Assembly: GCA_963930775.1 (NCBI GenBank)
Contig: OZ005689.1
Span: forward strand, 30,652,159 to 30,716,158
Source: Cliona cf. orientalis
Lineage: Eukaryota > Porifera > Demospongiae > Clionaida > Clionaidae
Reading direction: 5' to 3'
Length of the DNA stretch: 64,000 bases
Below, one piece after another: positions 1-64,000 of this stretch (position 1 is the first letter of the stretch; every line of letters begins with the position of its first letter). Position numbers and translations under genes: made by a program. Under the pieces are notes generated by a model. The model had not been told where the DNA came from and ran no database searches. It saw only the letters and a program-made list of their open reading frames with translations.

Positions 1-2505
1 GTTGTGACATGAGAGTACCGTGGACCATTGCGAACTACATGCGTTCCAAGCACGCTGGTTCTGGTTCACTTAAATTTGGTGTGGGAAGTACTGATGTCTC
101 AAATGTAAGCATTACATTTAATGTGCATATTATATACCTGAGACTTGCTATGCAGGAAGAAGATTCCATGGATTCAACTGGTAATCCTGCTATGGCTTGG
201 TGAGTTTTGTAAGATTTAATATCTATTATTAATTTAGATTCCAGTACTGAAGAATCTGATGAGTCCAGTGATGTTGGTAAGGGTGTGCAGTTCTTTGATT
301 GTTTATAATATTATATTACTACGTATACTTCCTGAATTATTGTGAACTATAGCAATGTATTCACCACTTGATAAAAGGGGGAATTTGATTGTTAGAAAAA
401 CATACACCAGGGAAGAGTTGTGGAAGATATTGAAGAAGAAAGGGCAAATGGATAATGGTCAGATCTTCCATCCATGTGATCACAACTATCATGTGTCTTC
501 CATCAAAGATGGTATACACATCAAGCGATAATAATTATGTCCATATGCCATGTAAGTAATTTCACACAGGAGTATATGAAATGGTTAGACCCCCACGTGG
601 AGCGACATCAATGCTTCAGTCCACCAAGTATTACATTGTTGGGCATGGGCATGCTACAGGTAGTGGATAGGGTATTGGTTGAGGTACAGGTATAATTATT
701 ATGCTTAATGATAGAGCTGAAGGTAGCGTACCAAACCAGTGATGAAGTGATGTCGAGTGGAAACGATGTAAAGATGCTGTACTGTATACCTACACTCATG
801 AGCATGGAAACAGTATACAAGTGGGTGTGTGCTCCTCATACGCATCTCACTTTTCCATCAAGCCCTGTTATATATACCAAGTCTATTGGCTGCTATGAGT
901 GTACTGTCACACACCATGGCAAGCAGGTTACATCCACGTCCATGAATGTACAGCTCATACCAGGTGCATTGCTCTTCAAGTGTGTGTATATGCATGAATA
1001 TTAATGTATACCTGTAATGTATTATAATAATATTATTAGGTTCTGCTAGCTGTGAGCAGAAAATCGTACAGAAATCAAAATCGCGTAAGAGTGACATAAT
1101 AATTATAGATCAGCACCATGTATACTAGCATGGTAATCTGATTTAGATGGTGACACTGCACAGCTTTGCTGTGAGGAGAATCCTTCATCTCCATCCCTCA
1201 TAAAGCAACCAGCTTCAAGCCAAGTCGAGTTCTGCTTGCAAGAGTTACTCGATGCTTGCAATGACAAAGCTACCAGCAATTTGGTTGGGACAGGAGGATA
1301 TGGGAGTGTGTACAAAGGAAAGTTGCGCCACACACTTGTTGCCATCAAGTTTCTATCAAAGGTGCTGATATAGTTCTGTTATCTGCAATAATTCTTATGG
1401 AAAACTGCACAATTGCATAATAATTATAGGAAGGAGCTACTGCCATAGCTAATGATTATAACAACAGTGAACCAACATGTGAGCAATTGCTAAAGCAGGA
1501 ATTGGCTGCACTGAGAAAGTGAGTGGTTAAATTTTGTTTTGTTAGAGAATATTGACCATTGTACAATGTTATTTTTGCAGGTTTAGGCATCCCAATATAG
1601 TACCATTGATGGGTTACCACTGTGGAATTAATTCAGCTATTGTATATGAGTACATTTGTGGGGGTAGCTTATATCAGCGGCTACACCAGGTCAGTAGCTT
1701 TAAAAACAAAATTAATTTTTGAAGCTACAGTAGCTACCACTATAATATTTTTGCATACAAAAGAACTCAGAACCATTGAAATGGTATCCCAGAGTACAGA
1801 TCTTGTGTGATGTTTGCCGTGGACTCTACTACTTACACACTGCTGAGCTCAAATCCTTGGTTCATCAGGACATTAAGTCGTACATTTGCATGACATTGTG
1901 TATTTGTTATTCTGTATATACATGACATTGTAATTTTAGTAGGCAAAACATCCTTGTTGCTCAACCTGCGACAGAGACATATATAGGAAAGTTATGTGAC
2001 TTTGGATTTTCGATTGAACTCCCTAAGGTCAGAGAGGATGGGCGATCTATGTTCACGGCAAGGGGTTTTGCAAGGAGTGAAGGGTACTACCCTCCTGAGT
2101 TAATGTATGGAATGTATTCACCCAAGTCTGATGTGTACAGTTATGGGGTGGTGAGTCTGTCATGAGATCTGCTATCTATAATATTATTGGCCTTGAGTCT
2201 GCCCATGCTGTATTATTACTGCAGGTGGTGTTAGAAACATACACTGGTAAAGTGGCTTATGACCCTAGACGTGAAGACCCAAAACTGGTGCAGCTTATAG
2301 TATAATAATATTATTATGACAATAATAATTATTATTATAGGTGGACTTGTGTGATGAAGCTATTAAAGAAAGTAGTGATACAAAGAAATTTGTTGCTGCT
2401 AGTGATCCCAGGGTAACAGAATGCCCCACCCACCTCATGGCTGTCATGAGTGACATTGTGAAAGCTGCAATTACCAAACACAGCAGCAGAGCAACATCTG
2501 AGCAG
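1..2505 (+). CDS. Ig-domain / TKL (IRAK-like) kinase gene K1, partial
   Basis: This is a multi-exon kinase gene that enters the window from the left. Exons with matching phase are 1147-1361, 1430-1518, 1581-1689, 1764-1879, 1940-2150, 2225-2287 and 2341-2505. They give a glycine loop (GTGGYGSVYKG), the VAIK lysine, a catalytic loop VHQDIKS (Arg of HRD is Gln), QNIL, CDFG and a PPEL motif, so all catalytic residues are present. Upstream, about 708-957 encodes an Ig-like fold (conserved Cys, KWVC, then GCYECTV). Acidic linker exons lie near 150-290, and a basic exon near 357-530 has no recognised fold. The family transfers phosphate to Ser/Thr in immune-type signalling. I see no transmembrane segment. 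The coding region stops after the exon ending TSEQ; any later exon is missing and a transposon begins 112 bp downstream. A homologous copy (K2) lies inverted at 14591-16735. Confidence 0.75.
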
Positions 2506-2616
2506 GTTGGTGTTTTATAATTAATACTTATACAATGTCATACTATTATAATCAGATAATGGAAAAGTGGAACGTTGTAAACTAGACGTTTACAAGAACA
2601 TGTACAGCCATAATCA

Positions 2617-3110
2617 CACGCAGCAAAAAGTAATGGGTGACCATAATCCACATTTTTGGGTTAAAACATCTGCAACTGAGGTAATCCACTTTGTGGATTA
2701 ATGTAACCCATGAAGTTAAGTTGACATAACTTTAAAATGGTTAAAGATACCTGCAACTAAGTGGTTGTAGTAACCTCCACAGTTATGTTGTTGTAATCCT
2801 CATGTTTGTGGAGCGTAGTGACTATCACAAAATGCTTACATAACCACTGAGCTTTATCATATGTACCAGAACACAGGCTTGTAGCAACCATTATACTGTA
2901 TTACGCTAACTACTTAAATCTATAAGTGTTTTAAGCCAAGGTTGTTATTGTTATCATGCAGATAAAGGTAAACGTAACCACAATGGTTACAATAATCTTA
3001 CATACAATGTCATAAAATACTTGCAAAATCAATGAAGGGAGCATGACAGCATGATTGTGAGAACACACAGAATAGGAATGAACAACTACAATTTTTAGAG
3101 TGAGTACTGT
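2617..3110. repeat. Left subterminal word array of element 1
   Basis: Variants of GTAACC/GGTTAC (GTAATCC, GTAACCC, GGTTAA, TAACCA, GCAACC) recur every 15-40 bp in both orientations, ending with a GTAACCACAATGGTTAC palindrome near 2973. There is no coding signal. The array lies between the element terminus and the 3' end of gene A1, and its words match those in the array at the other end. Confidence 0.65.
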
Positions 3111-3180
3111 CCAGTTCAATGAGCAAATGAGCTAGCCATAAACATGACAGTGATATTATTAATAGATGATACATCATGAA

Positions 3181-6100
3181 TTACATGTTACGTTTGATGT
3201 CTGAGGTTGTGGCCAAGTAAGTGCCACTTCTATTGTGGGAATCTGGATATCTGACAACAAAGTCTTGAAAAAAATAAAGTATGTTTTTGGCTTGTGAAGG
3301 ATACTCCACATGGAATACATAATAAGCAGCAAAGCCAAAAAATAGAGCATCCTGGAAACAGGGATACTCACCGAGTATCTCATTTTCAGCAATCACAAAG
3401 AACTGATACTTTGAAGGAGAGGAGATCATAACTGCTCGAGGAGCAGAATACTTCTCACGCAAAATTTCATCCATCACTGAGGTTTCCTAGTTAAGATGAT
3501 ATTATGATGATAAATTGCACAAAAGTAATCATTACATACTTACATCATATTCCTCAAAGAAATAAGAAAGATAATCTTTTCCGCCTCTCACATTAAGACA
3601 CTTGGCAAGTATTTCTAGAGCCACCTTCTGCTTGGAAATTTCATCTGTGAGTAAATTCCAGGTATCAAGTAAATGATGAGTCATTAATTAATAGTGGTGG
3701 AATAAAAACTAGTTGATGCACGGTAGCCATGGCAGACAACCACGCCTATCTCTCGGGTATTGGGTGATTATGGGTTGGCTAACATGTATCAACTATAATG
3801 TACCTACCTGCAGCATTTAGATTCTCCAGTACTTCCCTGATCGCACGTTTGGTGTTACTTTCTCCATAAGATATTATTGCTGGGATATACTTTGTACACC
3901 ATTCAGTGACAAAAGCTTGCTTGGCGTTACTTCGTCCCAGTACGAGGCCAAATTCCTGCATTGGTACAACAGACTCCAATTAATGCACACCACATACATA
4001 ATATTATAATGTTAGCATTCAATCACTATATGTCCATATGTGGATTTTGCATGCATGATACTTACCACAGCAGGAATAGTAAGGCCAGGGTAACACTCCT
4101 TTATTTCTTTCATACTTGATGCATCATTTAAGAAAACATCCTCCTTTCTCCAAACGTGCTTCTGAAGAGAGGTATGAGGACAGATTCCCTGGGTTTAGAC
4201 CGCTTTAGCTCCTCTTGGATGCCCTTCAGATGGACTTGGACACTACTGGGATCTTCAATGAGGTTAGCAGACGATACTGGATATCTCCGCAACAGTTCTT
4301 GGCCCGGATCCTTCTTACGTCTCTTTGATGGAGGCACTGAGATGGCGTCTCCGGTCCTCCTGGCTTTTCTGTTATCTGTCTTGATTACATTTCGAACACC
4401 TTCAATAAGCTTTTCTGTCCACGATGTCTACGAAGTCAACAGGAAAGCAGGGTAAATTAGTATTCAAACATTAACACTCTTGCATATCATAGCCAGCTTC
4501 CAACTGCCACAAAAGTATAATAAAATTACATAGCCACTTCCCATATCGTCTTTGGTGAAAGGATACTTCAGGATCATTTGTCTAGCAACTTTCTCACAAT
4601 CTGACCTGTCAGGCCTTGAATGCCTAGCAAATAACTGGCTTACAATGGTTCGAACCATTTCCTGGCGGGCATTTGGTGTTAATTTCTTCTTTCGTAGGCA
4701 TTCCTCAACCTCCGGACGCCAGTGATCAGGAATGATGATATCACGATTGCTAGCGCTATTAATAGAAGACGCCTCCGCCTCAGAGAAAGATGCTGACCGC
4801 TGGTCAACTGTAGATGGTGGACTTTGGCCAGGTGGTGAGTTTAACTGAGGTGGGGAGTTCAACTGAGGAGGTGAGTTTAATTGAGGAGGCGAGTTCAACT
4901 GAGATGCAGGTAATTCAGTGCAAGGAAGCTTCACCTTCAAATGAAGCATAGCAATTAAGTATAGTGAGCACAAATAAAAATACTTACAGATTGTATGAGA
5001 TACATTATCCTTTTTGTCAGTCCAATAGGTGGTAACATTTCACGGATTTCTTCTTCAGACAATTCAAATAATGCTTCACCATCAATCACAAACAGTATAT
5101 ACTCACTAAATTTACATATATCATAACAATAATTATGCATAAAAGTACATGTATCGTATTCGCCCGATCAGACGCTGCTCTCGATTAGTCGCCGCACCTC
5201 TGGATGTGCTGAACGAAATAGTCGCCGCTCTCGAATAGTAGCCGCACCACGCCTACTATTCGAGAACATCAGCACGTGGACATGCCTCACAACTTATTTT
5301 GATGGTAGGGTAGGTACACGATAAAACAGTCTAAAACAAGTTCAGCAAAGGGGCCAGAATCTCCTAGATCAGTGGTGCCAATCGACCATTTCTCTAAACA
5401 TTACCTCTCTGGCAGTTACTGGCATTAATAAACCCCGCATAAACTCGGGCGATGAAATAAATAGTAGCCGCAGCGTCTGATCGAGTTAATACGGTATATA
5501 ATTATGCAGCATAAGACATTCACCTTCAAATGTTTCACAATAGTTCAAAGGGAAACCTTCATCAGACAAGTAAGTTGAAAGTGATAATGTATCCATTTGC
5601 TTTATCCTATCTACCAGGTCACAATCAACGGGTGGAATTTCCTGTCACAAATTTAATTGATCATCAAATAGTCAAACCCAGATGTAAAAGCAAGTAGCAT
5701 GAAACATCGACTATGTATTCACAGACAGATTTCTGCCACGCCAGGGGACATCTTAACTGGCTTATACTCTATGATGGCCTTATTTTTCACCGTTGTTAAG
5801 AAGGGATAAGGAGTATAATATCAGCTGCCGAAGGTGGCAAAGAAGCATGAAACTTGTGTGCCATCGAAATGTAAAATCACGCACGGAACTGTGCATGGCC
5901 ATCCATGTATGCATTATGGCAATAACTATTTCCAATAGAAGCACACTTCTTATAATATTTGGAAAGTATTGCACTTGAATTTGTATTTCGATGGTACCCA
6001 GGCTTATGTGGTAGTTGCACACTCCTGTACCGCCTTTGGTGGCACATATGCTCCAGGTGTAGTGGAAACGGATCTCCTACAAAGAACGGACAAGGCCAAA

Positions 6101-6719
6101 GTTCAAACACAGACAACCCTCCAGTATCTTCTATGGTTGAAAATTTTCGCGGTGCCGTTCTTGCCACTTGATCCCGGATAAGGCCGTTTCCGTGAGGGGT
6201 CAGGGGTTTTGTTTCGGATAAGATTGTTTGTCAGGGTTAGTCTCCAGGGTCTGTATGGCAGGGTTAGTTTCAAGGGTTAGTCTCCAGGGTTAGTTTCGTG
6301 ACCTAAAACCCTGTCACAATAGCACACGAAAATTTGGGTGCCGTTTATGCCACTTGACCCCTTATCCGTTCTTTATAGGAGGTCCTATTCGCGTACTTTA
6401 TTTACTTTAGCAAGTATCATACTGTCGAGATTACCTTTGGAATTAGAGAGAAGACCTTTGCAAGCCCAATTGGTGGCAAAAGTTCCCGAACGTCCTTTTG
6501 TGATAGCATGACAAAAGCACCTCCATCAATGAAGCTTTCTGTAAATTAAACAAACGGTAGTTCTAAAATAAAATCGAAAGCCGTTGCCCGCCAGACAACA
6601 TGAAGGTGCGAACAACACACCGCTACGAACTCACCTTCAAATACTTTACAAAATTCATCGGGGATCCCTTTTCCTTTTAACATTGCAGATATGCCACTTA
6701 CGCTGAGTTTAACATCCAT
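3181..6719 (-). CDS. Tandem-SAM / SAMD3-like protein, gene A1 of element 1
   Basis: This is a minus-strand gene of about nine exons: 6635-6719, 6435-6538, 5524-5641, about 4988-5100, 4530-about 4936, 4066-about 4424, 3808-3955, 3544-3644 and 3181-3488. Exons 1-2 form one SAM domain (GGAFVMLSQKDVRELLPPIG). Exons 3-4 form a second (GEALFELSEEEIREMLPPIG). A linker follows with four QLNSPP repeats. The rest matches the vertebrate SAMD3-like layout, with a KYPF-x-KDDMGSGY motif, a basic KRRKK stretch and a YYVFHVEYPSQ tail. SAM domains mediate protein-protein or RNA contacts; the role of the SAMD3-like part is unknown. A 1-nt frameshift lies near 4135, and the exon 4 acceptor does not fit phase cleanly, so the copy is probably damaged. 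I chose ATG 6719; ATG 6758 is also possible. The gene faces B1 across 141 bp. Confidence 0.7.
5152..5503. mobile_element. MITE in an intron of A1
   Basis: The ends are imperfect inverted repeats: TATCGTATTCGCCCGATCAG on the left and TACCGTATTAACTCGATCAG read inward on the right, both followed by ACGCTGC. There is no coding capacity. It sits between the two exons of the second SAM domain and may explain the poor splice phase there. Confidence 0.55.
6064..6387. mobile_element. Inverted-repeat (foldback) element in an intron of A1
   Basis: The left arm contains CTACAAAGAACGGACAAGG and a downstream AAAATTTTCGCGGTGCCGTT block. Both return in inverted form at 6320-6387. The loop carries several GGGTTAGTCTCCAGGGTTAG-like direct repeats. 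No gene is visible. Confidence 0.5.
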
Positions 6720-6860
6720 TGATCTCAGAGTTGATCTAGCCTTCAAGTTAGTTTGCAAATTTGAATCGTATATACCACGTGCATGTCAGGTGCCATCAAC
6801 CACGTGTACACAGAATGCGCATGCGCATAGAAAGCAAGGTCCACCAGCAATCAGAGGTGA
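6720..6860. promoter_or_regulatory. Shared divergent promoter of A1 and B1
   Basis: The 141 bp between the A1 start codon (minus) and the B1 start codon (plus) must contain both promoters. It has two CACGTG E-box hexamers (near 6777 and 6801) and a GCGCATGCGCAT stretch. No TATA box is obvious for B1. Assignment rests on geometry. Confidence 0.5.
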
Positions 6861-7191
6861 ATGGCATCAAAGATAGCCGAAAAGAACTGCTCTATGTGCT
6901 CTTTTGAAGCACCTACGGTCAGATTGGTACTGAGTCACCTCTGTAGTGTTCATTCATATGATCCCCGATTCAATGTGATGTGTGGAATAAGTGGATGCGC
7001 CAGGACTTATCGCACATACAGTGGTCTACATTCTCACATCTACAGATGCCATTGGACAAGCACTCGAGGTATCACTAATAGTGCTGACTGTCCTAGCAAT
7101 GAAGAAGATCAAACTGAGAGTATGGATATAGATCTATCATCAGAATTATGTATCACAGGTATGTAAATGAAAGCTATTATAAATAACTTAA

Positions 7192-7640
7192 TACCGTATT
7201 TTCTCGCTATTAAGCGCATGCGCTTATATCTCCACAGGAAGAAAACCTGCGCTTATAATAACGAAGTGCGCCTAACAGCGAGATGCGCCTAACAAAAAAA
7301 ATAGCTACATCAAGAACGCATGCGCGTTCGCGGTATCATTTAAGGGGCGTGGCCAATCAATCAATCGCACGATCGTTCACGTTGCCCAGGTCGAAATGGC
7401 GTTCGTTGCTGAAAGAACATGAGAATCGACAGTAGCCATCGTAATTTCGACTAACTTGAAAAGGTTGGAGCCCTGGGCAAGCTAGCAAGCGTGCAGGTAT
7501 CGAGGTCAATGATCACATAATATCAGTATGCGCTTATGTGCGAAATACGCCTAATAAGTGCTTAGGCCAACTAAATAGCATGCGCTTAATAACGAATATG
7601 CGCTTATAAGCGAAATGCGCCTAATAACGAGAAAATACGG
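7192..7640. mobile_element. MITE in intron 1 of B1
   Basis: The termini are inverted ACCGTATTTTCTCG (left) and CGAGAAAATACGGT (right), with TA adjoining on the left. The body is rich in ATGCGCTTAT/ATAAGCGCAT words. It is non-coding and lies wholly within the intron between the zinc-finger exon and exon 2. Confidence 0.6.
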
Positions 7641-9310
7641 TTTTATTTAATAGTGATGTTTCTTTTTGTGTAGGTGATATACAGGCAGATATTGATTATC
7701 TACTAGGTGATTGTACACAACAGCAGCGCAGTAGTGCCCTATTCCTGCTAAAACTAAAGGAAGAACGAAGATTAACACAAGGAGCGATTGATGACATAGT
7801 AACTGGTATTGAAAGTGTGCTGGAAAAGTGTATAATTCGAACGAAGGCTGGTGTACGTGCCAAACTGGCTTCTGGGATTGATCCAAATGATGTATCTGGT
7901 TTAGACGATGTATTTTCTGACATGGTGAAACCCTTTGCTGGTCTAGAAACTGAATTTAAACAGAAATCTTATTTTAAAGACGTCCTTGGTCTATTGGTAA
8001 GCTGTACATCAAGTGCGTATACAGAGAAATTTTTGCCGACTAAAAATTTGCTAAGCATTGGTTTTCACTAATGCAGTTTGGTCACCATATCCTCTATGTA
8101 ATCATTAACACAGGACAAAAATATGATAAAATTTCTGCCAATGAGAGCAGGTGGAGATATTGGCAAAAACTTTCTCCTGGGAAAAAATTTCCACATGTAC
8201 AGTAATTTGCGAGATTCTGATCTTAATAATAGTATTGTTATGTACTCTCATTATAGGAACCAGAGGAGAAAAGAGTAGGAGATCCAGAGTATGTACCCAG
8301 ATTCTCTGGAGATAAGCGCGAGTTGGTGCCAAGATGGGATACATTTCAGTATGTACCTTTACTGAGTACACTTGGTAAACTTATCCAAGATCCAGATATT
8401 TTAGAACAAATAGAGGGATTTTCCCGGCGAATGTGTAGTGCTAGTTTACAGGAAGATTTCTGTGATGGAACTCTTTTCCGTGACCATCCATTGTTTACTT
8501 CTGACCCACTTGCTTTGCAAATACTTGCCTACTTTGACGAACTAGAGGTATGTAACCCTCTTGGTTCACATATTAAGAAGCACAAACTAGGAATAGTTTT
8601 TTTTACCCTTGGAAATATCCGTCCAAAATTTCGTTCATCCCTCAAAGCAATCCACCTTGTAGCCGTGGTTACCTCTCCTGTAATCGAGAAGCATGGGCTG
8701 AATAAAATCTTAGAACCATTCATAACAGATCTAAACAATCTTGCCACTACGGGTGTACAGGTGAAAGTACATGGTCGTGAGCAAATATTTCATGGTGCAC
8801 TCCTAGCGTTTTTGGCAGATAATCTTCGTAGTAATGCTCTGGGTGGTTTCAAGATGTCCTTTTCATTTGCCTATCGATATTGTCGGACTTGCCTAACGCC
8901 AAATAAAGATGCAGTCTCTTCATTTGAGTCCAAAGCATTTATAATGCGCTCCATTGATAGCCACAAGAAACACTGTGATCTCATTGATGGTGTTAATGGC
9001 AGCCACTATTCCAAAACATACGGAATTAATTACCGTTCCTGCTTGCTAGATGTTAAGTACTTCTCTTTATTCAATGGCGGCCTGCCTCATGATTGCATGC
9101 ATGATCTCTTGGAAGGGATAGGACCAAAAGAAATAAAACTACTTTTAACTCACTGTATCTCAGCAAAATACTTTACATTAGATGAGTACAATGAGGTGTT
9201 ACGTAACTTTAATTATGGGTACACTGATAATGATAAACCTGTTTCAATACTTGCTACATCTTTCGCAAAGGATGGACCTTTGCGATCTTCAGCCGGACAA
9301 ATGTTGACAA

Positions 9311-9422
9311 TGTTTAGGAATTTATCCCTTATGATAGGCAGCAAAATACCAGAGAATGATGAGTGGTGTTTAGGAATTTATCCCTTATGATAGGCAGCAA
9401 AATACCAGAGAATGATGAGTGG
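9311..9422 (+). repeat. 56-bp perfect tandem duplication inside B1
   Basis: The unit beginning TGTTTAGGAATTTATCCC occurs twice back to back (9311-9366 and 9367-9422) with no differences seen. Because 56 is not a multiple of three, it shifts the B1 frame and creates a stop at 9390. The paralogue B2 has one copy of the equivalent coding segment. Confidence 0.9.
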
Positions 9423-10432
9423 TGGTCTTGCTTCTTAATACTGAGGAAAATATTTGATATTGTAATGTGTCCAGCTCTTCCACACAGCACCTGCGCTATT
9501 CTGAAGACACTGATAATAAAACACCATAGTATGTACATTTCTCTTTATGGTCCTGGAGAGTTCATTCCTAAAATGCACTTTCTTACACATTATCCAGATC
9601 AAATGGAGCACATCGGGCCTATCGTTCGAGCTTGGACTATGCGACACGAAGCAAAATCGAATTTTTTCAAACAGGCTTCACGTGTCTCGAATTTTAAAAA
9701 TGTGGCTCAAAACGTGGCCAGAAGGCACCAACGTTGGTTATGTTACCAGTTGGCAAAATGTGACCTTCTACGTTTTTCACTCGAGTGTGGTCCTGGTGAT
9801 AACCCTTCACCATTGAGCAGTGAACCAGACAGTTTAAGTGAATCCATCCTTCGTTCCAATCCCACTCTTGATGCAAGCTCTTCCTTTTTTCGCCCGTCAT
9901 GGGTACAGTATGAAGGGGTACTATACAAGGCAAATAATTGTTTTTTTTAATTAAGGAATCGGATGGACTAGATCCAAAATTTGTTAAGCTGGAAGAAATT
10001 TTAGTGATTGGAAATTGTCTCATCACTTTTATTGTTAATGAGTGCAAGGTATTGTACTTTGATGATCATTATCATGCTTATGCTATTGAGCTTACTCCAA
10101 ATAAATCTATTTTAAATGCAGACATGTTATATGACCACAATATTTATCATGGACATAAAATTAATTCTATTGTTCATATTAGTTTAAAGTATTACTTTGT
10201 TTCATAGCTTTATCAAGTTGCTTGTATAAAACTACAGATATTTTTATTATTGAATTATGTACATACATAATAGTATTATTATAGTGGCAACTTGGTTGTA
10301 GACAATAGTAGCTGTATATGTGGCAAGGGAAGTAAATTATTAGCATGTGACCATCACATGACTATGTGTACATACACAGTGGCAAACTTGGTTGTAGCTG
10401 TACACTGACTGCACTGTGTGGCAAGGGAAGTA

Positions 10433-11101
10433 ATGGCCTGCTTGTTGCAAGATCAGGTAGTGCCCGTGGAGGGTCCTGATATGACATTCAGTGTCACACT
10501 ACATTGGGAAAGGCAGTCCTCGTGTGTTCAAGTATTCCAAGTAAGACCTGAAACAGATGAGTGGAAGGCATGTGAGGAAAAATTTATGTCAATGCCTATG
10601 AAAATCCATCACATTGTTAGAGTGCAAAACTTGTGGCTTTTGGAATTGTACCAATTCAATAAACGGAGAATGTACAAGAATGATGGCATCATTAATGAAC
10701 TAACATTATTTCATGGTACCAAAGGGAATGACCCAATGGTGATATGTGAGGGAGAAGACGGCTTTGATTTGAGGTTAAGCAAGAAAGGAAGCTGGGGTTA
10801 TGCACTATACTTTTCAGAGAACATTGTGTATGCTGATAAATTTGCTCATATAACTTCTGAAGGAAACAGAGAACTTTTGATTGCCAATGTTCTTGTCGGT
10901 GAAGCCTATGATTTTGGCACTTCACACAATCAGGAATTGAAGATGCCACCAATCAAGCAAAGGTCAAAAAAGGATTTAATAAACATAAAGTATGATAGCG
11001 TTTCTGGAATAACTAAAGATACAAGAGTATACATGATTTATGAGGCACACAAAACTTACCCAGCTTATGTAGTAAATTATCAGTACAAAACATTGTTGTA
11101 A
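10433..11101 (+). CDS. PARP catalytic-domain protein (ADP-ribosyltransferase), cargo of element 1
   Basis: This intact intronless frame encodes 222 aa from ATG 10433. It reads as a near-minimal PARP10/14-like catalytic domain: an N-terminal RVQNLWLLELYQ segment, LFHGT (His 94), WGYALYFSE (Tyr 126), LLIANVLVGEAYDFG and a C-terminal YPAYVVNY strand. In PARP1 the residue corresponding to Ala 211 is the catalytic Glu, so this enzyme would be a mono-ADP-ribosyltransferase or inactive. The family uses NAD+ to modify proteins or nucleic acids. The gene starts 226 bp after B1 and ends just before the right subterminal array, so it lies inside the transposon on the same strand as the transposase. An upstream coding exon cannot be excluded. 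A local duplication (TTGGTTGTAG...GCAAGGGAAGTAA) precedes it at 10285-10435. Confidence 0.85.
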   Translation: MACLLQDQVVPVEGPDMTFSVTLHWERQSSCVQVFQVRPETDEWKACEEKFMSMPMKIHHIVRVQNLWLLELYQFNKRRMYKNDGIINELTLFHGTKGNDPMVICEGEDGFDLRLSKKGSWGYALYFSENIVYADKFAHITSEGNRELLIANVLVGEAYDFGTSHNQELKMPPIKQRSKKDLINIKYDSVSGITKDTRVYMIYEAHKTYPAYVVNYQYKTLL

Positions 11102-11385
11102 AATTAACTATATTCTTGGTTATGATAGATTAAATCAGGTTAACATAACTACCTGAAGCTGGTTGAATTGAGTAGTGGGATAAATGGATTAGTGTAACCC
11201 TCATTATTTAGATCATGTTAACTAATATCTGGGTTGAAGTTATCTTTAATAGATAGTAGTAACCATTCAGTGTTGGTGACCAAATTGGATAACTTTAACC
11301 AAATCAATGTTGCAGTCACAAGAAATAAAATGGTTTACTATACAACAGGTAGGTAATTATAACCCCTCATTTTTTGCTGTGCGTG
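11102..11385. repeat. Right subterminal word array of element 1
   Basis: Starting at the PARP stop codon, GGTTA/TAACC-type words (GGTTATG, GGTTAAC, GGTTGAA, GTAACC, GGATAAC, TTTAACC) recur every 15-30 bp in both orientations. The array ends at the AATGAGGGGTT-side terminus. The words are those of the left array at 2617-3110. Confidence 0.65.
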
Positions 11386-11939
11386 CAATTCCGATTACTC
11401 ATTACACATTACTGTGCATACTCAACATCAATCACCCCCATGATCATGTTCATCATATTATACTGTTAACTCTTGTTATTACAATGTCATGTTGTCAATC
11501 AACACTCGATAAATCTGTTTGATGTTTTCACATGTTATATCGCTTCTCTTAATGGAGTAGTGTGACCTAAGAAAGTGTGTTGCATCATGTTGAGGGGTAA
11601 TATTGTTGAGGATCTTCTGCTTGTTCCATCAGGTATGCCCACACAGAGCTATCTACTAAACACAGCTGTTCTGATCCATCGGCTGTACAATAATATTGAG
11701 TTTTAGTGTAGGTGTAATAGTTATAGCATAATGTATTACTATTATGCCCATCAATTAGCTATGACAAAAAGGTATTATCTTTCACCATAGAAACATAATT
11801 ATCATGAGCTGCTCAGGAATTAAAGAGTGTATTACTTGTGAAGTACAAAAGTAATTTATATACGCACAACTGGGCATGTTGTCATGCAGCTTCAACGGTT
11901 GATTGAACAATGTCATTATAATAATTATTATGTAACTAC
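11386..11939. other. Intergenic, no gene seen
   Basis: AT-rich sequence between element 1 and the integrase gene. No exon, repeat or RNA gene is convincing. A final exon of the minus-strand integrase gene could lie here but I could not identify one. Confidence 0.4.
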
Positions 11940-14322
11940 CTGGGTTGGGCATTTCATATAGGTCATTTGGTACACCCTCTGGCAAGTGTGTTAAATGATT
12001 CTTCCGGATCGAGTGACTGTTCCATGCATCCTGGAAGTCTTCCAGTTCCTTTTGCAGTAGTGGAGTCATAACATAGTAAAGGGAAAACCTACAGAAACAA
12101 CATTGGCTAATGACTGTAGTAAGATAACACAGATCCTCAAATTCATCAACATTGTATTATGTATCATAATATTATTATTATGACATATTAAGTATACATC
12201 ACAACATTGTGCGGCAAGTTGCCCAGCACGTATATGCATACCAGATTAACGACCATTTACCAGTTTCTTGCACCAATTGGGACCCTACCTGTGGACATTA
12301 ACATGGATGTTAAAATCCCCACTTGCTTCAAGATCCTATAATATATTATGAGCATAATTCATTGTACTACGATTATAAGTATTAACATGTCATAATCATT
12401 AATTACCTTGCACATTTTGATCCACCAATCACTCTTGAATCTCCTAAGTTGTGACACCATCCTTCAATTTTCTGCGCAACATGACAATAATTAATCACTA
12501 TCATGCTGGAGTCAAACAATTATATCACTCACATACCACATTTCTAACGGATGCACCTTGCATAAAGCTCTTGCTACCAGCTAAATCGTCAGTATGATCA
12601 ATACGAAAAGAAATCTGTGCTGTTCCTATCTGTGTATTTTCGGTACCAAAATCGGCCCTAACAATCCTCGGACAACCTGTTTACATGATTATTTTAATAA
12701 TAATGTGGCATTATTTTTTAAATATTAACCCACCTCCAACCTTTTCAATGGTTTCCAAATAGTACTTGAGCATTACATTTGGATTATGTGTGGTTGCTGA
12801 TAATCTTAACCATAAAACCTTTCTCGAAAATCTATATATTTGCAGAGATCAAGTATCAATTATTACCAACATAAAATCAATAATATTATTCTGTACCCAG
12901 CTATACATCCATGAATAGTGAAGCCAAATGGCACTAATTTATCATAAGAATCAATGTGCCAAACATGATTTGGGCCCTGTAACAAAGAAATACCGTAAGT
13001 TAATCAAATACAATGCATGCATGATCAAAATTAATTTAATGCAAGAAATTAGCATTTAACGAATTATCAACTGACGATCCTTACCAGACAAATATGCATT
13101 TTAAAAAAATATTGAAATTATTATTTTCCATGTGTTGTATTAGATTATGTAGCTATATAATTAAATATAATAATAATATTATATATTATAATAATTGGCA
13201 GTTTGTAATAAACTAGTAGCTATGTTATTATAATATTATAGCAAAACATAATTTACTATGGGCAAGCAACTATGCATACTCTCAAGCACCCATGCATGCT
13301 GTTATAGCAGTCGCGACATGTACACTGTGTGCCACAGATCACCAATACCTTACTCCAGTACTCTCTTCTCTTTAGTCGACGATTTGCCCTCTTGTGGACA
13401 CCACGAGGGTCCAATTGTCTTATAATATTCATCACAGTGTCCCTATATGTATAATAATAAATGAAGTATAGAAAATGGTACATGAATAACTAATATATGT
13501 ACAAATCATACCATGTGGTGCACCTATATATAAGAACAATAACATAACATTATGTATTATACCTTGTGATAATTATCTTATATTTATCACGGATCAGCTT
13601 CCACAACTACCGATAACCCAGCAGTGATGACGACGATTGGAGTTCAAACTATACTTGGATGTGTGCATGCATTCATAGCTAACTATCCTGCATGCATGTA
13701 AAATTAATAGGTGGGATTGTTATGATTGTGCACCTTTACTATTGTCCTAATTTGAGAGTCTGAGGGATTCTTGCACCGTCTCTTTAGACCAAGACGTCGG
13801 AACTGATTTCTTAGCCAAGAATTGCTATTAATTTTATATAATTATTGAACAATAGTTACTTATAACATAAATAGCTATATATACACTTAGATCAGACAAA
13901 CTACATTCATAGTTTAGTGTCAGCCAAATCCTTGAACCATATTATACGGGGAGGTGTTACTCCACCCCAAATTGGTGCCACCACACTAGGCCCTAGCTCT
14001 TGATCATGAAGCAGGGAGGCTATTAAACTGTCCGAGGCTCAGCATGTATGCAGGTACTGATACTAAACTATCATTATGCATAGCTACTACAAACACTGAC
14101 ATAAAAATAGTTTGGAAGTGCCCCTACAAAACACCATCTTTATTATAAGTCACGTACATACCTCCGGCTGATGCCATAATTGGTTTTGAGTCTATTGAGC
14201 ACCACCTTGTATGGACGCCACGAGTAGAACTCTTCAACCAAAACTTCTACAAATTTAAGTACACATAGGCCGTGAATATCGCTAGTTACACTAGACTCAG
14301 TTGCAGCCTCCTCCAATACCGT
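11940..14322 (-). pseudogene. DDE integrase-like (rve superfamily) protein, decayed
   Basis: Nine minus-strand exons follow one protein: 14162-about 14322, 13734-13824 (NSWLRNQFRRLGLKRR, a helix-turn-helix), 13349-13442 (LDPRGVHKRANRRLKRREY), 12897-12976, 12734-12831, 12537-12676, 12407-12471, 12289-12335 and 11940-12088. The catalytic Asp-Asp-Glu are visible in GPNHVWHID, IVRADFGTEN and RKIEGW. The C-terminal FQDAWNSHSIRKNHLTHLP block is typical of this animal integrase family, which resembles retroviral integrase but occurs as stand-alone multi-exon genes. A 1-nt frameshift within exon 12407-12471 separates the IEGWCHNL and RRFKSDWWIK parts. The only nearby ATG (near 14333) is out of frame, with a stop before the first exon. 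No terminal repeats were found. Confidence 0.75.
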
Positions 14323-14590
14323 CTAGATCCATGTGTCTCAGACTCTGATACACGGTTGTCTTCAAAGGACGTCATGCACTCCGCGATCCGAGATCTCCCA
14401 AATAAAGACAACCATACGTGACGTTCGCGGTATCAGCACTGCGCATGCTCCAATTTTTAAAAATAAAAAAACAATGGTATTGTGTGGAATTTCACTCGTG
14501 TCACTTTTGACTGATAAAAGAGTCCCATTTCTCCATGACCTATGCAGTGTAGTATATGATATTTATATTTCAGTGATAAGTTACTAACAC

Positions 14591-16735
14591 ACCAACCTGC
14601 TCAGATGTTGCTCTGATGCTGTGTTTGGTAATGGCAGCTTTCACAATGTCACTCATGACAGCCATGAGTTGGGCGGGGAATTCTGTTACCCTGGGATCAC
14701 TAGCAGCAACAAATTTCTTAGTTTCATTAATAGCTTCATCAAAAAAATCCACCTATTATAAACAACTAATGACATGATGAATACATGCGACATTTGGAGA
14801 GATTCACTACATTGGGGTCTTTACGTCTAGGGTCATAAGCCACTTTACCAGTGTATGTTTCTAAAACCACCTGCAATAATAATACAGCATGGGCAGACTC
14901 AAGGCCAATTATAGATAGCAGATCTCGTGACAGACTCACCACTCCATAACTGTACACATCAGACTTGGGTGAATACATTCCACACATTAACTCAGGAGGG
15001 TAGTACCCTTCACTCTTAGCAAAACCCTTTGCCGTGAACATAGATCGCCCATCTTCTCTGACCTTAGGGAGTTCAATCGAAAATCCAAAGTCACATAACT
15101 TGCCTATATACGTGTCCGAAGAAGGCTGATCAACAAGGATGTTATGTCTATCAAAGAGAAACAAAATTTTAATAATAATAATATGGAGTAATTATTACCA
15201 CTGGAGTATGATTCTTCATTAAAATTAATGCATGTTTCATTGGTACATACGTTAGTAAATCTGGCATATTTAAAAATGAAATTTGTCACCTTTAATGAAT
15301 TACAGCAGTTATGAACCTACGACTTTATGTTCTGATGAACCAGTTCCGCACAATGTAGGTAACATAATCCACGACAAGCATCACTCAATCGTACCTCTTG
15401 GATACCACTTCAGGGGTTCATCACACTGTTATAATTATATAAGTTTTAAATAATATCAAAACATGCACAACAGAATATAACTGACCTGGTGCAGCCGCTG
15501 ATATAAGCTCCCCCCACTTACATATTCGTACACAAGGGCAGGATGCAATCCATAACAATATCCCATCAATGGAACAATGTTTGGGTGCCTAAACCTGTAC
15601 ATGCATGCACATGCATGAAGTAACCATACGTGAAGTGGTATAACCGTTTTAATTAGTATTAATACTTAAAAAGTGCTCCTAGTTCCTGTCTGAGCTGCTG
15701 TGTGGAACCATGGCTAGTACTACACTCTTCCTTAGCAAGAGCATCACTTCCTTTCTGAGTTAATATAAAGCAAGCATTATTACTACCAGAGTATTATAAG
15801 GTAGATTTAAACTGTAACCTTTGTAAGGAACTTGATGGCAACAGAGGTGTGGCGCAACTTTCCCTTATACACACTCCCATATCCTCCTGTCCCTAACAAA
15901 TTACTGCTTGCTTTGTTATTGCATGCAGCTAACAATTCTAAAGTGAAGAATTCAACACTAAAATTCTTTGTCCTTTCGAGTAACTCCTTTCCTTTCTTGA
16001 TGAAATCATCCACTGCATGCAAACGCAATAATTAAAAATTGCTTAGTGTCCAAATTAATAAGCGCCAATTGAGCACTTTAACAATAATACAATGTCATGT
16101 AGGCATACTCATGTTACCGGTACTATCATATTCAAGCTCTTCTTCTGAATCAGATGTTGTGATAGTGAATACATTGGCATGCAGTACGTCCTCTGCCTAT
16201 ATGACATATAAAATATTAATTATTGTCCATGCAGCTTCTGGTAAATCTGCATTCCATGGCACTGACCTCTTCCTGATTGATGTCAAATTTGTCTATTGCT
16301 ATCAGTAGTAGCGCTTCTGGTAAAAGAACATTCATGCTGTATGCAAACATGTACAAAATATACCATAGGTAAATCATGAATATTTCATGCTAAAATTTTA
16401 TTATTCTTGAGACTGACATACATACACCAACAATGTCAATAATGAAAGCTTATACGGTAGTAAGTAGTACAAGGTGCAGTATATCATATACAGGGAACTC
16501 AGGGTAACACAAGTATTTCATCATAATAGTATTGGACACCATGCAATGCAATATCAATGGTGCATATAGGTACGATAAAAGTCAACAATTCTGGTCACCA
16601 CAAGATACATGGACAACTATACTATACCTGAGAACTTGATCCAACAAAGTAGTTGGCCAGTTCATTCATCACCACAAGTGATTGGTCCCCAGTAATGCAG
16701 GTGATGCTGTTTGAAGCATGCTGTAACTTGGCTGA
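14591..16735 (-). pseudogene. TKL (IRAK-like) kinase gene K2, inverted paralogue of K1
   Basis: The minus-strand exons mirror K1: glycine loop and VAIK near 15820-16015, LRQELGAL 15671-15757, RFRHPNIVPLMGY 15490-15595, catalytic loop 15323-15427, DFG exon 14942-15147, then exons to 14591. Acidic exons lie at 16120-16198 and near 16270, and a further possible exon at 16630-16735. The Ig exon of K1 is absent; the kinase is preceded by a helical AVDDFIKKGKELLERTKNF segment. The catalytic Asp of the HRD motif is Asn (VHQNIKS), so a product would be a pseudokinase. An extra G near 15396 also shifts the frame. The DFG and C-lobe exons are nearly identical to K1, which points to a recent duplication or gene conversion. 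The gene ends at the same exon boundary as K1. Confidence 0.7.
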
Positions 16736-16788
16736 TAAGTGAAAAAAGGAAACCTATTAAGTGGAAGTATTATTAGGTATTAGCTATA

Positions 16789-17244
16789 CAGGGGCGGATC
16801 TAGGGGGGGTTCAGGGGTTGCAACTCCCCCAAACGATTTTGAGCAGCCCCTCCCACTTGTATACAAGGCCTACTATAGCTTGGCATAGTAGCTTCCACTG
16901 TATGGTTAGCAGCAGACAAGCAGTGTAGTACATAATTGGCCTCAAACCAAAAGGTGGTGCATGGTGGTTAGTGGTACACTCTGAACATGGCTTCAGCTAT
17001 GAAAAATCTACTATAACCACAAGAGTCAGCTGTGGTGTGTGGTAACTGAGCTCTTTACCTACAGTGTTGTAGTAACTTAGTGCTAGTGGGTCGCAGTCAC
17101 CCTTTGGGCCGCGATTGAGCGGGCATAGGTGATTAAAAGTGGGCGTGGCTCATCAAAAGTGGGCGTGGTCGCAAAAATTTCACGCGCTTTGCGCGCATTT
17201 ACATTTGCAAACCCACTATAGTGAAATTCCTAGATCCGCCCCTG
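16789..17244. mobile_element. hAT-like MITE with CAGGGGCGGATC ends
   Basis: Inverted termini CAGGGGCGGATCTAGG and CCTAGATCCGCCCCTG enclose 456 bp without coding capacity. CTATA flanks both sides (16784-16788 and 17245-17249), a 5-bp target duplication. Similar CAGGGGCGGATC ends occur in many marine invertebrate hAT-type MITEs. Confidence 0.8.
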
Positions 17245-17508
17245 CTATATTGTAATACTAACTGTTGCTCCTACCAATGAGGTTTAATTGTATGCAATTA
17301 AAGCAGGTTAATTGCAGCACTATCCCTGTTATATTCTAAAGGGATGCAGCCCTGCGCGAGCAGGCTGGTGCATCCTGTAGGTCCTTGCACTAGCAAGGGC
17401 TTGGAGACAAGATGGCTTATGAGATTATCGATGTTTCCATAACGCGGGGTGCCTTTACGACAGTGTGTTGTCTAGTGCCTCTGGAGACAAACAAACAAAC
17501 AAACACTA

Positions 17509-17900
17509 CACTGTAAGAAACTTTTTGTTAAATCAACAAAAAAAAATTGTTACAGCGATTAATTCTATATAACAGAATAATTGTTTGTTATTCTAACGAA
17601 GTATATTTGTTATAGTAAACAATCAATCATTGTTACAGTGACGGCTATCTATGCAATGGTAACAATTTGCCAGCGTTGTGACTACATATTAGCTGCTACT
17701 GAACTAACAGAGATCACTGTCATCTTAACACTTGATTCGTTGTAATGACCACAATTTGAATAACAGTAATAATTCATATTTTGTTGCATTTACAAATCAT
17801 TATTCTTGAATTGATCAAACTCATTGTTAATGTAACAATCACTGGTACAGGTTTTGTAAAATTACCTAATTCAATCGGCATGTTTTGTGTGTATTATGAT
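17509..17900. repeat. Left subterminal word array of element 2
   Basis: TTGTTA/TAACAA-type words (TTGTTAAA, TCAACAAA, TTGTTAC, ATAACAG, GTAACAA, TTGTGAC, TTAACAC) recur every 10-30 bp in both orientations, ending with TTGTTAATGTAACAA near 17822. The array abuts the A2 stop codon (17917). Confidence 0.7.
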
Positions 17901-17916
17901 TGTATATAAATCTGAT

Positions 17917-20900
17917 TCAGTAATCGTCCTCACTGCCTGAATTTGCGATTTCATCGTCTTCCTCCATGATATTTTCTGTGTGGTCCATTGAGTCTACTTT
18001 CTGCCTAAAGAGTGCTATTCCACTGAAATGCGTGAGGGCAGTAGGTGTTCTTTTCACGGTAGAGCTTGGTAGATCAAGAACTTTCTCTTGTAGAAAAAGT
18101 AGAACGTAGTTGATTTTGTTGTGGTATGATAAGTTGAATACGTAATGTGAGGCCATCAGATAAAACACAGCAGCAAAGATATTTGAGGTCTCCATCATTA
18201 ACTGCTGCTCAATGGCAATGAAAAATTGTGCAGCCAAATCATCGCTGCCATCGTTCACATCACAAAAGTAGACTATGTGTGGCTGACTGTTTGTCTTATC
18301 ACATGCTTCAGCAGGAGGTGTACCACGCTGTAGGAAAATGCGGCATAAAGTAAAGTTCTCAACAGCTTATTATGCAGACATAACTTACTGGAACTATCCT
18401 GAGCAAAAAGGGAATGTCCTCATCTTCATAGTGTATGTCTTTTTTGTCCTTTTTTGAAGCAAACAGCAAGAATAGACATTTCAGTGATACTTTAACACAT
18501 GTGGCTGGATAATAATGATAAAAGACAATCAGTAACAGCCTGGCCCTGCACACATGCAGGTAAACACAAGTCATTATTATAATACCATTCTCTATGTACT
18601 CTAATTATTAATATGCACAGGGATTCCCCCAGAACAGAATCCAAACCAGGTGCTTAATGATATGCATAGGATTTTAATTAAGTTATACCCTACCCATTTC
18701 TTTGATGTTTCAAACCGGGTGGCCCACCCTGATTCAGGTATACTAATACTGGGGGAAACACTGAGTCAGCAAACAATTGCCCTTTCAACTGGCTGTGGTG
18801 AAGTCATACAAACATACCTGGATGAGATTCTTCAATGCATGAGACCACCTTCTTTAGTTGAGTATTAGTTGGTTGTGTCTCCTTAGTGTAAGCAATCACT
18901 GCTCTAGCCCAATCCAGGAGCTCAGCATCAAATGACTCCCTCACATTTCTTTGCAATATCTGTGAGAACTCCTGGGACACCTATAGACCAAATCTACATA
19001 TTATCACCAAGTCTTGAGTTACAAAATTATAGCAACTCACATAGGTGACTTTCGTAAGCAGTGGATACTTGGTGATAATTTGTCTTACTGGTCCATCAGC
19101 ATTATCATGATCCTCCAAAATCCATTGACGGCGCATTGCGAATGTCCTCCGCATAAGTTCTTGCAGATGACTAGAACTCTGCCTATGAGCTGGTTTTGCT
19201 AGCTCAGAGGTCAGCATGTCGAGGTGCTTTCCAAATGATGCTTCATCATCTGCACTATCCGGAATACATGGATAAGCATGTTTGTTTTTGCTGGTAAGTT
19301 TAATGGATTTTCGACGAGCACCACCATCCTCAGATTCCTGCTTAGTGACCTCTCGGTTCACATTTTGACAGCGATTGTACAAGTACCACATCCAGGAATG
19401 CTGCAGGTGCATACGAATGTGCATGCATGTGCATGACTAGTAAAACATACAGTGTAATTGGTACCAATTGCCCAATTTGCTGGCATGGTAATTATGTGCA
19501 TATGAAAAATAATTCAGCCCAAGCATCAGAAATATATATATATAAGCAATAAATAGTATTGTCAGCACCACATTCTAACACTGTTTCTATTGTACAATAC
19601 CTCACCTGGCCTTCTCCTACACTATCCTTTAGAAATGGATATTTATCAACTACAGAATTCGCCACTGCTTTGCAATGATCCAACGATGGTCGCTGCACAT
19701 AAGTCATTAATACCGTAGCGATGGTTTGGACCATGTATCTGCGGTCAGGATCAGTTAGAACATCTTTCTCTAGATTTTTCGTTGTTGATCGTCGAAACGC
19801 AGGTATAGGAAATGGGGAAGGTAAATCATTCTGCAAGGCAAAAATATAATATAACCTCAAGCCTTAATCACAAATAAAATAACACTATGCACTCACTAAC
19901 ATGCAGTACATGATTATATAGACTCTAACATGAAAAATGTTGCAACTAAAGTTTGTATAAGTAATACTATAGCTACTGATTTCTTGCCTTATGGACTCTA
20001 ATATCCATATATTTATTGTCACGGAGGGAGAGGGGAGGGGCTATGTTGGTTAAAAGTATAGGAGGCCTATACCAGAGGGGAGTCTTGCCTTATGGACTCT
20101 AATGTCCATATATTTATTGTCATGGAGGGAGAGGGGAGGGGCTCTTGGTTAAAAGTATAGGAGGCTTATACGAGAGGGGGGGGGGGCATAAGGGGATGTA
20201 TAAACAGTGTAGTGTAGTGTATACTTTAGCTTTCCGTTTTCTTGAAACTCTAGAATTTAATGAAGATGATGTAGCTGAAAGTGTTTCAGAGGTACACAAG
20301 CTGACTACCTTTCCTATAGTACTAGTGGCCTTTTTACTGGCACTTTCACTTGGAGTTGGACTCAGAGCAGGTGCAGGAGACTTGGAGATCTGAAAAACAG
20401 AATTTCAGACAACATACTGAGCTGCTTGCATGTGGTCATGCTGTAGAGTATTCCATGTGTACATCAATTAAGGAACCTGGCTATGTCACTACATAAACTG
20501 CTAAGCCTTGTAAGGTGTACAGGTTAGCTGAACTACAGTTACACTTTGGGCAACTTGCTAAGAGTAGGTACTAATTAAATTCCTATATATGTCAACATCT
20601 AACAAGTCAAGGCAGATGCCAACCATACAATTATAACTTATACACTGCAGTACATAGGTTTATGGAACGTACTATGACTGATTTAGATATCTGACATCAT
20701 CTAATATGAGCTATTATTGAATGCACTATTTAATTTATCCTGTCATGATCACATAGTATTTGGACCTCCCACCCCCCAAACAGACCCTGGAAACTAACCC
20801 GGCTAACCATTAATACCCTGGTGCATTCTGAGAATTGTGCATGGAGATACCCAGGCGTTTGTAGACCGTGTTCCAGTAGATTTGGAACCCAGCCCCTGAC

Positions 20901-21500
20901 TTCTCTGAATATCTACTATATAGTTGATGACACGCATGGGGGTCGTTCACATTATTTCTGAAATCTAAGGGCCGGGGGATCCGAATATTTCGAAATCAGT
21001 ATATGAGCAAGCTGAGGGGAACAAAAAAGGGAGGGGGGTCAAATACTTTTATGATGACCCACCGGCTCTTTTGTGAGTACTTAGTGTACTGTCTTGGAAT
21101 AGGACTTGATAATTAGCCTTGAAGCTTTCTCCCTTAGCTACCTAGTACCTAGTACCTAGTACATCTACCATAATAGAGAAACATACTCACAGGTTCTTCC
21201 TCTTGGCAGATGGCTCGTAGAGCAGAATACACTCACAGCCGTGGTCCAGCTTTCTTGATGATATCTTTAAGACAATCAGCACCTGGGCAACTAGCCAATG
21301 CAGCACAAACTGCCTCTCCGTCCATGTCTTCATCTAGCAAACAAAACCGTATGGTTATTTAAAATTGGGTTTGAGAATAGTGCGGCTTGGTAACAGTGCC
21401 ACGTTTCAAATAGCTCACCTCGGAATTCCTGTAGTACTGCATCATCAAAACCTCGAGCTTTTAGAAGAGCACACACTTCATCGACTGTCTTATACTCCAT
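17917..21500 (-). CDS. SAM / SAMD3-like protein, gene A2 of element 2
   Basis: The minus-strand exons are 21419-21500 (start MEYKTVDEVCALL), 21191-21333, about 20310-20391, about 19612-19830, about 19036-19400, about 18822-18980, about 18390-18505 and 17917-about 18346. The first two form a single SAM domain (GFDDAVLQEF...DMDGEAVCAAL...KKAGPRL). A Pro/Ser-rich linker follows. The SAMD3-like body has VVDKYPFLKDSVGEG, HSWMWYLYNR, LMRRTFAMRRQWIL, ATCVKVSLKCLFLLF and a C-terminal YYVFHV-equivalent (SHYVFNLSYH) before an acidic tail. It matches A1 in order but has one SAM domain rather than two. An in-frame TGA at 21234-21236, inside the SAM domain, suggests damage. Partner and regulation: it shares the divergent promoter with B2. 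Confidence 0.7.
18617..18773. mobile_element. Short MITE in an intron of A2
   Basis: Ends are CAGGGATTCCCCCAG and CTGGGGGAAACACTG, imperfect inverted repeats of the kind seen in hAT-like MITEs. It is 157 bp and non-coding. Confidence 0.5.
19980..20180 (+). repeat. Tandem duplication of about 107 bp in an intron of A2
   Basis: TCTTGCCTTATGGACTCTAA begins two adjacent copies (near 19982 and 20084), each continuing through GGGAGAGGGGAGGGGCT and AAAAGTATAGGAGGC. The copies differ by a few substitutions and a small indel. Confidence 0.75.
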
Positions 21501-21715
21501 ACTAGCGAGCGATAGCTGCTGCTCACGAAGTACCTTGATTCTCGCCCGGGTGTCTCAAGCTTCCAGATAGTTAGCTAGCATGTAGCGAGCTAAACGTATC
21601 ACGCGATACGGTTTTGGCGCGCAAACTTGGCGCGCAAACTTGGCGCGGGTACCTAGCGACGGTGGTGGCTCGAGTCAGAGATTATCTCCTCCTATGCTTG
21701 AGTTTAGAGTTTAGG
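21501..21715. promoter_or_regulatory. Shared divergent promoter of A2 and B2 with E2F-like sites
   Basis: These 215 bp separate the A2 and B2 start codons. At 21612-21648 the core TTGGCGCG occurs three times, twice within TTGGCGCGCAAA. This matches the E2F/DP consensus TTTSGCGC known from animals. Surrounding sequence is GC-richer than the rest of the element and no TATA box is clear. Regulation by E2F is inferred from the motif only. Confidence 0.55.
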
Positions 21716-24700
21716 ATGGCAAGTGTATGCTACATGTGCAATTCATTTCGTTGTTCAACTAATTCCGCGTTGGTGAAGCATCTTTTCCAAGTGCACTCCT
21801 ATGAACCAATTAAACTTCATGTAGCTATGCTTGTCATGTGGAGCACTGTCCTCGCGCCTTTACATTGGGTTCTACTTATTCCTCCTTCTTAAGTCATGCT
21901 ACTCGTAAGCATCCCAATTGGAAGGAATTACTTGATCAGGCACCTCCAATCACAAGGCCTAAACTCAATCAATCTGCAAATTCTTCGGCATCCTTTCTGG
22001 AGTGCGAGAGTCAAGGTGAAATTGAAAGTGATGATGATCAGCAAGGTGACAACAATGATCCCATGGATTTCAGCACACCTGAATGGCCAACCGACAGCTC
22101 TGGTGATGGCGTTAGTGATGCTAGAAAAGCTGCAGGAAAGTTTTTGCTTGGACTAAAAGAGCGATACAGGCTATCTCAAGCAGCCGTAGACTTTACTGTG
22201 GGGGCAGTTAATCAAATTATCTCAATTGTTTATGAGGATTTGAAGAAAAATGTCACACAATCACTCAACAGCATGGGTGTAGCTATCACAGATATTGATC
22301 ATCTGTTCAATCCTGAAGACATATTTGATGGGTTAGAAACAGAGTACCAGCAAACAAAGTTTTACAAAGACCACTTTGGATTGGTGGTATGCAGCAATTG
22401 CTGATAGTATTATATATTATATTGATATGTTTGTTTGCAGGAGCCAAAAACAATCGAGCTAGGCAAGACATATACCTGGGAAAGTTTGGGTGGCAAGAGT
22501 AAGCTTGTTGAAACAAAAGACACATTTCAGTATGTGCCAATAGTTGACAGCTTATCGTCAATAATGCAGAACAAGGACATCTTTAATGAGGTACTACCAT
22601 AAATTTCGCGAATGCGGTAATGGTCGTCATTCCTCTATGCACAGAGGATACAAAAATTTTCACCAATGAGCAAAATTGCAATATCTTTCTCCTGGTGAAA
22701 ATTTCTATGTATATCATGCTACTATATGGCCAATTTTCCCCTTATCTATAGATTTTTAGACCCCATCAACGACATGACGAGCTCATTGAAGATGTTTGTG
22801 ATGGCTCTATGTTTAAGTCTCACCCCCTATTCAAGGAAGATCCTCTGGCCCTACAAATCATCGCGTATTATGATGATGTAGAGGTTTGCAATCCTCTTGG
22901 AAGCCACCGTGGTATTAATAAGTTAGGTAAGATGATTAACTTAAAGGTCAAGGAGACATTATTATTAATATTATTTTGTAGCACTTTTCTTCTTCACTCT
23001 TGGTAATATCCACCCAAAGAAACGATCTACATTAAAGTGCATCCATCTGATTGCTTGTGCCACGTATCCAGTCTTGGAAAAGTATGGATTCCAAAAAATT
23101 CTTCAACCATTTATTGATGATGCCAATAAATTATCTGAGGCAAGAATCTCGTATGCATGGTTGAATATTTATGATGTAATAATTACTTTAATTAAAGGGT
23201 GTGCATATCTCGGTGAATGGTCAAGAATTGTGTGGTGAAGGGGGCAGTTGCTTGCTTGCTCGCTGATACACAGGCAGCTCACAGTATTGGAGGGTTCAAA
23301 GTAGGGGTGGGATTCGCATTTCGAAAATGTCGTGATTGCTTAGCAACAAAGGAAATGATGTCAACCATGGTAATTTATACGAGTTATTATTGTAACATAC
23401 TTACCCCTTTTTGATTCAGTTTAACGAAAAGAATTTTGTTTTGAGAGACAAAAAGAGCTATGAGTATCACTGCTCACTTTTGGATGGACACATGTCAGAG
23501 AGTGATTCAGTAACCTATGGAATTAATTATCGGAGTCCCTTGAATGACCTTTATGGCTTTCATGTGGCAGATGGTCAATTGCCACAAGATGTTATGCATT
23601 TGCTACTTGAAGGGGTTATCCCTTATGAGCTTAAGCTCATGCTTCATGACTTCACTGCAGTTAAGAAATATTTTACGGTGGATGATCTTAACAACAGGAT
23701 ACGCTCTTTCAACTACAGCCCAGAGGAAGCAAAGGATAAACCTCCACCAATCAAAGCACATGACCTAACTGCTAGTGGAAAAATATCTATGGCTGGTATG
23801 TTGAATGTCACCTGTGTTTCAATTAATGTTATAATTAAATTTTAATTTTTAATGACACGCAGCTGTTGAGATGTGGATATTTGCTGTATTTTTGCCTTTA
23901 ATGATTGGCCATGCAATTCCTGAAGATGATGACATGTGGCAGTGTTTCCTACTTTTACTTGATATACTCAAAGTGTCGACATGTCGGACACAGTCGCCCG
24001 GTTTAGCAGGATACTTGGAAGTCCTTATTAGTGATCATCATCATTCCTTCACTTGCTGTTATCCAGGATATAGTATCACCCCAAAGCTCCACTACTGTGT
24101 CCATTTACCTTCTCAAATTATCAGGTAATTCATGTGTGTACTGCTGTCAGGATAATCACCTGAGGTTATATAAACTAATTAACACCTACTCAGCCAATAA
24201 TTAATTATTACACACTTAGTGGGGTGGGTATTCACATGCCATAATATTCATTAATTTTACAGAATGGGACCATTGACTACTACATGGTGTCTTCGCATGG
24301 AAGCAAAAAATAGCTACTTTAAGAGAGTTGCACAGATTGGCAATTTTAAGAATATTGCCTTCAGTGTTGCTAAACGTCATCAACGACTGGCTTGTGCCTA
24401 CCTTCAAAGTATAACATTCTTCTCTGAATATGAAGTTGGCCCATGTAAATACTAACGTTGTATGTTGTATGTATATTTGTATCGTGCTGCATGTGAATAC
24501 TTTTTATTATGTAGGCAAAGAACCTGTCAAATTGGCAAATGAATCAAAACATTTACAAAATGCTCTGACAGAAAAAATAGAGGGAGTATCTAGTGACAGC
24601 CTCATATACCGGCAAGCAAGATTATTTTTTATTATGATAGTCATTACTAACTGACTACTCTTACAGACCCAGCTGGTTACAGCATGAAGGAAACATGTAT

Positions 24701-24955
24701 CGATTGGCCATGTTTATACTAACAGGATGGCAAGATGATGACTTACCTCAGTTTAGTGAAATTAAGGATATCCTTATCACAAATTCCACACATTATTTGT
24801 TAGTGAGAATTTACACGACAATAGGAATTCATCGACACTTCCATAGTTACATAATTAAGGGAACTAATACAGAAGACATTCTACCATTGAATAAATTACA
24901 GGGATATCCTCCAATGGTTGGACGTTCTATAAACAGACAATATACATCACACTAA
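21716..24955 (+). pseudogene. CACTA (Tnp2-like) transposase gene B2 of element 2, frameshifted
   Basis: The start ATG is 21716. Exons are 21716-22386, 22441-22590, 22753-22926, 22982-23139, about 23199-23369, 23420-23795, about 23863-24124, 24263-about 24444, about 24515-24613 and about 24667-24955. The layout is that of B1: two zinc fingers (CYMCNSFRCS...H; CHVEHCPRAF...H), KFLLGLKERYRLSQAAVDF, LADTQ...GGFK...CRDCL, YGINYRSPLND...LPQDVMHLLLEG and RMEAKNSYFK. The same Asp, Asp, Glu triad is kept. Frameshifts lie between the zinc fingers (near 21815) and near 23225. Two introns appear to use GC donors (after 23139 and after about 24613). B2 has introns throughout the core where B1 has none. 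The gene pairs head to head with A2. Confidence 0.75.
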
Positions 24956-25007
24956 GAAGTCATGTCATAAAATCTTGAACATTGTACATCCTGTATTATT
25001 ATATAAT

Positions 25008-25385
25008 ACAAGTATAAAAACAATTGAATAAAATTGAAGAATGAAGTAGGGATGGCAGGATCAAAAAGTACACAAACAAGAGATAATTGCATCTACTATA
25101 CATCCCTACGCTTACTTTTCTCGACTACTGTGCACCTATTAATCATGGTTGATGTGTTTGTTGAGTGCAATATGTGGGAAACATTCGTGCAGGTTGTTCC
25201 CTAGTTGTCACGATGGTTCGAGTTTATCAGTTTTGATTCAATTGCATTACTACTGGTCATATTTGCACCCCTCAAAAAGCAAGCGTAGGGATGTATAGTA
25301 GATGCAATTATCTCTTGTTTGTGTACTTTTTGATCCTGCCATCCCTACTTCATTCTTCAATTTTATTCAATTGTTTTATACTTGT
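25008..25385. mobile_element. Foldback element with about 107-bp near-perfect arms
   Basis: Arms 25008-25119 and 25273-25385 are near-identical inverted copies, beginning ACAAGTATAAAAACAATTG and containing TAGGGATGGCAGGATCAAAA. The 150-bp loop is non-coding. It starts 53 bp after the B2 stop codon and may form part of its 3' UTR. Confidence 0.8.
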
Positions 25386-25669
25386 TTCTGTTCTTTTTTA
25401 TTGCACTTAGTGAAATTTATCAATGTCATCTTACATGGTTTGCTCACTATTTCTGATTAAGTGGAAGATGGGAGGTGCATAAAATTCTTTGCCACGCCCC
25501 TCATTAACTTGCGTTCATAATTATTATGACAATGAACAGGATGACCAAGAAGGCTCAGTGCTTTAGGTGGCCCAAGTAGTGATGAGACTTAACGCTTATG
25601 GAGAAAACGAAGTTATAAATTTTACTGTCGGCAGCAGCTAGCTACCCGGCATAATTTGTACGTTGTTAA

Positions 25670-27077
25670 GGTACCATTAAATTGCGTGGGCGTGAGGTGG
25701 GGATATGACACCTAAACCACATCAAAGTCATTAGTGAGGTGCATGTTGTGTAACCACGCCCTTTTAATTGCACAGGTCTCAGGGGTGTGGCTGCTAGAGC
25801 CGGAAGTGTTCATTTAATATCCTCCATGGACCGGAAGCCGAGCCGGAAGGGAGGGGCCAGGCCACGCCCAAAACAGCCCCACCCTCTTCCCCAAGGACCA
25901 CCATTCTCAATCAAGTGCCTACTAACCACCGGATGTCCACCGGAAGCCCACAATCAATCCCAATTAAAACACACAGCTTCCTCAAGGCCAAAACACACAC
26001 AAACACTTGGAGGCCGTTCTGCCACACCGCCCACACAAGAGCTCACCTCATTTCCTGTGTGGGCGGAGTGACAACACATCATCGCAACCACATCCGCTTC
26101 AAACCATCGTCAGCTTCCGTCCAGCCGTACAGGCCCCTCGATCGCACCGCCGTACAGTGCCTCATTAACAGACATGGCCTCACCTTTGACCTCCTGCCAC
26201 ACCCCCAAAGCCTCCTGGACGGGTTCAAAGGTCACCACCGCATCCGGGACACGCCCACCTATCGCCGCAGCCAAGTCCCCGGCCCCGATGTCCAAGCACT
26301 GGCCCGTGAAGCCACGCCCAATCGGAAGCAATAAAACCTGCATTAACGCACACGCACACACTCCACACAGTGCCAGGAACACGCCCACATGCTTAATTAG
26401 GCCTAATTAGCTTTTTTTTTTTTTTTTTTTTTTTTTCAAGCTAGCGTGCACACTAAGCAGAAAAAAAAATTGTCCAGAAAATCACATAATACACCTAGGA
26501 TGCACAGTAGAGCCATACAAAGCAAGTAAACAATCTATACTCCAATTTTGAGAAATTTTCTAAATAACGCACACCACGGGTATTCCCCGTTTTTCACGTA
26601 GCGCGTGGGCGGAAAACATTGCAAACGCATGGCTTCCCTATACAAACATATGGGAAAAGTTTAAAGGGCCGTAACTTTAATTCTAAGGCGTGAATCAAAA
26701 TTCCTAAAGGTCAAATCTCTAGATTTAATCCATTCTGCGTGCCCGTACAAAAATTATGTCCCCAAGTGCTCCCAATTCCCCCCTGAATTAATTATTTAAA
26801 ATATTGTTTTTTTTCTACTTAGTGTGTAATTAAGTCGTTGCGGTTAATAGTTAAGCAAGAATGCTTTGATCTTGCTTTGATGTGGGCAATTACCGGCCTT
26901 TTCTTCAGGGGCCACTTCCGGTCGCTAATTATACGCGCATAATCATCCCTGGCCGATTCTGGACACGCCCACCTTCGACCAAAAGCACTCGTATGGCCTC
27001 TTCGGCCACGCCCCTTCACGATGCGCTAATTGAATAAGCCATTCCTGACGCTCACGCCCACGCAATTAAATGGTACC
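25670..27077. mobile_element. TTAA-target DNA element, copy 1
   Basis: TTAA flanks both ends (25666-25669, 27078-27081). The termini are inverted GGTACCATTAAATTGCGTGG, continuing GCGTGAG, with one mismatch. TTAA targets are typical of piggyBac and Kolobok; the GGTACC start is not the CCC of most piggyBacs. Two frames survive in both copies of this element: a short one beginning near 27019 (GRRGHTSAFGRRWACPES) and overlapping frames at 25915-26334 (+) and 26110-26388 (-). It carries a nested MITE (26449-26826). The second copy is at 41178-42176, reversed. Confidence 0.75.
26449..26826. mobile_element. MITE nested in TTAA-element copy 1
   Basis: Ends are inverted CACACTAAGCAGAAAAAAAA and CACACTAAGTAGAAAAAAAA (read inward). 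The other copy of the host element lacks this 378-bp segment, with only a poly-A tract at the site, which confirms insertion. CACTA-like termini suggest a non-autonomous relative. Confidence 0.7.
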
Positions 27078-27081
27078 TTAA

Positions 27082-27856
27082 AATACCGCTGCTCGAGCCT
27101 TGCGCCTTCGTATCGCGATGGTATGATATCTATGATCGATCCAGCATAGCACTAGCGCTGCAAGCGCTAGCGAGTAGCTCGCTTATATGCCTAGCGCCTT
27201 ACCACTCCTCGAGCCTTGAACCTTCATATCCATGATCAGTCCAGCGCGCCGTTGCACGAGCTAGCGATGTACGAGCTAGTATCGCAGCTCGCCTAGGCGC
27301 TAGGGCCAGGCGCTGTCACATGACTTCACCATGGCAACATATTCCGAGCATGCGCATTATATCATAAAAATGGCGTATCAGACACACCCATTCGATAATG
27401 CGTCGTACACGCCCACTATTACGTCCTATCGAGATAACGACTAACTAGCGTGCCACTGCACTGCGCGCTACAAAATAGAGTGGATTTATACTCAAAGTAA
27501 GATGAGCGGTGGAGGCAGTCTTGAGCTAGCCCAAGAAACTAGAAAGAAAGAAAGAAGAAAGAAAGAATGAGAAATGGCCTATTTTTTTAACATCTGGTTC
27601 TGACGTGTACAACTGTTTTGATGAATGTTCTTGGTCTTGTTAGATGCACAATTTGCTGGAGATTCTGTTTTTCACACTTAGAAATTTCACAAAATTACCG
27701 ATTTTGAGATATTTGGGTATTTGTAATGTATTACATATATGGCATATCCGGGCCATCCCTACTTATAGAGTCTACCGATTCTATGATTATGCTACATAAA
27801 GGTCAAGGGTCATGCATATAATCAATAATTATTGTTGGTGAGCTTGAATTAGAAAG
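27082..27856. other. GC-rich non-coding stretch with short inverted words, promoter-like
   Basis: 27090-27340 repeats GCTCGAGCCTT, CTAGCG, GAGCTAGC and GCGCTAG words in both orientations. A short frame starts at ATG 27502 (MSGGGSLELAQETRKKE, 22 codons) and ends in a GAAA-rich run. It precedes the small gene at 27857. No known element ends were found. Confidence 0.35.
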
Positions 27857-28129
27857 ATGGCAGATAACCAGAATTGGGAAGAATCGATGTCAGAGCAGGA
27901 CAATGATGATAGCATGGATGGCACCTTTGGAGTTATTAATGGTGTATTCATTAGAAAAGTTCCAATGACATTGGTTGTGTACCCCGAAATTGTAGATCAA
28001 ATTAAACAACTTATTCGTGCTTTGGAACATGTATACGAATTGGGAGTTAGAAGGGGGATGATTATGAAGGAAAATGCAGCCTCCTCCAATATCAGTACGT
28101 ATTCAACATCCAACAACGACAACATCTGA
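27857..28129 (+). CDS. Small hypothetical protein, 90 aa
   Basis: ATG 27857 sits in a good context and opens a 90-codon frame ending at TGA. The N-terminus is acidic and Asn/Gln-rich (DNQNWEESMSEQDNDDSMDG). A predicted helical segment follows (VVYPEIVDQIKQLIRALEHVYELGV), then a Ser/Asn-rich tail. I recognise no family. It lies inside element 2 between two nested insertions and may be either a passenger gene or part of one of them. There is no homologue elsewhere in the window. Confidence 0.35.
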   Translation: MADNQNWEESMSEQDNDDSMDGTFGVINGVFIRKVPMTLVVYPEIVDQIKQLIRALEHVYELGVRRGMIMKENAASSNISTYSTSNNDNI

Positions 28130-28387
28130 AATCCTGAATCATGAACAATGGCTATGTACTGCCTAGGATTTGAACCATGGTATGACTTAATTTTCTCAAT
28201 CATAATTGTAGCTAGCTACACTCATCACACAGCAACTATTATTATGCGTGTACTTGATCATAACAATCATTATTATGCTGCCTACTTAGTATGTATATAT
28301 ATTATGTTCATGGTTCTTTCTATCCAACCAGGGCAGGAATCGCAAGAAACTATGCTAGATTCACAACTTCTCAGTTTTGACTGCCAA

Positions 28388-28428
28388 CAAGTTTCGATCA
28401 CCATATCGCGATCTTCGTCAGGGCAAAT
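28388..28428 (-). ncRNA. Hammerhead-ribozyme-like motif, left arm
   Basis: On the minus strand CTGACGA, a 6-bp stem GATCGC/GGTGATC (one G-T pair) and GAAAC occur in hammerhead order. An extra A after CTGACGA departs from the strict core. Penelope-like elements are known to carry hammerheads in their terminal copies. Confidence 0.4.
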
Positions 28429-28492
28429 ACATGCACAATACACAATGTACTAAAATCAGTTCTTAAATAGTCACTGTCCGCGAGGGGTGTGG

Positions 28493-28864
28493 CTACGGTG
28501 GGGCGTCGGCCTGGGTGGTGGTGGCCGTAGCGTGTGACGTCCGACGCGTCCGGAGGGTGGGCGTCGGTCTTCTGATGTTTGGGGGCGGGGTTGATGGGGG
28601 GTGTGGTCTTCGACGTTGAGGTCCTCGGCCCTCTATCGCCTCTCGTCCTCTCCGGTGGCCGCCTTTCTCGGAGTTCTTTATAGCGTTTAGCCATAGGGGG
28701 GATAGATCTTTGCCCTCGTCCCTGTTCATCTGGCATCCAGGAGGGGCAAGCTTGATGTATAGGGCCTCTTTCGTTTGTCGTTCTCTTAGGTCACTGGCTG
28801 TGTCTAGGATCGTGACCTGATCCCATTCTATGATGTGTCCATCCTTCCATGCATGTTCAGCCAC
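28493..28864 (-). pseudogene. Penelope-like GIY-YIG endonuclease C-terminal fragment
   Basis: The minus-strand frame starts AEHAWKDGHIIEWDQVTILD and continues to NREEG-like MNRDEGKDLSPLWLNAIK. This is the tail of GIY-YIG endonuclease domains attached to Penelope-type reverse transcriptases. The following Arg/Pro/Thr-rich stretch is also read from the opposite arm (28849-29070, +), because the arms are inverted copies. No reverse transcriptase is present, so this is a 5'-truncated remnant. Confidence 0.55.
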
Positions 28865-29134
28865 CGCCGATTTCCCCTATGGCTAAACGCTATAAAGAAC
28901 TCCGAGAAAGGCGGCCACCGGAGAGGACGAGAGGCGATAGAGGGTCAACGTTGAAGACCACACCCCCCATCAACCCTGCCCCAAACATCAGAAGACCGAC
29001 GCCCACCCTCCGGACGCGTCGGACGTCACACGCTACGGCCACCACCACCCAGGCCGACGCCCCACCGTAGCCACACCCCTCGCGGACAGTGACTATTTAA
29101 GAACTGATTTTAGTACATTGTGTATTGTGCATGT

Positions 29135-29180
29135 ATTTGCCCTGACGAAGATCGCGATACGGCGATCGAAACTTGTTGGC
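29135..29180 (+). ncRNA. Hammerhead-ribozyme-like motif, right arm
   Basis: CTGACGA (29142-29148), stem GATCGC/GCGATC (29150-29155 with 29162-29167) and GAAA (29168-29171) follow hammerhead order. The stem is kept in the opposite arm despite base changes. One additional A lies between the core and the stem. Activity is not shown. Confidence 0.4.
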
Positions 29181-29274
29181 AGTCAAAACTGAGAAGTTGT
29201 GAATCTAGCATAGTTTCTTGCGATTCCTGCCCTGGTTGGATAGAAAGAACCATGAACATAATGTTAAACAACCA

Positions 29275-29512
29275 ACCAAGAACCTCACTTAGAAATTACC
29301 GATATTGATATCTTACAAAATTATGTTTGTACTTTTGACAAATCATTGTTAACATAACATATATGAATGCTGATATTACTGATAAGATACGTTTCTTTGA
29401 CAAGTAGTATGTTACTTCAAAGTTCCATTGTGACACTAACAGAAGGTATGTGTGTATAACAGATTGTTATGGCGACAAATTATGTTATATTAACAAATGC
29501 ATATTTACAGTG
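29275..29512. repeat. Right subterminal word array of element 2
   Basis: TTGTTA/TAACAA-type words recur in both orientations (TTGACAA, TTGTTAACATAACA, TGTTAC, CTAACAG, ATAACAG, TTGTTATGGCGACAA, TTAACAAA), ending in TTTACAGTG. They match the left array at 17509-17900. Confidence 0.7.
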
Positions 29513-30272
29513 TATGGTATGGCAGGGCTGCTTGTCACATGTGCATAGGGCATGCAAGCGTGCAGCCAGCAGCTTTAAAAACTCACTCAAACGTAACAAA
29601 GAGTGAAGTTAGTGAAGTCTCAGACAGAGCTTGAGGAGGAACTACAGTATCTTGTGTTTGCCCCGCCTCACCCTCCACTCAATGTTTTATTTTTATTTAT
29701 TTTTTATTTTTCTCCGTCAAGTTATCTTGACGTGATTAGCCTGGTAGGATATTGGGTGCAGGGAAGTGGTGCCACTTCCCCCTTTTTATTTCGGGAACCC
29801 CAAGCCTTTGTGTGAAGGTTTTTGCTGCGGCAAGATTGAGGATGATATCCGTCAAGCGTCTATCCTCTAGCCAACAGTCTTGCCAGTTCATATGCAGCTA
29901 ATGGGGAGCCTAGGCACCCAGCTGACTACCTGGGCTTCCTGCAAACAACAACTCTGGTTAGCTGCCTAGCCAGCAGACTTAAACTTCTATGACAATTGGG
30001 AAAGGATAGGCAAGCAATTAATTACAGCACACATGGACACCCATAATCACTTCCGACCACATGCAGTCACTGAGCCCACAGCCAGCAGTGAGTAACTTGA
30101 ATTTAGCTACTGGTCAATTAGCTATGCCGCCCCCGAGTCTAGTAGCTAGGTATATACCTCTTTTGCAAGGTGGTCCTTGCATAAAATCGTTATGCCTTGG
30201 ACTTTCAACCTGTGTAGTGTATAAAAAAGTTTATTCATATGATTAAAATTCCGACGTCACAGGTTAGCTGAC
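29513..30272. other. Intergenic, no gene seen
   Basis: Mixed sequence with a short T-rich run near 29690. No exon or element termini are convincing. It separates element 2 from the 3' end of the minus-strand surface-protein gene. Confidence 0.35.
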
Positions 30273-31426
30273 CTACCTTCTTTTCTTTTATCTTTTGTAA
30301 CAAGTGTGTACTTGCATGTGAGGTCTACAATTGGCCACCACCAGCAGTTTTTCTTAATTCCCTTCATGAGAGCTATTGAGAAAGGTTCCAATTTTGCAAA
30401 CCAGTGGTGCACCTACGTTATAATTAGTGTTAATTTTGCCGCATTAATTTATAATCATGAATAAAATACCTTCCGACGAAGGAGTTTGAACTTTAAGGCA
30501 GCAGCAATTAGAAAGACAAAGAGAATAAGCGTAAGTAGGGATAGTAAAGCAACAACAGCAAGAAGAATGTGCCAGCCATGGTTGCACTGGACTGTTCCAT
30601 CATAAAACCACACCTAGAAATTGCAGTTTAGCAGATATAGTTATCACTAAAGCAGATGCCATGAACACACATGACACAAATGCATGATTATGATTATGCT
30701 ACTTAGCATTGAAGACAAAGCTCACCCTGGTTCCAATAAGCCTAGGACAGAGAAGAAGAGACACAGAGGTGCGAACTGACATGATGTACATCAGCTGGAT
30801 AATTGTCCACACTCCATACCAGTACTTGGAATGAGGGTGCCTATTAAAGGATGTGATAGTAAATTTTATACGATGAAATACTGCATTCCGATTACCTAAA
30901 TCTGACAGCAAATGGCTCTACAATGAGTGCGATCAGAGGGGCAACGTATCGCAGTCCATGGGACTCCAATGAGGTCATTCCCTTGTGAAAGCTGAAGTCG
31001 TATGGTATGTAGAGACCAAGTGCACTTCCAATGAATAGCATCTGCTTATATAGTTGTGCACAGCATGATAATTAGCATCACACATGAATTAGATACTAAC
31101 AGGATCTGTTTTTAACTTGAAGCTTTGGGGGAGGAATTCAACAGCAATAGGTGAAATTTGTACATAGAAGATGAGTCCTCGTAAAACAGTCGGCAGGTGA
31201 ACACCACGCTTGACAATAGCAACAAGGAGAGGAACCAGTACGACCACTAATATATTATTATTATGAATCTATACGTCAAGAATGGAGCTAAATAAGTTAC
31301 TCAGTACAGTCGCTCACAGTAAATGAGAAAGATCCAAAAACTGTGGCAGTTTGTCGCTGAATGAACGGCAGTGGTTGGTGAGCAGTCCCACTCCTCCGCC
31401 TTCATTGCACTTCCCACAGAACATAC
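30273..31426 (-). CDS. GCC2/GCC3-type multipass surface protein, C-terminal exons
   Basis: Six minus-strand exons fit in phase: 31318-31426, 31101-31246, 30896-31041, 30726-30840, 30470-30613 and 30273-30412. The first gives GMFCGKCNEGGGVGLLTNHC, the end of an extracellular Cys-rich module. The others contain hydrophobic segments (VVVLVPLLVAIV, LLAVVALLSLLTLILFVFLIAAAL and others) and YWYGVWTIIQLMYI. This arrangement, a Cys-rich ectodomain followed by several membrane passes, belongs to a large sponge/cnidarian surface-protein family of unknown function. No stop codon was located at the left end; the final exon may lie below 30273. The next upstream exon is present but inverted (31609-31761), so the gene is probably broken. 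Confidence 0.6.
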
Positions 31427-31608
31427 CTAAAGCAACGTTACATTTCAGCCTAAAGTCCGGCTCCGGCTCCGAAATAAGAACACGGAATCCGATCCGGTCC
31501 CGAATTAAACTTACGGATCCGTAATGATAACACGGATTCTGCTCTCAGGTGTACGCACCGACTACGTACTTGTTTCATTGGTGCCCCATCAGAGCATAGC
31601 ATCTACAA

Positions 31609-31761
31609 TTGCAAATCAGTGCTACAGTTAGGTGGTCAACGCTGGATAGGAAGCTTGTGACTCACGTTTGTCCCCCAGGCTACTGTGATTGTGAGCAAAG
31701 CTTTCAGAATGGAAATGATGATGTTGGATGCCGTCTCGAGTACAGTGACTCATCTGCAATA
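31609..31761 (+). pseudogene. Inverted upstream exon of the surface-protein gene
   Basis: On the plus strand this reads VCPPGYCDCEQSF...GCRLEYSDSSAICDKTRTG and stops at a GT donor. The family order is CxxxRTG followed by the LCGKC-type exon, and the phase (one leftover base) matches the minus-strand exon 31318-31426 exactly. It therefore appears to be the neighbouring exon in flipped orientation. CCGGATCCGG/CCGGCTCCGG-rich stretches flank it on both sides (31455-31530, 31815-31870). Confidence 0.6.
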
Positions 31762-32324
31762 TGTGATAAAACAAGAACTGGTATAGCTGTAAATAAATTA
31801 CGTACAGTGCTGCACGACAAAACCGGATCCGGAACCGGATCCGCAGTTTATTCAGGAGCCGGAACCGTACACGAAAAACTGACGTTCATATTTAACCGAT
31901 TATACGCAAGGTACGCGGCGCGCGCGCGTTCTATTACAGCAGAATTAATTTCGTACGGACAGTAATTTTTGAAGACCATATGACAAAAGCAGTCATAACC
32001 GCCTTGGGGAGCAGTTTTTGTCCGAAGACGTAGCCATCGTTACAAAGGACGATCGATGGACTCTTCATTGGTACCTAATTCGATCGTGATCGCCATTTCT
32101 CGAGTGGAGATCGATCATTTTTGTTTCAGGTAAGCGTTGCATGCGTAGATTCATAGAGTAGGTAGGGACCGTAAGAGTCCATAGTTAGTTGATGGCCCTA
32201 GTAGTAGGCTCTAGAGCCTACCACGGGCGAGTAAATTCATGATAAAAGTTTGCATGGGGTGTCATACAAGAGTAGTAGACATAAAATAATTATTAACACT
32301 AAGCTAATCTTGTTCTGGCAGGTG

Positions 32325-35070
32325 CTAAGCATGCCACAGCATAAAACAATCAGTGTGTCGCTCTCCCGTATGGCAGAGCCATAGCTGACACTCGTGGCAG
32401 TACCAGGAGGTGTAGGTGCTCCTTTTGCTCCTGCTGTAGCACCTGTGACATCGGGCCCGCTTGTGCTTGGCCTTCTTGGTTGGATCTTCCTCTGCGATGG
32501 TGATGGGATAGTGGCGGAGAGGAAGAGTGCGTATCACGCCAACAGCACCCCGACCAACCCTTTGTCGACTACAGTAGTCTCCAATGAGTTCAGTTGCCAG
32601 CTGCAGCCGGAACGCCTTGATCGTCCTGAATGGTACACTGCCACAGTAGCCCTTCTGGAGAATGTAGGCGTTGGTGACAGCGACGTCGAACAGAAAATAA
32701 AAAATATACTTATAAAATTTTCTGCACTTTGTTGGGCAACTATAGTAGCCTCGAATCTGGTCACCCCTGTCAACTCCGCCCATGAACTGATTATAATCAA
32801 TGATGGACAGTGGACAAGGAACAGTTATCCTTGTACCATCCTTCTGCCGACGGAGTACAGTGCCCATCTCTGGTTGAGTGGTGGTAGACATGACTGTCAC
32901 AACCTTCCTGTCCATCCAGGAGCTGGCGCAGACATTACCCTTCTGGACAGTGAGGGTGTCACCTCTACATTATGCATTTAGGTAAATGTGTGCATTACAC
33001 AGGACGATGTTATTATAAAGAAGTGGAGTGAACTTGCCTAGTTATACATTGTATTGCGTGCACTTACCCCTGTGCCGTTTACCTACCTACCTACATGTAT
33101 TCTACACATGCACTACTCTCCCCTCCCCCACCCCCCCACACACACACACAGATATGCATACATTATTGACTATCAGTTCTCTCTACAATGTGTTTGTATA
33201 TAGTTTTGTATACATGCATGCACACACACATTCATGCACATGTAAATTTACTATTCAGCTGATTCATTCATTCTTATGAGCGTTCCACACTGTCCTTTAC
33301 ATGCATAAATTATTTCGTATTCACACTACCTGTCGGGCGTTTTTACAGGTAAGCACATTGCTCATTTTAGACACACATGCACACCCCCCTCACATACACA
33401 TACACACGCACACGTGCATTCATGACCCCCCCCCCCCACATACGCACACGTGCATGCATGACCCCCCCCCCACATACACATACACACGCACACGTGCATG
33501 CATGACCCCCTCCCACATATACACACGCACACGTGACGTGCATGCATGACCCCCCCCTCACATAGCTACACACGCACACATGCATGCATGCACCCCTCCT
33601 CACATACACATGCATGCACATAAACAGGCACACTCGTCTTTAGGTACATCTGTTTGTTATGTTGTACAGTCTGTCCATGTACACGCATACACACAGGTTC
33701 GTTCGTGCACATCTAAATTAATTTTTCCATTCAGGTATGCTGCTTATTCATTCATACATTCTTACAATCTTTCCATACTTGCTTCTACGTATGTATACAC
33801 ATGACAGGTTATTCCGTGTTCACACTACCTGTCACAGGGATTTATAGGTACGTTGTATTCTCTATATTTGTACACACCCACACACATGCCTTACACAACC
33901 ACTTATACATGTATGCACACACACCTATTCTTGAGATTTGCCTTCTTGAGCAGGTCTGGAAAGCCCTTTCTGTCTTTCCTGGCTGTACCACATGAGTGGG
34001 TCTGATCTTTTTCGAGATCCTCCAGGAGACCGAGACTAGTAAAATAGTTGTCAAAGTAGACATGATGGTGTTTGCCTTTTAGATCGGAGGTAAGTGTCTT
34101 GACAACTCGTGCTCCTAGCCCATGCTCGGTACTGTTCCCCTTCTTTCCCGTGTAGATCTCAAAACGAGAAAAGTAGCCATTGCTGCTGTTGGTAGCCACC
34201 CACACCTTGATGCCACGCTTTGTTGGTTTGAGTGGCATGTATTGTTTCAGGGACTACCTGCCCTGAAACTTAATCATGGCCTCATCGACGGCGACATCGC
34301 GGTGAGGCTGGTAAACATCGGCAAACTTTGTCGAGAGGTGATCAATGAGTGGTCGCACCTTACCAAGTCGATCATGGCCCTCCTCTCCACGTGGTACTAA
34401 CGTTTCGTTATCTACGAAATGGAGATATCGGGAGACTTCACGGAACCTATCTCGAGAGATTCGATCTGCTACAGGAGCATACCTGAGGCGAGGATCTTTG
34501 GACCAGTAATTGTCCAGGGATGGAAGATGGTTTATCCCCATAAGAATACTGAATCCCAGAAACGCTTTGAACTCCTCGACAGTGATCTTCGTCCATCTAT
34601 CATACTTATCTGGGCCCATGACAACTTTAGCGTATTCATTACTTTGCTTCACTATTTCCTCCATTAGGTCAGGTGTGAAAAATAAGTCGAAGACTTCCAT
34701 AGGGTGTTCAGAGATGTCTTCAATCGGACCAGTTGGAGAAGTGAATGACTGAATTGGAATACGTGTCGTGGTAGATGTCCAAGTTGTGGAGCCAGGGGAG
34801 CCTGAGGAGTCCGAGCCAGAGGAGTCAGGGGAGCTAGGAGAGCTAGGAGAGGCAGAAGCGCTGGACGATTCAGGGGAGCCTGCATTGGGAGATGGATTTG
34901 GACCGGAGTCAAGGTCATCCTTGAGCTCATCCAAGTCGTTTCCCTCCAGGTCACTAAACTCATCGTCACTGCCATCCATGACAGGCTCATCTGGATCATC
35001 AAAGTAGTCATCATCATAGTCCTCATCACTATCACAGTGCAGTAGCACCTCCTGAAGCGTCAAGCGGGCC
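32325..35070 (-). pseudogene. piggyBac-type transposase (PGBD4-like), one in-frame stop
   Basis: The coding parts are 34254-35070 with 33930-34253, then 32325-32960. The N-terminus is acidic (DSDEDYDDDYFDDPDE) and Ser/Pro-rich. The DDE_Tnp_1_7 core shows the three catalytic Asp in AVDEAMIKF, VYFDNYFTS and FMGGVDRGD. The C-terminus is a Cys-rich zinc module (CHRCYS...CHECQLWLC...H). A single TAG at 34254-34256 interrupts FQGR and SLKQYMPL. A 1-kb segment with a GT donor after AATAG and an acceptor at ATGTAG fits an intron in phase and is made almost wholly of microsatellite. The enzyme family cuts and reseals at TTAA. The start lies at or upstream of 35070; an exon may be missing. No terminal repeats were identified. 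Confidence 0.75.
33050..33900. repeat. CA/TG microsatellite-rich intron of the piggyBac gene
   Basis: CACACA, CATGCATG and C-run (CCCCCCC) blocks alternate, with ACACGCACACGTGCATGCAT repeated about five times at 33390-33550. Long frames here are artefacts of the repeat. Confidence 0.8.
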
Positions 35071-35902
35071 CTCTTAGTCGTTCTCTAGCTAGTGCAATGA
35101 TTTATTATAGTATTATGATTAATAATAATACTTATTACGTCACTACCCTCAGAAAGGAAGAGTCGTGACCGTGTGGTCTGCAGTGATAGAGAGAATGGTC
35201 CTAGGCATTTCAGTGTGCTACATGCCCTGACAACCCCGTTCTGTGTCCAGATACTTGTTTCAAAGCCTACCACAAAGGAATTATCGCACATAACTTATCT
35301 CGCTGCTCCACCCCCCAATTATCACTCGCCCCACCCCTCCAAACACTTATGACTACTTAGCAATAGGTACTTTATTTTGCTTCGCCCCACCCCTCGAAAC
35401 ACTTGACTACCTAGCTATAGCTACTTTATTTTGTTTTGCTCACCATTTAAGTCTGTACGCATGTCCTGTCCTAGAGTTACCATGACAGGCTTTTCGCTGG
35501 TTTACTCCACCGTTTGGCCACTAAAAACTTGTCCACAATCAACGCCCAGTGAGTCGAACCTCAATGAAACGCGTTCAGCTTATCTAAAGCTTAACGGACT
35601 CGTGAGGTCTTAGCGTTGCCATGGGTAGCTTCCCGATCTCATCGCTCAAGTTGCTAGCCTAAGGCAAGTCGATCTTTCTCTCTCCTTCCATACCTTCCAT
35701 CTTCAAAGCACGCGGTAGAAGGAAGCCGTCTAGGGGAAATGTCACATTCCGCATGACATCCAGGTGCGATATTTAAATATTTATTCGCCTCCGCTAAGTG
35801 CTAAGAGTCTTAACATCCAAAAGCCCAGCCATTGATATGCATGCAATGGCAGATACACTCTCCCCGAACAAAAAAGTGAGTGTGTTTTTAGTGGCTTCCC
35901 CT
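35071..35902. other. Intergenic, no gene seen
   Basis: Two partial copies of a CGCCCCACCCCTC-AAACACTT-GACTAC segment lie at 35327-35430. Nothing else is recognisable. Confidence 0.35.
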
Positions 35903-36437
35903 TCATGCTGTATCCGTACTTGCGTACAAGATTCCTGTTATCAATGAATGCCAGCATTTGAGGATGGTATGTCGAAGGAAAGCATCCTGTTGTACTGCTG
36001 CCACTTTTAGCTTTTGATGTGTAAACCCGCTTGTTTGCAAAAATTTACAAATCGCTGATTCAGTGACATCAATCTCCAGCACCGAAAGAAGCTCATCCCG
36101 AATCTCTCGTGGGTAGATTCCTGGTCTTCTCAAGCATAGGTATAGATAAAATTTGTAGCTGGGCAGGAGTAGTGAGTTTTCTGAATGCTCTGTCTTTCGG
36201 ATAAGGCCTCTTGGAAACAGAGCCATTTGTGCCAAGTAATTTCAATGTTCTAGAAACGGTAGACTTATCAACACACAGATTTTGAGCTATTTTAGCACAG
36301 GTAGTATACCCAAGGGCCTGTTTTTGCCATACCATTCGCCATCTTAAGTCTTCGCTATAAGCGCTACGGCACAATGTCTCAAAGGATCCAGAGGCCATAG
36401 TTGAGTCACTGTCACAAATATTAAATTTGGCATTCAA
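35903..36437 (-). pseudogene. Tc1/mariner-like transposase, N-terminal fragment
   Basis: The minus strand encodes paired helix-turn-helix sequence: YSEDLRWRMVWQKQALGYTT, VDKSTVSRTLKLLG, then in another frame RRPGIYPREIRDELLSVL and VTESAICKFLQTSGFTHQKL. This is the DNA-binding half of Tc1-type transposases. A frameshift lies near 36150. The catalytic domain is missing after DAFLRHTILK, so it is a truncated relic. Confidence 0.7.
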
Positions 36438-36849
36438 ATTTCATGGGTTAATCCGTTTTCGGATGTACCTTGTACCTAACGGGCCGGCCCAGGTCTAGGA
36501 AAATGTGCGGTGTGCATTTGCTCGCTGATTGGTCAGTGCTTTACATCCGCGTTTTGAACAATGTTTCCGTGTTACAAGGACTTGGAAAACCGCTGTACTC
36601 AGCAATGAGATGCAATGACAAACTCTTTTCATGAACCTTTGTTGCTGACACTGCCTCTTTTCCAATCCATAAAACCTACATAAGTATGTGTACAAACTAT
36701 TGTATTATACTCAGCTGCCTATTAATATTATAGTCAATCCATACCTTGTAGTAACTAGCCTTTCTGGTAGTCATTTTCTATAATACAACTTTATCATGAG
36801 ATTCTGAACATTCAGGAGCGTCCTTATCTTCACCTCCAGTAAATGGGTT

Positions 36850-37045
36850 ACTTGCCCACACTATGTAACAAGCAGGGACAGGCATCCAATTCTGGTGAGT
36901 TCATACAACCGGTCTTGACTGTACCTGGTAGGCCTTCATATGTGGTATATCAAGTATCACGCGCCATACAAACATCACGTCTGTTCTTCATGTTTCCATC
37001 CAACAAAAGCACATTCTTACATCCAAGATACTTGTATTGGTGAAC
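36850..37045 (-). pseudogene. Fragment with CxC-type DGNMKNRRDVC motif
   Basis: The minus strand gives KYLGCKNVLLLDGNMKNRRD, then VCMA, then (after a stop) YEGLPGTVKTGCMNSPEL. I recall this DGNMKN-x-R-x-VC...GLPG-x-x-x-x-GC order from uncharacterised transposon-type proteins of cnidarians. It is short, carries a stop and has no flanking exons. Confidence 0.35.
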
Positions 37046-37379
37046 TATAACAATGTACTGTAATTAAATCATTCCCACGTAACGCTGAACATCCTTTCTA
37101 CTGTTCTACAGTTACAGTATAGCTGGAAATATTGGCAGGAATTGAATATGGTGATTGGGCCCAAATCACCATTGCCTAGATATTGGTGAGTTCAAAATTG
37201 ACTGTTCAATACGGCATCACCACTATGCATGTAAAACTCTTAATTTGGTGATTTCCAAGGCATGCTGCCAAAACACCTTAAATTTTCAACAGTAGTCTCC
37301 ACTGCTTAGATGTTTGTGCATTAGCCTTGCATTGAGGTAGTCTTGTGCCCATCACGCATGTGATGGATGAGAAGTGGTA

Positions 37380-38426
37380 TATGTGACTGGATTTGGGAAA
37401 AATTCTCAGTAAGGGATCCGCATGTGATTCGTGCAATGCGCGTTTTTAGTAGCTCAGGTCGAAATTTGTCGAAGTCCAGATTTTATCATGTGACAGGATA
37501 TTATGAGAAAAGGGACCACTTAGCGCATTTCCCAAATTTTCATTTTAAAATGCTTATATCTCTGGAATCACAGCAGCTATGGACTTCAAACCTGGCATGA
37601 ATATTCTTACATCATCCTGCTACACTCGCTGCAAATCGCAAGCCCCGCCCACATCCGGTGTGGCCGGGGCGAGTGGCCGTGTCGATATTGTTCAAAAATC
37701 ACCGTTTTATGCCTCCCATTTGGCGGCTCACCGCTCGGGACAGGAGGCTTGTTGCAGCTTCTAACGTTGGATCTGTGAAGTAGAAGGCCCAAATTGCTTA
37801 CAAACGAAGTGGAAAGCCTGGGGCTCTTGAGGCCTTGAAATGGTAACAGTTTGAAAAATAATGGTCCCTTTTCTCATATCCTACCACATATACATAACGA
37901 ACTATTGCCGTTGTCTACGGAGGCTAGTCATACTACACGAAGGTGAAATAAGCCTTCACTTTGACCCACCTAGTCGGCCCAGCTGCCGTACCTGGAGCCC
38001 GTTGCTATGGGCGTTAATTAGAATTCTCTACCTAGATTCATCAAACGAGTGTAAGTTCCCTCACCTTTTTAGCTTCTTAGGCATATAAGAACAATTGGCT
38101 GTCATTGTCAACAACGAAATTCAACTCTTCCTCGATGTTTACGTTCATTTCGAACGGCTCCGCCCAGGTCCATTTAATTGATTTCCGGGTCACGCGTAAT
38201 ATGCGGAAACGCCATGTGTGCATAGCAACGCCTTTAGACCGTAATGTCTTGATTATTGGGGGTGTGGCGCGATCGCAAACAAAGCACTGTATCTCCACAA
38301 CGAAGCGCACCATTGGCCTAAGACTTGAACGCGGGTTAGCTCTATGGTAGAGCTTATCAACCATGCATCAAACTCAATTTTCAGAAAAAATCCCATACGG
38401 AGGGTTTTCCCAAATCCGGTCACATA
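37380..38426. mobile_element. TA-target MITE (TGTGACCGG family), copy I
   Basis: The termini are TATGTGACTGGATTTGGGAA and its inverse ending CCGGTCACATA. The body is that of copies II and III, but a second inverted-repeat element (37494-37886) is nested in it. It carries the same promoter-like and exon-like segment (see the findings). Confidence 0.8.
37494..37886. mobile_element. MITE nested in MITE copy I
   Basis: Inverted ends AGGATATTATGAGAAAAGGG and CCCTTTTCTCATATCCT enclose about 390 bp that is absent from copies II and III. Confidence 0.7.
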
Positions 38427-38837
38427 TATGGACAAACGTGTACAGGACCTGTGACACCCATTCAGCCTACAATGCATGTGTGCACCAATCAGATACGTGG
38501 AATAAAGTCACATGACTAGGCGGGCATGAAAGGAACATAAATTAATGATTGTGCATGCATGTTCGTACCCTGGGACCAGGGTACCAATGGTATGTTAACT
38601 TGTTCACATTTCTTATTCATATACACCAGAAATATTGTGTCAGCATGCATTCCTCGGTGACACAGCTAGACCCTATACACGTTCATCCAGACCCTTTCTC
38701 TCTGCGTGTGTGAAACGGGGCTGGGCACAAGACTAGCATTGAGGTTCTAAGGATGATACTGACTACTGTATCTAAGGATGCACTGATACATATACACTGT
38801 AAGCACTTGTACTTACAAACTGAAGTACACAATTATA

Positions 38838-39499
38838 TATGTGACCGGATTTGGGAAAACCCTCCGTAAGGGATCCGCGCATGATTCATGCAATGCGCGT
38901 TTTTAGTAGCTCAGGTCGAAATTTGTCAAAGTCCAGGTTTTGTCATATACATGTCAAACAACACTTCTTAACTGTTGCCGTCATCTACAAAGGCTCTATA
39001 CAAAGGCGAAATAAGCCTTCATTTTGACCCACCTAGTTGGCCCAGCTGCCGTATCCGGAGCCCGTTGCTATGGGTGCTAATTATAATTCTTTACCTAGAT
39101 ACAGCTAGATTCATCAAACTATTGTACATTCGCTCACCTTTTTTGCTTCTTGGGCATCTAAGAACAAACGGCTGTCGTCAACAACGAAATTCAACTCTTC
39201 CTCGATGTTTACGTTCATTTTGAATGGCTCCGCCCAGGTCCATTTAATTGATTTCCGGGTAACGCGTAGTATGCGGAAACGCCATACCGTGCATAGCAAT
39301 GCCTTTAGACAGTAATTTCTCGATTAATGGGGGGTGTGGCGCAATCGCAAACAAAGCGCAGTATCTCCACAATGAAGCGCGTGATCGGCCTAAGACTTGA
39401 ACGCGGGTTAGCTCTATGGTAGAGCTTATCACCAATGCATCGAACTCAATTTTCAGAAAATATCCCATACGGAGGGTTTTTCCCAAATCCGGTCACATA
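38838..39499. mobile_element. TA-target MITE (TGTGACCGG family), copy II
   Basis: Inverted ends TGTGACCGGATTTGGGAAAA (left) and its complement (right), about 660 bp, flanked by TA. It lies directly against the LTR of the ruined Gypsy element. It contains the conserved frame beginning MNVNIEEELNFVVD that ends at an AAG/GTGAGC splice donor. Confidence 0.85.
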
Positions 39500-41177
39500 T
39501 TGTTATGTATCGCAGGTAGGGGTAGGGGTAGCACAATAGCTTCGCAATAAGCCAACAAATATCACATAATAGCAGGACTAACTTACACAAGCAGCAGTAC
39601 AGACTTTTATACACAAAGAAGCGGGGCTGTCAGGGCCCATCTACAACAGTTGCATGAGAACAGACAGCGAGACACAAAATTTAAATGATTGCTTGGTGAC
39701 ATAACAATTAAGGCGGCCATAGGTGTGACAAAATACAGTTCACAACACCACTCCCCACTTTTTTTTCCTTGCTTGTTAGCGGCCATAACGCTCACGTACC
39801 TTTCGTCTACGAGTACTCCGTGCCGCATTGTTATTGCACTGCTTGTCAGATTGGCTTCCGTCACCGTTTCCAACTTCCTCCTGGTTTGCACTATCATTGG
39901 TGAGCCAATATTGTATTGTGCAAGTGGAGCTCGAATCTTCGATGGCCAGCACCTGGAAGCACATGCATCACAGCTCCTGCACCAATATTGCACATCTCTG
40001 TAGAGGTTCACCCAATAAAATCTTTTTCGAACTTGTCCAGTCGTCTTGGCTATACGTTGGCAAATTGTGTAGCAAATGGAGTACAGATGGCTGGAGATCC
40101 TTTGGTACTACTAGCTGCTCTGTGATCTCCAGTAGCATTTTCCCACATGCGGTAGAGCACACCATTATAGAGCTTCAAGCTGTCCCACTGAGCCCAACAT
40201 GCTTTAGTAGTCTCGCTTTGTGGCGTCACCTCTCCCAGAATGGCTTTGTGACACTCTTCTCAAGCCATGTAATTACTGGATGAATATCCTTATCTTGCAA
40301 ATCCGTTGTAGTCCAAGTACTGATATCTGGATGACTGTCAAACATCACCGACTGGCACAATGCACCAATTACTGCTGCCTCTTGCTTTCCATGCAGGTGA
40401 TCTCAGACTCAAGTCCATCATAATGATTACAAGGTAGGTACAAGCATGGTTGTCTCGAGAGGGCATCAGCATTGCCGTGACTGGCTCCAGAACAGTGCTA
40501 TACATCAAAATCACATTACTGAAGTTGCTCTATCCAGCGTGCAAGTTGGCCCTCAGGGGCTTTGAAGTTCAAAAGTCAGCGAAGTGCAGCATGGCAGGAC
40601 AAAACTTCGTCCATAAAGATAGCAATGAAAGTGACGAATTGCTTTCACCATTCCTAGCAATTCTTTACGAGTCACAGTATTGACGTGCTCGATTTAGGCT
40701 GCGACTGAAATAGGCTATCACTCTCTCCTGACCATCCTGGAGCTGCGAAAGCACCGCACCAATGCCACCATTGCTTGCGTCTGTATCAAGAATAAATTTT
40801 CCATTGGGATTGGGGTATCCAAGCACAGAAACACTAGTGAGAGCCTGCTTAAGCTGAAAGAATGCCGCGTCTGCTCCTTGAGACCACCTGAATGGTTTCT
40901 CTTCTGTAAAAGTTGTGAAATATCTGAAAATGTTTGAATATATCGACGATAATAGGAACATAGCCCAATAAAGCTCTTCACTTCGGATGCATCAGCAGGA
41001 GTTGGCAACACTGAAATGGCTAGTATCTTTTGAGGGTCTGTCGAGATTCCCTTTTCACTGACAACATGGCCGAGATTGTTGACCTCTCTTTGAAACTAAA
41101 TGCATTCTTGGGTGATAACTTGAGCCTTGCCTTCTGTAGTCACGTAAAGATCTGCCAAAGGTTAGAAACATGATTAA

Positions 41178-42176
41178 GGTACCATTAAAGTGCGTGGGCG
41201 TGAGCGTGAGGATTGGCTAATTCAATCACCGAATCGTGAGGGGGCGTGGCCGAAGAGGCCATATGAGTGCTTTTGGTCGAAGATGGGCGTGTCCAGAATC
41301 GGCCAGGGATGATTATGCGCGTGTAATTAGCGACCAGAAGTGGCCCCTGAAGAAAACACCGGTAATTGCCCACATCAAAGCAAGATCAAAGCATTCTTTC
41401 TTAACTATTAACCGCAACGACTTAAAAAAAAAAAAAGCTAATTAGGCCTAATTAAGGATGTGGGCGTGTTCCTGGCACTGTGTGCAGTGTGTGCGTGTGC
41501 GTGAATGCAGGTTTTATTGCTTCCGATTGGGCATGGCTTCACGGGCCAGTGCTTGGACATTGGCGCCTGGGACTTGGCCTCGGCGATAGGTGGGCGTATC
41601 CCGGAAGCGGTGGTGACCTTTGAACCCCGCGAGGAGGCTTTGGGGGCGTGGCAGGAGGTCAAAGGTGAGGCCATGTCGGTTAATGAGGCACTGTACGCCG
41701 GTGCGATGGAGGGGACCGTACGGCTGGACGGAAGCTGACGATGGTTTGAAGCGGATGTGGTTGCGATGACGTGTTGTTACCCCGCCCACACAGGAAATGA
41801 GGTGAGCCCTTGTGTGGGCAGTGTGGCAGAACGGCCTTGAAGTGTTTGTGTGTGTTTTGGCCTTGAGGAAGCTGTGAGTTTTAATTGGGAATGATTGTGG
41901 GCTTCCGGCGGACATCCGGTGGCCAGTCGGCACTTGATTGAGAATGGTGGTCCTTGAGGCACAGGGTGGGGCTGTTTTGGGCGTGGCCTGGCCCCTCCCT
42001 TCCGGCTCGGCTTCCGGTCCATTGAGGATATTAAATGAACACTTCCGGCCCTAGCAGCCACACCCCTGAGACCTGGACAATTAAAAGGGCGTGGTCACAC
42101 ATGTACCTCACTAATGACTTTGATGTGGTTTAGGTGTCATATTCCCCACCTCACGCCCACGCAATTTAATGGTACC
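41178..42176. mobile_element. TTAA-target DNA element, copy 2 (999 bp)
   Basis: TTAA flanks both ends (41174-41177, 42177-42180). The inverted termini are those of copy 1 (GGTACCATTAAA...GCGTGGGCGTGAG). It lies reversed relative to copy 1 and inserted in the reverse transcriptase region of the Gypsy relic. The frames MRGRGRRGHMSAFGRRWACP (41236-41445) and the pair at 41505-41738 (+) / 41514-41933 (-) remain open. Confidence 0.85.
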
Positions 42177-43964
42177 TTAAGGAAGGATACACCTGGCACT
42201 AACACATCATCACGATAGACTAATGCAACAGTGATAGGTAATCCAGCAAGTACCTGCTCCATCGATCTCTCAAATGTTGCAGGAGCGTTACAAAGACCAA
42301 AAGTCATCACTGTAAATTGCCATAGACCATTACTGGCTGAGAAGACAGAATTATCTTCTTATCTAACTCGACCTGCAAATACCCACTCTTCAAGTCAAGG
42401 GTTGAGAACCACTTCGATCCAGTCAGGGCCTCCAAGGTGTCGTCAATTCGAGGGAGAGGATAGGAGTCCTTGTGGGCACACTATTCAGTTTCCGATAATC
42501 AACACAAAATCTTGTGCTTCCGTCCTTTTTCTTCACTAGCACCACCAGTGACGACCAAGGACTGGCTGATGGTTCTATTATTCCATCATCCTTCATCTCA
42601 GCAATAGCTTTATCAGCCTCCTCCCTCTTCGCAAACGGAAATTGCCGAGGTGGCTGCCTCCCTGGAGCTGCTGTACTGGTATTGGTGCGATGCTTCACAA
42701 GGTCAGTCGGGCCAAATCGTGGGATCCCTGTGAAAAGAGACCAGAAAATGCATATAATAAATAAATTATACAGCATCTCCTTCTGAATTTTATCCAACCC
42801 AACAATACTCTTTTTATAAAGCTCTCTCACATAATTTGGCAGCTTTATCTCGCCTTGAACTCTGATAACGTTGCCCACACCATCCCCGAGATTGTCACAG
42901 ATAGAAATACCACACATAGGTTCACAAACAGCCAGTTCTGTTCCTTTCTTGATTCGGTGAGGGTGATCAGACATGTTCATCAATCGCAAGGGAACACCTT
43001 CCCTTTCCAAATATAGGAGAGTCCTTCCAATCAATACTCCATCGGCTGCTTGGCTGGTAGCTGCTCCAGGTTCTATTAATCCCCACTTTGCTGCACCTAC
43101 TGATCCTTCAACCCGAGCTGTTACCACAGTTCTGAACGGGGAGGAACATCAACACATTCCATTAGCAGAACCCGGCAGCATGACTTATCCGATTGTGAGC
43201 ATGACTTAATAAAGGGAATTTCTTCATCACCCACCAGGAGCTTTCCATCCCTGAAATCAACAAGGCAACCATGAGGTTGAAGAAAGTCCGTTCCCACGAT
43301 ACAATCATCTGTGATGTCCGCCACCCACATCTCGTGCTGTACTTGAAGAGTACCAATACTGAGCTGCAACTTCCCTTTCCCAAGGACAGGTGCCTTCTCC
43401 CCGGTTACTGTCTTCATCCAACATTTATTCAGAAACACATTATGATCTTGCTTATCCAAATCTGATGTAACAATAGAAATATTGCTTCCAGTGTCCACGG
43501 TTATACAGCACTGAGCTCCATTATCTTTTCCTGACACTGCTGGACTATCTTGTAACTCGCACATCAATCCAGTTTTTCACATAAAATTAGGGGCTTGAGA
43601 ATTAGCTGAGCTCTGCCCCGCGAGCTCAGCTATTGGTCGTTTCCTGAATGGGAAGCGGAAGATGCTTGCCAGTCTCTCTGAACATATCACCGTTTTCTGC
43701 AGTTCCAACAGATAATGTTGCTGTTAGCCGGAGCTCTACTTCTCTGCCTCTGATTTGATCTTTGATTTTCTTGCTCAGAAATACGCTGGAATGCTTTCAA
43801 AGACTTCTGCATCTTCTGAATTTCACCTTGAAGCTGCTGAAATTGCACTAACTGTTGCTGCTCAGCTTCTTGCCTCGAATTCTCTTCCAGCTGCACCTCC
43901 CACACTGCTCCTGCTACTCTTCGGTGTCGACTGGCTGATAGGACTCCAGTTCCTACTCAGTGCA

Positions 43965-44610
43965 GTTAAGGACTGTCTCACCTGTGTTTGTCAATGAAAT
44001 ATGCTCATTTTCAGGAGCTAATACTAGTGCTTGTGTGACAATTGAGTACTGATCATGATATTGAAATTGAAGCCCAACTCTAGTACTTTCATAATATGAA
44101 ACAATTAACCACAAATATCTAATCAATTAAGCGGTATAACCACGATTAACCATGCCCTCTGAAACACTATTGTTCCTGTCAGATTTTGTTACCTTAAGTA
44201 GACAAGGTTAAAATCTAAGCTGCTGTTTTTGATTTTCACCGAGGGATATTCGGAAACAACATTGTGGTAAGAAAAAAATCGCAAAAAACGCTATTACAGC
44301 TACCCTGATGGGACGATCTTTCGCACGCACACAAAGCGGAGTGAGCAGTCAACTTATCCCTTGGCAGATCCTCGATGACTATCTCGAAGTTTAGCTTTCC
44401 ACCATTCAAACTGATAAACAACCCCTGGAACAATGATGGACCTCGCAGAATAAAAAAATCGCTTGAATGCTGCAGCTATGCGGCTACACAGCCGTGGCTT
44501 GTACTATGCCACTATCGGGTGACGTCACGTCTAACCGTTAATTGGCCACAAATTGCACGCTAAGTGGCCGTTAGTACAGGCGCATGATAAGACTTGAGAC
44601 AGTCCTTAAC
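43965..44610. mobile_element. MITE with GTTAAGGACTGTCTCA ends
   Basis: GTTAAGGACTGTCTCA at the left and TGAGACAGTCCTTAAC at the right are perfect inverses. The body is non-coding. It interrupts the Gypsy relic between its gag and Cys-knuckle parts. Confidence 0.65.
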
Positions 44611-45252
44611 CGATTATACGCGAGATGCGCCTTAAGGCGCATGCGCGTGCCTGTCATTGAGCGCGAGAGACGCCTTAAGGCGCAAGCGCCATTATTGCTG
44701 TGCTATAGCCACGCCCATCATTCCATAGTAGATTAGTTTGGGCTTGGCATCCTGTCTGAGGTTAGTACAGGAAATACCTTACTCCATTGTGGCTTCGAGG
44801 TCACTTGTTGACCTTCAGAAAGGAAGTACTAACGAGATTACTTATCGAGATGGCCACGATCGACCTAAGCGTTGAAGTAGCCTTGTTTTCTGCCACAGTA
44901 TGTGCAGTACAGACATATCGCTAAGCGTACAGTTAGACTAGGTCTATGTCTACCTTACTGTGTAGACAAAGTGAGATGAAGAGTTCTAACCACGGATGGA
45001 CTTGAGACGGCGACGGTTTGGAGGTAAGTAAGCTTTTAAGCTTTTATGATCAGAAATAGCGTACTATATGTACATACGAAGCTAACTACGAAGGTTGTAC
45101 AATGACTCCGTGTGAATAAAGCGTCCATAGCTATGACAACCGTTCTAGGACGCTGCACAAAGACTAATAGCTAGTACACTATTTTTACATAAATTAATTT
45201 AGCGGTTACAGGTAATGACGTCATGTACATTCCGCGTATAATCAGTTAAACG
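44604..45252. mobile_element. MITE with TTAACCGATTATACGCG ends
   Basis: The left end TTAACCGATTATACGCG and right end CGCGTATAATCAGTTAAA are inverted repeats with one mismatch. It abuts the previous MITE. A GCGCCTTAAGGCGCATGCGC palindrome lies near 44623. A similar TTAACCGATTATACGC occurs at 31892, near the inverted exon. Confidence 0.5.
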
Positions 45253-45919
45253 CACTGAGTATGCACACTGCAAAGCTTCTTTGAGGCTACTAGGGTGATT
45301 CTGTCTTAGTAACCCTACGTGCATTTCTTCATCAGGCATAAACTGATCACGAGTGAGCACTTGTAGCATAGCTGTGGTAGCATCCGGATATGCTAGACGG
45401 GCAAGTCGGTTACATCTTCCGCCAGCTCTAGCAGAGTCTCCTCCTGATGGTGCATTCGTGCTCTAAGCTGTGCTCTGTTCAGCTCTGATTGATGTGCGGA
45501 ACTCTCCAGGGCTGCTGTCAGCACCTCGAAGTTCTGACGATCTTCACTAGGCAGGTTAGGGAGCACAGTTGCTGTTGGCCCCCTCAAATTCACAGCCAAA
45601 ACAGTAGCCTTTTGCTCATCATTCCAATGATTTAAACCTGCCAGTAGCTCGAACTGAGCTCGGTATGCATCCCAGGTAGTCTTCCCATCATAAGTGGCTG
45701 GTTCAGTTGCTAGCGCACTGGCCGTAGCTGGCGCCTCGATCCCTCCACCAATGTTGGGTGTTACTGCTGATGCTGGCGGGAGTACACCAAAAGGTCTTGA
45801 TGAAATCTCCTGTAATGATTGCTTCACCTGCATCAATTCCTCCCTGAGCTCTTGTCTCATGATCTTCCGCTTAACATTTAGCTGTTTCTGGCACTCAACA
45901 ACAATAGCAAGTTCTGATA

Positions 45920-46022
45920 AAAACTGGACTTTGACATTTTTCGACCTGAGGTACTGAAAACGTGCATTGCGCGAATAGCGCGCGGATCCCATATGCCAGG
46001 TTTTCCCGTAGACGGTCACATC
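45920..46022. mobile_element. TA-target MITE, terminal fragment (copy IV)
   Basis: About 100 bp matches the terminal part of copies I-III (TTTCGACCTGAGGTACTGAA, then CGCGGATCCCATA, ending GACGGTCACAT). The rest is missing. Confidence 0.6.
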
Positions 46023-46529
46023 TGAGGAATCCTGGGTAGAATAAGAACTGGAGAGATGTAGTTACGCATAATATAGGCAGATACACAGTGGGCGGGCATG
46101 AGACTTCCAAAGGATATACTTTACATACTACATGACCAAGGAGTGATGACGCTTTACCATTTTGTTAAGTCTGGCTATTGGGGGAGGTCTGGTGGGTATA
46201 CACTAGACTGGGAGGCTGATACATTTCACTTATATGACATTGTACATGTTCATTGAAAGAAGTTGTCTGTATGCATGCACATCACCGTAAGGTTTTCTTT
46301 GCCATTTAGGATACTCCCACGTCAAATAATGATAGTCTCAATGTGACTGTGGAGAGTGATGAAGAGACTGACAGTCTCAACGTGACAGTGGAGAGTAATA
46401 ATGGCTCCCTGTCGTTCCAACCCCTCAAAGAAAGGTTAGAGAGAGGATAGAAAATACGTCATTAAATTTTATTCCATCAAGTATTTGCTTCATGGACTTG
46501 AAATAATTGAACAAGTTTATCAAGCAAGT

Positions 46530-49500
46530 GAATCAAATACGTTGTTGTGCCACACCTGGTTGTAATGGTGCATTGTGTCCCATTCATGTGAAAAAGCCTT
46601 GGGCTGGGTGGTGCTCTTTCTATCACCCATGCTTGTAACGGTTGTGCTAGTCAGTGGGCATTGTTTGAAACATCTAAATACGAACTTGGCTGTGCTACCG
46701 AAATTAGTATTGCTGTGCAGGTGGCTTTTATCATAGCTGGTTGCAAGCATGTGACTTATTACAAGGTATTGAAGCATGCACTTGGGATTGAAGGAGTTAG
46801 TTGGCCAATGTTTGACTCGACCATCAAGAGAATGTACCCTATTGTCAAAGAGATGGTCGATAAGATGTGCAGTGATGCAAAGGATGACATGCAACGCATG
46901 GACCAAAATGAACTGGGTTCGTGGAGTCGTGCCGTCATGTCCGCTGATGGCATGTGGATGACACGTGGTCATCACAGCAAGAATGCTACTTTAAGCATTC
47001 GAAACTACTATAATGGAGCTCTTCTTTACCGCAAGCATCTCTGTCAGAAAGGCAGAGATGACATAATTGAAGAAGAGCTCTACCAGGGGACATCCAAGGG
47101 TGCCGAAGGCTATGCCGCACGCCTTACGTTCAAAAAAGCCAAGGAGGAAGGGATGAACATTGCCATTCAGTGGCAAGATGCCGACTCCTCTGCTAAGGCA
47201 GTGACAGACCACTTTCCCAATGCAGAGATCATGATCTGTGGTGGGCATGCCGGTAGGGCCCACAAGAAGCAGCTGGAAAAGCTGCAGAAAATCAAGTCCT
47301 TCACTGTTGATTTAATAAAGTATAAAGACACTTTTCCCTCTGTTGGTGATGTGGTCTGTCATTGCTCAAGGCACAAACAGGAATGTGGTTGCTTCTCCAA
47401 GGCATTCATTGAAAAGGCTAGAAACTACTTTTCGCTAATTTTGTCGATGAGTGAATCTGCCGAAGAGTTTGCGACCAGGATGAAACAGACATGCCCGCGA
47501 CTAGCACGATTGGGGGTTTGGTAGGTGTGACTTTCACCAACTTCGAGTATGCAGCTGTGACGAGTGTGAGGATGGAGAGGATCTGAAGTGCGAAGGAACA
47601 GACTATCACACAAGGCATGCACTGACATGTCCTTTCCACTCTCTGGCTTACGAAATTGAATGCCATGAGAGAGCAGAAATGGCTGAACAGCTGGTTCACC
47701 CCATTCTTAAAAGGGGGCATTCCAATTGGTTGGAGGCCTCCCACAGTGTGTTCATTCGCTTCAGACCAAAGCACATCTTCCTCGAGAGGCTACACTATGT
47801 GGTTTCAACCGAGCTGGCTCTGCTGCAATCCAACATGACATACATATATGAGAAGCGTGGGCCACAATATCATTGGGTGGTTGAGCTGTTTGAGCATCTG
47901 AAGCTACCTGTGTTTGATGGTATTCAGGCTGCTCTGGAGATATTCAATCGACAGAGAAGATGTACTTAGATCAGGAAAAGACCGATTCCTCCAAGCGGAG
48001 GCTAATACAGTTGAAAAGTGAGCGAACAGTGGATGCACAGTGTCGCAAGCTGTGGCATGTCCATGATACCTATGGCAGTGATGACAGTGACATAGACAAA
48101 GATGAACTCAAACGAAAAGGACAGAAGAAGCGTACAACTGGAGGGACGTGCAAGTGTGGGTCCACCACTCACCTACGTACCAACCATAGTGAATGTCCTT
48201 TGAATGTAAAAAAATCAGAGAAGTGGTGTTTCTGTGGATGACAGAGCATCTGACAATAATGATGTCATTTCCTATTCTGAGGATACCCTGTCAGACGCAG
48301 AAAGCATTTCTTTTGAAAAAAGTGTGCCTACCCCAACTGGTAACACTAGTTGGTGTTTTGAAGATGACGTAATAAGTGGTATCTGCGTGTGCGCAGCGCT
48401 CGGACAAGCACACAAGAGGGATTGCCCCTCAAACTCACGAAATTGTTACGTTGGGTGCACATTGATTCCCAAGGCCTCTTCTGCTGACTCTGACAAGAAT
48501 GGCAAGGATGATGCTTATGTGAAATCCAAACCTCCTAAAGCAAGCAAGCCGGTCGATACGAGGCCCACTCGTCGAGGAAAGAGAGAAAAGCCAGGTGGTG
48601 AGAAGCCTCCCCCAGCGAAAAAGCCTAGGCCCAACTTCCTTCAAGGTGGGTGACTGCGTGAATTTGCATGATAGCAAATTGGGCAAATATCACCTTCCTT
48701 GCTGCGTTGTGCAAGTGTTTGGTGATTGATGCCAACTATGTTGTCACAAGGGAGTTCTCACTACTGGCTATGCAAAGGGGCAGTTGACGGCTATCAGCAG
48801 TGATCTATCCATTTCAGTAGACAACTGGCGAACTGCAGGAAGGATCTCACTACGAGATGTAGCAAATGATTCTGCAAATCTCAAAGTGTGTAACTGTGGC
48901 CTAACCAAGACTGTTTTTGAGCATGTTGTTGACCTGACTGACGATCCCACAGCCTTGTCTTCAGCCGATGGTTCTGCAGTTGTAAGCAACACCTGGGTGT
49001 CCACTCCACTGTACACCTTGCACTTAGATAAGAAATGGGAAATTGTTTCATCTGATGGTTGGCTCTCAGACACAGTCATTAGGGTCAGTCAGTTGCTCAT
49101 CTTGCAGGAGTTCCCAAATATAGCCGGCCTGCAAGATCTGGCAATTCACAGGAGTCTGTCGTTCCAAATCCTCAGAGGAGAATTTGTGCAGATCATCTTT
49201 GTTGGAGGCTGTTACTGGTGTACTATTTCCAATATGTGACCGGATTTGGGAAAACCCTCCGTATGGGATTTTTTCAGAAAATTGAGTTTGATGCATGGTT
49301 GATAAGCTCTACCATAGAGCTAACCCGCGTTCAAGTCTTAGGCCAATCATGTGCTTGGTTGTGGAGATACAGCGCTTTGTTTGCGATCGCGCCACACCCC
49401 CAATAATCGAGAAATTACGGTCTAAAGGCGTTGCTATGCACGCGTATGGCGTTTCCGCATACTACGCGTGACCCGGAAATCAATTAAATGGACCTGGGCG

Positions 49501-50378
49501 GAGCCATTCAAAATGAACGTAAAGATCGAGCAAGAGTTGAATTTCGTTGTTGACAACGACAGCCGATTGTTTTTAGATGCCCAAGAAACTAAAAAGGTGA
49601 GCGAACGTATAGTAGATCGATGAATCTAGGTAGAGAATTCTAATTAGCGCCCATAGCAACGGGCTCCGTGTACGGCGGCTGTGCCGACTAGGTGGGTCAA
49701 AATGAAGGCTTATTTCGCCTTCATATAGTAGGACTAGCCTCCGTAGAAGACGGCAACAGTTAGAAGAAGGGTTGTTCGACACGTATATGACAAATCTGGA
49801 CTTTGACAAATTTCGACCTGAGCTACTAAAAACGCGCATTGCGCGAATGACGGGCGGATCCCATACGGAGGGTTTTCCCAAATCCGATCACATATTGGAT
49901 GTGACGATGGAGTGGTCAATGTGTACGACAGCATGTACTCCAGTGCTTCCAGTGGGACGGTCGAATTGATTGCCAGCCTTGTGTTCAGTCCTGCTAAACA
50001 GCATGTAGTGAGAATGATGGAAGTTGGAAGGCAGTCAAATGGTTCTGATTGTGGAGTCTTTGCCTTAGCTTTTGCATACGACATTTGCAGTGGTAATGAC
50101 CCATGCAAGATCAAGTACGATCACAGGTCTATGAGGCAGCACTTGGCAGAGTGCTTGGAGAAATGTCGCCTCTCTCGCTTCCCAGCGGTCGGTGAGCACA
50201 GGACTGTTGGTGTCAGGCACACCCAGTCAGTGGACCTTCACTGCTCCTGCTGCTTGCCCGAGGAAATAGGTGATAAAATGGCCGAGTGTGATGTATGTAA
50301 AACCTGGTACCACAAACACTGCATGGACATTCCTAGCTATGTTTTTGAAAAAAGATGTCCCCTGGAAGTGTAAATCAT
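46530..50378 (+). pseudogene. Transposase-like / Ulp1-type (C48) protease / PHD-finger gene, decayed
   Basis: Coding segments in changing frames run 46530-47524, 47520-48240, 48234-48653, 48650-49232 and 49895-50378. The first has a Cys module and then SADGMWMTRGHHSKNATLSI, WQDADSS and CGGHAGRAHKKQLEKL, which resemble DDE motifs of Mutator-like transposases. A Cys-rich module and a KKRTTGG-type basic linker follow. The second half is a C48 cysteine protease: DGWLSDTVIRVSQ, a TISN-I-GC strand, VYDS and SNGSDCGVFALAFA (Asp, Gln and Cys present). The end is a PHD finger (CSCCLPEEIGDKMAECDVCK, then WYHKHC). The expected catalytic His before Trp is Tyr. MITE copy III splits the protease at 49235. 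At least four frameshifts make it non-functional. Fusion proteins of this order occur as repeat families in cnidarians. Confidence 0.65.
49235..49892. mobile_element. TA-target MITE (TGTGACCGG family), copy III
   Basis: The ends TGTGACCGGATTTGGGAAAA and its inverse are flanked by TA (49233-49234 and 49893-49894). It is 658 bp and interrupts the protease gene so exactly that removing it with one TA restores the reading frame there. It is reversed relative to copies I and II. Confidence 0.9.
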
Positions 50379-51262
50379 GTGCCGCAATATGAAACTCTAC
50401 CTAGTATTTTGTTGTATATAGTATACCCAGGTGTGGCCACATGTATTGATTACCAATCCATCCTCTCTCTCTGGGATATGATATCACTTATATACATGTA
50501 CATGTATAACTGCATATATCTATCTTCTCTCTCTCTCTCTCCCTCAGTCTCTTGTAGTTTGTGTGGTCTGAAATACTGGCTGGTATGTGTATGTATCCTT
50601 ATCGGGGACAACACAAGGATATGATTGTAAAACACCGCAAACAGCTGACTAGTATTTGTATTACTCTATAAGGAAGTGTGCTAATGCCAAATTGCCTGAT
50701 AACCTCCTTTGTGTGCTTTGTTGTCTTCTTCCCTCTCTATTTCTGCTCTCGTATGCATTTCTCTCTTTCTCCTTGTTGATGTCAGTTATCTGAAGCTCCC
50801 ACCCTCGGGTGGTGTGATGAATCGTTGATGGCTTCTGATTTTAACATTGGAGTTGTCTCTCTCTCTGTTTTTCTTGAATTTTATGTAGTCTCAATACTGG
50901 CTAGTGCATGTATGTGTATCCATATGGACAGCACAGGATGTGATTGTACTAAACAGCTGACTGGTATACTACCTTATAGGGAGGGAAGTGCCCAAATGCC
51001 AAGTCAGCAAATAGGGTTGTATTTTCTCTGCTCTCAATATTTGTATGCATTTCTCTCTTCCTCCCTGTTGATGTCAGTTGCCTGAAGCTCCCACCCTCGG
51101 GTGGTGTGATGAATCGTTGATGGCTTCTGATTGATAAATGCTTCATAAGGGCCACAAAATGTACGAATCGCTATATCTCTTTTCTCTTCTTAGAGCTCAG
51201 TTGGGACGAATGTGAAGGCTTGTTGTGTACATATGTAATGGCTGATTCTTGGTTGGTCAGCT
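50379..51262. repeat. Tandem duplication of about 300 bp (50530-51130)
   Basis: Two adjacent copies share CTGGCT-GT-TGTATGTGTAT, AACAGCTGACT, TATGCATTTCTCTCTT and GAAGCTCCCACCCTCGGGTG followed by GTGTGATGAATCGTTGATGG. They differ by about 10-15 percent. TCTC microsatellites are interspersed. No gene is seen. Confidence 0.7.
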
Positions 51263-51556
51263 TTAGATGATTTCATTTTCCGAAGCAGCTATGAGGGCAT
51301 TTCTGATACTTGTAGTCAGAGCTGGGCGGGGAGTTATTTGTGTGCTTACAAGTTCAATCCAGGAATCACCATTCCTTCTTTCTCTCCCTTGAATTTGAGC
51401 CGGGGCATTGTGTAGTAGACACAATGCCTTGAGGGTCACCTGTGCATCTGCCTCCACGTGGCGTGACCTGGGATAGGAGTTGCATGTACATGGAATTATG
51501 TATCTCCATAATGAGATCCTACCATCTCCAATATAGCTAGTGGTTCTCTTGTACAT
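51263..51556 (-). pseudogene. Possible PIF/Harbinger-type transposase tail
   Basis: The minus strand reads DGRISLWRYIIPC and then EADAQVTLKALCLLHN. The second part resembles the ALxxLHN end of Harbinger transposases. The similarity is short and nothing upstream supports it. Confidence 0.25.
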
Positions 51557-53027
51557 GTAACTCTGAAGCTAAAGGATGCACACCATCTCTGTCTCTTTTG
51601 AGAGAGAGAGAGAGGACTGTTTTGTCTGTGGAGCTGTTACGTAAGGCTTTATAGAAAGTGTAGACGGCCCTCTGTGTATTGGCAGCCATGATTTTTTGGC
51701 AACCAAGAGTAAGTGTAATGGCATCAATAGCGGTGTGGATACATCGCTGCCTAGTGCTCTCTCTCTCTCTCTCTCTCTCTCTGTAGCCAGTGCTGCTGAT
51801 GAGGCCTGGTATTGGCCGAAACCAGAGGTATACGTACATGTATGTAGTTCAAATCTGTTGGTGTGGAGTACATGTACCTCTGGTCCAGCACAAGTGTACT
51901 GGTAGTTGCAACATGCATGTTTTGCCCTGTTGCATGTTACTATTTGTATGCATGTATTTTTTTCAAAGACAAATCCCCAGATTGTACTTTGAGTTCTCTC
52001 ATAATGGTGATACCATTTAGAATACGTTCATCATCTTTTAAACCATTATATATAATATTATAGTGGATTAACTGGGTCATCATAAACTAGTTACTATTAC
52101 CTTTGCATTCTTTCTTCAATCCCGCCTGTTTGACTCATCACCACTGTTTCATACAGGATATTTGTTAGGGGAGGAAACAATGTATTGGTGCTTCAGTAAA
52201 GCACAGGGCATCTAGGGGAGTTTGGTGTGGAGGTGTCTAATGGAGAGAATTGGGTGCGTGTGGTGAACCATGCCAGGTAGAATCATGTGCTACTCATTGC
52301 AGAAACCACTTTCCAAGCAGGTAAAGCTAAACGTGCATACTCGAAGTTGGTGAAAGTCACACCTACCATCCTCCCACTTGTGCTCATCGCGGACATGTCT
52401 GTGGGTGTGTCGTGTATGTATGTGTGTCGCTGCTTTAATTGTGGTCCTTTTCTATGGTAATTATGAGGTACTGAGCCGGCACTTAATGCCTACGATCATT
52501 TTTTTGAATACTTACTTGTGCCTGTATAGTTTTATTTTTATTTCAGTTTGTACTCTGAGTAACCGTAGTCACATGAACCAAGCCAGCACTGTAGCTAGTG
52601 TGAGTCCTTCAGTATACTTAATGTATGCACTAATATTACATATACAGGTGAATTTTCAATGTGATGATGTGGCTGTTTCTGGCTGTGTCTACTGCATCAA
52701 CTCAGTTTCTAGATATACAATATGCGTCAGTTGCATTTCAGTTGAATGACTGTTTGATGCAGATGGCCTGCAGGGTAGGAGAACATGTCCTCGTCGTCCA
52801 GGCCGGGGCCCATCATATCGTAACTAGCATTTAGCCCACAATGAAGCATACATGGAACAGTAAGTGTATGCCTAACATAGTCTTAAAAAAATGTATCACC
52901 TCAATGTATATCCTAAGAGCCTATGATCTTAATAATGGAATAATGGGCGCAAAGTGCTCCAGTAATTTTGAGTGTTGCTTGTAATTACCTCTTTAACACG
53001 TACTCTCTCTCTCTCTGTCTCTCTCTT

Positions 53028-53064
<37 letters not shown>

Positions 53065-53494
53065 ATACTTGTGCCCCAAATGTTTTGATCAAGACCCATG
53101 CATACATGCAGCCACAGGTCAGAGGGACATTAACTGCTGGCAATGTCATCAGTGCTGTTTTGGAACGAATGATATGGATTTACCTCACATCAAACTCTAA
53201 TAGCTGCGCCAGGTGCTCCAGCATGATTTGTTTGCCCAGTTCTTGTATGTTAAATGTGTACAATGTGTGTGTATGTGTGTGTGTGCGCACATGTGAGAGT
53301 GTGCATGTGTGTGTGTGTGTGTATGTATATCAACTGTATGACTGTACTCAGCATACTTGTGGTCACCACACAAACAGCTGACTGCATGTAAATTGACATT
53401 GTTTTTTTTTTTACATTTTTGCATTTCCATAAAAGGAAGTAGAGTAAATAGCCAGTATGTGTGCAGTGCCAGGATGTATCATGGTCATTATCAT
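51557..53494. other. No gene; TC/CA microsatellites and a small copied fragment
   Basis: Microsatellites occur at 51755-51782, 53000-53065 and 53255-53325. At about 52333-52370 there is an inverted 38-bp match to the transposase-like gene near 47520-47558 (GGTAGGTGTGACTTTCACCA). The remainder shows no exon structure. Confidence 0.5.
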
Positions 53495-53745
53495 TGTTAT
53501 GTTCCCCACCAGAGCACACAGAACTTCCGCAGCATTGAAGGTTATTGGGTTGCAAATGCACTGACAGCATATACACACAAACGAACTTAAATACTGAGGG
53601 GTACAATAAGGTACAGCACAAAAGGGTCGAGAACCTTCCCGATAAAAGAATAAGTTTTAGACAGCAGCAATTAGCAACAATGAAAATATGACTATGACCT
53701 AATTACAGAACAATGTAAAATAATGACAAGTCCAAATACATCACA
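53495..53745 (-). repeat. 3' LTR of the retrotransposon
   Basis: 251 bp, identical to the other LTR except one A/G difference. It follows the purine tract on the minus strand. Confidence 0.9.
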
Positions 53746-53757
53746 TCCCTTTCCTCC

Positions 53758-56700
53758 TTAGCTCCAGACTGGCTGGAATCGTTCAGGCGGTCTTCTAATA
53801 CGACTGGAGCGACGAATCGCAACTGGCTGGGTAGCAACTGCCTCCAATTCAGGCTCGCTGTTTCCAGGCAGATCGGCATCGGCTGCCTCCTCCAACTCCG
53901 GTACCAACAAATCCTCCAATTCCTGTTCTCTGGCAGCACGAGACTTGATGTGGTCCACATGTCGGCGCACAGACGCTCCCGAACTGATCTTGATCTTGTA
54001 AGAGCGAGAGCCTAACACTTCCACAATCTTCCCGGGAAACCATTTGTCGCCTGCTTGAAAATTTCTAGCATACACATTGTCGCCCATCTGAAATAGCCTC
54101 TCTTTCCTACTTCCATCGTGGGCTACTTTTTGAGCTATCTGTCTTTCCTCCACTCGTTTAGTCAAATCTGGATGCAATAAGTCAAGGTGAGTACGAGGTT
54201 TCCTCCCGAGCAACAGTTCAGATGGCGACACACCAGTAGTTGCATGAGGCGTATTACGGTACTTAAACAGCAATCTCGCAAGCCTCAAATCCATATCTCC
54301 TTCCGGGGTTTTCCTTAGACCTGCTTTAACTACTTGAACCGCCCGCTCGGCCAATCCATTGGTGGCTGGGTGATAAGGTGAAGAGGTGCGATGACGAATT
54401 CCATTCCTCAGCACAAAGTCACTGAATTCCTCACTTGTAAAAGAGGTCCCATTGTCTGAAAATAATAGCTCAGGGATACCATGCGTAGCAAATAAATTCC
54501 GGAGTACCTTAATCGTTGCTGCTGAAGAGGTGGATGGCACAATTACTGCCTCAATCCATTTGGAGTGTGCATCTATCACCACTAAAATGGTCTTCCCTTG
54601 AAAAGGTCCAGCATGATCCACATGTATTCTCGACCATGGTTTCTTAGGCCACTCCCAACAATGCAATGGGGCTACTGCTGGAGACTTCTGATTTACTTGA
54701 CATGCTTCACACTGCTGCACTTTTGAAGTCAAATCTGCATCAATACCAGGCCACCACACTACTTGTCTTGCTATACTCTTCATTTTGACAATACCTGGAT
54801 GACCATCATGCAGTAAATCCAACACTCGGGCTCTTCCTGCTGCAGGCACAACAACTCTATTTCCTCTCAGTATGCATCCATCCAACAAACTTAGCTCATC
54901 CTTCTTCTTCTGATATGGTGCCAGTTGTTCATCCGAATTCTCATTCCATCCCTTAGCCACCAACTCCCTCACTCTCGACAGGATTGGATCCTTAGTTGTC
55001 CACTGTCTAATTTGCTCAGCTGTGATTGGTGATGACTGCAGGGTCTGGAGCAGACAGACTACTTCACCAGGAAGGGGTACTTCTGCGGAAGCTGGAGACT
55101 CGGGTAGAGGCAGCCTACTTAATCCATCGGCATTTGCCATCTTCCCCCCTGGCCGATAGGAGATGGTATATTGATATGCACCAAGAATCAATGCCCACCG
55201 TTGCAGTCTGGCAGAAGCCATAACAGGAACACCTCGGGACTCACTGAGCAGATACTGAAGTGGTTTGTGGTCGGATACAATGGCAAATTGTCGGCCATAA
55301 AGATATTGATGAAAACGTTTAACTCCAAATACTATTGCCATGGCCTCCTTATCCAGTTGAGAATATTTCCTCTCCACAGCATTCAATGTACGCGAGGCGT
55401 AAGCAATTGGTTTCTCAGTACCATCAGCGAGTACATGACACAAAACTGCTCCAACCCCATAAGGAGATGCATCCGTAGATAGCGACACTGCTTTTGTAGG
55501 ATCGTAGTGCTGTAAAACTGGGGCTTCAGCTAGCTGCTTCTTCACCAGCTCAAATGCTTTGGCTTCCACCACTCCCCACTTCCAATCACTTTGCTTCTTC
55601 AAAAGGTTGTACAATGGAGCAAGTTGACAGGATAAATTTTTCAAAAACTTTCCGTAATAATTGATCATCCCCAGAAATGAGCGTAGCTGAGATATATTCT
55701 GGGGTGCTGGGGCATTCGTGATAGCCTCGGTCTTCCTCCTTGAGGGTTGTAAGCCACTAGCTGTAATTGTATGGGCTAGATACTCCACCCTCGGTAACAA
55801 AAATTCACACTTCGACTTTTTCAGCGTGAAACCCTCAGCCTCCAGCCGTGTCATCACAGCATCCAAATTCTTCACATGATCTTTATCATCTTTCCCCGTG
55901 ACTAGAATATCATCAATATACACTACAGTACCGGGGATGTCCTTGAGCAATGTCTCCATTGCCCGCTGGAAAATCGCTGGAGCTGAACTAACTCCAAATG
56001 GCAGCCGATTATACCGAAACAACCCCTTATGGGTATTGATGGTAACATACATTTTTGACTCCTCCTGCAACGGAATCTGCTGATAGGCATGAGCAATGTC
56101 CAACTTGGTGAATTTTTGTCCACCCGCTACTCGTGCAAACAAGTCTTCAATTCGAGGAATTGGGTAAGAATCTGTCTTTGATACCTTGTTAACAGTGAGC
56201 TTGTAGTCACCACAAATTCTCACAGTGCCATCCTGCTTCATTACTGGCACTATTGGTGCTGCCCACTCCGAAAATGGCACTGGCTCAATTATTCCCTCCT
56301 TTTGCAATCGCTCCAACTCGACTTCAATCTTCTCTCCTAGAGCATAAGGGACTGTCCGAGCATTGCAAAAACGAGGAGTAACCTGCTGCTCGAGGTGAAA
56401 TGCTGCTGTAATGTTCCTGGCCTTCCCCAACTCGGAACGAAACAGGGGCTCATGCTTGCTCAATAGATCCTCCAAGGTAATTCCTGAAGACACGTGCTGT
56501 ACTGCAAAACTCTTCCAGTCCAATCTGATTTGTTCCAACCAGTCCCGTCCTAACAGGCTAGGACCTGCTCCTTCCACTACCAGCAATGAACGCATGATCC
56601 TTTGCTCTCCATACTCCACGATAACCTCCAAGGCCCCCAGTATCGTCAACTGTTGGCCAGAATATGTTCGCAACTTTATGGTCGTTGGTTGCAGTTTAGG

Positions 56701-57633
56701 AGAGACTTCCCACAAATTCAGGTAAGTTGATTCGCTGATCAGCGACATCGAGGCCCCTGTATCCACCTCCATCTGCAGCGGGGCTCCATTTAATACTACT
56801 TGTATCATATAGGGACATCTGTTTTTCCCTTGCACGTGGTATAGGTCATAAACCTCCACTGGAGCGGTCGACTCGACAGGCTCTTCCCAGTCTTCCTGTA
56901 TGGTGTGGGTTTGTTTCCCTCGACTCGACTTTGATTTGGCCATACAAGCACGAGCAATGTGTCCGCGTTTCTTGCAAAAATGGCATAAAGCCAACTTAAA
57001 TCTACAATCCACTGCCAAATGGTTTCCCCCACAGCGATAACACTCCTTTTTCTGATCCTGTAGGGCTCCTGAGCGAGGAAGTAAATTCACTTGGTCCACC
57101 GGTGCTGTCGTGGTCCGCAAACTACGTGCACTTTTTTCAGCCGACTCCGCAGCTTTCACCATCTCCATTGTTTTCTTGTAGGTTAGATCAGCTTTAGTGA
57201 GAAGCTGTCGCTGAACTGACTCCTGCTGCAACCCGCACACAATTTGATCTCGTAACTCGGTTTCTAAATTTGCACCAAAATTACAGTGAGTTGCTAGCTT
57301 ACGAAGAGCTGCGTCATATTCAACAATAGGTTCCCCTGGTGCTTGCTCACGTTTACGAAAATGAAACCGCTCTGCAATCTCGATTCTTGGAGGTTCGAAA
57401 TGCGACTTTAATAACTCCGATATCTGCTTCAAAGTCCGTGTGCTTGGGTCGTCAGGAGCTAGCAAATCACACAGTCGATCATAAGTCGAGGCTCCTATCG
57501 AGGTTAGCAATATTGCTACCTGCAATTCTTGTGGCACCTTGTTTGCTGTGAAGTAGAGCTTTGCACGCTGCAAATATGTAGTGATAGAGTCCGATGCTGG
57601 ACAAAACTCCTTAAGGGTACCAAAAGTGGCCAT
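53758..57633 (-). CDS. Gag-Pol polyprotein of the LTR retrotransposon, 1291 aa
   Basis: A single uninterrupted frame begins 27 bp inside the 5' LTR. In order: Gag capsid-like region (1-190), two CCHC knuckles (198-230, CYRCGGNHLAVDC and CHFCKKRGHIARAC), protease (EVDTGAS near 290), reverse transcriptase (to about 640, YIDDI near 572), RNase H (DASPYGVGAVL near 721), integrase zinc domain (from about 944, HPGI...CEAC) and integrase core (Asp in HVDHAG, Asp in SDNGTSF, Glu in GLAERAV). It ends in a chromodomain-free basic tail (RRSSRIRRPPERF). All catalytic residues are present, so the element could be autonomous. Gag and Pol are fused without a frameshift. The RT-RNase H-integrase order marks Ty3/Gypsy; the Gag resembles K02A2.6/Mag-type elements. 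Confidence 0.97.
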   Translation of the reverse strand: MATFGTLKEFCPASDSITTYLQRAKLYFTANKVPQELQVAILLTSIGASTYDRLCDLLAPDDPSTRTLKQISELLKSHFEPPRIEIAERFHFRKREQAPGEPIVEYDAALRKLATHCNFGANLETELRDQIVCGLQQESVQRQLLTKADLTYKKTMEMVKAAESAEKSARSLRTTTAPVDQVNLLPRSGALQDQKKECYRCGGNHLAVDCRFKLALCHFCKKRGHIARACMAKSKSSRGKQTHTIQEDWEEPVESTAPVEVYDLYHVQGKNRCPYMIQVVLNGAPLQMEVDTGASMSLISESTYLNLWEVSPKLQPTTIKLRTYSGQQLTILGALEVIVEYGEQRIMRSLLVVEGAGPSLLGRDWLEQIRLDWKSFAVQHVSSGITLEDLLSKHEPLFRSELGKARNITAAFHLEQQVTPRFCNARTVPYALGEKIEVELERLQKEGIIEPVPFSEWAAPIVPVMKQDGTVRICGDYKLTVNKVSKTDSYPIPRIEDLFARVAGGQKFTKLDIAHAYQQIPLQEESKMYVTINTHKGLFRYNRLPFGVSSAPAIFQRAMETLLKDIPGTVVYIDDILVTGKDDKDHVKNLDAVMTRLEAEGFTLKKSKCEFLLPRVEYLAHTITASGLQPSRRKTEAITNAPAPQNISQLRSFLGMINYYGKFLKNLSCQLAPLYNLLKKQSDWKWGVVEAKAFELVKKQLAEAPVLQHYDPTKAVSLSTDASPYGVGAVLCHVLADGTEKPIAYASRTLNAVERKYSQLDKEAMAIVFGVKRFHQYLYGRQFAIVSDHKPLQYLLSESRGVPVMASARLQRWALILGAYQYTISYRPGGKMANADGLSRLPLPESPASAEVPLPGEVVCLLQTLQSSPITAEQIRQWTTKDPILSRVRELVAKGWNENSDEQLAPYQKKKDELSLLDGCILRGNRVVVPAAGRARVLDLLHDGHPGIVKMKSIARQVVWWPGIDADLTSKVQQCEACQVNQKSPAVAPLHCWEWPKKPWSRIHVDHAGPFQGKTILVVIDAHSKWIEAVIVPSTSSAATIKVLRNLFATHGIPELLFSDNGTSFTSEEFSDFVLRNGIRHRTSSPYHPATNGLAERAVQVVKAGLRKTPEGDMDLRLARLLFKYRNTPHATTGVSPSELLLGRKPRTHLDLLHPDLTKRVEERQIAQKVAHDGSRKERLFQMGDNVYARNFQAGDKWFPGKIVEVLGSRSYKIKISSGASVRRHVDHIKSRAAREQELEDLLVPELEEAADADLPGNSEPELEAVATQPVAIRRSSRIRRPPERFQPVWS

Positions 57634-57660
57634 CTGGCGGTTTTATCCTTGTCGCCAAAA

Positions 57661-57911
57661 TGTTATGTTCCCCACCAGAGCACACAGAACTTCCGCAGCA
57701 TTGAAGGTTATTGGGTTGCAAATGCACTGACAGCATATACACACAAACGAACTTAAATACTGAGGGGTACAATAAGGTACAGCACAAAAGGGTCGAGAAC
57801 CTTCCCGATAAAAGAATAAGTTTTAGACAGCAGCAATTAGCAACAATGAAAATGTGACTATGACCTAATTACAGAACAATGTAAAATAATGACAAGTCCA
57901 AATACATCACA
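57661..57911 (-). repeat. 5' LTR of the retrotransposon
   Basis: Transcription on the minus strand would start in this copy. It is 251 bp and followed by the primer-site region and the Gag-Pol start. Confidence 0.9.
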
Positions 57912-57916
57912 ATCAT

Positions 57917-57972
57917 GCAATTATTTCTCATCCAACAAAGCACTGCACGTTAATATAGTCTCTCTCTCTCTG

Positions 57973-58010
<38 letters not shown>

Positions 58011-58183
58011 CTCCCTCTTGAAGGAGTTGCAGTTCCTATATTTCTGTAGCAGAAGGAAGCAAAGAGGGAACAGCAGTCTACCTAGAAAATTAATGATTAT
58101 GAGTTAATCTCTCTCTTTTTTCCCTCTCTCTCTCTATTTCTCTCTCTCTCTCTCTTTCTCTCTCCCCCTCTCCTCTCACTCTG

Positions 58184-58215
<32 letters not shown>

Positions 58216-59158
58216 CAGCCGGACAACCTTTTTTGTGGCTAAAGGCCCGTCAGACCCAGCCGCTGGGTGTGATGGACATGTAAAAACCACTCCCGCTAAA
58301 AGTGCATGCGCTTATTAGACAGTAACTTGATTTCAACCCTATTGCAAAATGATTGAAACCACAAAATAATAGCATATTATGCAGTTATGATCAGCTGCTG
58401 TAGACAGTGGAGTAGAAGGTTGCTGAACAGGCGGAGACTGACCAGCTGGCAGAGGAGAAAGACTCGCTGCTGGAGGAGGTAGAGGCCACTGACACCTTCA
58501 TTTGCATTTTATTCATTTCTCCTCTCTCTCTCTCTCTCGATCTCCCCCACCCCCCCTCTCCCTAAATTGTCTGGAGGAGGGAGAAAGTAATACATGTGCC
58601 TTAGCATGGCGATGTGAAGTTACGATGACAGTAGAGGGGAGTATTAATCCCATTTCCAGCTACATGTAGCTAGAGAAGTAGTGAAAGAAACCTCCCACTG
58701 TATGTATGTATACACACTCTTTCACTCACACACACATGCACACATACACACACTTTTGTCAATAAAGATTCTTACCAGGCCCTTTCTCCTCCCGTCAAAG
58801 GGCCTACGTACAAATCAATGTGCTCTAGTATTGCTACACTCTCAACTCTCTAAGATATAGGGCTTTGCTCACCCAAAGTTTGTGTGATAAAGTAATTTCT
58901 GTTTACGCGTTGACTTTAGCAGGATCAGCCTTGCTCCCAGGTCTCATCTGGCTGGGAGGTGAGTAGCACCACATGCTCCAAGGCTGAGGATATTCATGTG
59001 AACTTTGACCATGCGTGGGCGGAACACTATCGTAACCTTAATAACTTACTATAATATATCCCACACACATGCATACAAAGGGGTTGAATAAGGATGGGAG
59101 TCATATATTATTATTGCAAGCTTGGTTACGTACTGTATAGTGTTCCGGGTAAGTGCCT
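57917..59158. other. No confident gene; TC/CA microsatellites
   Basis: TC and CA runs at 57960-58010, 58110-58215 and 58520-58560. A segment at 58415-58490 reads QAETDQLAEEKDSLLEEVEA on the plus strand and could be a coiled-coil exon, but no partner exons were found. Confidence 0.4.
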
Positions 59159-59159
59159 A

Positions 59160-59727
59160 TTAGGCCAAGCAAAGTTAATTAATAGTTTCTCAGGCCCGCC
59201 CGCATCAAATTTTGAGAAACAAGACTTTTTTATTTATTTTTCACGTGAGCAGTCACGTGCTAATTAATTTAATTAACAGACAAAAATCAGTAAAGAGTTC
59301 ATGAAACTAACTGTTTTCTGGCATCTCGAGACAGTTTGGTTGACATCTCACAACTGAAGTCCCCGTGAAAGTGGTATTTAGCCAGCAGCTAGCTGGCTAT
59401 TTTCTTCAAAGATGATGACGTCATCTGGTGCAGGCTAAATCTTGTCATCTTACAAGGTTAGTACGACTGATAAAACTTTTCTCTACTAAATAGAAAGCTA
59501 AACTTGATTGTTAGGCTGAATATTCTCTCTGGTTGGACTTCAATACTTGTATTTCAGCACTAGCTGGTGTATCAACCACGTGCAGCACTAGCGAAAATGG
59601 GCGTGGTCACTATCGCCACGCCCATTTTTCATTAAAAAATAAAATAAAAAGCCGCCTCCCGCATGGGTTTTGAAATTTGAAAGCCTGAGAAACTAGTAAT
59701 TAAGTTTGTTTGGCCTTAACGCTAAAA
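59160..59727. mobile_element. MITE with GGCCAAGCAAAGTTAATTAA ends
   Basis: The left end GGCCAAGCAAAGTTAATTAA, then TAGTTTCTCAGGC, returns inverted at the right (GCCTGAGAAACTAGTAATTA, then AGTTTGTTTGGCC). About 565 bp, non-coding. Confidence 0.65.
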
Positions 59728-59989
59728 CATAACTAACGATTTTGGACCACATGGGCCCTTACCCAGGATCAAAATTCCATACGTTTGTATAGAAGCTGCT
59801 ACAGTTGTCCCATGAAATGCGGTACATAGGCGCTTACCCAGGAGTGGGCACTTGCCCAGGACACTATGGTATTAATAAGCAATATATTCGCAGAATTAAA
59901 ATTTGCTAACAAGAGCAGGGGTTAAAAATTGTGCCAATACTCTCCTGATGAAATTCTGACTATTATGGTAATTGTTTCTTCCACTCAGA

Positions 59990-60372
59990 GACAAAATCAA
60001 GTGTAATACCTTCGGATACCAGTATTGAATCAGATGATGAGGAATGGGAAGGTATCGTAGAATAATTTTATTATAGTAATGTTAATATTATTTTAATGAT
60101 TTTGCACAGATCTCACACAGAAGAGTGCATCTGTAGTTGTGATGACTGCATTTGCAGTCCACTTTCTTAAGGAAGTGAGCAGGAGTCAGCTACAATCTGC
60201 TGCCAGGAAACTACTCACTAAGCAGGAGAAAATTTGGTTACAACCACTTGAAAAAAGTGAATTTTTATTACCATTAGCAAAGGCATTCATAAAGAAGAAA
60301 GTAGTGAAAATCAAGAAGGGGGCCAATCCACAAACGTCAAGGGATGACTTGATAAAGATTAGTCCTTTTTAA
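59990..60372 (+). CDS. C-terminal exons of an unknown protein, near the right end of element 3
   Basis: Two exons fit in phase: about 59990-60051 (TKSSVIPSDTSIESDDEEWE) and about 60110-60372, ending at a TAA. The last exon encodes a helical domain (MTAFAVHFLKEVSRSQLQSA, then KLLTKQEKIWLQPLEKSEFL) and a Lys-rich tail. I recognise no family. It occupies the same place relative to a transposon end as the PARP gene in element 1, so it may be carried by the element. Upstream exons were not identified. Confidence 0.5.
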
Positions 60373-60429
60373 GAGGAGCAGTGGTGGTATAGCTAACTGG
60401 CTACTTGTAAACTTGAGGAGAAGAGAAAA

Positions 60430-61293
60430 TTAATATTATTAGTGTAAATTTTTGTCATTAGAAGCAATTATTGGGAAATGAAATAGTGGGAGTCACAATG
60501 GGAATAACACCATCCAATCTTGGGATATGCAGTCACAGTATCGGGATATAGGCAGATACGAGTGTTGGGAAAGGCAGCATCCCAGAGTGAAGCACGTTGG
60601 GAATTACACCATCCAATCTTGGGATATGCAGTCACAGTATCGGGATAGAAGCAGATACCAGTATTGGGAAATGCAGCATCCCAGAGTGAAGCATGTAATT
60701 GTTGGGAATTACATCATCCAATCTTGGGATATGCAGTCACAGTATCGGGATATCAGCAGATACCAGTATTGGGAAAGGCAGCATCCCAGAGTGAAGCATG
60801 TTGGGAATTACATCATCCAATCTTGGGATATGTAGTCACAGTATCGGGATATATGCAGATACCAGTATTGGGAAATGCAGCTGAAGCATGTTGGGAACTT
60901 CACCATCCAATCTTGGGATCCGCTTGGATACCTACATAGGGAAATGCAGTAAAATAGTATATCAGATATTGGGAATATGCAGTCAAAATCGACGTAACAT
61001 GATTGGGAAGAATTAATTTCAATATTGGGATTTCAAATGATAATCCCAATATGATATACTTTCTATTGATTTCACATTATTGGGAATCAGTAAACCTGTG
61101 ATTGTGATTTGTTCCAATAATAATACATATTGGGAATGCATATTATAAACCCTAGCTCAGATATAGATTGGGTTTATACTATTTCCCGATGTGTGAGATT
61201 GTTCGACGAATCCAATATTGGGACTTAATATTGGGAATCAATGAAAATCACAATATTAATCCCAACATTGGAATTACCAAACTTTTTCCTGTG
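60430..61293. mobile_element. Right end of a third CACTA-like element with TTGGGA array
   Basis: The terminus, read inward, is CACAGGAAAAAGTTTGGTAA (ends at 61293). TTGGGA/TCCCAA words recur about every 20-35 bp in both orientations over about 850 bp. The proximal part (60511-60960) is a tandem repeat of about 99 bp in four to five copies, beginning CATCCAATCTTGGGATATGC. The structure parallels the arrays of elements 1 and 2 but with a different word. The left end is not visible. Confidence 0.6.
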
Positions 61294-61699
61294 TAAGAGT
61301 GCTCATTCTTGGACGTCCTTGTAAAGGCAGATAAAAATAATTAAGAAATAAAGCCTGCTCAGCTCTCCAAAAAAAATTCAGCAAATGACCCCTGTCCATC
61401 CCAGTCTAAGAGCCACGTGGCAGCCCAGACAGGGCAAGTTGATTCTACTGGGAGTTTCATGCTTTGATCCAGACAAACTTTTATATCTACACATTGTAAT
61501 TGGTATGTGTATAGTAGGCATCCTCTGAAGTGCCCTGAGGGAGAGAGCTGGTGAGTGAGTTATAGTTAGTTATCAAAGAATTTCATGTAGAAGTCACCCT
61601 TGCTCTCCTCTCTCTCCGCCGCACTCACACACATACACGCCATGATGAACTGCAGCTGCTGTCTACATGATACTCTGTCTCTCTCCTTCCCTCACTCAC

Positions 61700-63865
61700 A
61701 CGTACACATACATGTACACTGCACGTGATCTGGTGTCTACTCCCTACCTCCCTCCCTCCCCCATTCACTCATTTACACACACACTGAAGGTGATTTAGTA
61801 TCTACATGTACACATGTGCAGCATATCTGATCTAGTGACACTTTACATGTAAGTACAGTGTACATACATGTGTGTTTCTCTCTCTTCCCCCCCCCCCCTC
61901 TCTCTGCCCCTCTCTCTCTCTCTCACACTTACACACACACTGAAGGTGATCTGGTGTCTACATGTACGCACGTGCAGAATGTCTGATCTAGTGACACTTT
62001 GATCAACATATAAGTACAGTTAATGTACATGTGTGTTCCTCTCTCTCCCCTCTTTCTCTCTCTGTCCCTCCCTCACTCAGACACACATGCACATACACTG
62101 ACTCAGAAGGTGATCTGGTGTCTACATATCCACATGTATGTCATCAACTAGTTAGACTTTAATCAACATGTAAGTACATACAGTGTATGTACATGTGTGT
62201 TTCCCTCTCTTCCCCCCCCCCCCCCCCCCATGTACATGTGTGTTCCTCTCTCACTCTCACATTCACTCACACACACACACTGATGGTGATCTGGTGTCTA
62301 CATGTACGCATGTGCAGTATGTCTGATCTAGTGACACTTTAATCAACATGTAAGTGCAGTATATGTACATGTGTGTTCCTCTCTCCCTCACTCTCTCTGC
62401 ACCTCCCTCCCTCACTCAGACACATGCACATACACTGACTCAGAAGGTGATCTGGTGTCTACATGTCCACATGAAAGTTCTTAGCTTAACAAGGATGGGC
62501 ACACACACTCTCATCACCCCATCTACATCCTAAAGCTAGCTGGAAGAGAAAAAATCCGGGCAGCCACCGGGAATCGAACCCAGGGCCACTGGCTTGAGCC
62601 ACCAGCGCTCTACCACTGAGCTACGACCACCCTTAGGCACCCGAACTCCCCCCTTCCAGCTTTAAGGGCGAAAGTCAACCCTATACCCAAACTACGTTCA
62701 CGGAGTCTGCCGGGATAATTAAATCACCAAAGCACAGAGCCCCAACAATAGTAATTACATGAAAGTTCTTAGCTTAACAAGGATGGGCACACACACTCTC
62801 ATCACCCCATCTACATCCTAAAGCTAGCTGGAAGAGAAAAAATCCGGGCAGCCACCGGGAATCGAACCCAGGGCCACTGGCTTGAGCCACCAGCGCTCTA
62901 CCACTGAGCTACGACCACCCTTAGGCACCCGAACTCCCCCCTTCCAGCTTTAAGGGCGAAAGTCAACCCTATACCCAAACTACGTTCACGGAGTCTGCCG
63001 GGATAATTAAATCACCAAAGCACAGAGCCCCAACAATAGTAATTACATGAAAGTTCTTAGCTTAACAAGGATGGGCACACACACTCTCATCACCCCATCT
63101 ACATCCTAAAGCTAGCTGGAAGAGAAAAAATCCGGGTAGCCACCGGGAATCGAACCCAGGGCCACTGGCTTGAGCCACCAGCGCTCTACCACTGAGCTAC
63201 GACCACCCTTAGGCACCCGAACTCCCCCCTTCCAGCTTTAAGGGCGAAAGTCAACCCTATACCCAAACTACGTTCACGGAGTCTGCCGGGATAATTAAAT
63301 CACCAAAGCACAGAGCCCCAACAATAGTAATTACATATGTATGTCATCAACTTGTGATACTTTAGTCAACATGTAAGTACAGTGTATGTACATGTGTTTC
63401 TCTCCCTCCCTCTCTCTCTATCTCACTCTCATACTCACTCACATACACACACTGAAGGTTGATCTAGTGATACTTAGATCAACATGTAAGTACAGTGTAT
63501 GTACACGTGTGTTCCTCTCTCGCTTTCACTCACACACACACTGAAGGTGATCTGGTGTCTACATGTACACGTGCAGATCTACTGACACTTGGATCAACAT
63601 GTAAGTACAGTGTATGTACTTCCGAGTTTCTCTCTCTCTCACTCTCACATACACACACTGAAGGTTGATCTAGTGACACTAAGTTCAACATGTAAGTACA
63701 GTGTATGTACATGTGTGTTTCTCTCTCTCTCTCACGTTCACTCACACACGCACTGAAGGTGATCTGGTCTCTACATGTACACATGTGCAGATCTAGTGAC
63801 AATTGGATCAACATGTAAGTACAGTGTATGTACGTGTGTGTTCCACTCCTCTCTCACTCATATAC
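61700..63865. repeat. Complex satellite, about ten units of 90-165 bp
   Basis: Each unit carries GAAGGTGATCTGGTGTCTAC, TGCAG...GATCTAGTGACACTT, ATCAACATGTAAGTACAGTG and TATGTACATGTGTGTT, then TC- and CA-rich microsatellite of variable length. The array is interrupted at 62471-63334. Confidence 0.85.
62471..63334 (-). repeat. Three tandem 288-bp units, each with a tRNA-like (SINE) head
   Basis: The units start at 62471, 62759 and 63047 and are almost identical. On the minus strand each has an A box TAGCTCAGTGGTAGAGCGC and a B box GGTTCGATTCC about 45 bp later, as in RNA polymerase III promoters. The T stem pairs, but the acceptor stem does not, so this is a tRNA-derived SINE head rather than a tRNA gene. 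A T-run follows. The block splits one satellite unit. Confidence 0.75.
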
Positions 63866-63868
63866 ACA

Positions 63869-64000
63869 CACAGCAAAAAAATGGGGTGAAATACGAATTC
63901 CCGTCAATTTCTGCTAACGGGAAAATCGACGGGCATTAAAGAATTTGCTGGTACTGTGCAATTTCCTGTCTCGATATCTGCGGTGGTGACCGCAGCAAAA
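63869..64000. mobile_element. Left end of a fourth CACTA-like element (runs off window)
   Basis: CACAGCAAAAAAATGGGGTG closely matches the right terminus of element 1 read inward (CACAGCAAAAAATGAGGGG). CCCGTCAATTT and CGACGGG words in both orientations follow at once, as in a subterminal array. Confidence 0.5.

Follow-up and report, generated by a model that had tools for sequence, protein, structure and literature searches.

Two neighbouring CACTA-like elements lie in the window, the 64,000-nt stretch of contig OZ005689.1 from Cliona cf. orientalis analyzed here. In each, a SAM-domain gene on the minus strand (A) lies head to head with a transposase-like gene on the plus strand (B), as a sequence-only reading of this DNA had described, and both window copies are decayed.

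Element 1 (E1) spans 2619..11381 (8763 bp) and is bounded by terminal inverted repeats CGCAGCAAAAAGT and CACAGCAAAAAAT. The sequence-only reading had placed its ends at 2617-11385 with CA/CA flanks; comparison with other copies led us to replace them. Because the terminus is CACAGCAAAAA in related copies (L007/L008 and L009), 2619-11381 is the more likely extent, and with these ends the flanks read CA/CG, a 2-bp duplication differing by one transition. Gene A1 runs on the minus strand from 6719 to ~3181 in ~10 exons, with a frame break near 4180, and encodes two SAM domains, a KYPFxKD middle domain, a basic stretch, and a C-terminal YYVFHxxY domain. The first SAM domain was assigned by eye and the second by Pfam, and the Pfam SAM_1 match of A1 (E=0.001) falls under the curated cut-off. 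The 141 bp between start codons 6719 and 6861 (6720..6860) are presumed to be a shared A1/B1 promoter, with putative promoter activity. Gene B1 runs on the plus strand from 6861 to ~10204 and encodes N-terminal C2H2 zinc fingers, recognized by eye, followed by a tnp2-like DDE transposase; its frame is broken twice, near 9363 by a ~56-bp tandem duplication and once more near 9945. A short, unrelated, high-copy element occupies 7189..7645 within a B1 intron, and its full-length matches are 92-97% identical among the best 40 of 1074 candidates scored. Behind B1, on the plus strand, lies an open reading frame for a PARP15/12/14-like mono-ADP-ribosyltransferase (10409..11101; Pfam PARP, E=7.1e-10), a third gene of element 1 that was absent from the earlier reading.

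Element 2 (E2) spans 17509..29512 (12004 bp), with terminal inverted repeats CACTGTAA and a TA/TA 2-bp duplication, and inverted repeats and other inserts lie in its right third. Gene A2 (21500 to 17917, minus strand) encodes one SAM-like domain recognized by eye, a KYPFLKD domain, and a C-terminal HYVFNLxY domain. The start codons of A2 and B2, at 21500 and 21716, are separated by 215 bp (21501..21715). Gene B2 (21716..24955, plus strand, ~10 exons) encodes a zinc finger, also recognized by eye, and a DDE transposase, with a frame break near 21820. In a DNA search with 17509-25000, only the query itself spans element 2 among the best 40 of 454 candidates scored; this search and one with 6861-11385 were dominated by short intronic repeats.

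Homology and domains of A and B

The two elements are homologous gene by gene and strongly diverged, which bears out the earlier description. A1 and A2 are identical at 109 of 423 aligned positions (26%, E=2e-20), while B1 and B2, aligned with B of three other lineages, share 43% identity across the 414 columns without gaps. The SAM assignment of A is strengthened by the C3:4.25M copy, whose A product matches SAM_3 at E=6.3e-5, above the cut-off. Pfam gives no SAM hit in the A product of copy a, a copy elsewhere in the genome, and no match of any kind in A2 alone. A PDB sequence search with A1 returned no hits. We take the SAMD3-like genes of animals to resemble A in having a KYPF.KD-type domain after the SAM domain.

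All Pfam transposase matches of B fall under the curated cut-offs. Transposase_21 matches B1 at E=0.003-0.008, the B product of copy a at E=8.7e-5, and that of the C3:4.25M copy at E=8.8e-6 (25.5 bits against a cut-off of 28.6); the last also matches DUF4218 (4.7e-5, under its cut-off) and Plavaka (0.003). B2 has no Pfam match, Transposase_21 included. The alignment of B shows, in order, the residues D, D, C(2)C, H(3-4)H, and E, in the motifs FDEVE..NPLG, FLADN.A..GGFK, CRTC, PK.H...HYP, and WTMRHEAK, which we assign as DDE and zinc-site residues by motif, not by structure. The predicted structure of B is poor (pLDDT 44) and gives no structural support, and PDB sequence searches with B returned no hits.

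Genome-wide pairing of A and B

Motif searches showed that A and B lie head to head well beyond the window. Exact KYPFxKD A-motif sites number 11 in this genome, and 9 of them are divergent to a B-motif site no more than 15 kb away. One A site pairs with two B sites, giving 10 divergent pairs against 0.014 expected, while the single convergent pair comes from the two neighbouring window elements; the site at C2:1661839 has no B neighbour. The motifs were built from A and B genes already identified, with E1, E2, C3:4.25M, C3:7.7M, and a C4 copy known beforehand; among the 6 sites new to this search, 5 have a divergent B. The reversed control also yields 11 KYPFxKD sites, so only the position beside B is informative. 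The opposite pattern, with A-type genes usually standing alone without B or termini, is thus not what this one genome shows.

Adding a second A motif, drawn from E1, E2, C3:4.25M, and copy a, gave at least 16 divergent, 2 convergent, and 1 tandem pairs among the matches listed. Of these divergent pairs, 13 are on C1, where 0.43 are expected. This motif is weak (463 sites against 543 in the reversed control); 92 of the 463 sites were used, one-mismatch sites are complete for C1 only, and 8 of these on C2, which has no B site, were dropped. Individual reading of four more A sites next to a B motif showed that all four encode A at the protein level. Among the matches listed, one or other motif identifies a divergent A beside at least 19 of the 38 B sites, and 19 show none. 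The sites where A was not detected may result from decay and divergence, or they could be elements that lack A.

Mobility, termini, and subterminal repeats

Copies a and b, which lie elsewhere in the genome, are 97.6% identical over 8853 aligned columns and stop sharply within unrelated flanks, with exact 2-bp duplications (CA/CA for a, TA/TA for b); the unit has therefore moved recently, carrying A. A second set, on C5, C7, and C1, consists of three A copies at 97% identity, and in each case a B motif lies at a distance of 5.05-5.09 kb. In six elements, 11 of the 12 ends start with CAC, the exception being the left end of E1 (CGC); the ends of the C3:4.25M copy were not found. A 2-bp target duplication is seen in four of the six (E2, TA; a, CA; b, TA; L009, TG), and two cases are ambiguous, the AT of C3:7.7M lying within a TA repeat and E1 reading CA/CG.

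TAAC/GTTA words are concentrated inside the ends. In E1, the left (2619..2918) and right (11082..11381) subterminal 300 bp contain 9 and 13 words, compared with an interior mean of 2.25 and maximum of 5 per 300 bp. In E2, the corresponding regions (17509..17808 and 29213..29512) contain 11 and 10 words, compared with an interior mean of 1.82 and maximum of 6. The excess is present at both ends of E1, E2, and C3:7.7M, where equally rich interior windows are 0/315, 0/445, and 1/316, respectively. Copies a and b show it at the left end only; their right end has 4 words, a number reached by 28/316 and 40/317 interior windows.

Head-to-head order is common among host genes, so A and B might be a pair of host genes transcribed from one bidirectional promoter and spread by ordinary segmental duplication. 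We reject this explanation and regard its probability as close to nil: the copies occur on several contigs and end sharply at inverted termini within unrelated flanks, the CA/CA, TA/TA, and TG/TG duplications are exact, B gives tnp2/DUF4218 matches, and a short, non-coding copy is bounded by the same termini. These observations fit a single mobile unit, as originally proposed; it combines a transposase of CACTA type and a conserved second gene placed head to head with it, has CA..TG ends, and makes 2-bp target duplications.

Selection on A and its co-inheritance with B

Both genes have been under purifying selection between copies a and b, which differ by 13 silent and 6 replacement changes in A (p=3e-5) and by 9 silent and 5 replacement changes in B (p=8e-4). 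The compared A exons and the main B exon are open and stop-free in the compared codons, and in copy a every one of the 6 A junctions is compatible with an in-frame GT-AG intron. In copy b, 5 bp are missing close to where the first compared B exon ends, and its B frame is shifted unless these 5 bp are intronic. Over a longer distance, A of E1 and the C3:7.7M copy differ with pN 0.25 and pS 0.74. Gene A is in the same place in all six copies in which both genes were read through (E1, E2, C3:7.7M, C3:4.25M, a, and b), and A and B identities correlate across five lineages (r=0.963), a value that among 120 permutations only the identity reaches.

These results bear on whether A is a host gene that was captured once and rides as a useless passenger. 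Other host-type genes are indeed present in the elements, and A is itself spliced, multi-domain, and host-like. Such a passenger, however, is not expected to show the selection seen both between recent copies and between E1 and C3:7.7M, nor to fall to an identity as low as 0.26 yet stay in step with B, and we reject this very improbable reading. Pairing, movement, purifying selection, and the A-B identity correlation together indicate that A is no chance neighbour but a second gene that the transposon maintains.

Variable cargo behind B

The slot behind B is occupied by different genes, namely the PARP15-like gene of element 1 and a relative, and WD40 frames in another lineage. The PARP relative, in the C3:7.7M copy, is open and 62% identical over 182 aa to the element 1 frame, with pN 0.23 and pS 0.84. 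That PARP and WD40 genes differ in this way suggests acquisition of host regulators by the element as well.

Comparison with known elements

The elements resemble plant CACTA/EnSpm elements (Spm/En, Tam1, and Tgmt*) in their probable tnp2-type transposase, CACTA ends, repeats within the ends, and second protein, which is required in Spm, as far as the accessible text of PMC2613891 goes. That text describes both Spm proteins as products of one overlapping spliced unit, whereas here there are two separate divergent genes; A is read from the strand opposite to B and has its own exons, and no common spliced unit of the Spm/En type was found. The Tgmt* duplication is 3 bp and that found here is 2 bp, and the accessible parts of the plant account name no SAM domain (PMC2613891), in contrast to the SAM protein found here.

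The animal TRC elements SmTRC1 and Spongebob are CACTA superfamily members, with a Transposase_21 domain in SmTRC1 and, as here, 2-bp duplications in Spongebob, but their termini begin with CCC instead of CAC (accessible portions of PMC1636069 and PMC4298943). A further difference is that SmTRC1 produces several proteins by alternative splicing (PMC1636069, same portion), and neither 'SAM domain' nor 'sterile alpha' occurs as a term in the SmTRC1 paper (PMC1636069). The wider clade, in the available part of PMC12730594, shares the placement of C(2)C and H(3-4)H after the second D and before the last E, mostly CA..TG ends, and 2-5 bp duplications. It also shares the carrying of cargo genes, which are TET/JBP in several lineages, and that part describes neither a SAM partner nor PARP/WD40 cargo (PMC12730594). 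We found no equivalent of the second protein for animal CACTA elements in the literature searched, mostly outside subscription journals, and an earlier description is possible, for example in Repbase Reports. No link of SAMD3 or SAM domains to CACTA/EnSpm transposons was found in the same literature, judged mainly by titles and the starts of abstracts.

Proposed role of A

We consider it probable that these are CACTA/EnSpm-type cut-and-paste transposons with a two-gene core, in which A works in transposition. B would be the DDE transposase, with N-terminal C2H2 fingers and an RNase-H-like core (D, D, then the zinc site C(2)C plus H(3)H, and lastly E). A is a SAM-domain protein retained by the element and read in the opposite direction from the short common intergenic region. 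The A-B unit, with TAAC-core repeats inside its ends, moves whole and leaves 2-bp target duplications, and different cargo genes enter the slot behind B. We infer a role of A in end binding, assembly, or anti-silencing; most likely, A would self-associate through its SAM domains and gather the transposase and both repeat-rich ends, as TNPA does in plant Spm. A need not bind DNA itself, since B has its own zinc fingers, which could bind the repeats.

Selection and co-inheritance cannot separate an assembly role from other roles of A. A could be a core transposon gene that acts outside the transposition complex, by countering silencing, controlling transcription from the shared promoter, or aiding persistence. 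SAM domains are common among chromatin regulators, and the PARP and WD40 genes carried by the elements perhaps have such persistence roles. However, one would expect cargo related to silencing to change from lineage to lineage as PARP and WD40 do, while A keeps its place in the six copies read across both genes, an argument weakened by the B sites where A was not detected. We find a function outside the complex rather unlikely, and continue to favour a function in transposition.

The A gene is thus a conserved candidate for the second protein of animal CACTA elements, which selection has preserved in parallel with the transposase across deep divergence, and the A-B pair offers a direct test of how CACTA ends come together. 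With somewhat less than even confidence, we suggest that the large animal SAMD3-like family, vertebrate SAMD3 included, may consist of free-living or domesticated second-gene copies of an old animal CACTA lineage with a transposition complex organized by a SAM-polymer protein, which gives the SAMD3-like animal genes a testable origin.

Architecture and ends of the elements

Two CACTA-like elements lie in the window, element 1 at 2619-11381 and element 2 at 17509-29512. The sequence-only reading had placed in each a minus-strand gene A and a plus-strand gene B in head-to-head arrangement, and this arrangement stands in both, with start codons 141 and 215 bp apart. In element 1, the A1 exons begin at 6719 and extend leftward to about 3181 (-), B1 (+) spans 6861 to ~10200, and an ORF with a PARP domain (Pfam E=7.1e-10; 10409-11101, +) lies ahead of the right end. 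A2 runs from 21500 down to 17917 (-) and B2 from 21716 to 24955 (+) in element 2, whose rightmost third contains inverted repeats along with other inserts. A and B also face away from each other in copy a (C1:1.009 Mb; C1, C2, and so on are contigs) and in the C3:4.25M copy, with distances of 163 and 267 bp; all four distances were taken from reading frames with putative start codons. Both window elements are non-intact, with frame breaks in A1, B1, and B2.

Element 2 has inverted ends CACTGTAA with TA at both flanks. The ends of element 1 align at CGCAGCAAAAAG / CACAGCAAAAAAT and were set at 2619 and 11381 by comparison with the termini of a relative at C3:7.713 Mb (CACAGCAAAAA at each end) and of a short copy of 1430 bp located at C1:37.046 Mb (CACAGCAAAAAGT at each end, adjoined by TG/TG). 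The target duplication is 2 bp in the four elements with an unambiguous reading (element 2, copies a and b, and the short copy). In Spm, TNPA recognises subterminal repeats (PMC2613891). In the first and last 300 bp, element 1 contains 9 and 13 TAAC/GTTA words, against an interior mean of 2.25 and maximum of 5. The corresponding counts are 11 and 10 for element 2 (interior mean 1.82, maximum 6) and 12 and 10 for the C3:7.7M copy (interior mean 2.05, maximum 10), and the short copy has 15 and 10. Copies a and b have 8 and only 4, so their right end is not special.

Several other features were observed. A high-copy short element lies in a B1 intron (7189-7645), with full-length matches 92-97% identical (best 40 of 1074 candidates), and a short repeat in an A2 intron (about 18602-18772) gives most of the 44 matches listed for the DNA search (best 40 of 454 candidates). 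Element 2 contains a near-perfect inverted repeat (28301-29262; arm lengths 300 nt at 97% and 71 nt at 100%), whose frames presumably resemble a Penelope-like GIY-YIG piece, and a short acidic reading frame (27848-28126, +; start MADNQNWEES), possibly a further gene of the element. In the C3:7.7M copy, the first B exons are inverted and placed between A and the remainder of B (7435-8137 of the extracted stretch L007). Protein-kinase gene copies flank element 1 as an inverted pair (1224-2517 and 14585-15956; arms 77-92% complementary; Pkinase 5e-9 for the right copy). Integrase-type frames between the two elements (12528-13003, -; Pfam rva_4, E=3.2e-18, joined pieces) are probably another DNA transposon, and three tRNA-Glu genes lie at 62558-63206 (-) with an even spacing of 288 bp.

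Identity of A and B

B is predicted to be a CACTA-type transposase. Pfam Transposase_21 matches a single exon ORF of B1 (E=0.0032) and the B of copy a (8.7e-5), and the B of C3:4.25M matches Transposase_21 (8.8e-6), DUF4218 (4.7e-5), and Plavaka (0.003), each of these under the curated cut-off; B2 has no Pfam transposase match, and the predicted fold of B was too poor for use. The alignment gives the blocks FDExE..NPLG, FLADN.A..GGFK, CRTC, PK.H...HYP, and WTMRHEAK, an order that, with residues assigned by us from the alignment, fits the order D, D, C(2)C, H(3-4)H, E described as common to the CMCT clade (PMC12730594).

A, as judged from its sequence, is a SAM-domain protein. In Pfam, the A of C3:4.25M reaches the cut-off for SAM_3 (6.3e-5), A1 matches SAM_1 under the cut-off (0.001), and A2 and the A of copy a have no SAM match. 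Downstream of SAM, all A genes that were read have in common a KYPFxKD block and a C-terminal YVF[HN]xxY-like block; they are presumed to be SAMD3-like.

Pairing of A and B across the genome

The genome searched comprises 216.8 Mb in 149 contigs, with the window at C1:30652159-30716158. The B motif (<=1 mismatch) occurs at 38 sites (reversed control, 0) and the exact A motif KYPFxKD at 11 (reversed control, 11). The proposed head-to-head pairing is borne out in this genome within a range of 15 kb, where a divergent B site accompanies 9/11 exact A sites. These form 10 divergent pairs, one A site having two B sites, against 0.014 expected; the sole convergent pair is that of the two neighbouring window elements. 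Five of the 11 A sites were known prior to the motif search; of the remaining 6, B is present for 5. The A sites without B are C2:1661839 and C4:2834340; at the latter a broken PARP piece adjoins A, and the locus looks like an element after loss of B.

A second A motif, with pairs counted from 92 of its 463 sites, gives pairs that are divergent in 16 cases, convergent in 2, and tandem in 1. With both A motifs together, a divergent A lies at 19/38 B sites (15/27 on C1), and the remaining 19/38 have no A by either motif. All four A sites beside B that were read over 900 bp each encode A, one with a stop within the match. At 31.19 Mb, where A and B of the pair are separated by 13 kb, the B matches fall in two places ~9 kb from each other, so that an insertion seems to have split B.

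Mobility and cargo

The A-B unit is mobile. Copies a and b (C1:15.499 Mb) align over 8853 columns, with 95 mismatches and 115 gap columns, and have sharp ends, CA|CACTGTAAAAAG..TTTTTCTGTG|CA in copy a and TA|CACTGTAAAAAG..TTTTTCTGTG|TA in copy b, with flanks that do not match each other. A is present in both, along with minus-strand WD40-type frames (Pfam WD40 4e-7, joined pieces, copy a), and the main exon of B stays open for >630 codons in each. All seven A exons of copy a are open, and an in-frame GT-AG intron is possible at 6/6 junctions. In copy b, 5 bp are missing close to the end of the first compared B exon, and B may have lost its frame at that point unless the gap is intronic. C14 carries a third copy, with 97-98% identity across the B main exon and cargo, the part covered by the search. 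Three more A copies, at C5:3.599, C7:6.396, and C1:14.929 Mb, are 97% identical along some 890 bp, and each has a B motif at a distance of 5.05-5.09 kb. The A at C4:4.385 Mb is a 98% copy of that at C1:23.738 Mb, with no site of the genome-wide B-motif list nearby.

The slot behind B holds different genes by lineage. PARP occupies it in element 1 and the C3:7.7M copy, the nearest solved relatives being PARP15 (6e-21), PARP12, and PARP14, and PARP pieces also occur at C1:35.88 and C1:21.50 Mb. In the a/b lineage the slot holds WD40 frames, and a weak match to this part of the element lies near the 31.18 Mb copy. The locus C1:36243586-36245434 matches copy a at 98%, solely over its WD40 cargo end and not over the B main exon; it could be a copy with a deletion or the place from which the cargo came.

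Selection on A and its role

Between copies a and b, A has 13 silent and 6 replacement changes over 506 codons (binomial p=3e-5) and B has 9 and 5 over 845 codons (p=8e-4), with no stops in the compared codons; the WD40 frames, with 2 and 4 over 264 codons (p=0.37), are uninformative. When element 1 is compared with the C3:7.7M copy, where silent sites are at or near saturation, pN and pS are 0.25 and 0.74 for A, 0.21 and 0.83 for B, and 0.23 and 0.84 for PARP. The substitution pattern indicates that A is maintained by selection. Across five lineages, identity ranges over 0.26-0.66 for A (226 columns) and 0.39-0.69 for B (414 columns), and the two correlate at r=0.963, a value as high being found in 1/120 permutations, namely the identity. 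We take A to be a working second protein of transposition, in which case it would most likely be an assembler acting through its SAM domain. An indirect role, through anti-silencing or promoter control, is less probable but a real possibility.

Discussion

Animal CACTA elements are already known, among them SmTRC1 (PMC1636069) and Spongebob (PMC4298943), whose ends are described as CCC; the products of SmTRC1 are alternatively spliced (PMC1636069). A literature search, with Repbase outside its scope, found no SAM partner of CACTA elements. That SAMD3-like genes across animals would be transposon genes or derived from them, an idea that the sequence-only reading raised for sponges, cnidarians, and fish, is a bold reading of these elements.
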